The notes under the pieces were generated by a model. It was not told the origin of the DNA. It did no database searches and saw only the letters and a program-made list of their open reading frames with translations. DNA of 64,000 nucleotides from Glandiceps talaboti (lineage: Eukaryota; Hemichordata; Enteropneusta; Spengelidae). Numbering within the stretch: position 1 is the first letter of the stretch; each line of letters begins with the position of its first letter. The DNA lies in contig NC_135558.1 in NCBI RefSeq assembly GCF_964340395.1, positions 15,764,000 to 15,827,999 of the forward strand. Reading direction: 5' to 3'. Of this stretch, positions 1 to 64,000 are shown in pieces. Both the position numbers and the translations under genes were made by a program.

Positions 1-300
1 CGAGGATGTTCGGGCAAGCCCTCACTGCGAATTTCGTTCGCTTATCGTATCGGAAGAAAGCCCGAACGTCTAGCAGCAAGACTATCTGTCTGCAGCCTGC
101 CTTCTTAGCTGGCGGGCTGTCTGGTTGTCTACCTGCCTACCTATTTCCCTTTCGGTCTGGATGCCTGCCTGCCTTCTTATCTGGCTGGCGGGCTGTCTGG
201 TTGTCTGCCTGCCTACCTATTTGCCTTTCGGTCTGGTTGCCTGCCTGCCTGCGCCTGTCTGCATGTCTGTGCCATCATTGTCTAAAAAGTTCTAGTTGGT
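1..300. repeat. Degenerate CTGCC/CTGTC tandem repeat next to a dispersed hairpin-repeat fragment
   Basis: Positions about 112-186 and 188-260 are two diverged copies of a 75-bp unit rich in CTGCC, CTGTC and CGGTCTGG. Just upstream, about 40-95 matches one arm of a short inverted-repeat element (GGAAGAAAGCCCG, then GTCTAGCAGCAAGACT) that recurs at 33.26 kb and 45.74 kb. The open frame across this stretch is a by-product of the repeat. No gene is supported. Confidence 0.6.
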
Positions 301-566
301 TTCACATGAAATTTGATATATCTGTAATATACTGTATGGAAATAGTTGTAGAGTGCGTAAATTGCATAATGGCTTTCCCACAGTTATGATAGGTAAGATT
401 TATAAGGAATGATTTGCATATATATTGAATTTTACCTACTACATATACTAAGTCATAAATCCATGGCTACTTGAACGCATTTGGTGAACGCAAGAAAAAG
501 TTAAAATATTTCATTTTGTGATTACTGTCGGAAATATTCAGTGTTTAATATTATTATTCATTGTTA

Positions 567-598
567 CACACACACACACACACACATACATACACAAG

Positions 599-645
<47 letters not shown>

Positions 646-670
646 GGACGGACGGACGGACGGACGGACG

Positions 671-706
<36 letters not shown>

Positions 707-724
707 TACAGACAGACAGACGGC
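567..724. repeat. Compound microsatellite: (CA)n, (GACA)n, (GACG)n, (GACA)n
   Basis: A CA run is followed by GACA repeats, a central block of GACG repeats, then GACA again. The GACG block is a clean variant embedded in the array. Open frames here encode only Arg/Thr/Asp/Gln simple repeats and are not genes. Confidence 0.95.
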
Positions 725-2489
<1,765 letters not shown>

Positions 2490-2927
2490 CCCGGACTAAG
2501 AGAAAGCTGAGCGGGAAGAATATAATTGAACCGTGAAGGATGCAAGAATGTGATCAGGCACGAACAGCGCCCCGAGGAACGATAAACGGATTCCGAACCC
2601 CGTCTCCACACGTACAGTCAAACCTAATGTTGCTTGGAGTGATTTACCGAATGGTTGTATTTTCAAAACAAAGGAAACTTCAAACAAATTTATAAATTCG
2701 ACCGAAAACGGACTTTTAATTCTGGGGATGAGTACGAAGGGTATAAAGTCAGAACGGAGAAAGAAAATATTTATCCCCATCACCATCTAACTATCAACGT
2801 CAAAGTATGACCGGTGCCATGTCTGACAAGAGAATTCATCACCGATACGGAGAGACAGGTATAGATTTACGATCGAAAATTTCGCACCAAAAATAAACAA
2901 CCTCATGTTGTACTTGGTAAGGACGAC

Positions 2928-3407
2928 ATGTTGATACCGGAGTCATCAAAACCAAATCAATCGCGGCCAAATAAGGCATCAAATGAACCAACAGCTATTA
3001 TTTTGGAACACGACGTGTACCCAGAAGATGATCTGACTTCATCGACTGTCAAACAGAAAAACGTTCCTGGGGATACGGAAACGACGGACATAAAGGTCTC
3101 ACTTGAAATTAGAGCAGAAGTTGTTAAACGCCAAATCTCTGTCAAGGTTGAAGCTGTAAAAGATAGCCCGAGAGTGACAAAAAACCAACACGAAGCTGCT
3201 ACTAGTACTAGCAATGAAGATAGATCTGTGTCAGAAAACGTAAAGAATGTACTTGTGTCAAAAGATACACGTATTGATGGTGACGAAACCCATAATACTA
3301 GTAAACAACTTGATGGCAAAACCGAGTTATTTGTAAAAAAAAAAAAAAATGTGTCGATTTTGACCGGAACGACCAATGGATCAAAAACGTTCTGCGTGTG
3401 CAGCTGA
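2928..3407 (+). CDS. Uncertain open frame, 159 aa, Ser/Thr/Lys/Glu-rich, no recognised family
   Basis: The longest non-repeat open frame in the first 6 kb. The predicted product is hydrophilic, with no signal peptide, membrane segment or known domain, and is rich in Lys, Glu, Ser, Thr and Asp, like a disordered region. A run of 13 A's near 3337-3350 would encode a Lys tract and is a natural place for sequence error. After the A-run another frame stays open to a stop near 3465, so the annotated C-terminus is unsure. I see no convincing splice partners. It may be an exon of an unrecognised gene, a decayed processed copy, or chance. Confidence 0.25.
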   Translation: MLIPESSKPNQSRPNKASNEPTAIILEHDVYPEDDLTSSTVKQKNVPGDTETTDIKVSLEIRAEVVKRQISVKVEAVKDSPRVTKNQHEAATSTSNEDRSVSENVKNVLVSKDTRIDGDETHNTSKQLDGKTELFVKKKKNVSILTGTTNGSKTFCVCS

Positions 3408-4266
3408 ATTGAGAAGAGGTCAATACAGACCACATTTGAAAACAATTGAAGAGACATGGTAATTAATTAAAACTTCGGCCGAAGACTTTTCTTATTATTT
3501 GATAGGTTTATCAGTATTTCATAATTAATTATTGTTTCATTGTTATTAATCATTATTTTGTTGTTAATTTATAATTGGGTGACGGGTGAGGAGTACTACA
3601 AGTACAATGTACATGTTAATTATAGTTGGGATAAATGACAAATTACGAAGCTCAGATAGATAGCATTTCATTTGAGTGAAAAGTGCAGTGTTATGATCCC
3701 AAATACTATATTTTGTGTTTGAAGACTATTTCGGTATTAAATCTTGAATTAAGGTCAATCCACTTTGAAACATTATGCGCATCCGCGATTATCCATACGG
3801 GGCCAGGGTCAGGGGTCAAGTTTGAATTGGTGAGTCAGATGCGAAGGTGTTACGATTTCCCTTTCAGGTCTAGCTTTCTCACAGCAACACATGTACAGTG
3901 TATATGGTATTGAAATCTGAATAGAAAATGGCAAAGTCATCTTGAAACAAGTATGCAGAGCCGTACAGTTACATATTATCAACAAACACCTATATCATCC
4001 GTTTGTAGAACCATGGGTGTATTTAGGAGAGACTAAAACATGTACATCCATCGTAGAACTTAGTGAATCGAGCCACTACTGTGTGTACAGTATCAGGACG
4101 TATACGCGTTTGTATTGCACTGATTCTACGTACACTATCCGGCAGAGTTATGATCCCTCCGGATCCACGGAACTGTCTAGTTCAAGAACGACAAACAATA
4201 TATTCACCGGCTTCAACGTTAAGCCTTGATTTTGTGACCGACGCGATTTTATCTGGGACCCGCTCT
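3408..4266. other. Intergenic stretch, nothing recognised
   Basis: AT-rich DNA with short open frames only. No repeat boundaries, RNA genes or coding similarity that I can support. Confidence 0.4.
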
Positions 4267-5018
4267 TAGGCTGGGGTCAGAATTTACGGCAGGGGTGCCT
4301 GGGGGAAATTACTTTGGTCAAAAAGAATTTAGCAACCCCCTCCCCCTTGCTCTCTCAAAACATATCATGCCCCCCCCCCCACCCGAAATGAACCCAATAT
4401 TTTTGTGCCCCCCCCCCCGGCTCCGGCTACACATATTTTAATGTGTATTCCCCCCCCCCCCCGCAGAGATGTACAGTATGGTACACTACATTAAACTAAC
4501 AGTGGAAATCAACATACATAATAATGAGAGATGTCTTTACAGATCGATGTGTGGGTCGGGCTTTGCGAAAAAAGTCGCACATTTGGTTGTAATCTATACT
4601 TAGCCAGCAGGGTTTTCTCTTTCAATCTTGACTCTGGGCAGAAACAGCATCTCCCATTATCGCAAATGGGGAGGTTGTGGGAGGATGTGTATCCCTCCAA
4701 AGTAAGGACATGTATAGTATGAGGCCATTTAATAGCATACAATTTCAAACCATACATAATATTGAAAGCAAAAGAGTATTTGAAAATTGTTTTCAATACC
4801 CCAATTTTACTCGTCAATTCATTACTATACAACTGTATGGCTGTATTACCTATACTTTAACTTATACAGAGATGTTTGGCAGACACATACATTCGTTTGG
4901 CTATTGACTGCCTCATAATTAAATGTATATGGGAGGTATATAATTTTGAAAAAAAGTACAAGGTGATACATAAACGACTGCTCCTGGGGTTTGAATGTCA
5001 AAAAATGTCTCCAGAGAG

Positions 5019-5104
<86 letters not shown>

Positions 5105-5105
5105 C

Positions 5106-5172
<67 letters not shown>

Positions 5173-5410
5173 GAGTAACAGACAGACAGAGGAAGGCATA
5201 TACACAAATAAATTCGCATGGCTGTCACCGCGATAATTACTCGGTAAACAACCGGTCCTGTACCAGGCTATTTTTTATTTTGGTTCGAATCATAAGTAAA
5301 ATATTTGCCCCCCTCCCCCTTCTGACCATCCGAATGTTCATGTACTCCCCCCCCCTTTGAACCGTCAATTTGTTCATGCCCCACCTGTCGTACATTCTGA
5401 CCCTAGCCTT
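4267..5410. repeat. Dispersed repeat with terminal inverted repeats and C-tracts
   Basis: The left end (4267-4293, AGGCTGGGGTCAGAATTTAC) and the reverse complement of the right end (about 5384-5409, AGGCTAGGGTCAGAATGTAC) match, so the 1.14-kb segment is bounded by about 25-bp inverted repeats. Inside are C-tracts, the motif CCCGAAATGAACCCAA and a purine microsatellite. A partial second copy lies at about 29.88-30.20 kb, sharing the left end, the CCCGAAATGAACCCAA motif and a block ending TTTTCTCTTTCAATCTTGA. No protein is encoded. It fits a non-autonomous DNA element; the superfamily is unknown. Confidence 0.55.
5017..5172. repeat. (AG)n then (CAGA)n microsatellite
   Basis: About 80 bp of AG repeats, a short G-run, then about 65 bp of CAGA repeats, inside the repeat element above. 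Frames reading Arg-Glu or Thr-Asp-Arg-Gln repeats are artefacts. Confidence 0.97.
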
Positions 5411-6116
5411 ACTACGTCGTGTCGTGAATGGTATGTAAATTCCTTGGTGACGCCCCTCTTCAATTGCAAAAGGTTGCGTTGAGCAACGAAAACGTGCAAA
5501 GGTTTTAATGAATTTAAAACTACAGTTCAAAGACAAATATTTGTTCTGGTTCTAGTAGACTTTTGAAAGAGTTGTAAATGCGTAATTTTGGTTTCTCAGC
5601 TAACTTGGCATACCACGCCGTTTATGAATGACTGTATATTAGATACTCTAGTGGACAATAATTCTAAAAAAAAATACAAAAAATAAAGCCTCGTCAGCCT
5701 CGTTTCCGACTACATGATTGTGCCAACCACGCGTACCCAACACCATGCGAGAGCAAAATGTGTTTGATTGCTTTTGCCCATGGCTATGTGTGCCTACCAA
5801 TTGCCTACACCACTTTCTTCGTTCGCACTCTTAATGACGTCATAATAGTGAAATGTCCAATTCGGATTAGTTTAGTTCAATTAGGGATTGGATATCCTCA
5901 TTCTCGCCAGTGAGAGGCGCGTTAAGAACGTTGCGGGAAAACAGGCCATGGTTTGCGACGATGGATATCTTAAGATATATAGGATTATATTGTTTGCTAA
6001 TGCTATGGGGAAAACCGGTTCCGAACAAAAGAAGAAAGAATGATCCCATGTAATCCCTACTAATATGATGACCCTGTATTAAAACATGGCTCCGCTTTAA
6101 TGAGCATGTGTGGTAT
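5411..6116. other. Intergenic stretch, nothing recognised
   Basis: Unique-looking DNA between the TIR repeat and the Mutator-like element. No coding or RNA feature supported. Confidence 0.4.
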
Positions 6117-6125
6117 GGATGTTGG
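6117..6125 (+). repeat. 9-bp target-site duplication, left copy
   Basis: GGATGTTGG immediately left of the foldback element. The same 9 bases are at 6908-6916. A 9-bp duplication is the usual mark of Mutator-like elements. Confidence 0.7.
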
Positions 6126-6907
6126 GGTAACAGGACAACTGCCCCCCGGACAACTGCCCCTGGACAATTGCCCCCGAAGGACAACTGCCCCCCGGACAAT
6201 TGCCCCCCCCCCGGACAACTGCCCCCGAAGGACAACTGCCCCCCCCCCCCCAGACAACTGCCCCCGAAGGACAACTGCCCCCCGGACTACTGCCCCCGAA
6301 CGAAAAAAAACAAACTAGTATTACAGATGTGTGGGTTTGTCATTCATTAAAAAGTCACCGTCGGCAACTTACCGCCGCAATTTGCGTACATTATACTCAC
6401 TAAACACAAACACGAAGTCATTTTTTTACTGGAAAAGATTTATTTATTATCAGTTCAATACAAAATATACAGGTAACAACTGTAAATTGTGGGCTATTCC
6501 CCGAAGAAAATCTAGCACGTGGCGATTTTCAAAATCTTGCACTATTGCATGGATTCTGGCTGCAGAATCTTGATACTGTCGACGTTGTGGTTGCGCTGAT
6601 TCACCGGCAATCAGTTGGTTGATGACGACGTTGTTAAGTGCCTGCTCACGTTTCAGAATATTGAGAAATCGCCATATATTTGGGTGATGAGAAGCAACGT
6701 TGGCTTGCATTCTGCCGACGGTGACTTTTTAATGAATGACAAACCCGTACATCTGTAATACTAGTTTTTTTTCGTTCGGGGGCAGTAGTCCGGGGGGCAG
6801 TTGTCCTTCAGGGGCAGTTGTCCGGGGGCAGTTGTCCTTCGGGGGCAATTGTCCGGGGGGCAGTTGTCCTTCGGGGGCAATTGTCCGGGGGCAGTTGTCC
6901 TAGAATC
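6126..6907 (-). mobile_element. Deleted Mutator-like element (MULE) with long foldback ends
   Basis: The 782-bp element lies between two copies of GGATGTTGG. Both ends are long inverted repeats (about 6126-6370 and 6712-6907) built from tandem units of GGACAACTGCCCCCGAA on the left and the complement on the right, followed by a unique inverted segment through TAGTATTACAGATGT and GTCACCGTCGGC. The two arms differ in the number of tandem units. The middle (6450-6710, minus strand) keeps the C-terminal end of a transposase. Most of the transposase is gone, so it is a non-autonomous derivative. Confidence 0.75.
6450..6710 (-). pseudogene. C-terminal fragment of a MULE-type transposase
   Basis: About 75 residues on the minus strand contain HHPNIWRFLNILKREQA, then a Pro/Arg-rich hinge, then DFLRGIAHNLQ. 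This matches my memory of the C-terminal end of animal MULE transposases, where a histidine-proline segment is followed by a Trp-containing helix and an LRGIAHN-like motif. Catalytic DDE regions are absent and the frame runs into the right inverted repeat. It is a remnant, not a working gene. Confidence 0.6.
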
Positions 6908-6916
6908 GGATGTTGG
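6908..6916 (+). repeat. 9-bp target-site duplication, right copy
   Basis: GGATGTTGG, identical to 6117-6125, on the far side of the MULE derivative. Confidence 0.7.
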
Positions 6917-7498
6917 ATGCAATGTCGTTACGTTTGCAAGAACATGTCAACGTTGGTGGCGCACTTCTATCTCGGCTACCTCACAGCTGTTTTACAGCAA
7001 ATGGTAAATCATTTATGGTTTCTTCAAATGCTAGAATTTAACATGGCCGGTCAGATTTCAATTTACCAATGAATGTACCCGAACAATAGACATTAAAAGA
7101 ATTGTTTGTTACTTTACTGGTTAAAAAATCTGCCAAAATAATTCATCCAAGAAAACACCACAGTATACAGTCATTTATAATATTACTAAATTATTAGCTT
7201 TAGATAAGAAATTATTTAGATATTTGCGAATGTCTTTTTAGCTCAAGTCTGTTGACCAAATATCACTGAAACCTATGTGTGTTCCAAACTGATCGAGTAA
7301 TTCAAGATGAGCCACCAACGGTACGAAGTACAGATTATGAATTCTTTCTTTTTAGATCTTTTTTCGATATAAAATTATATATATTTCCCAATACAGACTG
7401 TTTATCAAATACAGATTGTTTATCTCCGCCAATACGACATTACTCATTCTGAGGACTGTACTTTTAAAGAAGAAGAAGATATCTTTTACTTAATTTCT
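6917..7498. other. Spacer downstream of the P450 gene
   Basis: AT-rich; holds the 3' untranslated region of the minus-strand P450 gene. I do not see a clear AATAAA on the minus strand close to the stop codon. Confidence 0.4.
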
Positions 7499-8629
7499 TC
7501 ACTTTCTCTTTCTCAAATTCAGTCGTATTTTACGTCTGGGATGTACAACAGCATGCACCCAGTCAACGACAAAGCTCAGAGTAGAGTTTTTCTTATTAGC
7601 CAGTTCCACAGTTTTGTACTTCAGAATTATCGCTAGCATTATTTTTATTTCTGACCACGCAATATGCTGACCAACACAAACACGACTTCCAGCTCCAAAA
7701 GGAATGAAGGTCTTCTCCCTCCTTTCCAGTGTCTTTTCTTGCTGCTGCTTCTTCTTCAAGAACCTTTCAGGGTCAAGGGTCATAGCATCTTTCCATACAC
7801 TCTCTGAACGTTGTATTCCCCACGTGAAAACCATAATGTTGCTCTGCGAAAGACAAGAAAATAACGTATATGTAGTTAGTAGTGGTAATGCATATGTAAA
7901 TCAGGCAACAAGACCATATATGGCAATGCTCTTCGTTATCATCTATTACAAAGAGATTCCGTCTCAACTGTCTCTTTTCTAAACCATTGCAGATACCGAG
8001 TTCGTGAATTCTGGACGTTTAATGAATAGAATATTATGTAAGGACAACGTGTGGAAACAAAAGTGATGACATATATGCAGATGAACACTGATTTTGCCAG
8101 GATCTCTCTGCAAAAAAAAGTCAACTTCACTTCTCATTTCGAAAGCATGTGCGTTGCAAAACTGAGTACTCAAGGTATCAAAATGTATATTAAAACTACT
8201 CCCACTTATCTATGTAATGTAATGAAACTTACATTTTCCGGTACACTGTACCCTCCCAAGTGTGCCTGGTCTGTGTTCTTTCGTATGATGTACGGTGCAA
8301 TCGGGAAAAGGCGAAGTGTTTCTTTCATAAAACTCTCCAGTACTGGTAGTGGTGCAACAAACTCTGCAAGATGACTGCCATCAAGTTGGCCTGTGTCATC
8401 CATTTTGAATTTCATATCCAGCTCCGCCTGAATTTCTCTCTGTATGTCGTCATTAGTAGCAAGGATGTGAAGCATGATGGGAAGAGATGAAGCAGTCGTT
8501 TCCGTTCCAGCTAATAGAAGAAGTTTTACAGTCTGAAAAAACAAAGGATTGAAATATTAAAATCTAAATGTATTATTTCGAAAATCATTGGGAAAGGGAG
8601 TTGATTTATAAACTGATATCGGTTCTGTG

Positions 8630-8709
<80 letters not shown>

Positions 8710-8742
8710 GTATATATATATATATATGTATATATATGTATG

Positions 8743-8834
<92 letters not shown>

Positions 8835-8996
8835 AAACATTAATGTGTTTGTATTATATTTTTATGATACATGAGGACATATTTTATCACTTTTTTCTTC
8901 AGCTTTTAACTCTCCAGAATAATTTCACACTTAACAGTGCCAGCAACTTCATCATCATCGTCATCATCATCACCATCACGATTTTCATCGTCGTCG

Positions 8997-9048
<52 letters not shown>

Positions 9049-10827
9049 TACCAACATCATTTTCAAACCACCAACCAAGTTCCTCTGAGATAAACTGAAC
9101 CCAACAACCAATCTCTGAAAGATATTTGTCTACACTTACCGCTTTGAGATTGTCTACATCATCCAAGACGCATCTAAGATTAGTTTGGTCATTTTCGAGG
9201 AAATTCTCCAAGTTCCTTGCTTCTTCCATCTTATCAATAATCATCTGTACAGCGTCGTCGATGGTTTCATTAGCAGATACAAATGTTGGACTGTCTTCAT
9301 CCTGACTCTGCATAGCATACACATCATGCAGTACAAAGTTCATAGCGTTGAATAGTTTCACATGATCTCCATGGATACCGTTTAGGTCTAACCCAAAAAC
9401 ACACTTTGCTAACACATCGAGAGAAAATCTTTGCATTTCTTCAGTGATATCAACGGCAGTGTCATTCCTCAACTTTAAGACAACATCACGTGCACTGGCT
9501 GCGATTTCAGCTGATTTGCTCTCAATGACAGATTTCCTTAAAAGCGCCGCGATAGCCCTCCTGGCTGATGGGTTATTTTCATGACTTGAGAGAAAACTAT
9601 CGCTTAATATAGACCGATTTACGTCATCAGAACCCTTGTCGAAGTGTTTGATCACATAGTTAGCCAATTTACTGTTACATACAACTACCCAAGAGCCAAA
9701 CTGAAAGACGCCCTCTCTGTTGAAGTGGTGACTGTAATATTCTAGCTGCTTCAGTTTGTCGTCACCGCATAGCATCCATGCAGTTGACCGTGAGAATACG
9801 TTGGCCATGGGGACTCTCTTTTTGCAGTAACTTCTCTGTACTCCTTCGACCTAAGTAGTCAGTGAAAACAAAAGAAGGTTATCTTTCACATTTTTCAGCG
9901 AGGGCGTTAGCAGGCGCTGAAAATACTTGCGAATCAGTTGCGAATATTTTCTGCATGAACGATCGATCTTGTTGATCATTGATTTCGTCTCCACCAGCAG
10001 TGGCATGCTGTGTATAGTAGTAAGTGCATGACAGTTCCTTTGTCGATTTGTTTTACCCTTCTTTTCACCCATTGAGTATTAACAGAAACTAAAAGTTTCG
10101 ATTGTACTGTTGGAAAATAGTTCGAAACGAAACAGTGTCGTTTTTTTGTATCCTCAGGCTTTTGGGAAGAAATAATGCTGAATGCTTTCTCAAATCAATG
10201 TGAATCCGAACACGTTTTTTGTCCCTATAATTATCCAGCCTTGCTTTGCAACTATAGCACAGGCCAAGGACAACAAGTGAATTTCTCTTCACTTTGATGT
10301 CCCTTATCATAAATGACCAAACGTTGCGAGAGTCTGAAGGTAATTGTCTAATTCACCGGATACCAAAAAAATGTGTACATTTCAGATAAAGAAATTAGTA
10401 TCAGAATCATACATCTGATGAGGACTCCAAAAATCTATTTTAAAAAAATGTCTCTTCTGTTACTCTGTTCCTGACAAAATAACTTAATAAGAAATTAAAG
10501 TGCAATTATTAAAATTCAATATTTGGAAAGAAACTCGTTATTTTATCACTGGCTTTTCCATTTTCCACCTTATAGATACCATATACGGAAACAATTTGCT
10601 GTCAATCGCTCATGTCTCATCAGTGATTGGTTAACACCTTGTACACATCGTAAGCTTACCACGTGCATATCACGCATATCACGAATGACACAAAGAAAAG
10701 AAAATGAAAGTTTGCAAAGCATATACACAATAATTTTCTGCATAGTATATGGTATATATACAAAACTTACGATTGATGACAGAAGTCCCAATATGAAAAT
10801 AATCACAGATCGAAAATAAGGTACCAT
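7499..10827 (-). CDS. Cytochrome P450 monooxygenase, four exons, 470 aa
   Basis: Heme-thiolate monooxygenase, probably ER-anchored, inserting one oxygen atom into an organic substrate with electrons from P450 reductase. Exons (minus): 10827-10771 (19 aa, hydrophobic anchor after ATG in an ACCATGG context), 9850-9140 (237 aa), 8532-8233 (100 aa), 7843-7499 (114 aa plus stop). All introns are GT-AG, phase 0, and the exons sum to the normal family length. Visible motifs: I-helix AGTETT (264-269), K-helix ETLR (327-330), PERF (381-384), heme loop [10 protein letters not shown] (405-414) with ligand Cys412. All key residues are present. It is head to head with the methyltransferase gene across 776 bp, which suggests a shared promoter region. 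I cannot name the CYP family; a role in the nearby pathway is inferred. Confidence 0.92.
8629..8833. repeat. (TA)n microsatellite in P450 intron 2
   Basis: About 200 bp of TA/TG repeats inside the 607-bp second intron (8533-9139). Tyr-Ile open frames on both strands are artefacts. Confidence 0.97.
8950..9051. repeat. (ATC)n microsatellite in P450 intron 2
   Basis: CAT/ATC trinucleotide array directly downstream of the exon 2 donor (minus strand). The open frame runs from exon 2 into this array as poly-Asp, but the GTAAGT donor at 9139-9134 and the family alignment place it in the intron. Confidence 0.95.
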
Positions 10828-10949
10828 GGTGACCAGGATTTCGCGATTTCGCTATGCTTTGGCTCTTCGGTGCAAGATAGAGGCTGGTCTACTGTGGGAA
10901 ATGCAAAATAACAATTTGCAATGAATTATAGGAAACATTCCCTCAAAAT

Positions 10950-10993
<44 letters not shown>

Positions 10994-11033
10994 AATAATA
11001 ATAATAATAATAATCACAACAACAACAACAACA

Positions 11034-11071
<38 letters not shown>

Positions 11072-11603
11072 ACTAACAAATAGAAAGAGAAAGTGTAATC
11101 CAATCTAACATATGTAAATAAAGTCGCCGTGTAGAACTAAGATATTGCACGATTAAATTGGCTCTAAAAGAAATTTGTCACATGTCATGACATTAAAAAA
11201 GAAAGAACAGTCTTACTTGATCTGACCAAGTAATGGATAAGATCTTTGAGACGAAGATTTCTTTAGTACAGAATTTTCCGACAGAACAGAGTCGGAGAAT
11301 ACAGGATGTGAGGGGAAAGTCCCGAATTACAGCCACATTGTATTAGTCATGTGATTTTCAGCGAATTTTATTATCAAATTCCTGGAAAGGCCTTACAAAA
11401 CAAAAGCGTTCGGTCTGCATGTCAGTTTAATATTACAAGATTTAGAATTTCTACGAAATTGTAATAAGTCCTGATTTTCGGCGAATTGTACAAATTGAAA
11501 CGAAAGTATTCTGTATTCATGCCAGTTTACTTGTGAAGTTATGCAAATTTAGGACGCGACTACGTCTGCTCATGTCTGCATGAACGACTGATTCTGAAAC
11601 AAG
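10828..11603. promoter_or_regulatory. Shared 5' region of the divergent P450 and methyltransferase genes
   Basis: The P450 start codon (10827, minus) and the methyltransferase start codon (11604, plus) face away from each other across 776 bp. This space must hold both promoters. I see no clear TATA box. A trinucleotide array sits in the middle. A bidirectional promoter is inference. Confidence 0.45.
10947..11071. repeat. Compound trinucleotide array (CAA)n (TAA)n (CAA)n (CGA)n
   Basis: About 45 bp of CAA, then ATA/TAA, then CAA, then about 35 bp of CGA, within the divergent promoter region. The array may set the spacing between the two promoters. Confidence 0.95.
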
Positions 11604-12821
11604 ATGGCTTCCTTGAAAGTGGTAACGGAGACGGCAGTCGTTTCGTCCTACGAAGGTATTTACAAGGGGATACACGATACTATTATCCGCCAGATGTTCT
11701 CGGAGGCTCGTGGTCACATCACTGGAGGACGTTGGAATGAAGCGAAAGCGTTACTTCAACGGGCATTGCACACCGCATCCATCGGGGTTGAGGACATTAA
11801 CACCATTACACAAATATTATCCGAAATTGAACTTTACCAAAACAGCGTGATTACGGATGGCATCGGGGTTATTCCCCAAGCTAGTTACGATTGGGGCCAG
11901 GGCTACAACGGTGAAGCGAGTTGCCTCGAGGAAAACGTCCACGCGTTTCCGCAAAGTATTTTCTTTATTTATTTGAACACCGATCTATCAACAGACGGTC
12001 CTTCACAACGATATATCTTTGTTGGTAGGAAAGTGCTGTCAAAACTGTGGATCGAAGGTGAAATAAACGAAATTCACTGCAGTCAAATTACCGCATGCAT
12101 GATACTTGGGTCATACATCGACCAACGTGTAAGCGAATCGAGCGTGAAGGTGTTCTATCATCCATTCGAGCCGAAAGAGAAACTTGCAATATTCAGAAGA
12201 ATAACCGAAGAGGCGAACAACTTGGTTGAATTAGTTTTCCCCTTTCCGCTCCTAAGAAGAGAAAACAAGTCAGAGCTCTGTACAGGACCGAAGGGCTGGG
12301 AGGTTGATGATGCATTCGTGGCTCAACTAGGTCATGGTGAAACACACCTACGGTCATACTGTACCGAGATCGTCGGTGAAATCTGTTCTGAAATTGCTTC
12401 TCCGCTGTTCTATGACCCCGGTTGTTCGACTGGACAGTTTCTGCAAAGCCTCAAGGACAGCTTTCCAAACTGCTTCACAATAGGGCAAGATCTCAGTGCA
12501 CAGATGGTGAAGCTTGCTAAAGGTCGCGTTGACGAAGTTCACCTAGGCAACGCCTTACAACCGAAGGTTTTACCGGCTAGTATTGATGTCGTTTTTATAA
12601 GGTTCCTGAACTCTGAAGTAGTGAAGACAAGGGAAGCCGAAAGTATCCTACCAAAGCTTGTAGAATGTGTAAAGCCGGGCGGTTTTGTCATTATAATGGG
12701 ACATACACCGGTATTGATAAACGCTTCTGTATTGAGACGCATGGGACTAAACATCAAAAGGTGTGTTGGGCACTCCTCGGATTCATCATCACTTTTTCAG
12801 TTCTACGTTTGTGAAAAATAA
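11604..12821 (+). CDS. SAM-dependent methyltransferase (class I fold), intronless, 405 aa
   Basis: Transfers a methyl group from S-adenosylmethionine to an unknown acceptor. The C-terminal half shows the class I (Rossmann) pattern: motif I FYDPGCSTGQFL with Asp271 and Gly273/Gly277, the acidic ribose-binding loop IGQDLS at 293-297 (Asp296), strand 4 DVVFIRFLNSE and motif KPGG at 357-360. The first 250 residues are a helical/mixed N-terminal region I do not recognise. No signal peptide or membrane segment. It is a single open exon, while the P450 and oxygenase genes beside it have introns. I recall proteins with a similar D-P-x-C-S-T-G motif I and RFLNSE strand from bacteria, so transfer is possible but unproven. 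An AATAAA lies at 13179. Confidence 0.8.
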   Translation: MASLKVVTETAVVSSYEGIYKGIHDTIIRQMFSEARGHITGGRWNEAKALLQRALHTASIGVEDINTITQILSEIELYQNSVITDGIGVIPQASYDWGQGYNGEASCLEENVHAFPQSIFFIYLNTDLSTDGPSQRYIFVGRKVLSKLWIEGEINEIHCSQITACMILGSYIDQRVSESSVKVFYHPFEPKEKLAIFRRITEEANNLVELVFPFPLLRRENKSELCTGPKGWEVDDAFVAQLGHGETHLRSYCTEIVGEICSEIASPLFYDPGCSTGQFLQSLKDSFPNCFTIGQDLSAQMVKLAKGRVDEVHLGNALQPKVLPASIDVVFIRFLNSEVVKTREAESILPKLVECVKPGGFVIIMGHTPVLINASVLRRMGLNIKRCVGHSSDSSSLFQFYVCEK

Positions 12822-14152
12822 CATTCAGAAACTGCTAACTCTCTATATCATTTTTTTGCATTGACAAAATCATCCTTTCATGTGTGTTCGAGGTTAATCG
12901 CAAGGGTTCGGAGACACGGATCTTTATGGCATGTTTATCAGTATTTACTTTTAAATTAATTTCGAGGTCAGATATTGCAATAACTTAACATTGTAATCAT
13001 ACAAATCACGAATTATATCAATCCTAGAACAACTTTTCAACACTTTACCTACCACGCTAATGTCTCTACTAAAAGGGAATTTATATTAAAGGAAGTTTTC
13101 TCATAATTATCAATTGCTTTTCTGTATGTATTTCTTCGCCCTATTCGACATCATTGAATTATAGTAAAATATTCAAAGAATAAATTTTCTCATGAAGTGT
13201 CTTGATCAAACAAAGCCCGGGAAAAATGTGAGGCCCAATTTCCCTCAAATATCTGGCAACATGGTTGGTAAACTCTTTACTCGTGCACATGGACAGTTCG
13301 TGACACCACGTCACGTCAGCTAGTAGCTACTAGATGTGATTGGGGTTATTTTCTGTTGTTTCTTACTTTTTTGTCAACTTACTTTTATCAGCTTCTGGAT
13401 CACCATAGAGCAGTCAATTTTTTTATAGTCCTCGTATGAAGTAACACCTGAAAGGTATTTCAGCTAATTACAAAGGTTTGGACTATTTTTAATATATATC
13501 GAAAAGATTTCAGCCAGTGGTACGCTTACTCAACTGCAGACCTCAAACAGTGTCAAACTTTCAAAGTCATTAAATTTGAGGGACGAAAATACTGCATGGT
13601 CATGGAAATTTAAGATTTTTATTTATTTTGTTTTGATGTCACCTTTGAGTTCATGTGTGTTCAAAGAGTAATTACAGTTTGCTATTCATATGTGAAGACA
13701 GGGTTGATTTAGCCAACAGACAAAGCGGGGCAAGGTCAGCTCACTCACCAAACTGGCTAGATTTGACAACGTAAGTGTTGTGGGTGACACCTCTGTCACG
13801 GTGGTGGGACGTGAATGGGAGGCGTGCATGTCAAATATCCGAATCCTGAATTCTTTGAGTTGTAGATAGAGGAGAAATGAGTAATCTAACAAAATATGGA
13901 GAAGGCTTTTCTGCATTTAGTGTATTTGCATTGAGTTGCATATCTTGTATACCCCAGACAAACAACACATTGTTGAATTATGCGGTAAAGCCTATACTTG
14001 TCTGTGGGTGATAAAGTAACATGAATCTCGTGTCCCAAAAGAAGTGTCGACACACATGCAATACCCTGTACAAAATGTAACTAACAAAATTGGGGAATAA
14101 TACATACTAAAGAAGATATAGATATATATTATTTTATTATAGTGACACAGTT
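12822..14152. other. 3' region of the methyltransferase gene and spacer
   Basis: AT-rich, with short open frames only. The AATAAA at 13179-13184 is about 360 nt past the stop codon and could end the methyltransferase transcript. Nothing else recognised. Confidence 0.4.
13179..13184 (+). terminator. Candidate polyadenylation signal of the methyltransferase gene
   Basis: AATAAA hexamer downstream of the stop at 12821. No transcript evidence is available here. Confidence 0.35.
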
Positions 14153-14757
14153 TCACATACATCTATAAGTACATGTGTATACATGACAGCAAAATTCACT
14201 GTCGAATATCAAGAATCTCTCGTATAAAGTCCTGCAACTGATGACCGCACCTGGCATTAAAATCGCCACACAGAATACGGTAATCAAAGCATTCATTTCA
14301 TACACGTGCAACTGCTGAGTTGGGTAATCGAAAAAGTCATTTCCAACATCTCCTCTTGGAGAACTTTGAGGTTGTAAATAACAACAACATACTGTAACAG
14401 CGTTATTAGAATATTTATCGGTTAGTTTTAAACCAAAGTATATCTTGTTGTCCAAAACAGAGATTTTGTACCTATTGAGGAGACGGCTATGAACAAGTAT
14501 GCAGACGCCCCCGGAACCATGCAAGGCCCGTCTAGAAATAATAATCTTTCTGTTTTGACCAAAGAAAAGATAATTACTGAGTTCGAGAACTTCATTTTCG
14601 CGCAAAAATGTTTCACAAACACAAACGATATCTAAATTCAACTTCTTTATAACGAGTTCTTTGTAGTCTGGAGAGGAGTAAGTCTCCGTCCATCCATTCA
14701 CATTCCAGCAGCCAATGTTTATACTCGACTGGTTTGCAATTGTCTGCTAATCTGACT
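14153..14757 (-). mobile_element. LINE fragment: N-terminal part of an AP-type endonuclease
   Basis: The minus-strand reading begins near 14730 with INIGCWNVNGWTET, then a Cys-Glu-Thr segment and HGSGGVCILVHSRL. This is the opening of the APE-like endonuclease of non-LTR retrotransposons (the N-x-N-G-W/L start, the catalytic Glu in the ET motif and the GGV strand). No reverse transcriptase follows, so the copy is truncated. Different in sequence from the LINE at 51.5 kb. Confidence 0.6.
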
Positions 14758-16825
14758 CGTTTCTATCATCCTGTATTATTCGACCGTTTTACCACTTCAC
14801 CTTATGGTCACCACCAATGACAAAAAGAAGAAGGGATTACATTTATGTGACGGACAGTGGGCTCTACGGTGTATAAAATAGTTGCCGCCGGGGTGATTAA
14901 TCAAGTACGGACATGTTTCGATCAACCTCTTACAAAGACGGGTCCGAACTTTTCTTTTTGTTTGTGGAATTAATCATCTATCGCCTAGGTCACAACCTTC
15001 TGATTCATTTTCCCTTTTAATACGCCACTTTTCGGTAAAATCTGGTGTCTCATTACATTCAAATGAGTTAGTCACAGGGTGCTATGAAAAACATCCACAG
15101 TTGCCTCGCAAGCAATCGAGCGACCAAGATGAAATACCATGTACAAATATGTATACAATGCAAGAACCTAGAACAGGACTGCATAGTATTCATTTTCCCT
15201 TTGTTAATAGGAATGCTTTTTAAACCAATACAAGCTCGTTGCCCCAAGGAGTTGTCGAGTGCTGGCATGTTCAGTTCAACCCCCTACTAAGCTTTTCTGT
15301 TAAAAACTACTACGCTTTCTACGAAACTGGTGACTCAGTACCATGTGAGAGATTTCGCGTTTCCATGTAATTGGCATTACCAACATTTCAAATCACGCAG
15401 TGCACGCGTGATCAGAACTCTACAAAGTCATGCATTTCTCATGTTTCCTCAGGTACTCGACGCCTAAAAAATGTACCACCTCAGAAGACATCAGCGTGTC
15501 CAACTGAAAATGTAGTACATGTACGTTGTATTCTATCTGTTATTGGACCTCTGTAACAGCAAGAGGATTTTCTCACGATCACGATGATTTTCTAGTCCAA
15601 CATATCTTCCATTGTTATGTCATTTTGTAATGGGCTCTAATCTAAAGTAAACGTACACCATGTTTTCCTGTCTATTCTAAGTTCATAATAGGAGTCCTGG
15701 TTATCGGCAATCTAAAATATCAGGACGAAATTATGCATACGAAAGTGTCTGCCATTGACTGAGCAAAGTGATAAGTGCTAAACTTATGGGGCCGAAGGGT
15801 CAATCTCCTTCACACCAGTAATCAACACACATGCATGTACAAGCGTACGTATATGCCACATACGCTTATGGGTCTTTTCGATTTTGTAGCTGTATAGCAA
15901 GAAATACCCCGGAGTATAAGACCTACCGTCTAGGTATCTTCGACGTCTAACCAGACAGAATGGATTTTGACCGATTTTCCTTCCTGTCTGTTTGATAATC
16001 TACCCGAATAACCTGACATAAAGACGAACTAACCACCCCACCCACACTCATGATGTCTTTTCACAATCTGTAGACAGAAAGAATTTGGGTCGCATTTTCT
16101 TTCTTTCTCTTTTGATACCCAAACAACCAGTAAGAACGAGAACCTGGGAATTCTGCTGGTAGTGAATTTATCCTTGGCTGAAACAGTATTTTCGATGTAT
16201 CATTTATATTTCTGGTCGAGCTTTGTTTCGGTAAAGAGTACAATCAAACTCCGATATCTTTGCTTTAAAAGCGTGAATCCGGCCGCTTGGATACCAAACC
16301 TTTATTTGGAAATAAAAACAACAACTAAAGTTCCCAGTGGTAAAATTCTGAAAATTAACAAGAACATGATCCCATCGATGAGTTTGCATTTACGAAGCGA
16401 TGCGACCTTGAACTCGATGAACTTACAAACGGTGATTAAGCACTTCATTAAATATACTTGCATGAACCCAGATGCACTGAACGAGTTATTTATCTGTGGA
16501 TATATACACAATGCTATCACTAGTATGCACAGGTACGCACCTGTAATTAAGATGGGGGCAATGGCAGCCTACCACCCATCTCTATATCAATGTGCAGCGA
16601 CGGCCGTGTGTGTCACCACATAGTGTGTGATATCCAGGACAGAAAGGGGCTTGCGCAAAGAGACTGCGATGCTAAGAAGCTAAAAGGTACTTCATAACCT
16701 TAAGTTTTATTATTATTATTATTATTATAACTTATTTACTTTCTATTCTTCAGCCCATGATATATCAGTAAATACAGGAGAGGAAATTAAGTTGTGCAGG
16801 AACAAAAGTCAGAACTGATACGACT
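14758..16825. other. Intergenic stretch between convergent genes
   Basis: About 2 kb with short open frames on both strands. Those near 16.05-16.6 kb are the longest, but none shows a family motif or splice partner that I can support. May contain decayed repeats. Confidence 0.35.
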
Positions 16826-17035
16826 GGTGCATGTGTCTGTCTCTTGCAGAGGATGATTCATATACATTATAATACAATTGTTGCATGTGTCTGTCTTTTG
16901 CAGGAGGGTGACGTGATTTATATACAGTTATACAATTGTTAATTGTGTCCGTCTCAGAGTGTGATTTATATACATTGTAATACAACTTGAAGTGTTGTGT
17001 GTGTCTATCTCTTTCAGAGGGTGGTTTACTAAACA
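16826..17035. repeat. Minisatellite, about 50-58-bp unit, four diverged copies
   Basis: Units start near 16828, 16882, 16940 and 16991, with a core of GCATGTGTCTGTCTCTTGCA followed by a GATTTATATACATT stretch and ACAATTGTT. Copies differ by small insertions. The minus-strand open frame here is a translation of the repeat. Confidence 0.75.
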
Positions 17036-17938
17036 AAGACTTCATGAAAGTCAGCACGCGTCCCTGACACAATTTTGACTGATACAGACACATGCAATAG
17101 TTGTATCTGTTCTGACGTTTGTTACTGTACAGTGGACTTTCTTTTGCTGTATTTGAACTTTCTTAAGTTGTTTGAATGTAGTGGGTAAATTGAGATGGTA
17201 TTTATTAGCCTATATCATTTGGATTTCTCTGTTAACTTCACTTCTCTCGATTCAACGTTAACGGTAATTGTTGAATGCGGTGCGATGGTACATTCGACCA
17301 GTGACAATAACTTGGAGGCTTTTAAGGCGGTCTCAAGTGACGTTAACGAGTATTCATGCCAATGACGTTTGCATGAGGTTCTCTATAAAGTTCCCATCGA
17401 CATGAATGTGTTCTTTACAAAGAGTTCCACCAACCTTGAGACGGCAGACAATGTACGGTTTTCGCGTGTAGTCGTTTGATATTATATCAGTCTATGCTAT
17501 CGACCAAAACCAAACATGATAAAATATTGCATAACCAGACTTGAAATGTCTGCAAAAAAGATGCCCAATAAGGTAACAGCAGTAATTTAAACCTACCAGC
17601 AAAAAAACATGGACCCCATAAAACGTGTTTAAACAAGTGATGAGATCGCACTGATGCTAAATATGGAAAGCTTACATATCCTCACATGATCATATGTGTC
17701 ACGTGACCCACGCATCCTCACATGACATGTCGATATTATGTATTCGCAGCTCAGGTTAACTTTACTTTTACAAGCTACCGATGAAAACGTCAATAACTTT
17801 GTAGTCATAGATCAGAAAATTAAGTTCAGATAAAAGAAATAGGTTGACTTGTAACTATTTTTAAAACTAGTTGTAAACCTATTTCACCCAGATAAAAGTT
17901 AGTATATGATACTTGAGTTAAGAAATACTACTTTTTTT
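17036..17938. other. Spacer downstream of the 2OG oxygenase gene
   Basis: No gene recognised. Includes the 3' untranslated region of the minus-strand oxygenase. I see no clear minus-strand AATAAA close by. Confidence 0.4.
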
Positions 17939-20900
17939 TCAAGACCACAGCACGATTTCACCACTTTCAAATCTGCCCATGAAAGAACCGAACGTGTAGC
18001 GAGTAGGGCTTTCAGCTGCCGGCAAAACTTTATGGAAATTACGGCTGTTGAACAAAACTAGGTCGCCTTGGATTGGTTGCAGAGTCCATGTACGGACTCC
18101 GTCTATGATGTTTGGGTCATAAGGTCGAGACAAGTCAAAAGAACGAAGCTCCTCCAAGCCAGCGTCCCATTGTCTGTCGTATACTATTGTTTCTCCTCCT
18201 CCACTCGGTTGTGTCAGGTACAGATTCCACGACAACTGAAAGCACAAAGAAAAAGCTTGAACGTAAGCACATGATCACTCTGAATAAATAAGTTTAAATG
18301 TTTACATGGATGGTGAAAATATGCAGCTAACAATGATATATGTCACCTAGTACATTTTTGTCGTAAATGGTATGTTTTGTAAAATTCTAAATACAATTTT
18401 GTTAAACCTGCAGTTAAGACTTCTGAAAAATGGTTTTCTGACAGACCTCTAGAAAGTTGATAACATACATTGTTTCACTGCTAAGATATCACTATTGCGA
18501 GAACATGGGATTGAAACCCAGGCCTTTAAAGGCCCGGTTCACGATAGGATTGGAATGTGCGTGTGATGTGTGTGAAGAACAGTTGTCTTGGCAGATCTAT
18601 AAAATGTTGGCCCAGAATAAAAGAAATTCCCATTTAACCCATGTGCTCCACTGATAAGATAAGACCACTGCAAGAACCTAGGATTGAACTCCCGAAAGCT
18701 CAATATGGAGTCATGGTGGGTGAATGGTTAGCTTGACCGGCCTAGAATCTACAGGTTGCAGGTTCGAGCTGGTGACAATGATATATGTCACTATTGCGAG
18801 ACATATATCATTGTTCGAGCAGGTCGCTGCCTGCTGTTTGTTTCTGAGTGGCTTAAGTCCTTTGGGCAAGATTTGAACTACAACTGTGACTCAGTCAACA
18901 CAGCTGTATAATTGGGGACCTAGTAGAATGTAGGTTGCAATGTGAAGGCTTTAATCCTATGCGCCTAAATGGCTGCAATGGATTGTATGCTCCCTAGGCA
19001 GTTGAGGAAGACTAAAGGGCCGTTGTGCCGTTCTGATCCGAGACAGGGGTAATAATTGTTAAGCGCTTTGAACACGGCGTGGGAACGCGCTATAAGAACC
19101 CAACATTATAATTATCAATACTACAATAGGAAATTGCAAGAAAGACAAATATGTAGTTGATATGATAAAGTACGAAAAGATAAACTAAGTTTTGGTTCAT
19201 TTTATGTTTAGATTTTATGACGTTTCGGCCGAATTAACCGTGTCATACCTGACTTCTGACGTCAGCAATCATCCAACCCTGTCCAGCATGGAATGGCGCG
19301 AAATCAAAGTGAGTTTCAATTCCATTGTTCGCCCATCTCACCAATCCAACAAAGTATTTTCGGCCGTCTGGTTCAGCTGCCAAGCTGACTTCGTTACCAT
19401 GGTTACACTTACGTAGCATGCTCAGGTACCGTTCAAAGACATCAAAAGCACTGATAGAGAATGATTGTTGGATGATCTTATTGACAGCCCTGGCTTCCAC
19501 AAAGTATTTCTCTTTATCTACATATTTTAAAATAAAATAAAGAAATTAATATCCATTATAAACTTTCACATCCATCCGGGGTTTTTTGACCAGTCTTTTC
19601 AATGCAATCATTGTTGCTCAGTGTTGAATACAAACGGCTGTGATCAGTAAACTTTCAGGAATTTTATTAGTGGTGAATAATCAAAACTGGTTTAGAAAGT
19701 GTGTACGGTCGCCACCAAGGGGGATTGTTGTTTTGCGTCGACGTTGAACACTACTGTTGCAGCAAAGTGGAAATATGATTTTACGACGGTGGGGTGCAAT
19801 GCAAAATTGACAATTTGACGATGACGATAACCGACAACTTAAACATAAATTTCATTCCAGTATATGGAATTTTTGGGTTATCATTTCCATTATACGTTTG
19901 TCCTTCTTACCTTCCACTGCGAATTCACTCTGTGACATTCCAATCCGTCGAACTACGTTTGTATCTTTCTCAGTATCTTCATTTGACAGACGTTGGCTAG
20001 GTACAATACTGATTTCACCACTTTTGACACTCTCCGTTACAACTTTAAACCTATAGTAGAAATAAAATCACAATCAAAATACAATTTGAGATTTCATTTT
20101 AAAAAAAGTATCTTTAAATTGGGCTTAGTTCCTTTACTTCCAAGGAAAAGGGTAAAAATTGTAATTTCATTGATTGGACAAACATTGCAGGGCAACTAGC
20201 CTTTAAATCAATTTTTAAAATGAAAAAAATATCCGTTTTTGATACCCCCAGATAGGTATGTGGAGTGAAATTGCTAGTGTCATATTAACAGCCACAATTC
20301 GTCCTGTATAACAAAACCATGTCATAATCACCTGACTATAGATCGACGAAAGCTTATCAACACTGCTAATACAAGTATATCTCATCGTCTGGCTCAACAA
20401 AAATCTTAATAACATGATATGTTGCTAAATTTGGAGGTTTTTTTATGTCTTCGCAGTTTGTTACATTGTAAATGGTTTGGCAAGGAACTGCTAACATAAT
20501 GGTATTTTTTACGAATAAAACGTTGCAATTTTAGTGAAAGATGCTATTGTTCGTATTCTGTCGAGGCAAACAAAGAAATGTAGCAATGTTAGTAAGATTT
20601 TTATCGAACCAGAAAATGATCATGAATTGTAGCAATGTTGGTAAAAAAAATTATTGAGTCAGACGATAAAATGTAGCAATGTTGATAATACTTTATCAAG
20701 TCAGACGACACCCTTTTTCAGGTTGCATGATTTTATGCATACATATAAAGGAAGAAAACCATGACAGAATAAACCACACTTACTTGCTACATTTCAGCAG
20801 GCCATCAACGAGACGTTCACATTCTTCTTTGCTGGCAAATGATTTGATGCGAATGGCGGGAAAATCATTATTAAGTAAACCTTGCAGAGTACATTCCGAC

Positions 20901-20941
20901 AATTCCTTTTCCTCCACAATATCCCACTTTTTGGCAGCCAT
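17939..20941 (-). CDS. Fe(II)/2-oxoglutarate-dependent oxygenase, WelO5-like, four exons, 287 aa
   Basis: Non-heme iron oxygenase that couples 2-oxoglutarate decarboxylation to oxidation of a substrate. Exons (minus): 20941-20784 (52 aa), 20050-19911, 19517-19249, 18235-17939. Introns are GT-AG and the phases (2, 1, 0) join exactly, which proves the model. Iron ligands: His169-x-Asp171 in ETHFDFAP and distal His257 in NSRNFHKV; Arg268 likely binds 2-oxoglutarate. Length, ligand spacing, the GGGETIVYD and GDLVLFNSR segments and the Trp-Ser C-terminus recall the cyanobacterial halogenase WelO5, which has Gly in place of the Asp. Here the Asp is kept, so hydroxylation, desaturation or similar chemistry is expected, not halogenation. 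I chose the ATG at 20941 (ATGG); another in-frame ATG lies 48 nt upstream. Substrate unknown. Confidence 0.88.
18706..19116 (+). mobile_element. tRNA-derived SINE in intron 3 of the 2OG oxygenase gene
   Basis: A-box-like TGGGTGAATGGTTAGC at 18717 and B-box GGTTCGAGC at 18761 mark a pol III promoter. The 3' end has TTAAGCGCTTTGAACACG and GCGCTATAAGAACCCAACAT followed by an AT-rich tail, a pattern shared by many marine invertebrate SINEs with LINE-derived tails. Just after the B-box there is a 52-bp insertion with a 14-nt perfect hairpin and a repeat of TTCGAGC. Confidence 0.7.
20575..20712. repeat. Short tandem repeat, about 55-60-bp unit, three copies, in oxygenase intron 1
   Basis: TGTAGCAATGTT followed by an RGTAA/ATAAT stretch and a TCRAGTCAGACGA-like segment recurs near 20580, 20627 and 20671. 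Diverged, non-coding. Confidence 0.7.
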
Positions 20942-20989
20942 GAATGAAACAGTTCGTTTTAGTTTAGTTGTGGTGTACAGTCTATGCAT

Positions 20990-23900
20990 AAATAAGAATA
21001 AAAATTGACAACATTACATAAAAAAGTATAAAATAGTCAGCAGCTAGAATACACAATTTCAAGTGTATATGCATTAAATTCCTATATTATACCAACAAAA
21101 GTTCAGTTTCTTCACAGCCAACTTAGTCAAGGTTTGAATGTATCACATCTACAATTTTTTCAACTTTTAACTCTGTAATTTTTACCATACGAGAAGAATC
21201 CTTCATTTAAAAAAAAATATTTAATTCAAAAAGTTCGATCAACATGTCAGATGATTGCAAAACTCCACGATGCAGTGTTGTGTTTGAATTCATATAGAGA
21301 ACTGTAGTGAATTCCTCTTCCATAAAAAAAAAAACAAGACAGTCGTATGCACAGCTTTTGTACAATATAAAATGTATAAAAGTGTGTATGCTTCGATGCT
21401 CTGTGCCTCTGTTATTGTTAGTCTGGAGTTGAAATTAGTCTATCTTTATGCCAAAAACATTTTCATGTCCCATGGTTGAAACGCCAAGGTAACCTAGATT
21501 CCACTGTAATTATCCACTTGCGACATTCAATTATCAAATCTTTATGATTAGCCAGTATTGTAGTAGAAGGTAAACTGCATACGAGACGATGTACTAGTAT
21601 GTTGTGTAACTGGAACCATAGACTTTATTTATCAAATGGCCGGGGCTAGCAGTTGTCTTATATGCCCACAGCTCGACGGTCAAAAGCCAAGTCCTGAATC
21701 TGCAACGCTATGGTCGTTACAATAATTAAATCACAATAAGTCACGAATATGAGAAGAGCTTTTAAGATAACAATAGGTCATACATAATTATGAGCATCAT
21801 TGTTGTGAATCAAAGGACACTAAACTCTAACTTGAATGACATATACGATATTAGTGTGCCTATTGTCTTGACATCCATGTGAGCCATATTCATATCTCTA
21901 AACAAGTGTTTGGCGACATGTATAAACAGTGCCATGATTGAACCCAAACACAGTAATTACACAATTGTCACATTCCTGTCTCTATCATTCAAAATGGCGT
22001 CGTGCCGAATATAAGCCTTATTTTGTGACTGTTCTGTCCACCATTCGCCACAAATTGGTTTCCACTTACCGTAAGCATCTAGGTGGCAGTATCAAAATGA
22101 AAGCTTTAGTCATTAAGGCTGTCATATAATTAATTAAGACAATTTTGTTGAAAGTATTGTCTAAAACTTCCCACTGCGGCAGAGGACGTGAACTAGATTG
22201 AACTGGTACAACTTAAATAATACAATGAAACTAGATCGTTCCTACCTTAGCGAGAGCCTCTCGTCCTTGCGATTCCACTACGTGGACAAAAAACATCGAA
22301 TCGAAAGAAGTTTATTTAATGATCCTCTTTCTTTCTGAGAATTAATAAGGTTACAGAAACGGGGCTTTCCCTATGTAATTAGATTCTGAATAACAGCTAT
22401 GCGTGTATCCAGCCTGCACTTACACTAAAGTAATTGTTCAACTCCTTGTTCTCACGAAACACCCATGAACGTGTTACAGTATGATATGACCTAAATTGAA
22501 AGAGAAAGAGCCACATTTTCCGTCGTGCATAGGTCAGCTGTGTAGTTATTCAGACGTTTTCTAAACATTGAGAACCACCCCGATTAGGTGTCTACCATAT
22601 ACAAGTTTCAAATTTACTCAGGTATGTAACACACTGTATCTTCATTCAACCCTTCTTATAATTATGAACTTTTTTTCTGATAATTCTTGTTTATTCGAAT
22701 GAATTTAAATTTGGCTACATAATCTACATGATAATTGTATTCCATTCCTTTTGGAATATTCACCTCTCTGGTCAAACATTCTCCGTTCTTACACAAGTAG
22801 ATTTCATTTCAAATTTTAAAAAAATTCAAATCCCCATACCAAATCCCAAAGTAAAATATTAGATAACTTTATGTGTTTCATTATTGTATTCGGGGTGAAC
22901 TTATTACTTTAGTTTAGTATAGTTTCACATTATGGCGTCTCATTTTGTATAGTGTGTGTCTGTGTGTATGATATGGGGTTTTTTTAAATGGCAGAAAAAG
23001 GAAAGTCGTTAGTTTTAATGAACATTAAGAGGCTGCTACACCTTTCGTATGCGAGCATGCATTCATTCATTACGATCCATTTGAAGTGAATAGCCGGTGC
23101 GTTACTTGCACAACATGGCGCCATCAGTGTTATTTGTAACCGTGACGACAATATTTGCAAAACAAACCATAATTTTTTTTACGGAGAACTCGCTGAAATA
23201 AACGAATTTTTCTAGATCAATATCAAAATAGTGCACAGTGATATGTACTGTAGCTGTCACCATTTAAACACTGCACGGGTATTATTGCAGTAAACATTTG
23301 CAGGGAATGTGAAATTATAGCGATCGCTGGCTCGACGAGGGGAGACTGTTCTCACCATATTCCAGTGTGATGTCACCTTTTATATTTTTAACAATTTTTT
23401 ATATATTCATATTTTTTTGCATGTGTATTTCTATGTGAATGTCTGACTTGTTGTTCGTCTTTGTATCGCATACACTTTGCTTAGTTGTGTTGTCCTCGAA
23501 ATATTTGATGCGGAGAGTGTCGGTTAATATGTCTTAATGTTGATGTTCTTTCACCTAGCATATGGCATATAGGAGTCCAGACCTTTGGAGAACCACCATA
23601 TTTATAATAAGGCGTCAGTTTTTTAGCCGATGTGTGTGAAGGTGTATTAATCAAATAGCAATAAATTGATGAAAATGTTGTTGAAGCCTGAATATTTGAC
23701 CCTTTTGAAATTATGAACAAAATATTTTCATAATATCAAAATATAAAATACGCTAACGTCTACGGTAACACTTGTGTTTACTAGTTGATCCATTCCCTAA
23801 GCAGCCATTTACATTTAGTGCGTTTTCATTTTCATTTTCTCTAGGAACGTGGGTCAGCTTGTGGTCAGGATTCATTTGAACCAAAACGGTCACAAAGTTC

Positions 23901-24870
23901 TTGGAATTCAGGTATTTATTAGAATCTTCTGTTGGGTATTTAACACTTTCTTTTGACCACAGGTACATGCATATACATCAGTTACCTGATAATGACAGTA
24001 TCACATAGCTTGTCTGTGCAGAACTTGTCGACGTACGAATGAAACGGCGACGTAAACACATTTTTGACAAGTTTTTAAATCGATGCACTTTTCCAAACGC
24101 AAGATGTGATACCGCAACCAGGTGAAATCAGTCCTGTCTAAATTATACATTATCAATTCTTTCATTTTATTGTTGCCCACTCTCAGGAACAAATTTAAAA
24201 CAATTCACTTCACTAAATCACAGAGAAGTAAGACGAGTAAAAAATTTGTTATTTGTCTTTGACTAAATTTACACCCGTGAAAAGAAGAGAAAAGTAGTAA
24301 AAATATAAAGTATATTTAATCTTATTTTCTTGTTTATGGACTCTACATTTTAATAGGAGTTCTCTTATAGGACTTTATCTTTGCAAATCACAAATAGCTT
24401 TTCTGACTCAGACACAGGTCTTAACTTTCACTTTCGTTAAGTTTCTATCTTTAAATATATAGTGACTCATTGTCACAGCTTGCTAATCTAGTCAAGAGCT
24501 ACTGGCGGAAAAACTGCCTTACCGTATGTATTAGAGTAACTGTAGTGTGTATCATACGACATTGACTTACACTGTGTATTACAACGAAAATATCAATAAA
24601 ATCTTGTAAGTCACGTCCGCTTTCAGCTGGATGATGTCTACTCGGAACTCCCTAACGTTGGTGGCGCAATTTGACTCATCACGCGCACGACGACCTCTGT
24701 TGCTATGGCACTCACTCAAACTTCATCAGACTGCAATCAATCGATATCATACGCAGTACACATAAATCTACCACTACAGTAAAAAAAAGGTACTGGGTTA
24801 AGTTGATATTTTGTAATTTATGTACATATATTACAATCTTAGATTTATCTTGTGGTGTTGCCCATCATTC
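20990..24870. other. Spacer between the 2OG oxygenase and A-T-R genes
   Basis: Nearly 3.9 kb of AT-rich DNA with the divergent promoters of the oxygenase (minus) and NRPS-like gene (plus) at its ends. Open frames are under 80 codons and look random. I see no further enzyme exons, RNA genes or clear mobile elements. Confidence 0.4.
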
Positions 24871-24877
24871 AGTGTAC

Positions 24878-24888
24878 CTATATAAATC
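24878..24888 (+). promoter_or_regulatory. Candidate TATA box of the A-T-R gene
   Basis: CTATATAAATC lies about 120 nt before the start codon. A start of transcription about 30 nt downstream would give a 5' leader of about 95 nt without an intron. Confidence 0.4.
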
Positions 24889-25004
24889 TGACATATTTTC
24901 CCCCATTTCTTTCCATTTTTAGACCAGCACATGTTATCGACTAAACTGCTTCTCCAGTTACCTATCACTCAACTTCCGTCCTAGCCGTCTATCAGGCACT
25001 TAAA

Positions 25005-28000
25005 ATGGAGTACAAGTCAACTCTCTACAGTCTCTTCACAGATAAATGTAAAGAGTGTGGTGATTCGACCTGCCTCATATCTACTGAAAATGTAATGACC
25101 TATGCAGAGGTAAAAGATGCAGTGAACAAACTTGCAGCTGATATAACTCAAGTATTGAACATGCACTTTTACAACATGGATATAGCTGGTTCTCTAGTTG
25201 GTCTTCATATGGAAAGCGGTTTTGCCTATGTGATTAGTGTTCTGGCAGTGCTAAAACTTGGTCTGGGATTTTTACCCCTTCCTACAAACTACCCTACAGA
25301 GCGCACAGGCTTCATTCTTAATGATGCAAAACCGTTAATGGTGATCTGCTCTCAACATGTGGTGTTTGAAGACTACAATATGGCTGACCAATGCAATCCC
25401 TCATTACATGTATATGTACAGAAACTTTTTGTAAATCTTCGAGCATCCAAATGCGAAAGGGATACTCTTGCTTTGGCGTGCAAAGGCATGTGTTATGTTA
25501 TGTATACATCGGGTTCAACAGGCTTACCAAAGGGCGTAAGAATCATGCAAGGAGGCGTAGTAAACATGATAACCGCACAGATCGAGGCATGGCATCTTGA
25601 TCAAAGTCACACAATTTGTCAGTTTGCATCCATAGGTTTTGACGCAACCATTTCCGAGATTTTCACGGCTCTCCTGTCAGGGGGAAGACTTGTACTTCTT
25701 CAAGAAGAGGAAAGGCTTGGTTTGGAATTCGTGAAGTCTATGAACGCATTAGAAGTAACGACTATAACATTACCACCAACTCTCTTGTCGACTTACAACC
25801 CCGAAGACTTCCCTCTTTTACAAAATATAGTTTGTGCTGGCGAGGCATGTCCACGGCAAGTTGCAGGGATATGGAGTAGACCCAACTGTCGGTTTTACAA
25901 TGCATATGGTCCAACAGAAGCTACGGTTTGTACCACCATTTATCACCACCAAAACACTGGTCATGGTGAGGGCTTATTTATTCCAATTGGTCAACCAATA
26001 AGAAACGTTGAGTGTCTTATACTTGATGTAAAACACAAACCAGTTTTGACCAATGAAGTTGGGGAAATATTCATTGGTGGACCTGGTGTTGCGAACGGCT
26101 ATATAGGGCATGCAGCTAGCCGCACAGAGGAGCATTTTGTAAAACTGGAAAAGAGTGATGGGATGCAATATACTTACTATAAAACTGGTGATATAGCCAC
26201 TAAGGACTTAGATGGCATGTTGTACTTCCTTGGGAGGGGTGACCGACAAGTTCAGGTTCATGGACAAAGGGTTGAGCTAGACGAGATCGAGGCAGAATTG
26301 TTGAGAGTTGATGGAGTAGAAATGGCGGTTGTGGTTCTTCATAAATGTCTGGATGGTAATTCCTCGCTACGAGCATTTGTATCACCTTGTGGTTTAGATT
26401 TCAATGAAATCAAGACGTCACTGAAGAACAAACTGCCTAAATGTATGATTCCAAGTACAATTAATTCTATTGAAGCGACACAGTTTAGAAGAAGCTTTAG
26501 TGACAAGATCGACAGAAACTCCATGGCTGAGTTGTCATGTTACAGATGCAGCAAAGATGAAACCCATTTTATAGACAAGTCTGACCCTGGAAGAAGTGAA
26601 TGTGAAGTACATATGGAACAGACACTGGTAGGAATCTGGCGCAAAGTACTAGGACTACCTCCCCACAGAAAAATCACCAGGAAGTCTTCATTCCAAGATT
26701 TAGGTGGAAACTCCCTGAGATACGTGTTTTTACAAAGAGAAATAAAGGAAAATCTACAGATCGAAATTCCATTCAACCATCTCTTTAAACACACAACACT
26801 CGAAGGTATGGAAAGCCTGATACATCAACTACGTAGAAATGGTATCTCTGCCACAAAGGGAAAATTAGAGACGACAGATATGGATGAAACTTTATCTCAT
26901 CTGATTGAGGATGCTAGATTTCGAGAGGATGAGGAGACGCGACTGAAAGAAAACGTATCTCTTTTACCACAAACCAGTACACTAGACTCTGTTCTCTTGA
27001 CAGGGGCATCTGGGTTCCTTGGCTCCTTCTTACTGATGGAAATCCTGGAAACAAGCAAGGCTGTTGTCTTCTGTCTGGTCCGAACATTGTCTGAATCAAC
27101 AGGGCTGACCAAAATCAAAGAGGCATTATTGAAATATGGGTTATGGAAGGATGCCTACAGGCAGAGGATTCGGGTCATAGTTGGTGATCTCAGCAAACCA
27201 TGGTTGGGTATACAAGATAGTCAGCTCTATGACATTCTTTGCAGAGATATCAACCTTGTCATCGCAAATGGAGCCTATGTAAACTACAATCAGTCTTACA
27301 AAGAGCACCGAAATGTGAACGTAAACAGTGTCAAAGAAATCATTAAATTGGCCTCAACATATCGTGTGAAGACCATGGTGTATATCTCCTCCCTCAGTGT
27401 ATTCCTGTTTCCATCTAAAGGTCCATTGACAGCCACAGAGGAGATGTCCCTCGGATCAGCTGATACCATAATTGGAGGTTATGGCAAGAGTAAATGGGTT
27501 GCCGATTCTGTCATGCAACAAGCACTGAAGTATCTGCCTGGGGCAATTATCCGTCCAGGAAGAGTAACTGGAAGAAGCACAGATGGTGCAGGTCCAAACA
27601 ACGATCTATTTGTTGCTACTCTGATGGGTATGATAAATCTTGGTGCATATCCAGATATAAGCTTCCCATACGACCTGGTACCAGTCGACTATGTTTCCAA
27701 AGCCTCATTGGGCATTGCGATGTATGTTCACACCAACCGTCAAGATAGTCCAAATGTATACCACATCTTCAACCACCAAACTATAGACTTTCAAGACCTA
27801 TTTCGTGGTTATGGCCTCAAGGCTCTTCATCTGGATGACTGGAGGAAGCTTCTTAAGGGAAGCTGTGATCGCAATAACCCATTGTTGCCACTGACCCCTT
27901 TCTACCTCTCAGAGTTCTGGAATATGGTTGATAGATGGCCTTGTTTTGATACTACACATACCAACAGTGTTGTTACTCCTGAAGTTAGGAAACTGTTGCT

Positions 28001-28058
28001 GCCAGCTTATGTACTTCTACCAATCTACCTGAAATATTTGCAGATCAAGGAAGAATAA
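25005..28058 (+). CDS. NRPS-like A-T-R enzyme: adenylation, carrier and thioester reductase domains, 1017 aa
   Basis: Activates a carboxylic acid with ATP, loads it on a phosphopantetheine arm and releases it by NADPH reduction as an aldehyde or alcohol. Adenylation motifs: YTSGSTGLPKG (167-177), FDATISE (212-218), NAYGPTE (299-305), YKTGD, GRGDRQVQVHGQRVELDEIE, and SDKIDR with Lys501. Carrier: LGGNSLR with Ser570 as attachment site. Reductase: TGASGFLG (666-673) and YGKSK (Tyr826, Lys830). All key residues are present and there is no condensation or thioesterase domain. Pocket residues at the PheA positions are D213, A214, S217, T255, V276, A278, A300, V308, C309, K501, a Tyr/Phe-type code. 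The gene has no introns, unlike its P450 and oxygenase neighbours. The carrier would need the host phosphopantetheinyl transferase. Tyr or Phe as substrate is inference. Confidence 0.93.
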   Translation: MEYKSTLYSLFTDKCKECGDSTCLISTENVMTYAEVKDAVNKLAADITQVLNMHFYNMDIAGSLVGLHMESGFAYVISVLAVLKLGLGFLPLPTNYPTERTGFILNDAKPLMVICSQHVVFEDYNMADQCNPSLHVYVQKLFVNLRASKCERDTLALACKGMCYVMYTSGSTGLPKGVRIMQGGVVNMITAQIEAWHLDQSHTICQFASIGFDATISEIFTALLSGGRLVLLQEEERLGLEFVKSMNALEVTTITLPPTLLSTYNPEDFPLLQNIVCAGEACPRQVAGIWSRPNCRFYNAYGPTEATVCTTIYHHQNTGHGEGLFIPIGQPIRNVECLILDVKHKPVLTNEVGEIFIGGPGVANGYIGHAASRTEEHFVKLEKSDGMQYTYYKTGDIATKDLDGMLYFLGRGDRQVQVHGQRVELDEIEAELLRVDGVEMAVVVLHKCLDGNSSLRAFVSPCGLDFNEIKTSLKNKLPKCMIPSTINSIEATQFRRSFSDKIDRNSMAELSCYRCSKDETHFIDKSDPGRSECEVHMEQTLVGIWRKVLGLPPHRKITRKSSFQDLGGNSLRYVFLQREIKENLQIEIPFNHLFKHTTLEGMESLIHQLRRNGISATKGKLETTDMDETLSHLIEDARFREDEETRLKENVSLLPQTSTLDSVLLTGASGFLGSFLLMEILETSKAVVFCLVRTLSESTGLTKIKEALLKYGLWKDAYRQRIRVIVGDLSKPWLGIQDSQLYDILCRDINLVIANGAYVNYNQSYKEHRNVNVNSVKEIIKLASTYRVKTMVYISSLSVFLFPSKGPLTATEEMSLGSADTIIGGYGKSKWVADSVMQQALKYLPGAIIRPGRVTGRSTDGAGPNNDLFVATLMGMINLGAYPDISFPYDLVPVDYVSKASLGIAMYVHTNRQDSPNVYHIFNHQTIDFQDLFRGYGLKALHLDDWRKLLKGSCDRNNPLLPLTPFYLSEFWNMVDRWPCFDTTHTNSVVTPEVRKLLLPAYVLLPIYLKYLQIKEE

Positions 28059-28059
28059 A
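28054..28059 (+). terminator. AATAAA overlapping the A-T-R stop codon
   Basis: The TAA stop (28056-28058) sits inside an AATAAA hexamer. If used, the 3' untranslated region would be only about 15-30 nt. A later signal may be used instead. Confidence 0.3.
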
Positions 28060-28480
28060 CAACATGACAACATATCTAGCAGACAAGCGTTTCAATTTTG
28101 GTTTCACTTCTGGTGGATCAGTGCTTAATACAACCTTTAACGCTTTAACAGGGAGGTAAAGGTAATTGTCCCATTCAATTAAAACGTTCATACCAGGTGT
28201 AAAATAAGTGTTTGATTGTCAACCCAGTACGTGGTCGCTCTATCTGTAAGCAATGTTTAATCGTTACAGGAAGCAAGTACATGACTGTGTTTACAAATGA
28301 GATCAAAACAATCTCTGGACAATTTCATTTTAATGGGGGAGTAATGTTACCCTAAATACTGCATATAATTCATGATTTAATTATATATATTAACAAATGA
28401 TCATGAAATTCTGGAGTATGGGAATAAATCTCGACCACTACTTTTCATGCAGGACAAAGTTGTTAGAGGAACGTTAACTG
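28059..28480. other. Spacer downstream of the A-T-R gene
   Basis: AT-rich, no gene recognised. Confidence 0.4.
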
Positions 28481-28939
28481 TTGAATATAGGCATGACAGT
28501 TTTAACTTTCCCCACATTTTACGACAGTGTGTATGATATGAAGTTAATATTGCCCTCAGTGACTGAGATGAAGTTGAAACACGCATCAATTGTGAACAAA
28601 ATTTGGCGGCTAGTGTCACGATGGCTATCAAATTCAAGAGAACTATACTGGAATATAACTAGACATCGCTACATGGAAGAGACATTGGATTACATATGTG
28701 AAGATTTCATATCGTCAATCAAACAACAAGTGCTATCGTTAGAGTGTATTGCTCAGGCCTCGAAAATTCACGCTGCCCGACACCCGTGGCAAATAAACAT
28801 AAATCCATTTACCCAAGGCAAAGATCAGAAATTACGGCATGGGGGGAGAAATTGTTTGGGTCAAGAAAGTTTCGCAGCCCTGTTCACACGCCCAAAAATT
28901 GTCGTGCCCTCAATTCTGAACTCTCAATTCTTGTCATAG
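28481..28939 (+). CDS. Uncertain open frame, 152 aa, unrecognised
   Basis: An open frame that begins about 420 bp past the A-T-R stop. The middle part looks helical and protein-like (for example YMEETLDYICEDFISSIKQQ), but I recognise no family, signal peptide or membrane segment, and the last 50 codons look random. It may be an exon of an unrecognised gene, a relic, or chance. I see no RNA or splice evidence. Confidence 0.2.
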   Translation: MNIGMTVLTFPTFYDSVYDMKLILPSVTEMKLKHASIVNKIWRLVSRWLSNSRELYWNITRHRYMEETLDYICEDFISSIKQQVLSLECIAQASKIHAARHPWQININPFTQGKDQKLRHGGRNCLGQESFAALFTRPKIVVPSILNSQFLS

Positions 28940-29345
28940 CCTTCGGATAAAAATAGCGGACTCCTAAACAGTAATAAATAAATAATCCAGTCACAGCACT
29001 TACACCATTATCGTCTGAATTACCGTCAGTGCAAATGGAAGGGAGCGCGTCTTTAGAACAAACTCCGCAAGTAGTAGCATAAGCTTTCAGATGATTGATA
29101 CCGTCTTCGACAAAAATGACAGAACTATGAGATTGCTCTTTGATTTTATAATCATGTTTAGTTTCTTTTTATTGTTTGTGTTTACTCGTAGTTTTAGAAA
29201 CACATTTACTCTAATTGCTATCATAACAAGCTGTGTATTAGAACAGTCTGAACATGTCATTGAATATGATAGCAGAATACTGAAAGTGTGCAATTTCCGA
29301 GGCATTTCCTTTGTCGTTTTATTGGTTTAGTTTGCTTGCTTGCTT
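28940..29345. other. Intergenic stretch, nothing recognised
   Basis: AT-rich DNA ending in a short GCTT array at about 29334-29348. Confidence 0.4.
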
Positions 29346-29402
29346 GCTATAACCATGGAAGTATAACCCACAGGCCTGTGGGTTATACTTCCATGCTATA
29401 AC
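29346..29402. repeat. 42-bp perfect palindrome flanked by an 8-bp direct repeat
   Basis: 29354-29395 reads the same on both strands: arm CATGGAAGTATAACCCACAG, then a central GC. GCTATAAC stands immediately left (29346-29353) and again at the right end (29395-29402, sharing one base). The structure resembles two hAT-type terminal repeats joined head to head after loss of the interior, with an 8-bp target duplication. Confidence 0.6.
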
Positions 29403-30439
29403 TTACTAAGTACAACCCCAACATATTCGGACTGAAAATCATAAAATATCAAGTCTTGCCGCCATAAAGCTGTATTTTCTATGCTGATATCATTGTATAT
29501 ATGCAGGCAACTAAATCTGAGACTAGTAGTGTTAGCAACGTTAAAGTTTTATACATTTGATTTTGTATTGTCACTTAAGAGTTGAATAGTTGAAAGTTTT
29601 CTTAATGTTGTGTTTGTCTTGACAAATAAAATTTGTTTTGATCTCTAAGAAATGGCTAATGTGTGAATTTAACGACAAAGATTTATAATTGGTTCCTTCT
29701 TATTTGGAATGTCATCAATCATACTTTTGAATAATACAAACATATAGATTAATTATTAACAAAACTATTGCGACTGTGTACATTACATGTTGCTATCACG
29801 AAATTACCACCACGTTTCTGTGCAAAATATAAATAATATGTTACATTGTAATATATACATGTGTGTGTGTGTACATCTAAATTTAGGTCGGGGTCAGAAT
29901 TGACGGGGGGGGGGCCGAAAATACTTTTGTCAAAACAATGTCGCACCCCAACCCCTCTCCCGAAATGAACCCAAGAATTTTCGTAGCCCCCCCCCCCCCC
30001 AACACTCACGCGCACACTTCAAATATGTGCAATAAGGTACACTACATTAAACTAAGCGTGGAAATCTTCAGCATTCATACATAACAATAAGACATTTCTC
30101 TACAAATAGATGTGGGCTTTGCAAAGTAGGTCTCACAGTGGGCTATAACCAGTACTTGAAAATATTTAGCCAGCAGCCAGTTTTCTCTTTCAATCTTGAT
30201 TTTGTGATAGCTAGAGGGGAGGGGTGTATGTATGTACATGTATGTATGTATGTATGTGTGTATGTGTGTATGTATGTATGTATGTATGTATGTATGTGTG
30301 TATGTATGTATGTATGTATGTATGTATTTATATGTATGAGACATGTATGTATGTATGTTTTGGTAGCTAATCAGTGAGGTAACTTGCAAAAATGTTGGGC
30401 GGATTTCAATGGCGACGCCTTTAAGAGTTTTGGTTAAAA
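29403..30439. other. Intergenic stretch with a dispersed-repeat copy and a (GTAT)n array
   Basis: About 29885-30200 is a partial copy of the TIR repeat at 4.27-5.41 kb. A GTAT tetranucleotide array fills about 30225-30358 next to the left border of duplication arm 1. No gene recognised. Confidence 0.55.
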
Positions 30440-32426
30440 TTCAAAGAAAACTGTCTACTGTGGATATATAAATATTACACAGAAAATAAATAGATGTGTA
30501 CTACTATAACCAAAATGCAATTTCTCTTAGCTTGGTCGAGACCTAAAGTTCGTTTGGCATCCTTGGATTTGACTGCGGTACACAATCAGGCTTCAAGCAT
30601 TAACTAAACTTGAGGAATTTGAGATACTGAAGTTCAAAACTACGCAGTCCAATAACGTAGTCGACAGAATTCAATGCCAGCCACAGGTCGCCATGGCAAG
30701 GACAATTATGCTAGCGTGGCAACCTAAGAGCAATCAAGATTATCCGGCGTTTAATATACTGTAGGAGCAGTGGTTGGAGTGGATGGAATTATCAAGCCGG
30801 TACTGATCATGAGTATCCAACATCAGTAGTAAATTGAAACAGCAAATTGGAAAGAACAACTACTAAATAAATGATTTATAATGCGAACTTTCATCAAAAT
30901 CAATCCTTTCCGGTAAATTACATATCATTCGGGAAACAATAAGCCAAATGCAAGTGTCATAGGTCAAGATGGGTCCAAAATGATTTAGAGGGCGTCATAA
31001 TGTCTGCACGAAACAAAAACTCTGATTTCTATCTAAATTTAAATAATTCGGTCACGATATTCTTTAAACAACACTATACTACACGAATTGCTTTTTAGGA
31101 AATTGAACTGCATATATGCGTGACAAAAGACAAAAACTCATTAAAAAGTTAATAATTTCACTCTCACCATGGCAATTAGTGGTATGACGTTTTCCTAAAG
31201 GTTATCACTGATGATGTACTTTTGTGATATACTGGTAGAGTGTGTTGGTAAGGTAGACATTAGTAATACAGATAGGGAGGCCCGGGAGAATGGGTGTAGT
31301 TAATGTCTTACAAATCATTTCTAGGAGAGGGTCATATTTTAGAAAAATTGTACTAGGGGAAGGTCACATTGTACTTGACCACACTGTATTATCTAACTTG
31401 GCATTATTTTGTGATTTTCGACACCCGATTGCTGCCACTACTGTCGCCACATATTGCCACTGTTGTACTGCAATATAGCAGGACACATAAGTCAAATTGC
31501 TCCTGACGACCTTCCAGTGAATCAATTGTTAGTTGTGGTGTTAGGAGAGGGGTATGTCTCACGGTTGTGAAGGGGAAACAGTGTGGTGAGATTTTGCGTA
31601 AAGCAGCAATGTTAATCATTGTTTTGATAATGTCAGTAGTGCACCTATCTAGTGTCTTAGAGTTCTGGCATTTAGTTATGCCAGTTAGATCCAAACAGAG
31701 TATTACTTAATAAAGTGTTTTTACACATATATTCACCGTCAATTGGTGGTAGTTATGGGAAACAACCAACACCTTTAGAATTATTAATGCGGTGGCAGCT
31801 GTGGGATCTAATGCATTGATACATTGACTGATATCATTTTAAGCTATGTTTCAATAATATTTCATAGTTTAGAGATACGAAATTGAGGAAAGACCAATTT
31901 CAGAAAGATGGATTTACATTTTAGGCAATGGATTGAGTCTCAATTCCCAATGTTCTTTCTCATCCCCTTGTAATTACTGAAGACTCCCTAAGTAAGGCTT
32001 ATATCGTGTAGGTTTCTGTTTGACATTTCATTTATGAGTTTCTAAAGGCTAAATTCATGTAATCGTGTGAGACTGACAATTTTATAAACATTCCGTTGTG
32101 CTAATCATTTTTATAGGAAATGATACTAAAACCTGAGAATGACTGAGGACATAAAAGTATTTCAATCTTTTTAATCACACGTTTTCTGTTTTCATTCAAA
32201 TGTGAAATCATCGTTGGAAACTCAGCACGTTATCAATGTCTCTTCGTACTAATTAACTAATTAACCTTTAGGAAATGGTTCTCAAAATAAGGATATTGAA
32301 CGACTTATTTTTCAGTTCTACCTGGCTTTCCGTACACAAAAAACACTTTGTTATTTCCTGTGGTTTAAACTTAGGGTACAATGGGATAATGAATTCACTT
32401 TGATCTCACGCGGTATTTGTATGCGA

Positions 32427-32508
32427 GTATAATATAAGTACAGAGTCTCAGATACGGCAACACAATCCACCCACCGACTGAACCATAACACGGCATTTGG
32501 CACACCTG
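32427..32508 (+). promoter_or_regulatory. TATA promoter and noncoding exon 1 of peptide gene copy 1
   Basis: AGTATAATATAAGTAC (32427-32442) is a TATA-like element. The noncoding first exon ends at 32508 in GGCACACCTG, followed by a consensus donor GTAAGT. The same block is found in both other units. The matching acceptor is at 33061-33063, just before the coding exon. The transcription start (about 32460-32470) is inferred. Confidence 0.5.
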
Positions 32509-32858
32509 GTAAGTATTTTTGTATTTATTGATCCCATGTATAGTGAGGACTAGCTCAAGTTGTAAGCTTATAGCACAGGTTACAGGATGAATAATCAATT
32601 TTATTCTCGCGATTTTCCGGATTTCTAATATTTGTTTTCTCTATGTTTCAAATAAAGTTTATAATCGAACCTTTTATGTTTCAAACTTTGATACAAGGGT
32701 TCAGATCTGACAATATAGCAAGTGATGGTAAAATATACTTCAGTAAGTAGAAGACCGTAGAATAATACTGGTAGTTTTTTATGCATCGAAAATGTCCCCA
32801 TCCCCAAAACCACACAAACCTAGCTTATGCCCCTTTAAAATAATGAAGGAAAAACTGC

Positions 32859-32905
32859 TCAACAATAACAACAACAGCAACAACCACATCGTTATCATTA
32901 TCACC

Positions 32906-32974
<69 letters not shown>

Positions 32975-32987
32975 AATAATAATAATT
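32859..32987. repeat. (AAC)n/(CAC)n array in intron 1 of peptide gene copy 1
   Basis: Trinucleotide array about 80 bp before the coding exon. The same position in the other two units holds AAC/TCA arrays of other lengths. Confidence 0.95.
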
Positions 32988-33089
32988 GTAAGCGAATTTG
33001 ATGCAAATTATTCGTCAAAGGTAATGCCGGTTAAGTAACAAAATTTATTTGATTTGATTTCAGATCATCAAGCTTGACCGATCGTAAAG

Positions 33090-36000
33090 ATGAAATTTTG
33101 TAAGTTGGAGTATGCAGTAGCTGTCCTTGTTGTTATTCTTGTTCTTTGCCATGCCGGAAGTTCCGACGAAAAGGAATCTAAGCCGGTCGGGAAGCAGTTG
33201 GGTAAAGGTAAGCTCTGAGATTCCCAGTTAAAAGTGTACGCCAACATGACGCCCGTACCCCGTCTCATGCTAGACCTTCGGGCTTTCTTCCGCCCTCGAT
33301 AAAGCGACCGTCGGTTGCTTGTCATATCGTCCTTTTTATGAAGAAATTTAAAATAAACGCACGCCTTTTGAAAAGCAAAACGTTCAATTACATGACAACT
33401 AATTTATGCTCGCTAATATATCAGTAAAAGAGCGTGTCCTAGGCCCACACTGAAAGAGTATCCTGGCTGCTATATTTTGGAGCCTCTGAAGTCAGGCGAG
33501 CAAAGTCGTACCACTGTTTGATCATACTATTGCAGTGTAGTCAAACAGTGGCAGTACCATCGCATTATAAAGCATCTTTGTAAAATCAAATGTAAGATAT
33601 GGTCTTACCCTCCTAAGCACATCCAGCCTTTGCGATATTTTGCTACAGATCTTAGTTATGGGCGTTTCCCAATTTAAGTTTAATCAATCCAGGCACCAAG
33701 GTATTCGAAAGCCTGGACATGTCCTACCATTTGGTCTGCTATCTGTATGTCAAGGACTTTAGATGCACATAGATCCAGACGTTTGGACGTACCTAGTAGC
33801 ATAATACTTCTAGTTTTGCTTACATTTAAAGTAAGTCTATTATCAGACAGCCATGTGTTGACACTACCTAGGAAAGTGTTTAATGTCCGCTGAATTTCAC
33901 TGACATCCTTACTTGCATAGGAAAGCGATGTCTTATCAGCACATAAAACTACTTTACATTCAGAAACAACACTCAGCAACCTGTCTATAAAAACAAAAAA
34001 GAGTAAAGGGCCAAGTATGGACCCTTGAGGTACACCATATTCAAGTGGGAGTGACTCATTTGGTGCTCCATCTAGACAGTCACTCTGCTTTCTTGTTGTG
34101 ATATAATCCTTAAATCAAATTAGGGCCACATCATTGACACCAATTTTAGATACCTTATATAAAAGTATATTGGCATCGACAGTGTCGAACAATTTCTTTA
34201 GATCAAGAAATACAATCCCGGCTAAAAGCCCATTTTCATTGTTGTTTAAGACATATACTCGCTTGTTCAGTGTTCAAGTCTTAAGCCTGACTGGTACTGG
34301 TTTAATAGATCATGTGTTTGGATATGTTTATAGAGTTGCTTGCGTACACACTTTTCGAGGCAGAACTGTAATAGGTCTGTAATTTGACGGGTTTGTGTTA
34401 CCACCATACTTGAAGATAGAAGAAACTTTCCCCTATTTCCACTTGGACAGTAAAAGTTGAATAGATATTTTAAGGGACGAGCAATCTCGGAGGCAGCGAG
34501 TTTGCAAAACCTACTGGGTATGCAATCAATCCCTCCAGCTTTCTTGATAGAAAGTATTATGTTGAGTTCCCTTTCAACGTCAGCTGCACATATCTTTTCA
34601 AAAGCGAGTGGACTACCTGTTCGACATCATTTGGTTGACAGGTGTTACTAAGGTTTACTGAGGACAATTTGCAAGCTAGTTTTGCACCTATGACACTAAA
34701 GAATTCATTAAATACAGAATATAATACATTTAGATTCATTTACGATCTTGTTATCAATGTACAGGTCATGCATATCTTTACATTGACTTTGTGGAATAAT
34801 CTGTTTAAGTGTTTGCCATAACATGTCGGGTTTATGGAGGTTTTCTGGAATCAATCCATCATAGTGTTCTCTTTTGGAATTTCTTATAGATACATTCACC
34901 TGATTTCTCTAGTATTTGTATTTCTCTCTGAGCATATATGAATTTCTCTACCTGCTTTTTTGGAAGTAGTCTCGCTGATAAATCAGTGTTCTGATTTCAT
35001 CAGTGACCCAAGGCATAGCATTACCACTAGTTATTTCGGGACATGCTTATCAAAAATATTACATGTTATGCTCTTAAAACTTTCCCAGAAGTCATCTATG
35101 TGGTCAAACACTTCTAATACACACCGTGGAAAGTATATGAGTTCTTGTTTGAAAGCCCATTATCAAACTTTTTCCACTCTTGTGTGGATAATTTTAGGAG
35201 GTGGTTTTATAGGTACATGACCTTTGTGGACACAATAGATAAGGTCATGATCACTAATACCAATCGACATAACACCAGAAGACGATACCTTATCACACGT
35301 CCCTGATGTAATTAAAGATATGATCAATAAGTGTCTGTAAGTGTTCAGTTGTCCTAGTGGGATCATTAATTAGTTGTCTAAGCTGGTGATCTGCTGTTAG
35401 GTCGGTAAGACATTTACAGTAGCAATTTCTATTATTCATTAAGTCTATATTAAAGTCACCAAGAAGGTAAATACGCGAATTCAGCTGTCAAATTCACATT
35501 AGTAACATTAAAAACCGAATTAAAAGTTAAACAGTTTTATCTATTAAAGGGTCACAAGCTGGGTTTTATATGGCTGTTGACGTAATTTTACAATTACTTA
35601 CAGGAGGTATTTCGCTGCTTCAGCTGAAATACAGCGAATTTCACAACACCCTTCAGCTTTTCTGTTTGATACAACCACACAGAAAAAAAACAAGAACTGC
35701 ATATGCCACACTTCAATAGCAAGATTATACTCTTTTTAGGTACATTTAGTCTAAGTGAAATAAACTATTTAAATGTATTACAACTCCATGCAGACATTCG
35801 GGCGCCAATGTTTTTTCTTATTATCAAACACCCGAGGAATTGAAGGATGCGTAAAATATCATTTTCAGTGGCATGTGTTGTTCATTTGACAAAATGTAGC
35901 AAGAAACTGTACTAATCACTCTCATTCAATCCTGGTACTTAGGGACGATCGCACAGTATCACACAAAGCTAAACTTGCAAACTTCGTTCGTTTAGGGAGG

Positions 36001-37666
36001 GAGAGGGTCTGGCGTCAATGCACTTCTCACCAAGTTTTAAAAACTTTCACTCCTTAAATGATAACACCTTTTGTATTTACTACTGGGGTGTTGATAAGGT
36101 GATAAAAATTTATAATGTGAGATACAGTGTTGTGTTTATGGTAGTATTTTGACGTGTTTACCAGCACCTCAGTCAACAGGAACATAATGTTGGAACTTAA
36201 TGTTTACCATCAAGTTTTTACATTGCATAGATTGCAGTCATGTGACCGCTGCAGTTTTTATCATGGTTTATATCATACATATAAACGTGTGATGTAACAT
36301 TTGTGAACGTTATTGTAGGTGTAGGGGAAGGAGGTTTTGCCCTAAACGAATGATCTTTGTTCATTGTGAGCTTGTGCGACATTGTGGAATTGGCCTTTAA
36401 AAGTGTAGTATACTCGTCTCTTATTGGTTTCTACGTGGTTGTATCAAACGAAAAAGCTGAACGGTGTTGTGAAATTTGCTATATGTACCCTGGCTTGAGT
36501 GAATGAAGCTAATGTCGTGTTTGTATTTTCTTCAAAATCCATAGAAATTGGAATAGTCCCGCCAGGACATCTGAAACATGGTTGTAATGACGCAGACAGT
36601 TCCACCTCATTGCCAGACAAGGGTAAGTGTAGTTTAATTGCATATTATTATTATTATTATAGAAAAACAATAAAAATAGCGTAGGTTTATCATTCGTTAT
36701 GCAATGAGATTATAATTTTTCTCAAATTGTAAACACGCTGAACAGTTTCCAGGGAATCAAAATAATACAGGAGGTCAGCGTTTATTTTTAAATCCCAGTG
36801 GACATAAACTTAGTTCTTGCCTCTAAATATCGTTATTTTGATACTGCGCATTGGTGGAGGCATGGCTTATACTATTTAGCGGATAGAAACGAAACGAAAC
36901 GAAATGAAACGAAACGAAACGGAATGGAATGGAACACAATGAAATGAAATACATGTAAAACAATCCAATTTGAAGTAAAACAAACACCACAAAAGATGAA
37001 GATTTTCCAGCCCTCCCCTACACATTTTTCATTATTGGTTCAAGATTGATCAATTTCCAACCCCAACTATTTATCATATTCCCCTTTATCTAACAAGCAC
37101 TTTTTTCAAGTAACCCCTCCCCAAAGATATATTTTCAAGTACTCTTCATTTCCTATATCATTGTCTATTTCAGACATAGGGACGCCATCGAGTCAAAGTA
37201 ATATCTATTGGCTGTGTGGCTGGGTACCATGCTAAGACAAACGCGTAGAATTGATGCAAGTCGGCCGATTCCTGACAACGTTGCAACATGCCAATAACAT
37301 GTGTATATATGATACACTTATATACGCTCAATATTCTCTGAACACCTTTCTTCTCGTACATCTTTGCCATTTCTGGGTACAAATTCGAGAGAATAAAATA
37401 TGGAGAGAGAAATAAGATATTTGTGATGAGAAGCTTAACCGGAAAGTCTATGAAAGTATCTACTGAACGTTTATCATTAAAATGATTGATATTTGTATGA
37501 ATTATTGTTCACTTTTATTCTAAGTTTGGTTGTTGGTTTATCTTCTAATGTGTGACTTTTATCATGTTCAGCAACTAAAATAAAGGTAAGACAAATTGGC
37601 TATTTGTCAAATCAACATGATGTTTGCAAGTTTTATATGTGTAGTAAGTGGACGGAAAGGAAGTGA
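33090..37666 (+). CDS. Small secreted cysteine-containing peptide precursor, copy 1, 96 aa
   Basis: Coding exons: 33090-33207 (the exon itself starts at 33064), 36545-36622 and 37572-37666, all with GT-AG borders and matching phase 1 joins. Residues 1-24 form a signal peptide (KLEYAVAVLVVILVLCHAGS, cleavage likely after Gly or Ser). The mature part is polar and Lys-rich, with GCNDADSS in exon 2 and DVCKFYMCSK in exon 3. The paralogue on the minus strand (41825-46121) shares the exon layout and stop position. The family has a C-x4-C pair in each of exons 2 and 3; this copy has lost the second Cys of the first pair. Function unknown: a secreted peptide, perhaps defence or signalling. An alternative donor (AAG-GTAAG) occurs inside exon 3 but is absent in copy 2. 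Confidence 0.6.
33262..33320 (+). repeat. Copy of dispersed hairpin repeat (GGGCTTTCTTCCG)
   Basis: GCTAGACCTTCGGGCTTTCT, then GCCCTCGATAAAGCGA and GCTTGTCATATCG, matches the element at 45736-45830 and the fragment at the window start. Confidence 0.6.
33400..35505 (-). mobile_element. Degraded LINE (endonuclease and reverse transcriptase remnants) in intron 2 of copy 1
   Basis: Read on the minus strand: endonuclease pieces GDFNIDLMNN (about 35.45 kb) and SDHDLIYC (about 35.25 kb), then the reverse transcriptase motif GVPQGSILGPLLFF (about 34.02 kb) and a box reading CADKTSLSYA where ADDTSL is expected (33.93 kb). The 5' end is truncated, the frame is broken in several places, and the second catalytic Asp is lost. 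Arm 2 lacks it, so it inserted after the duplication or was lost from arm 2. The clade looks CR1/jockey-like from the RT motif. Boundaries are approximate. Confidence 0.7.
35506..36544. other. Intron 2 of peptide gene copy 1, right part
   Basis: Conserved with arm 2 (44.42-45.48 kb, inverted). No separate gene. GTTACATTT-like and AT-rich tracts only. Confidence 0.5.
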
Positions 37667-37708
37667 GCCATCAGCGGTGAGGCTGGGTAATGTGTAGTGC
37701 AGCGGCTC

Positions 37709-38851
37709 ACCGTCAATTTTTAGCACAACTGAACTGATAAGGTTCAGTAGTGCTATAGGCATGGCAAAGTGTCTGTCTGTGTGTCCGTGTGTGTGTGCGT
37801 GTGTGTGTGTAAACAACTTAAAGTCAAATACCGCTGGACCAATTGCCATGATATTGGGTTGGTGTATTGTTCAAATCAAAATGATCTTACCACCGGTGTG
37901 TGATTTTGGTCAAAAAAATTGATTTTAGTCAAAAAACTTGAACTCGGAAACTACTGGGCAGATTGGTTTACAGTTTTAGTGGGAGCATTCTCAGGGATGT
38001 GTAGGTTAATATTTGTTCAGAACGAGATGAATTTATCAGTGGTATGCAAATAAGGGCTAAAATGTGTCTTTTCCGTCAAAATTCTTTAATCCTAAAACTA
38101 CTGACCAGATTGGGATGAAATTTAATGGTGATTTTGGTCAAAAAATTTATATCTCAAAAAGTACTTGGCCAATGAGACTGAAATTTGGTGAGATGTTTCT
38201 AGAAGTGTTATTCTGCAGATTTTATTCAAAAGGTTTTGACACAATTGGCCCTAGCAACCATGACCACGCCCTTAGCAACAACCAAATGCCAGTATATTTT
38301 GCTAAAATAACATCATCTGGTAGGCAAGTGAGTAAACGTTCAAAAATGTATGCAAATACCCCTAGCAAGCATGACCACGCCCATAGCAACAGCCAAAAGA
38401 TGGACTTCACAAAGATAACTGGGATTCTTAGACAAGTGACATTCAAAAAGTGTATGCAAATATGCCTAGCAACAAGACCACGCCCACAGCAACAGCCAAA
38501 TAATCGCATTTATTGCAAAGATGACGGGGATTAATAGACAAGTGAATAAACATTCCAAAAATGTATGTAAATTTACTTAGCAAGAAGACCACGCCCATAG
38601 CAACAGCCATATCATGATGTACATGTATATCACAAAGATAACATCAGGGATTCATAGACAAGTGACTGAACATTCAAACAATGTATGCAAATATGTCTAG
38701 CAACATCATGCCCATAGCCACAGCCTAATGATCGCGTATATTGCAAATATAACAACATGGCTACATAAGAAACTGCAAATGAACACCTATACCTAGCATC
38801 GATCAGCATGTGGATACGCATTTTTTAAATGTACAGTTGTGCTACAACGCG
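37709..38851 (+). mobile_element. Helentron/HINE-like non-autonomous element with internal tandem array
   Basis: Present in arm 1, absent at the matching place in arm 2 (about 41.77 kb). The ends carry inverted subterminal repeats: GTCAAT then TAGCACAACTG on the left, and the complements CAGTTGTGCTA then ATTGAC on the right. Near the left end is a hairpin (TAGCACAACTGAAC with GTTCAGTAGTGCTA), then a TGTC/TGTG microsatellite, then five copies of a 104-120-bp unit. This order of subterminal repeat, microsatellite and core tandem array recalls DINE-1 and the oyster pearl elements. No coding region and no clear target duplication. Confidence 0.55.
38252..38760 (+). repeat. Tandem array, 104-120-bp unit, five copies
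   Basis: Units begin at about 38252, 38363, 38467, 38578 and 38698 with TAGCAAC..GACCACGCCCATAGCAA, then CAAAGATAAC, ATAGACAAGTGA, and ATTCAAAAATGTATGCAAAT. The last copy is partial. It is the core of the Helentron-like element. Confidence 0.8.
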
Positions 38852-38959
38852 ATTGACGCTATTTTCTATTTCCATGATGCATTGCGTGAGATGATGTCAC
38901 TCATTTGGTTATATTTTGGCTTTTGAAACAATATTTTTATCACTAAATAATGGAAAGAG

Positions 38960-41400
38960 ATATAAACTTATAGATCAGTTTACTTGTAAGACTGAACGTC
39001 ATCAACAAAAGAGTTTTTACTTGTAAATTCTAGATTACACAAGTGGGGTGATAGCAGTTCCTCTATTGTGCAATTCTAATCACACTATGATCAATGCAGT
39101 GTAAACATTTAGAAGTCCCAAAACAGCACTGCAAGTTCATAGAACTTTAAATAAACTAGTTCTCAGAGACGCCTCCCTACTAAGACTGTAATTTAACCAA
39201 AGTCTATTCAATAGTTTATCACTGCTATATCAACATGTTGCAACAATGTTTTATATTTTTGTGTCTATCGTCGAAATCCGAAGGTTCAACTACAAGGGTG
39301 ATAACATAAATATGTACAAAACGAGTCAAAATTAACAACAGATCATTTTGAGTTCGTGAATTGAGAAGTAAAATTCCGTCTTTTTAAAAGAACCAAAATT
39401 CTATCATTTCGAAAGAACTAAAATTCTATCTTTTTATTATATATAAAAAGAAAACTAAACCCCCAAATATGAATATACTATTGTCCCACACACCAACTCA
39501 CAACCTTATGGTTTATTACATGAAAACAAACCAGTGAGATTAGTAAATGCAAGATGTGATAAAATAGTACATTCATTTGGTTATTTTGTGATACTTTCTT
39601 GAATTAAAAGGTTCAACAATTCCAACATTTCTTTTCAGTACATTTTACTGAATGCTCTCATGGATTGTCATAGAAACCGTTACACTTTCTAGAAATGGTA
39701 ATATGAAATTTGCACACTAAGACGTTACACTGGTGGTTCACCATTAATCCCTGGTTTTGATTTTGAAATTAATAAACTACAATCAACTATGCTGTATGTA
39801 TTCAAGCCCAAGCAGATGCAACTGGAACACTGTCTCAGTTTTTACTCTATCCTATAGTCACGGGATTTCTGAATTGAGTTACTTCAAAATCACAATTATT
39901 ACAACTTTTGCCTCAAATAAATTACACAATCACTTAAGTGCAAAACTTACAGAAAAGCCTACATGGATTTCAACAGAAAAATGACAGACTCAGATTATTA
40001 GAATTTGATCCATGACCTATTCATCAAATATTTATATCTTATTGCCAGCATTTTAGGTTCACGACACACCTTTATGCCACCAATTTTTGCATGTTCCAAC
40101 TCATATTTAAAGTACTGCTGAATCAATGACATCACACTTGTTATGACGTGGAACGGTCGGAAAATAAATCCTGTATTTTGTGTTTGGGATTGTGTGATGA
40201 TCTTACTATCAGACTTGATAAAAAAAAATACAATTAAAAGAGTGTGGGTCTGATTACATGTCAAACAAGATCTGGGTAAGAAGGTATACACGAATTTGTT
40301 ACAGTGAATAATCAACTCTTTTTTTTGGTAATTTTGTAACAACTTTAAAGCGACAGAAGCTGCACAAAATCAGCGCCCTCAACGGTGATCACGAATAAAC
40401 AAGTTATTGTTATTGCAGCTTGACCCCTGGTTAACATGTACAATGTCGGATTATTGGTATTTTAATACTTTTCAGTGAAGACATTGTGGTTGTCTGATCG
40501 CTAAATAATACTACATTTACAAACTAATGCAGGTGATATTCAAAACCAAGCTTTTACTCAAGATTTAAACTCGTCACTACACCACCTACAAATAATGCTG
40601 CCCACTAATTAACAGATACAATGTCTTTTTTTTAAAATAAGAAACTGACCAATGTTTAATGAATATATAGTCGGTTACTTCAAGAAAATAATTTATTCAA
40701 TTGGCAGGTAGCGCAGCTTTAATCTAAATGATCAAAACATGAAAATCAATCATTTTATTGTAAGTATTTACCAATTAAACACATGCCCCTACTTCTTCAA
40801 AATTTTGCACATTTGCCATCACAATATTTCATCACAAAATGTGTTGAACTGCAGCTAAGAAAGGAGGTTATCAAAAAGACAAGTGTTTAGTTTTTGGCTC
40901 TTCATTATCTAGTACAGTCAAGTGGTGATTCATTGAGCTCTGCTGGGCAGGACTGTGGCAGATTGTCTTTGATTTGCATATGGGGACATATGCTGTATAT
41001 TGTGTTGGAGTTCTATAACTTGGCAAGTGAAAGTAACACAATAATCACCATTTTCTAAGTAAAGAGATAAAACATCTAAAAAGTGGAATTACAAAAAATA
41101 TCTAAAGGTAATTCATTTCAAAATGGACCAATCTGAATGGTTTCTTTTTAAAATGGACCAATCAGAGTAGAACAGCTGGTTGTTGACATTCAGGTCTTGT
41201 GAAATTCACAACATAAATTATGATCATCTTCAATAGTACCCGTATCTCAATTTTGAAGTTCCCAGTAAAGCGGATAACAATTATGAAAGCGATGGCTACA
41301 TCAGCTGCTACAACCTCTATCAATAACATACGGAACTGAGAAAAGAAAATCATAAAAACACTATATTTGAATATAGTATAGAATACATATGCGGTCATGG
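38960..41400. repeat. Spacer between the inverted arms, duplicated at 60.25-63.06 kb
   Basis: Direct repeat of 60250-63060. Shared landmarks include ACTACAATCAACTATGCTGT (39777 and 61109), AGCGCCCTCAACGGTGATCA (about 40372 and 62050) and TCATTGAGCTCTGCTGGGCA (about 40930 and 62587). The copies differ by small indels and a segment of about 200 bp near 61.67-61.88 kb that is missing here. Confidence 0.8.
40930..41054 (-). CDS. Possible terminal exon, duplicated at 62586-62710
   Basis: On the minus strand a TTAG acceptor at 41056-41055 opens a 125-nt frame that ends in a stop. The paralogous segment has the same length, acceptor and stop. The two 40-residue products differ at three positions, all near the start (NGDYCVTF against NDDCCVAF), and then match exactly through QVIELQHNIQHMSPYANQRQ. 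I could not build a convincing upstream exon (a hydrophobic open segment at about 41170-41335 lacks a good donor). It may be the last exon of an unrecognised gene or a well conserved non-coding block. Confidence 0.25.
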
Positions 41401-41824
41401 AACATAAGTAATCTAACTGCTAGACCTAGGGGATACACAGGGAAATTCAATGTGATGAAGGTAAAAGTTGTAAACCACTCCCCTGTAATATATGTCTATT
41501 CCCTTATATGAACCTGTTGTGTGATCTAAGATAAGTATATTGCGTGCCTCTCCTTATAACGCTATGTGTGTGTGCGTGTGTGTGTGCGTGTGCGTGTGCG
41601 GGCGTACACACAGAGGGGTCAGTGTCTGTGCCCGGAGTTTCCAAGTAAACTGGTCAATAAACTTATATCTTTCCATTATTTAGCGATAAAAATACTGTTT
41701 CAAAAGCCAAAATGTAACCAAATGAGTGACATCATCTCATGCAATGCATCATGGAAATAGAAAATCTATGGTGAGCTGCTGCACTACACATTAGTCTTTG
41801 TTACCCACCCTCATCGCTGATGGC

Positions 41825-46121
<4,297 letters not shown>

Positions 46122-46225
46122 CTTTACTGTCGGTCAAGCTATCAATAGAGATGTCTTCTCTCTGAAATCAAGTATATCACATTTTGTTACTTAAACTGGC
46201 ATTATGTTTGGCAAATTTGTTTCGC

Positions 46226-46430
<205 letters not shown>

Positions 46431-47125
46431 TTTCGTTTACTAACTTAAAGGGGAATAAGCTGAGTTTGTGTGGTTTTGGGGATGGGATAATTTTTGCTGC
46501 ATATAAAGCTACCAGTATTATTCTACAGTCTTCTACTTACTGAAATATATTTTACCATTACTTGATATACTATCAGAACTCAACCCTTGTATCCTTGTAT
46601 CAAGGTTTGATAAAATATTCGATGACATTATTTAACTACAAGTTTACAATAAAAAGTTGAGGAAACCCTATTAAATCATCAACTCTACTTACAACAAGAG
46701 AAGACAATGTTAATGTTATATGTGGCGTGCATTGCCATGAGCTCCAAGTCGTGAAAACGCTGCCTATAAGCACAGGGTACGGAACGAATAATTAATTTTG
46801 TTCTCGCGATTCTCCAGATTTCTAATATTATTTATCTACATTTCCAATAAATTTTTAGATATTGCCACCATAACTATTGTTTCCTTTCACTGTTTTTTCC
46901 TATTTTCTACTTCATCGCCATCTTATTAGAGTTTACTAACTCTGTATTAATTAGTAGATAGCTAAAACAAATTCATGTGTTATTTGTCCAATTAGTTGGT
47001 TTTCAGCTAAGCATGTATACCAACGGTTAACTATGATCCCCTCGTTAATGAGATATTAATATGCAAATATGGACATTAACCATGAATGAACACGACCTAA
47101 ACAATAATACAGACCCATTAGTCTA

Positions 47126-47280
47126 TTCAATCAATCAATCAAAATAATTCGTAGAGCGCCAAAATCCAGGCAAAGTTCTGTTCAGGGGTGCTGGATGGTT
47201 AATCCAAACTGTAGGCTTTACAAAACAAATGTGTCTTCAGTTTTCTTTTGAAACAATCAATAGTTGGTGCAAGTTTATTG
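47126..47280 (-). mobile_element. LINE/SINE 3'-tail insertion in arm 2
   Basis: Reading the minus strand, the tail is GGATTTTGGCGCTCTACGAA followed by a TGATTGATTGA repeat, a common 3' end of CR1/L2-type LINEs and SINEs that use their machinery. The third unit (about 57.41 kb) runs uninterrupted through the same site, so it is an insertion. Exact borders uncertain. Confidence 0.55.
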
Positions 47281-48335
47281 ATAGTATTTGATAGTATTTA
47301 ACGTCATTGCAACCATCTGTAATGCTATATGCAAATATTTCGATTCCACCAATCAAAAATCGTTGTTGGGCTCAGACACTGCAGGGACCGGTGGTTTTAA
47401 GAACAGGTGTTCTCTCAATTTGATAACACCGCAACGTCTTTGGCTAACGTTGTCAGACGCTGGCATGCAAGTTATAATGAGATGTCAATTGAAACATTGA
47501 AGTATTATGTTACATCATCCTGAACATAAGGTTTACACTGTATGAAGACAAAGAGTAGAAATGTGTGATGGGGAAAGGTGCTTAGAGACTATTCTGACGT
47601 CTAATATTGTACTGTCCTAATAATTACAAAGTACAATGTATAAAAATAAAAGTTCGAAATATTCGCGGCAAATAAACCGTAACGTTAATCCTCATTCCAC
47701 ATGCATTCCTAGGTTGTCTGGCCGAGTTACTTTCAAAATGAAACTAAAGAATGGTAAAAGTACTATTTATGTTCTGATTTGGTTCCATGGTTTTGACAAG
47801 CCACTTTTATGGCAATCTTTTAGAGGCAAAACTGGAGCGTAAAAGTGGTCAAAGAAATCTATGCATGTACTTGGAGTTCAACGCGCTGGTGATTTCTCCC
47901 CAGAATGTAGTCGAGCAGCATAGTTACGTAACCAAATCGTACCAGTACTTGTACTTACTCTTTGTCATGTTAATTTCCATACGTCGACTTTCGTCAAAAA
48001 CGTTAAATATTGTCAATTAGATTAATAAGGTTTATGTTGATTTACAGTTGTCATCTATTCATGCTTACGTTCGTATTTGCATATCAATAGTTTTTCGTCT
48101 ACATATATTGTTCATATAAGCTTGGGTGAAAACCCACTACTAACACATTACGTAGTGAGTGTAAACATCTACTGATCATATTTGCAACGTTATGTGAAAT
48201 ATAGAGAAAATAATACTAGAAATCCGGAAAATCGCGGGAACAGAGTTTATTATTCGTTCTGTACCCTGTGCTATAAGCTTCAAACTTAGGCTAGTCCTCA
48301 CTATACATGGAATCAATAGATACAAAAATACTTAC

Positions 48336-48421
48336 CAGGTGTGCCAAATGCCGTGTTATGGTTCAGTCGGTGTGTGGATTGTGTTGTGGTAATAGAGACC
48401 CTGTATTTACATATTATATCC
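48336..48421 (-). promoter_or_regulatory. TATA promoter and noncoding exon 1 of peptide gene copy 2
   Basis: On the minus strand GATATAATATGTAAATAC (about 48421-48404) precedes a first exon that ends at 48336 in GGCACACCTG, followed by the donor GTAAGT. The next acceptor is ATTTCAG just before 46161. Confidence 0.5.
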
Positions 48422-50424
48422 ACATGCATACGTGGGATCAAAGTGAATTCATTATCCCATTATGCAAGCGTTTAAAAATCTATAGGCAATGACAATGTGT
48501 TTTTTTTGTACGGAAACCCAGTTAATGATGAAACATGTCGTTAAATTTTTAGAACTATTTCCTTTGATTTCCTACACGATATCGGAAACGCTGATGTTGT
48601 CAATTTCAAACAATAATTTTAAATCTCAATGAAAATGGAAATGTGTGGTTTTACATCCACACGATTTAGAACCATTTCCTAAAAAGTTGATTAGCACGGG
48701 GTTTATAGTCTCATGATTCTTTCAATTTGAAATGAATGAAGCCTTTAGAAACTCATGAATAAACAGCCAAGCAGAAACCTACACGATAAAGACTTACTTT
48801 GGAAGCTTTTAGCAATTACAGGGGGAAGGGGGGTAGGGGAAATCAGGCCTAATCTGTTACCTAAAATGTAACCCTTCAATTTCTTATCACTAAACTATGA
48901 CCTTCCTTCCTGTTCAAATATTATTACAACATGGGTTAAAATGTTGTCAGGCTTGAGAAGTGACATCAGTCCAAGTATCAAGGGACTCGATCCCATCGCT
49001 GCCACCACATCAATAATTCTAAAGGTATTTTTTTGATTCCTATAACTACCACCAATTGAGAGTGAATATATGTATGAAGGCACTTTAATTAATACCGTGT
49101 TTGGATCTAATTGGCATAGCTAAAGGCCAGAACTCCAAAACACTAGATAGGTGCATTACAGACATTATCAGAACCGTCATCAACATTCAGGCTTCACCAC
49201 ATTACATCCAATATCTCACCACACTGTTTCCCTTCCACTACCGTGAGACCTACCCCTCTGCTCCTAACACAACAACTAACAATTGATTCACTGCAAGGTT
49301 TTCAGAAGCAATATGACTGATGTGTCCCACTATTACAGTACAGCAGTGGTACGGTAGTGGTGAGATGTGGCGACAGTCGTGGCAGCAATGGGGTGCCGAA
49401 AAACACAAAATAATGCCAAGTTAGATAATACAATGTGGTCAAGTGCAATGTGACCCTCCCCTAATACAATTTTCTAAAATATAGCCCTCTCCGAGAACCG
49501 AATTTGTAAAATGTTCTCCCCCATATTCTCCCGGCCCTCCTCCTATCTGTAATTACTGAAGTAGTCCTTAACAACATATTCTACCAGTATATTACAAAGT
49601 ATATCAGTAATAAACCATAAGGAAAACATACCGCTAATTGTCATGGTTTTATCACTTGTTGAGAGTGAAATTATTAACTTTACAAAGTGTTTTTATCGTT
49701 TGTCACGCGTATATGCAATTCAATTTCCTAAAAAGCAATTCGTGTAGTATAGTGATGTTTAGAGAATTAATTACATTTACATATAAATCAAATTGTTTGT
49801 TTCGTGCACACGTCATGGATCCTTTTTGGCCTATTTTGACACTTGGATATTGCTGTTGTTTCCTGAATGATATGTAAATTACCGGAATGGATTTATTATT
49901 TTGATAACTGTTTACATTATAAATCATTTGAATTTTCCTATTTGCTATAATTTCAATTTACTCTTGATGTTGGAAACTTATGATCAGTACCCGCTTGATA
50001 GTTCCAACAACTCAACCACTGCTCCTACAGTATATTAAACGTCGAATAATCGTGAATGCTCCTAGGTTGCCACATTAGCATAATTTTCATTGCCATATCG
50101 ACGTGTGGTTAAACATTGAATTCTGTCGATTCCGTTATGGACTGAGTGGTTTTGAACTTGAAGTTTAATTCATGCTTGAAGTCTGATTGTGTGCCCCAGT
50201 CAAAGCCAAGAATGCCAAACGAACTTCACCTCTCGACTAAGCTAAGTGAAATTGTACTTTGATTATAGTAGTACATCAAGCCTGCTTATGTTCTGTTCAA
50301 TATTTATATTTCCACTGTAGATAGTTTTCTTTGAATTATTTCCGTTGCTCTACAAACTTTGGGTATTCCTACCATAACATATAACGATACGCACTCACGC
50401 ACAGACGGGTAGACAAAGAAACAA

Positions 50425-50853
<429 letters not shown>

Positions 50854-51526
50854 AGAAAGAAATGCAGAAGGAACGAGTTATACATTCCGAATAAATAAAT
50901 ACAATTCGACTTTTCGAATCAAAATTCTTTATAAAGGATATCAAGGCACGATATATAGCAGGTAACAACCCAACTATATATTTGAATGTTATGGAATAGA
51001 ATGCTGACCGCGCCAGTATCCAATGGTTAGGTAAGGGCGAAAAGATTTTACGCATCAAAAAGAACCATATAGAACACGCCTGAAAGATGGAATAAGCATA
51101 GTTAGATATATAGGGAATGATGCAAATAATCTATTAATCCGTCGTTTAATATAAAGTAGGGGCACTGGTTGAAGTGGTTGGAATTATCAAGTGGGTACTG
51201 ATCATAAGTATTCTACGTCAATAGTACATTGTAACAGCAAATATGAAAGGAAATTGGAATTCAATCTATTAAAGAAATGATGTATAAATGTGAAATTGTA
51301 TCAAAATAATCAATCTATTCAAGTAAATTACATACCATTATCTATTCCGGTAAATTACATATCATTCGGGAAAACATAGCCAAATGCAATTGTCAAAATA
51401 GATTAAAATGGGATCCGTAATGTGTGGACGAAACAAACAATTTAATTTATATGTAAATGTAAATTAATTCTGTCACGACATTCTTTGAACATCACTATAC
51501 TACACGAATTGCTTTTTAGGAAATTG

Positions 51527-51538
51527 AAACTGCATATA
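51527..51538 (+). repeat. 12-bp target-site duplication, left copy
   Basis: AAACTGCATATA, identical to 55182-55193. The empty sites are at about 31.1 kb (arm 1) and, inverted, about 49.71 kb (arm 2). Confidence 0.85.
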
Positions 51539-51560
51539 ACAGAGAAAAGAATTTAGGTGG

Positions 51561-54338
51561 ATGGTATGGAATGTAAGGGGTTTGAACTCTAAATTACAAA
51601 ATGTAAATTTTATATCTTTTTGTGAAGAGTTCGACATTTTTGGTTTAGTTGAAACATGGACAAAGGAAAACGACAGTGTTAATGTTTTCGAAAATTTCGT
51701 TTCTTTTAAAAGTCCAGCAGTAAATCTGAGTGAAAAGGGTCGTGCCAGTGGAGGTGTTGAAGTATTTGTAAACAAAAACTTGGTAAAAGGAGTGAAACGT
51801 ATAACCACTAGTTTGAAAAACACTGTCATTCTACTATTACAGAAAAATGTGTTCCACTTTTTGAAAGACGTGCTAATGGTTATTACATATGTACCACCTG
51901 AGGGGTCACGGGCGTATGTCAATAGTAGTGACGACGGAGTAGAAAATTTAGAAAACCACCTGGGTGAAATTCTCAGTCATTTAAATGACGACGTTAGCAT
52001 AATAATAGCTGGTGACCTGAATGCCAGAACTGGGTCAATGCAGGAATTTATTGAATACGATGACTCAAAGTATGGGGTGGGGACAAATTACGAGTCAAAT
52101 GATTTCACAATTTCCCGTAGTTCACTTGACGAGGGGATCAATAATTTCGGATTATCTTTAATTTCGTTGTGTAAACATCTGACGGTGTATATGTTAAATG
52201 GAAGAAAGGAAGGCACTGGCAAAGGAGAATTTACGTGCATAGCAAATGAAGGACGAAGTGTTGTAGATTATGTCATAGTGTCGGAAGAAATATTTTCTAA
52301 CGTAAATTCTTTTGTTGTACCAACTAGGGATGAGTCAGACCATTTCCCCATATGTTGTTCTTTTACAGTGAAAGTTAACTTTATTAGGAAAACACATGCC
52401 GTACCAATCACAAATTTCCGTTGGTGCAATGAACTACTTCACGAATACCAAGAAAAGCTCAGTTGCAATGAAAACGTTCAATTAATGTACCATCTAACGT
52501 CGAACGATGTTAACATAAATGAAGCGGTAACAGGTATGACAAATATCTTGAAAAACGCAGCGGGAAATATGCTCAAAGAAAACAAGGGTAAAAATCAAGG
52601 AACACGTAGCGGACAGGTGTGGTTTGACGCTGAATGTAAACTAGCAAAGACAAAAAGATTGAGGGCTCTAAGAAGGTTTCGAAGTACCGGTAGCGAGGAA
52701 GATTATTGCCAGTATAAGGAGGAAAATAACTATTACAAAAACTTGCTACGCTGTAAAAAGCGCAAATTTGAAGAGAAGATACATATACAGATAAGAAGAA
52801 ATATGAACGACGAAACAAGTTTCTGGAAAGTAGTAAAGTTAACGAAACGTGGAAAACGAGTGCAGAGTTTGGTTACACTTGACGAATGGATAGTATATTT
52901 CTCTGAACTTTTTAGAGATACACAGTCACAAAACAGAGAGACCGAAAATTTCACTGCGATGATTGAAACTTTTCTCCAAGAATTAACTTCGAACGATATA
53001 GAGCATGCTACAACAAGTGGAGATAACGATGATTCTGATATCCTGAACTGTACAATTACAAATGAAGACATTTTAAAAGCAATCGGTAAGCTTAAAAACA
53101 ATAAGTCGGCAGGTCCAGATATGCTCATTCCTGAATTATTTAAATACACCACTGATAATTCATGTTACCATTCCTTAATAAGTTATTCAATAATAGGTAT
53201 CTTCCCGAACAGTTGGTCCGTCGGTACAATTGTGCCAATATTTAAGAAAAACGAGCCCTGTAAACCAGAGAATTATAGAGCAATATCTCTCCTCAGTATA
53301 TTTAGTAAAGTCTTTACAAGTATCCTAAATGAACGCATCAAAATATGGGCCAAACAATTTAATATAGTGCCAGAATGCCAAGCGGGTTTTCGTGAAGGTT
53401 ATTCAACTGTTGATAACTTTTTCACGCTGTATGCAACACTTCAAAAATCAGTGTCGGTAAGAGGAAAGAAATTGTATTGTCTATATGTAGATTTCGAGAA
53501 AGCCTTCGATTCGGTGGACAGAACACGGCTCTTGTACAGATTGGTTTTAGAAGGAATTAATGGCAAAATGTACCAAATATTGAAAGCAATGTACGCTGAC
53601 GTAAAATCGAGTGTTAGGGAGGGAAATGTAACGTCAGAGTGTTTCGCCTTACAAAAAGGGGTTCGTCAGGGCTGCATGCTAAGCCCGATTTTGTTTAGTC
53701 TATATATTAATGAGCTTGAGAAAATGATGAAAAATTCAGGGTTGCGTGGAATTCAATTTTTACCGAATGACATGTTGGAACTTTTTCTTCTGTTATATGC
53801 TGACGATATTGCCATATTGTCAAATACTGTGGTTGGTTCAAAGAGATTAATTGATGTACTGTACGATTTTACCTTGAAATGGAAAATGAAAGTCAATCTG
53901 GCGAAAACGAAAGTTGTAGTGCATAGAAATGGAGGTTATCTCAGTAGGCACGAGAAGTGGTATTTTGGTGGGACAGAGCTGAAGATAGCAAGTGCTTATG
54001 AGTACCTAGGTCTCGTATTGTCATGTAAAGGCTCTCTTTCCGTCACCACAAGAAATATGGCTGTTAAAGCTAGGAAGAAATTAGCTATCGTAGGAAAGTC
54101 TGTTAAAGATTTGAAGTTTCTGGCACCGAAAATATATTTTAGACTTTTTGACGTCTTGATTTTACCAGTCCTTAGCTACGGCTCTGAAGTATGGGGTTTT
54201 ATGGCATATGAACACCTTGAAAGAGTACAGTTACTTTATTGCAGACGACGTTATTTAGGAGTGGCAAATAGCGCCCCCAATTGTACAGTTTTGGGTGAAT
54301 GTGAGCCTCTTCTGTTACTATGTTACAAGTTGCGTTAA
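51561..54338 (+). CDS. LINE polyprotein: AP endonuclease and reverse transcriptase, 925 aa
   Basis: Nicks target DNA and copies the element RNA at the nick. The endonuclease spans about residues 1-270: WNVRGLNSK at the start, catalytic ET (about residue 32), GDLNAR (151-156) and SDHFPI (259-264). The reverse transcriptase lies at about 480-800: KSAGPDMLIPELFK, VDFEKAFDSVD, KGVRQGCMLSPILF and LLYADDIAIL with Asp748-Asp749. The catalytic residues look intact. The frame ends early; a C-terminal extension follows in other frames, so the protein is damaged at its end. The clade is not assigned. Confidence 0.85.
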   Translation: MVWNVRGLNSKLQNVNFISFCEEFDIFGLVETWTKENDSVNVFENFVSFKSPAVNLSEKGRASGGVEVFVNKNLVKGVKRITTSLKNTVILLLQKNVFHFLKDVLMVITYVPPEGSRAYVNSSDDGVENLENHLGEILSHLNDDVSIIIAGDLNARTGSMQEFIEYDDSKYGVGTNYESNDFTISRSSLDEGINNFGLSLISLCKHLTVYMLNGRKEGTGKGEFTCIANEGRSVVDYVIVSEEIFSNVNSFVVPTRDESDHFPICCSFTVKVNFIRKTHAVPITNFRWCNELLHEYQEKLSCNENVQLMYHLTSNDVNINEAVTGMTNILKNAAGNMLKENKGKNQGTRSGQVWFDAECKLAKTKRLRALRRFRSTGSEEDYCQYKEENNYYKNLLRCKKRKFEEKIHIQIRRNMNDETSFWKVVKLTKRGKRVQSLVTLDEWIVYFSELFRDTQSQNRETENFTAMIETFLQELTSNDIEHATTSGDNDDSDILNCTITNEDILKAIGKLKNNKSAGPDMLIPELFKYTTDNSCYHSLISYSIIGIFPNSWSVGTIVPIFKKNEPCKPENYRAISLLSIFSKVFTSILNERIKIWAKQFNIVPECQAGFREGYSTVDNFFTLYATLQKSVSVRGKKLYCLYVDFEKAFDSVDRTRLLYRLVLEGINGKMYQILKAMYADVKSSVREGNVTSECFALQKGVRQGCMLSPILFSLYINELEKMMKNSGLRGIQFLPNDMLELFLLLYADDIAILSNTVVGSKRLIDVLYDFTLKWKMKVNLAKTKVVVHRNGGYLSRHEKWYFGGTELKIASAYEYLGLVLSCKGSLSVTTRNMAVKARKKLAIVGKSVKDLKFLAPKIYFRLFDVLILPVLSYGSEVWGFMAYEHLERVQLLYCRRRYLGVANSAPNCTVLGECEPLLLLCYKLR

Positions 54339-54978
54339 GTACTGGCTACATATCATAACAATGCCAGAGTCACGTTTACCATTTAAAGCTTATCAAATGT
54401 TATTTAAAATGGATGAACAAGGAAAACATTCCTGGGTCACACAGGTAAAACATCTGTTTTATCAGGACGGTTTTGGAGAATCCTGGTTAAACCAGGGTGT
54501 GGGGAATACAGTGGTCTTTCTATCAGAGTTTAGTACTAGGGTAAAAGACGTTAAAAGCCAAGAATGGTGGTCAGAGGTATGTGCTAACGAGAAAACTAGT
54601 TACTATAGAAATTTTAAAAAGGAACTTGCACCTGAAATGTATATTTCATTGATTAGTCTTTTTAAGTACCGTAGAGCCCTCGCAAGATTTAGATGTTCTA
54701 GCCACGCGTTATAGATCGAAACGGGGAGACACAGAGGATGAACTGACAGAGAATTCAGGATATGTAAATTATGTTGTATCGAAGTAGAAGATGAATATCA
54801 TTTCCTCTTTAAGTGTCCAGCGTGGGATAATCTAAGAAAAAGATATTTACAACCTGCATCATACAGATCACCTTCACTTTACCATTTTAATCAGTTGATG
54901 GCATCTAAGGATGACAATACCACTAGAAATCTAGCTTTATTTTTGTTTCATGCATTTAAAGTAAAAGACAAACTGTAA
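54295..54978 (+). pseudogene. Frameshifted C-terminal extension of the LINE protein
   Basis: Two further open pieces continue the polyprotein: 54295-54714 (ends YRRALARFRCSSHAL, overlapping the main frame by 44 nt) and, in another frame, a piece with ICKLC, EDEYHFLFKCPAWD and a stop at about 54978. The Cys/His pattern is typical of the C-terminal end of this kind of LINE. At least two frame changes separate it from the main frame. Confidence 0.65.
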
Positions 54979-55181
54979 ACTCTCCATAATTTACCATTTA
55001 TAATTCAGCGAATGTGTGCTTTGGAGCTTTACAAAGACAGCCTTGTTTATCACTGTATGTATTACACTGGTAATGTGAACTAGTTGTGTAACTGAATTTA
55101 TTTATTATACTGTGTATATATCTGGGGCCGGAGGCCCATATTATTCTGAAATAAACCAATTTATTATTATTTTATTATTAT

Positions 55182-55193
55182 AAACTGCATATA
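55182..55193 (+). repeat. 12-bp target-site duplication, right copy
   Basis: AAACTGCATATA after the LINE tail; the host sequence resumes with TGCGTGACAAAAGAT as in arm 1. Confidence 0.85.
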
Positions 55194-56523
55194 TGCGTGA
55201 CAAAAGATAAAAACAGTTTGCAAAGTTAATAATTTCACTCTCACCAAACGATAAAATCATGACAATTAGTGGTATGAAGTTTTCGTTGTGGTTATCACAA
55301 ATGTTCTTTGTAATGTACTGGTACTACAGTGGTAGAGTGTGTTGTTAAGGTAGACTTTATGAATTAATATTATTGATGGAGAAGAGCCGCGAGAATGTGG
55401 TGGGGGGTAGATTTTACACTCGGTTCTTGGAGAGAGCCATATTTTGGAAAATGGTATTAGGGGAGGATCACATTGTACTTGACCACATTGTATTATCTAA
55501 CTTGGCATTATTTTGTGTGTTTCGGCACCCCATTGCTGCCACGACTGTTGCCACGTCTCACCACTACCGTACCAATGCTGTACTGTAATAGTAGGACACA
55601 TCAGTCATATTGCTTCTGAAAACCTTTGCAGTGAATCAATTGTTAGTTGTTGTGTTAGGAGAGAAGTGGGTCTCACGGTAGTGAAAGGGAAACAGTGTGG
55701 TGAGATATTGGATGTAATGTGGTGAAGCATGAATGTTGATCACTGTTCTGATAATGTCTGTAATGCACCTATCTAGTGTTTGGGAGTTCTGGCCTTTAGC
55801 TATGCCAATTAGATCCAAACACGGTATTAAATAATAAAGTGCCTTCATACACATATTCATTCTCAATTGGTGGCAGTTATGGGAAACAACAAAATACCTT
55901 TAGAATTACTGATGTGGAGGCAGCGATGAGATCGAGTCCATTGATACTTGGACTGATGTCACTTCTCTGGCCTGACAACATTTTAACCCATGTTTTTAAT
56001 AATATTTGAACAGGAAGGGAGGTCATAGTTTAGTGATAAGAAATTGAAGGATGGCGAATTTCTAGAAAAGTGGAATGGGGAGGGTTACAATTTAGGTAAC
56101 AGATTAGGCCTGATTTCCCCTAACCCCCTTCCCCCTGTAATTACCGAAAGCTCCCAAATTAAGTCTCATATCGTGTATGTTTGTGCTTGACGTTTTATTG
56201 ATGAGTTTTGAATTGAAGGAATCATGAGACTATAAATCCAGTGCTAATCAACTTTTTAGAAAATTGTTCTAAATCGTGTGGATGTAAAACCACACATTTC
56301 CATTTTCATTGAGATTTAAAATGGTTGTTTGAAATTGCCAACATTAGCTTTTCTGATATCGTGTAGGAAATCAAAGGAAATGGTTCTAAAAATAAGGATA
56401 TTTAATGACATGTTTCATCATTAACTGGGTTTCCGTACAAAAAAACACATTGTCATTTCCTATAGATTTTTAAACACTTGCATAATGGGATAATGAATTC
56501 ACTTTGATCCCACGTATGCATGT

Positions 56524-56609
56524 GGATATAATATATAAATACAGGGTCTCTATTACCACAACACAATCCACACACCGACTGAACCATACCACGGCATTTG
56601 GCACACCTG
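56524..56609 (+). promoter_or_regulatory. Promoter and noncoding exon 1 of the broken peptide gene copy 3, donor lost
   Basis: GGATATAATATATAAATACA is a strong TATA element. The exon ends in GGCACACCTG as in the other copies, but the next bases are ATAAGT, not GTAAGT, so the splice donor has mutated. Confidence 0.5.
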
Positions 56610-58128
56610 ATAAGTATTTTTGTATCTATTGATCCCATGTATAGTGAGGACTAGCTCAAGTTGTAAGCTTATAGCACAGGGCACAGGACGAATAATAAAC
56701 TTTGTTCTCGCGATTTTCCGGATTTCTAGTATTATTTTCTCTATATTACACATAAAGTTTCAAATATGATCAGTAGATGTTTACACTCACTGCGTAATGT
56801 TTTAGTAGTGGGTTTTCACCTAAGCTTATATGAACGATATATGTAGACGAAAAACTATTTACGCTCCAGTTTCGCCTCTGACAAATAAAGATTGCCATAA
56901 AAGTGTCTTGTCAAAACCATGGAACCAAATCAGAACATGAACAGTACTTTTACCTTTCTTTAGTTTCATTTTGAAAGGAACTAGGCCAGACAATCTAGGA
57001 ATGCATGTGGAATGAGGATTAACGTTACGGTTTATTTGCCGCGAATATTTCGAACTTTTATTTTTATACATTGTACTTTCTAACTATTAGGACAGTAAAA
57101 TATCAGACGTTAGAATAGTCTCTAAGCATCCTTCCCCATCACACATTTCTACTCTTTGTCTTCATACAGTGTAAACTTTATGTTCAGGATGATGTAACAT
57201 AATACTTCAATGTTTCAATTGACATCTCATTATAATTTGCACGCCAGCGTCTTACAACTTTAGCCAAAGACGTTGCGGTGTTACCAAATTGAGAGAACAC
57301 CTGTTCTTAAAACCACCAGTCCCTGCAGTGTCTGAGCCCAACAACGATTTTTGATTGGTGGAATCGAAAAATATTTGCATATAGCATTACAGATGGTTTT
57401 AATGATGTTAAATATTATCAATAGACTAATGAGTCTGTATTGTTGTTTAGGTCGTGTTCATTCTCGGTTAACGTCCATATTTGCATATGAATATCTCATT
57501 AACGAGGGGATCATAGTTGACCGTCGGTATACATGCTTAGATGAAAACCCATTAATTGGACAAATTATCCGTGAATTTGTTTTTATCTATCTACTAATTA
57601 ATGCAGAGTTAGTAACCTCTAATAAGATGTTGATAAAGTAGGAAATAGGAAAAAACAGTGAAAGGAAACAATAGTTATGGTGGGGTGGTAATATCTAAAA
57701 CTTTATTGGAAATGTAGATGAATAATATTAGAAATCCGGAGAATCGCGAGAACAAAAATAATTATTCATCCCGTACCCTTTGCTTATAGGCGAGGTTTTC
57801 ACGACTTGGAGTTTATGGCAATACACACCACATATAACATTAACATTGTCTTCTCTTGTTGTAAGTAGAGTTGATGATTTAATAGGGTTTCCTCAACTTT
57901 TTATTGTAAATTTGTGGTTAAATAATGTCATCGAATTTTTTCATCAAACCTTGATACAAGGATACAAGGGTTGAGTTCTGACAGTATATCAAGTGATGGT
58001 AAAATATACTTCAGTAAGTAGAATAGAAGACTGTAGAATAATACTGGTAGCTTTGTATGCAGCAAAGATTATCCCTTCTCCAGCACCACACAAACCCAAC
58101 TTATGCCCCTTTAAAATAGTAAAGGAAA

Positions 58129-58133
58129 ATGTC

Positions 58134-58176
<43 letters not shown>

Positions 58177-58235
58177 GAAACAAAAACAGCAACATCATCA
58201 TCATCAACAACAACATCATCATCATCATCATCATC

Positions 58236-58274
<39 letters not shown>

Positions 58275-58276
58275 CA
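58129..58276. repeat. (ACA)n/(TCA)n array in intron 1 of peptide gene copy 3
   Basis: CAA/ACA repeats with inner TCA blocks, about 70 bp before the signal-peptide exon. Matches the arrays at 32.86 and 46.23 kb. Confidence 0.95.
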
Positions 58277-58383
58277 TAAGCGAAACAAATTTGCCAAACA
58301 TAATGCCAGTTTAAGTAACAAAATGTGATATACTTGATTTCAGAGAGAAGACATCTCTATTGATACCTTGACCGACAGTAAAG

Positions 58384-58780
58384 ATGAAATTCTATAAGCT
58401 GAAGTATAAACACTATACGAAAAGTCATATTTGACCACATCTTTCCACCGGGGTAAATCATGGGCAGAGGATGTGTAAATGTAGGTAGTATGAGACGAAG
58501 TACCACCTTTGACTTAATTTACCCCCGGTAATCTCTCACTTGGGGGTTGTAGACAGTCAAAAGTGGTACTGTGTCTCGTACTACCCCTGGACAGAGATGG
58601 TGGTTAGGTGGGTCTCACCAAGGGTAAAGGTTGGATAAAGGTGGGTAAATTTGACTTTTCGTATAGTGAAAGTAGCTGTTCTTATTGTTATCCTTGTTCT
58701 TTGCGATGCCGGACGTTCGATTGCCGAGGAAAAGGAATCTTTACCGCAGAAGGGCAGAGATTTGTCTCCGTCTGACAGAG
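58384..58780 (+). pseudogene. Peptide gene copy 3, signal-peptide exon broken by a MITE
   Basis: The exon runs from an ATTTCAG acceptor (58341-58343) to a GTAAGC donor at 58781. It starts MKFYKLKYK, then the 258-bp insertion interrupts the hydrophobic core and brings a stop after six codons. The remainder after the insertion (VAVLIVILVLCDAGRSIAEE and on) is the same as in copy 2, with no other change I can see, so the insertion is recent. Exons 2 and 3 are not found downstream, and the exon 1 donor is lost. Confidence 0.75.
58411..58668. mobile_element. CACTA-type MITE, 258 bp, with 3-bp target duplication
   Basis: Terminal inverted repeats CACTATACGAAAAGTC at both ends; AAA on either side (58408-58410 and 58669-58671). 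Copy 2 (about 46.09 kb) shows the uninterrupted site, with a single AAA. CACTA at the tips and a 3-bp duplication fit the EnSpm/CACTA superfamily. No coding capacity. The interior has CCACCGGGGTAAAT-like and matching inverted stretches. Confidence 0.8.
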
Positions 58781-58850
58781 GTAAGCTCTGAGACTCCCAG
58801 TTAAAAATGTTAACATGACTCCTGTTTCATGTTAGTCTTATGCGTGCACT

Positions 58851-59525
58851 AATACACTGTAAAAGTTTAGCATTTGGGTGTTTGAGACACGCACAATCCT
58901 TGTTTGAGACACACACAGCATTTGGATGTTTGACACAGAATCCTGTTGTAACCAGATGATATAAACAAAAGTATTGACAACTTTACCACGAGGGCGCTAT
59001 GACTCGACCTAACTAAGGTACACTGGGAACACTGGGACTTGACGCTGGAACAGTTGTAACTTGTTGCTAGAACTTGGTGGAGGCACGCATGAAGCAGAGG
59101 AGACGCAAAGAATGGTAGGAGATAGAGAAGTTAGAGAAAGACGGAGAGAGAATTGAAGCTGAGGAGAAGGAGAAGAACGGTACGATGCTGAAGTACGGCA
59201 CGACACGAGAATAAGTTTTATTTGTCCAACTTCAATAGAGCATCTATCACCTAAACTATTAAACCCGTTAACTAACGGAACATCAAAGCCCAACATGGAA
59301 CAACCCGCCAACACTTACTTGTCCGCACCCAATAACCCACACAATAACAACCAACACCTCCACACATACAACACCTACCCACCGACACAGACAATAGTGA
59401 TGGTATTTCTATTGTCTACACTCTATATATACAGCACACCCAGAGAGTAGGCCTCAGAGTGTCTGATGATCGCAATATGCGTGAAACTCCGAGTTACACC
59501 CAAGAAAGAGTTCCAGTACTACCAA

Positions 59526-59618
<93 letters not shown>

Positions 59619-59632
59619 CATACATACATACA

Positions 59633-59691
<59 letters not shown>

Positions 59692-60249
59692 TTCAATCAA
59701 GACAAAACAAACAAACTGAATCTCATAAATCGATTTATTTATCCTTCATTTTAAAGCTTGTACAACAAGATTAGAAGCTAAATAAATATTACACATAACA
59801 AATTTCATTTCCTCTTTTGCAAAATTTTCTTTTTCTGTGTTATCATTTAGTTTGAATTTTCTGGATCTGTGCTGTCATTCTTCTCTAAATATTATGTAAT
59901 TTCTATATTTTTTTCTCCTCTCCCTTCTGAGTACATGTCATTGTTTGACTCAAGAAAAACCTCGCTAACATTTCGCATTTTCTTTCGGTGAAATCTTTGT
60001 GCAATTACAGCAGATCCGTGCCCTTTTGTTACTATAAAGTGTTATGTGATTGAAAATGTCATGAATCATGAGTTTTAGGAGACATCTTTTCAAAAATAGT
60101 TTAAAATAAAAACAACTCATTTTTTTTTAATTATACAGGAAACATTTCCATGGAAGGACAATAAGCTATTAACAAGTTTTTTAAACAATTGCAAGAAAAT
60201 GAAAATTCATCGTTCTTTATCATGTGGAAATATTTAAATTCTTGAGACA
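58851..60249. other. Unique segment between unit 3 and the second spacer copy
   Basis: No counterpart in arms 1 or 2. Holds a purine-rich stretch (59.08-59.18 kb), a C/A-rich stretch (59.28-59.40 kb) and a TA/CATA array. No gene recognised. Confidence 0.45.
59528..59692. repeat. (TA)n-(CATA)n-(TA)n array
   Basis: About 85 bp of TA, 45 bp of CATA and 35 bp of TA. Tyr-Ile and His-Thr frames are artefacts. Confidence 0.97.
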
Positions 60250-63060
60250 CATGACAAAATCTGAGATTTTATACGACACTGGTAATCCACCCTTCAGTTT
60301 ACTAAGATAGATGCAAACTAAATATATTGATGTGGTAGATTACCCAAGTGGGTGGTGGTGGTTCCTCTCTTGTGATCCTAATCACCCTGTAGTCAACATA
60401 GTGCAAAACACTGGAAGTCCCAAAACAGCACTGGAAGTTCAAGAAACTCTAAAATAAACTAGTTTTTAGAGGCTCCTCCCTGCTGAGACTATAATTAAAC
60501 CAACATTTATTCAATAGTTTATCACTGTTGTATCAACATTTTGCAACAATAGTCTTAGTGTGTGTCTATCTTAGAAAACCGAAGGTTCAAATACCAGGGT
60601 AATAACATTGAAATATGTACAAAACCTTTCAAAATTAACAATAGATCATTTTGAGTTGGAGGATTTAGAAGTAAAATTCCATCTTTTTAAAAGAATTAAA
60701 TTCTATCGTTTTGAAAGAACTAAATTTCTATCTTTTTAAAAGAACTAAACTTTTATTTTGTTGAAAACTAAACCCCCAAATATGAATATACTACTGTCCC
60801 ACACAATAATCTTATGGTTTATTGCATGAAGACAAACCAGTGAGATTAGTAAATGGATAAAATAGTACATTCATTTGGTTATTTTGTGATACTTTCTTCA
60901 ATTAAAAGATTCAACAATTCCAACATTTATTTTCAGTACATTTTACTGAATGCTCTCATGGATTGTCATAGAAACCGAATGCTCTCGTGAATTGTCATAG
61001 AAACCGTGTGTCTACACTTTCTAGAAATGGTAATATGAAATTTGCACACTAAGACGTTACACTGGTGGTGCACCAGTTTTTCCCTGGTTTTGATTTTGAA
61101 ATTAATAAACTACAATCAACTATGCTGTATGTATTCAAGCCCAAGCAGATGCAACTGGAACACCGTCTCAGTTTTTACTCTATACTATAGTCACGACAAT
61201 TCTGAATTGAGTTTACTTCAAAATCACAATTATTACAACTTTTGTCTCAAATAATTTCCAGAATCAATCAAGTGCAAAACTTACAAAAATGCCTACATGG
61301 ATTTCAACAGATAAATAACAGAATCAGATTATGAGTATTTGATCCATAATCTATTTTGCAAATATTTATATCTTATTGCCAGTATTTTTCTTTTTTTTCA
61401 ACCATTTAAGGCAAATAAAAATGACAAAGGGCATCTCTTGAAAACAGGTCACGACACACTTTAATGTCATGAGGATTTTCTGGCTGAACTATCTGTACAA
61501 GCTTACTATATGATAAATTGGGATATAATGCCTATTTTGAAAATTTCAAATCATATTTAAAGTACTGCTGAATCAATGACATCACATTAGTTAATGTGAT
61601 GTGGAACGGTCAGAAAATAAATCCTGTGTATTTTGTCTTTGGGATGATGTGACGTCCTTGGACTTGATGTAATGGCAAGTTGAATAGCAGTCCTGTACCA
61701 ATTGTGTGAGCTGACAAGCACAAATAAAATGTATCAGTTTGCAGTAAAACAACAGCAGCTATAACAGCTAACAATTTTGTGGAAGTTATCTTTGTTCCCA
61801 TTTTAATTTTCAATTTTCATTTTATTTGAAAGCTTCTAATTACAGATAGACTTGTTTTGAAAGTCTGAATCATCTCTTACGATCAAACTGGATCACAAAA
61901 ATAAAATTAAAAGAGTGTGGGTCTGATAACATGTCATACAAGATCTGGGTAAGAAGGTATACAAGAATTTGTTATAGTGAATAATCAACTGTTTTTAGGG
62001 GGTAATTTTGTAACGCATTTAAAGCTGCACTAGCTGCACCAAAAAATCAGCGCCCTCAACGGTGATCACGAATAAACCTGTTATTGCAATACTAATGAAT
62101 TAAAGCTTGACCACTGACTGACATATACAATGTCGGATTATTGGTATTTTAATACTTTTCAGTGAATACAATGTGGTTATCTGATCGAAAAACATGGTAA
62201 CAGATTCAAAACTGCACTTTCGCTTTAGACTTGTCACTACACCCACCTATGAATAGCATTGACCAATAATTAACATATACAATGTCTTTTTATAAGTAAC
62301 TGATCAATTTGTAGTGAATGTATATACTTGGGTACTTGATGAAAAAAATTTATCCCAATTGCAATTAGTGAAGCTTTAATCTAAATAGCCAAAACATGAA
62401 ATCCGTCATTTTATTCAAACAGTATTTAAAACACAACTCTCTACTTCTTCATATTTTTTACACATTTGCCATCACATTGTTTCATCACAAAATATATTGA
62501 ACTGCAATAAAGGAGGGGTGTTATCAAAATGACAAGTATTTCTGTTGTTTTGGCACTTCATTATCTAGTACAGTCAAGTGGTGCTTCATTGAGCTCTGCT
62601 GGGCAGGACTGTGGCAGATTGTCTTTGATTTGCATATGGGGACATATGCTGTATATTGTGTTGAAGTTCTATAACTTGGCAAGTGAAAGCAACACAACAA
62701 TCATCATTTCCTACATAAAGAGATAAAACATCTAAAAAAAATGGAATCACAAAAAATTATCTAAATTTCAAAATGGACCAATCCGAATGGTTTCTTTTTA
62801 AAATTTCTTTTTAAATCAGATTAGACTGCTGATTGTTGATATTCAGGTCTTGTGAAATTTACAACATAAATTATGATCATCTTCAATAGTACTCTTGTCT
62901 CAGTTTTGCAGTTCCAAGTAAAGCGGATAACACTCGGTCAATTATGAAAGCGGTGGCTAAATCAGCTGCTATAACCTCTATCAATAACATACGGAACTGT
63001 GAAAAGAAAATAATACACAATTTTGATTAAAACACTATATTTTTTCATTTGAATTTAGTA
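60250..63060. repeat. Second copy of the arm spacer (matches 38.96-41.40 kb, same orientation)
   Basis: Aligns in order to the 39-41.4 kb spacer with many small changes. Has a 31-bp tandem duplication near 60950-61005 (GAATGCTCTC..GTCATAGAAACCG) and an extra segment at about 61.67-61.88 kb. A short minus-strand frame in the extra part has a hydrophobic stretch (LLAVIAAVVLL), but I cannot connect it to other exons. Confidence 0.75.
62586..62710 (-). CDS. Possible terminal exon, paralogue of 40930-41054
   Basis: GTAG acceptor at 62712-62711, then a 125-nt open frame to a stop. Its 40-residue product matches the other copy at 37 positions. Same doubts: no upstream exon is convincing. Confidence 0.25.
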
Positions 63061-63091
63061 GGGACAAGTCTAGGGGTATTTACCTAGCATT

Positions 63092-63211
63092 ATTAAAACT
63101 ACCCGACGTTTCAGCTTTTCACAGATAGTCTTTATCAAGGGCACAGGTGAAGGTTTGATGCCGTTTCCCTAAACTGTCTGTGAACATTTGACATGTACGG
63201 GTAGTTTTAAA
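63092..63211. repeat. Inverted repeat with a hammerhead-like GAAACGTC core
   Basis: TTAAAACTACCCG (about 63093) and CGGGTAGTTTTAA (about 63198) form a 13-bp stem. On the minus strand the left part reads TTGATAAAGAC, a loop, then GCTGAAACGTCGGGTAG. The GAAAC-GTC block is as in hammerhead ribozymes of Penelope-like elements; the CTGATGA core has degenerated to TTGATAA. Likely a relic. Confidence 0.35.
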
Positions 63212-64000
63212 TAAAACACTGACTTAATAATCCTGGATCTGTCTTACTTTAATTCAAATTGAAAGTTATGTACTCATCAAGTCCAAGGATAAATATCTAT
63301 TTGTGCCCACTACTAACTATAGTTACACTGACATTGGCTTTATCTACAAAACAAAATACATCACATCACCAATTTTGTGTAAAGGAGAAAGGATGAAGGC
63401 TAGAGTTGCCCCTCATAGATGCTCGTACCAAGTTTTGTTCAAACATATTTTGCGATGAAAGTATACAGGTTCCTTACTATTAACTGGGTACAGAAAACTA
63501 CTCCTTCTCTGCAGGCCCTCCTCACATGGTCGTCAACCAATGTTGCCCCCCCCCCCCCCCACACACACACACACGCACGCACGCACACACACAAAGCAGA
63601 GGAAAGTTTGATGTGAATCTTGATAAAATTTATTAAAATTAAAGGGGCACAAGCTCACTTTAAACATGTTTTAGGCATCGATTTTACAGCACATTTAAAA
63701 GGTACTGGCGTTATTGTACCTGAAGCACAGTTGGAATGGACTGTACTTAAACCTAGTATTAAGATACAACTCATAAACGATCCAATGACATAATTTATCA
63801 TAAATATCAAAAAATGTTTAGGAATTCCACCTACGCAATCAACTGTTCTAACAATGCCAGGAGACAATCCCAATGTTACAGAAGGCATGCATTGATATTA
63901 ATATTATACTAGAATAGTTTAATCAAGGTTTTATTTCAGTATTTTCACTTGAGTAAAAAAAAAGCTTATAAACTCAGCTTGTGCCACTTTAAGTGTGACT
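63212..64000. other. Window end, nothing recognised
   Basis: AT-rich with a C-tract and CA/GCAC repeat at 63546-63593. Short open frames only. Confidence 0.45.

Follow-up and report, generated by a model that had tools for sequence, protein, structure and literature searches.

The acorn worm Glandiceps talaboti carries, on a chromosome-scale contig of 25 Mb, a cluster of four enzyme genes, encoding a P450, a Nat-like S-adenosylmethionine (SAM) enzyme, a WelO5-family 2OG oxygenase and an A-T-R NRPS-like enzyme, that span positions 7499–28058 of the 64,000-nucleotide stretch of DNA analysed here (the window). Because two of the four genes are spliced and the contig measures 25 Mb, the cluster is host (animal)-encoded. 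As a reading of the whole, we lean slightly towards an animal cluster for a product of the O-ACP-tyrosinal or -tyrosinol type (ACP, 3-amino-3-carboxypropyl). Linkage on the host chromosome is seen for all four genes, and the support for a single pathway that comes from recurrence covers two of the four, the A-T-R and Nat-like genes. These two are very likely a pair, because close relatives of both also lie together in unrelated bacteria and in certain bivalves, and we consider it highly probable that they serve one pathway.

All four genes are open, intact frames, in agreement with the first-pass annotation of this DNA (gene models, Pfam), and the catalytic motifs claimed there were located in the A-T-R, 2OG and P450 proteins, together with the usual SAM motifs in the Rossmann core of the fourth protein. 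A codon-bias scan, trained on the four genes themselves and covering the window together with 40 kb on either side of it, shows these genes packed into 21 kb, with nothing else between them that gives a strong coding signal; it also flagged one LINE, an unassigned stretch at 2907–3326 (with a score like that of the LINE), some simple repeats and small fragments. Since the scan was so trained and missed two short exons (P450 exon 1 and 2OG exon 1), genes with short exons could hide from it, and the earlier claim of no other convincing host gene accordingly stands for what the scan shows and is open to that exception; further host genes are likely absent from the locus.

The A-T-R gene (25005–28058, plus strand; single exon, 1017 aa) encodes, on the same strand, an adenylation domain (25038–26543, ends approximate; AMP-binding, 2.2e-58; Lys of DKIDR, motif at residue 500), a carrier (T) domain (26619–26819; PP-binding, 2.2e-10; DLGGNSL at residue 565) and a thioester reductase domain (26997–27704; NAD_binding_4, 2.4e-56; GASGFLG at 667, YGKSK at 826), in that order, with motifs intact and with no C domain. 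The gene has no second full-length match in the Glandiceps genome, and the best NCBIfam matches, both below cut-off, are myxochelin MxcG and then AusA, the latter aligned over the last A-T-R of its model (1.3e-105). The pocket code is DASTVAAVC, which we take to be an aromatic-type code that fits tyrosine; DASTVAAVC or DASTIAAVC occurs in 41 of 48 rows taken as animal, and a literature search by code gave nothing. Judged from the code, the likely substrate is tyrosine, the phenol of which Nat would need. The first-pass annotation had proposed a methylated core built by A-T-R on an aromatic amino acid: the recurrent two-gene linkage and the presumed meaning of the code speak for the aromatic core, whereas the methylation part is not supported.

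Mollusc proteins named 'linear gramicidin synthase subunit D-like' (P0005–P0050) are 34–43% identical to the Glandiceps A-T-R enzyme, mostly have the same code, and in some bivalves are encoded in linkage with a Nat-like gene. A formyltransferase (F) domain is listed in 36 of these 46 rows (N-terminal to A in P0005 and P0030), whereas in Glandiceps no match to such a domain was found in the window or in the genome, where an empty answer alone proves nothing. The other 10 mollusc rows, including Nat-linked P0022 and P0036, list no such domain, and F-less A-T-R may therefore not be peculiar to Glandiceps.

The SAM enzyme (11604–12821, plus strand; single exon, 405 aa; one match in the Glandiceps genome), a probable 3-amino-3-carboxypropyl transferase, matches the nocardicin enzyme, isonocardicin synthase or Nat, in both sequence and fold. 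The best PDB sequence match is isonocardicin synthase (8zhu, 8.9e-39; runner-up, 0.051). Foldseek with an AF2 model (pLDDT 87) returns 8zhv (1.0e-27, TMt 0.88) over 309 alignment columns against a 289-residue chain, 19 orders of magnitude in E ahead of ordinary methyltransferases (next different fold 2.4e-8, TMt 0.58). The shared features include the region that precedes the Rossmann domain and a GHTPVL block; a three-helix N-terminal extension (residues 26–81) is present in 6 animal-type alignment rows and absent from 13 others, and is not found in Nat. In a midpoint-rooted tree with long branches flagged, 8zhu pairs with L044, outside the 61-row clade (96*) that contains the Glandiceps enzyme. 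We therefore file the enzyme as Nat-like rather than Nat; to assign it the nocardicin reaction is to cross a split in the tree, since the nocardicin enzyme lies outside the animal and A-T-R-linked clade. On sequence and model, it is quite probable that the enzyme transfers an ACP group rather than a methyl group.

Two other readings of the SAM enzyme can be set against these data. That it is a plain O- or N-methyltransferase, with a methylated tyrosinal or tyrosinol derivative as product, would agree with its Pfam label (Methyltransf_25/11/12) and its usual SAM motifs, and is the activity named in the first-pass annotation; however, every PDB sequence other than isonocardicin synthase scores 0.051 or worse, and the Nat fold match far outranks ordinary methyltransferases, so that sequence and fold do not support methylation and we regard this reading as quite improbable. 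That it cyclises SAM to azetidine-2-carboxylic acid, as a building block for A-T-R, has precedent in AzeJ and VioH, which are class I methyltransferase-like and act in NRPS pathways (AzeJ structure, 8RYD; PMC11794875, in the part available). However, Nat tops both the sequence and the fold lists, the A-domain code is of aromatic type, and 8RYD, whose presence in the searched copies is unconfirmed, is absent both from the 21 PDB matches to E 1 and from the best 50 of 1868 fold matches; we consider azetidine formation very unlikely.

Nat-like and A-T-R genes are linked in four bivalve-type assemblies. In Sinanodonta, the A-T-R gene (P0030) is ACJMK2_036132 and the Nat-like gene (P0125) is ACJMK2_036135, on contigs of equal size, and three further bivalve-type pairs are matched by equal-sized contigs of 133, 312 and 583 kb. 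Among 18 Nat-like matches taken as animal (contigs of at least 10 kb), only five match the contig of a listed A-T-R gene by size, one of them being Tegillarca, in which the two genes are about 1200 locus tags apart. In the trees for both genes, Glandiceps groups with mollusc-type rows. Synteny of the four genes in relatives had been proposed as a check: linkage of A-T-R and Nat-like recurs in bivalve-type assemblies, whereas for the P450 and 2OG genes the evidence is co-location in Glandiceps.

The same pairing is found in bacteria. An A-domain match is present in 18 of 68 bacterial Nat-like loci, and in 12 (L025, L028, L030–L032, L034, L038, L039, L042, L045, L048 and L052; L038 runs off the contig end) Nat is either fused to an A-R reading frame or immediately preceded, on its 5' side, by one on the same strand; fusion is seen in L030, where A-T-R and Nat form a single 1204-aa ORF. 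Among the 17 nearest-upstream bacterial A domains that could be scored, 13 have the code DA[AS][TI]V[AV]AVC and three have unrelated codes (51 of the 68 loci offer none within reach that can be scored), vs. 1 with that code among 71 control bacterial rows chosen by similarity to the query. The two adjoining enzyme types are those of Glandiceps, with a code the same as or near that of Glandiceps in 11 of the 12 operons (L030 is more distant); identity to Glandiceps is 26–31% in the A domain and 22–27% in the R domain (five loci where aligned), and in L052 the code is identical at 30.7% identity. The partners differ, comprising CmlA, formyltransferase, MFS, ATP-grasp and aldo-keto reductase proteins; L030 and L052 carry a CmlA-type hydroxylase, and L030 also a TauD-type one. 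The WelO5-like and P450 proteins have no match in the 68 loci at 1e-4. In the A-T-R tree, the fork that bears on descent of the animal enzymes from the bacterial Nat-linked ones has support 58, and such descent is not established. In Bacilli, the relative has as neighbours an alanine racemase, a TetM-like GTPase and a radical-SAM enzyme; the Nat-like family is therefore not always accompanied by A-T-R.

The 2OG oxygenase gene model (minus strand; four exons, 287 aa) comprises exon 1 at 20784–20941 (start codon), exon 2 at 19911–20050 (with a poorly predicted insert), exon 3 at 19249–19517 (His169-x-Asp171) and exon 4 at 17939–18235 (distal His257, Arg268, stop), and is 100% identical to NCBI LOC144440878 isoform X2 (P0241) of Glandiceps talaboti. 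The WelO5-family profile (PF22814, 5.7e-22), which bears out the earlier naming as WelO5-like, occurs together with the iron/2OG ligands, and there is a WelO5 fold match (9.4e-17; an entry 'WelO5 G166D' is also listed among the fold matches). In WelO5-type halogenases, HxG replaces HxD/E at the iron site. The Glandiceps enzyme shares their family and fold and in contrast has HxD, with His169 and Asp171 invariant across 15 aligned rows; it is accordingly not of the WelO5 halogenase type, and the HxD...H site marks a hydroxylase type. The enzyme is expected to hydroxylate, and probably belongs to the pathway.

The P450 gene model (minus strand; four exons with GT-AG junctions, 470 aa) comprises exons at 10771–10827 (start codon, membrane-anchor-like 19 aa), 9140–9850, 8233–8532 (AGTETT I-helix, ExxR) and 7499–7843 (heme motif, stop at 7499); the 5' exon, 10827–10771, was absent from the original ORF list and lies inside the cluster interval. 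The protein has the family features (PF00067, 3e-53; heme Cys motif, ExxR, I-helix motif), and a similarity search returns P450s of many families. P450s are numerous in animals, and we give this one an even chance of belonging to the pathway.

In the pathway that we infer, A-T-R would adenylate an aromatic amino acid, most likely L-tyrosine, keep it as a carrier thioester and release it reductively as an amino aldehyde or alcohol. The Nat-like enzyme would transfer the 3-amino-3-carboxypropyl group of SAM to the phenol oxygen of the amino acid, whether this is carrier-bound, released or free, leaving methylthioadenosine; the 2OG oxygenase would hydroxylate the product, and the P450 would probably oxidise it further. 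Substrate, ACP transfer and acceptor, step order, membership of the oxidases (from co-location) and product are all parts of this proposal, and the literature searched holds no record of the A-T-R/Nat pairing.

A narrower reading, which we regard as possible though doubtful, is that the real unit is A-T-R plus Nat-like and that the 2OG oxygenase and P450 serve other functions and lie nearby by chance. It would agree with the lack of a match to either oxidase in the 68 bacterial loci, with the 14 other 2OG matches, none of which names an animal, and with the abundance of animal P450s; against it stand the packing of four genes inside 21 kb, the want of any other strong coding signal in the gaps, the 2OG gene being a single genome locus with few relatives, and the hydroxylases of other kinds in L030 and L052. 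It is unlikely, in our estimate, that A-T-R condenses two aromatic residues to a pyrazine or pyrazinone, decorated by the Nat-like enzyme. A-T-R enzymes without a C domain do make pyrazinones, and AsaC and PvfC carry out such a condensation on aliphatic residues (PMC10512218, in the part available), and AusA is the second-best NCBIfam match; however, this would alter the product and leave the pathway logic unchanged. Fungal and bacterial AsaC, PvfC and the AusA A-T-R module share domain order and reductive release with the Glandiceps enzyme and, as a difference, act on different amino acids or on a dipeptide; the available text of the same source contains neither 'nocardicin' nor 'aminocarboxypropyl' (PMC10512218).

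NRPS-like genes in animals have been catalogued and seldom tied to chemistry. Here, linkage in acorn worm, bivalves and bacteria and a shared pocket tie such a gene to a second enzyme with an uncommon reaction, and the pairing predicts a concrete, readily assayed product class. If correct, this would be a new use of SAM in animals, would help in tracing related clusters in molluscs, and perhaps in echinoderms, and would draw attention to a family of bacterial operons whose product did not turn up in print in a search limited to the names of the enzymes and the code. A bolder reading, which we hold to be less likely than not, is that the A-T-R/Nat pair is an ancient animal locus that predates the hemichordate/mollusc split and was kept linked or relinked, with many losses; it would then be the first animal pathway known to us in which SAM serves as ACP donor for a small molecule, and the same pairing and pocket were perhaps assembled at least twice (animals, bacteria).

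For clusters of this make-up, the words 'hardly known in animals' are fair, although NRPS genes of animals, and animal clusters more generally, are already published (PMC10531068, PMC12833800). In the parts of these texts available, 'isonocardicin' appears in neither and 'formyl' is absent from PMC10531068, which describes a mollusc-plus-echinoderm NRPS clade on short scaffolds that are not certainly contamination-free. The oro cluster of sponges, an example of host-encoded animal small-molecule genes (PMC12833800), and the beta-lactam genes of springtails and a nematode (PMC10531068) are, as far as these partial texts go, host-encoded and partly or fully clustered like the Glandiceps genes, and involve other enzymes.

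The single-exon gene at 11604-12821 (+), which carries a methyltransferase label in Pfam, encodes an enzyme whose sequence and fold both point to isonocardicin synthase (Nat), the SAM:phenol 3-amino-3-carboxypropyl (ACP) transferase of the nocardicin pathway. The isonocardicin synthase structure 8zhu is the sole strong sequence match in the PDB (8.9e-39; next match, 0.051), and an AF2 model of the enzyme (pLDDT 87) matches the nocardicin ACP transferase 8zhv at 1.0e-27 with a target TM of 0.88, vs. 2.4e-8 and a target TM of 0.58 for the best ordinary methyltransferase. These sequence and fold matches set back the methyltransferase reading, and the methylation step proposed in the first-pass annotation is not supported. 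The review PMC10491745 places NAT (isonocardicin C) among the enzymes for which SAM is the donor of an aminocarboxypropyl group. An alignment of 19 Nat-like members has 36 invariant columns, six of which form the block GHTPVL, and the nocardicin enzyme has this block as the 19 members do. Approximately 80 N-terminal residues, predicted by the AF2 model to form three helices, are common to the six animal-type rows of the alignment (Glandiceps, four mollusc-type, and one rotifer) and absent from the other thirteen, bacterial-type, rows. The Nat-like gene has one match in the Glandiceps genome.

The A-T-R enzyme (adenylation, carrier, and thioester reductase domains; 25005-28058, plus strand, single exon starting at 25005) has the specificity code DASTVAAVC, read by alignment at nine of the ten specificity positions, placed via motif anchors, with the tenth taken as the Lys of DKIDR. 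Codes of this kind presumably specify tyrosine or phenylalanine. The same code is present in 25 of 48 A-domain rows taken as animal, and DASTIAAVC in a further 16 of the 48, where unnamed rows were counted as animal or molluscan by architecture or tree position. For 17 bacterial Nat-like loci the nearest upstream A domain could be scored: 13 have a code of the form DA[AS][TI]V[AV]AVC, one (L030) has DSASVMAVC, and three (L044, L060, and L075) have unrelated codes; the code of L052 is exactly that of Glandiceps, at 30.7% identity. In a control set of bacterial rows chosen by similarity to the query, the same form occurs in 1 of 71, a looser form, DA[AS][TI][VI][AV]A[VI]C, in 5 of 71, and an aromatic-like form, DA.[TI][VI].A[VI]C, in 11 of 71. 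A literature search for the code itself, mainly outside subscription journals, found no published occurrence. The best NCBIfam matches of the A-T-R enzyme, both far under their cut-offs, are MxcG (2.5e-129) and AusA over its last A-T-R (1.3e-105), the A-T-R of AusA having an aromatic residue as substrate. AusA (A-T-C-A-T-R) makes the aureusimines phevalin and tyrvalin (PMC10512218).

To assess whether the A-T-R and Nat-like genes are linked in bacteria we used 68 bacterial Nat-like loci, obtained by scanning genome contigs with the Nat alignment through two sequence patterns, with flanks of at most 10 kb and frequently shorter. The Glandiceps A domain finds matches within 18 of the 68 loci, and none within reach of these flanks in the remaining 50. 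At 12 of the 68 loci a reading frame with A and R domains either is the immediate 5' neighbour of the Nat-like gene, in the same orientation, or forms a fusion with it (L025, L028, L030, L031, L032, L034, L038, L039, L042, L045, L048, and L052, with L038 cut by a contig end), and a T domain is above the reporting threshold in eight of these (L028, L030, L032, L034, L038, L042, L045, and L052). L030 has all four domains (A, T, R, and Nat) in a single 1204-aa ORF (7226-10837 of that locus). Broken frames in L046 and L081 contain pieces of A domain whose code is of the same kind, and L085 has only a distant A-domain fragment on the opposite strand. Genes for an MFS protein and a CmlA-type diiron hydroxylase lie downstream of Nat in both L030 and L052, as does a formyltransferase-like sequence, the last of note because a formyltransferase domain is listed in 36 of the 46 animal-type A-T-R rows P0005-P0050 found among the best 120 of 4408 matches. 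The domain is N-terminal in two of these rows, P0005 and P0030, in which approximately 290-300 residues that Pfam does not match well separate it from the A domain. A search of the window and genome for a formyltransferase domain upstream of 25005 found none.

The two genes also appear to be linked in some bivalves, where searches with the A-T-R and Nat-like enzymes yield proteins of the same species. Two contigs of identical size in bp were taken, as a proxy, to be the same contig, and by this proxy 5 of 18 Nat-like matches taken as animal, all on contigs 10 kb or longer, pair with an A-T-R match. The pairs include Sinanodonta (ACJMK2_036132 and ACJMK2_036135, for A-T-R and Nat-like, respectively), Mizuhopecten (312,184-bp contigs), and two further assemblies (133,081-bp and 582,559-bp contigs); the fifth, Tegillarca, has the genes ~1200 tags apart on a 56-Mb contig and was left out of the linked count. 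The other 13 Nat-like matches have no partner among the best 120 of 4408 A-T-R matches. A literature search by enzyme and code names, mainly outside subscription journals, did not find the A-T-R/Nat-like pairing.

The origin of the pair in Glandiceps was assessed with trees of both genes. Bacterial contamination is ruled out by spliced genes and a 25-Mb contig (25,083,287 bp for the contig carrying the 2OG oxygenase gene). Recent transfer from a mollusc is not favoured: in the A-domain tree, which 13 of 15 chosen animal rows, out of 48, entered (P0006 and P0030 were dropped for short alignment), Glandiceps is sister to, and thus outside, the 13 mollusc-type rows (support 100 and 97), and in the Nat trees Glandiceps lies outside each of two mollusc-type clades. 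Glandiceps and these two clades group together (support 92, and 96 in a larger tree of 65 of 68 bacterial rows and 31 other rows, with L070, L081, and L085 dropped for length), the branching order among the three being an open fork, with rotifer-type rows and bacterial groups around them; the nocardicin enzyme falls outside the grouping in the larger tree, which has a midpoint root and flagged long branches. Because Glandiceps groups with mollusc-type rows in both gene trees, the animal A-T-R/Nat-like pair probably has a single animal history. The A domains of 13 of 16 bacterial Nat-linked enzymes form a clade of their own (support 97), and the fork joining this clade to the animal clade has a support of 58, which leaves descent of the animal A-T-R enzymes from the bacterial ones undecided; the evidence for kinship of the two extends to the family level. 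Suring et al. (PMC10531068) report an NRPS clade that unites molluscs and echinoderms and describe the distribution among animals as scattered; the words 'formyl' and 'isonocardicin' are absent from the text.

The two remaining enzymes are oxidases. The 2OG oxygenase (17939-20941, minus strand, 4 exons), encoded at one locus in the Glandiceps genome, belongs to PF22814 (5.7e-22), and its best structure matches are to WelO5 (9.4e-17). His169, Asp171, His257, and Arg268 are invariant in 15 aligned rows; with HxD in 15/15 rows, a halogenase reading was rejected, and the enzyme should hydroxylate. Its 14 further matches at E <=0.001, among 1148 scored candidates, include no named animals. The P450 (7499-10827, minus strand, 4 exons) has the characteristic motifs, and its PDB matches are spread across many P450 families. 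No match to either oxidase was found in the 68 bacterial Nat-like loci; the hydroxylases of other families in L030 and L052 make an oxygenase partner plausible, though they are no proof.

According to the pathway that we propose, the A-T-R enzyme would convert tyrosine and ATP to Tyr-AMP and then to tyrosine thioesterified on the T domain, NADPH-dependent release would give tyrosinal or tyrosinol, the phenol would at some stage be capped with a 3-amino-3-carboxypropyl group from SAM, and hydroxylation would come last. The domain logic is observed directly; we infer every chemical step, the most doubtful elements being which acceptor the Nat-like enzyme uses and whether the oxidases take part. 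The biosynthetic cluster suggested in the first-pass annotation stands in outline, with methylation as its unsupported step. Through the link to aminocarboxypropyl transfer and the recurrence of the A-T-R/Nat-like pair, what was an isolated guess becomes a pathway that can be tested.

ORFs, splice models, and Pfam confirm that all four genes are, as first described, real and intact, with open frames. The window corresponds to C11:15764000-15827999 in a 590-Mb assembly of 47 contigs. Our model of the 2OG gene matches NCBI LOC144440878 isoform X2 of the acorn worm Glandiceps talaboti (Hemichordata) identically, and an extra 5' exon (10827-10771) was added to the P450 model. In the P450 gene, the stretch 8630-9050 has a long TA tract within intron 2 and a trinucleotide run after exon 2; because of this run the plain ORF continues past the exon as a poly-Asp tail. 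Codon bias, scanned across the window plus 40 kb per side, returned the four genes, a LINE, the stretch 2907-3326, fragments, and simple repeats; the scan was trained on the four genes themselves, and exon 1 of both the P450 and the 2OG gene was absent from its list, so small-exon genes could escape it. The stretch 2907-3326 (140 codons of coding-like codon use) lies in a 166-codon open frame (2907-3407, plus strand) that has no Pfam match.

Elsewhere in the genome, C11:17.66-17.75 Mb and C19:18.68-18.77 Mb contain local gene families (L003-L009) with long A-domain frames, mostly 570-608 aa, that by eye are Ebony- or AASDH-like. Among the bacterial loci, the L030 fused ORF is flanked by TauD, ATP-grasp, MFS, CmlA-type, and formyltransferase genes. 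In L022 (Bacilli) and L018 (Peregrinibacteria) genes for a radical-SAM enzyme and an EF-G-like GTPase precede the Nat-like gene, a setting that is a different use of the family; the best NCBIfam match of the L022 GTPase, under its cut-off, is tetracycline ribosomal protection, and alanine racemase and LD-carboxypeptidase genes follow the L022 Nat-like gene. L035 is similar at the level of ORF layout. In L070 (an Amoebophilaceae MAG) the Nat-like sequence is split over two frames and lies near genes for an aromatic amino acid lyase, a MatE transporter, and an asparagine synthase. Within the window, a long LINE-type ORF (51561-54338) has endonuclease and reverse transcriptase domains; outside it, the outer flank has a 575-aa reverse transcriptase ORF. 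The region 30400-63100 of the window contains nested direct and inverted repeats of 76-95% identity, for example 39031-41354 vs. 60336-63015 (direct, in two pieces) and 46287-47846 vs. 58272-56854 (inverted). Two copies of one signal-peptide-like stretch, oppositely oriented, lie near the two arms of this inverted repeat, at 45978-46109 (-) and 58672-58788 (+).
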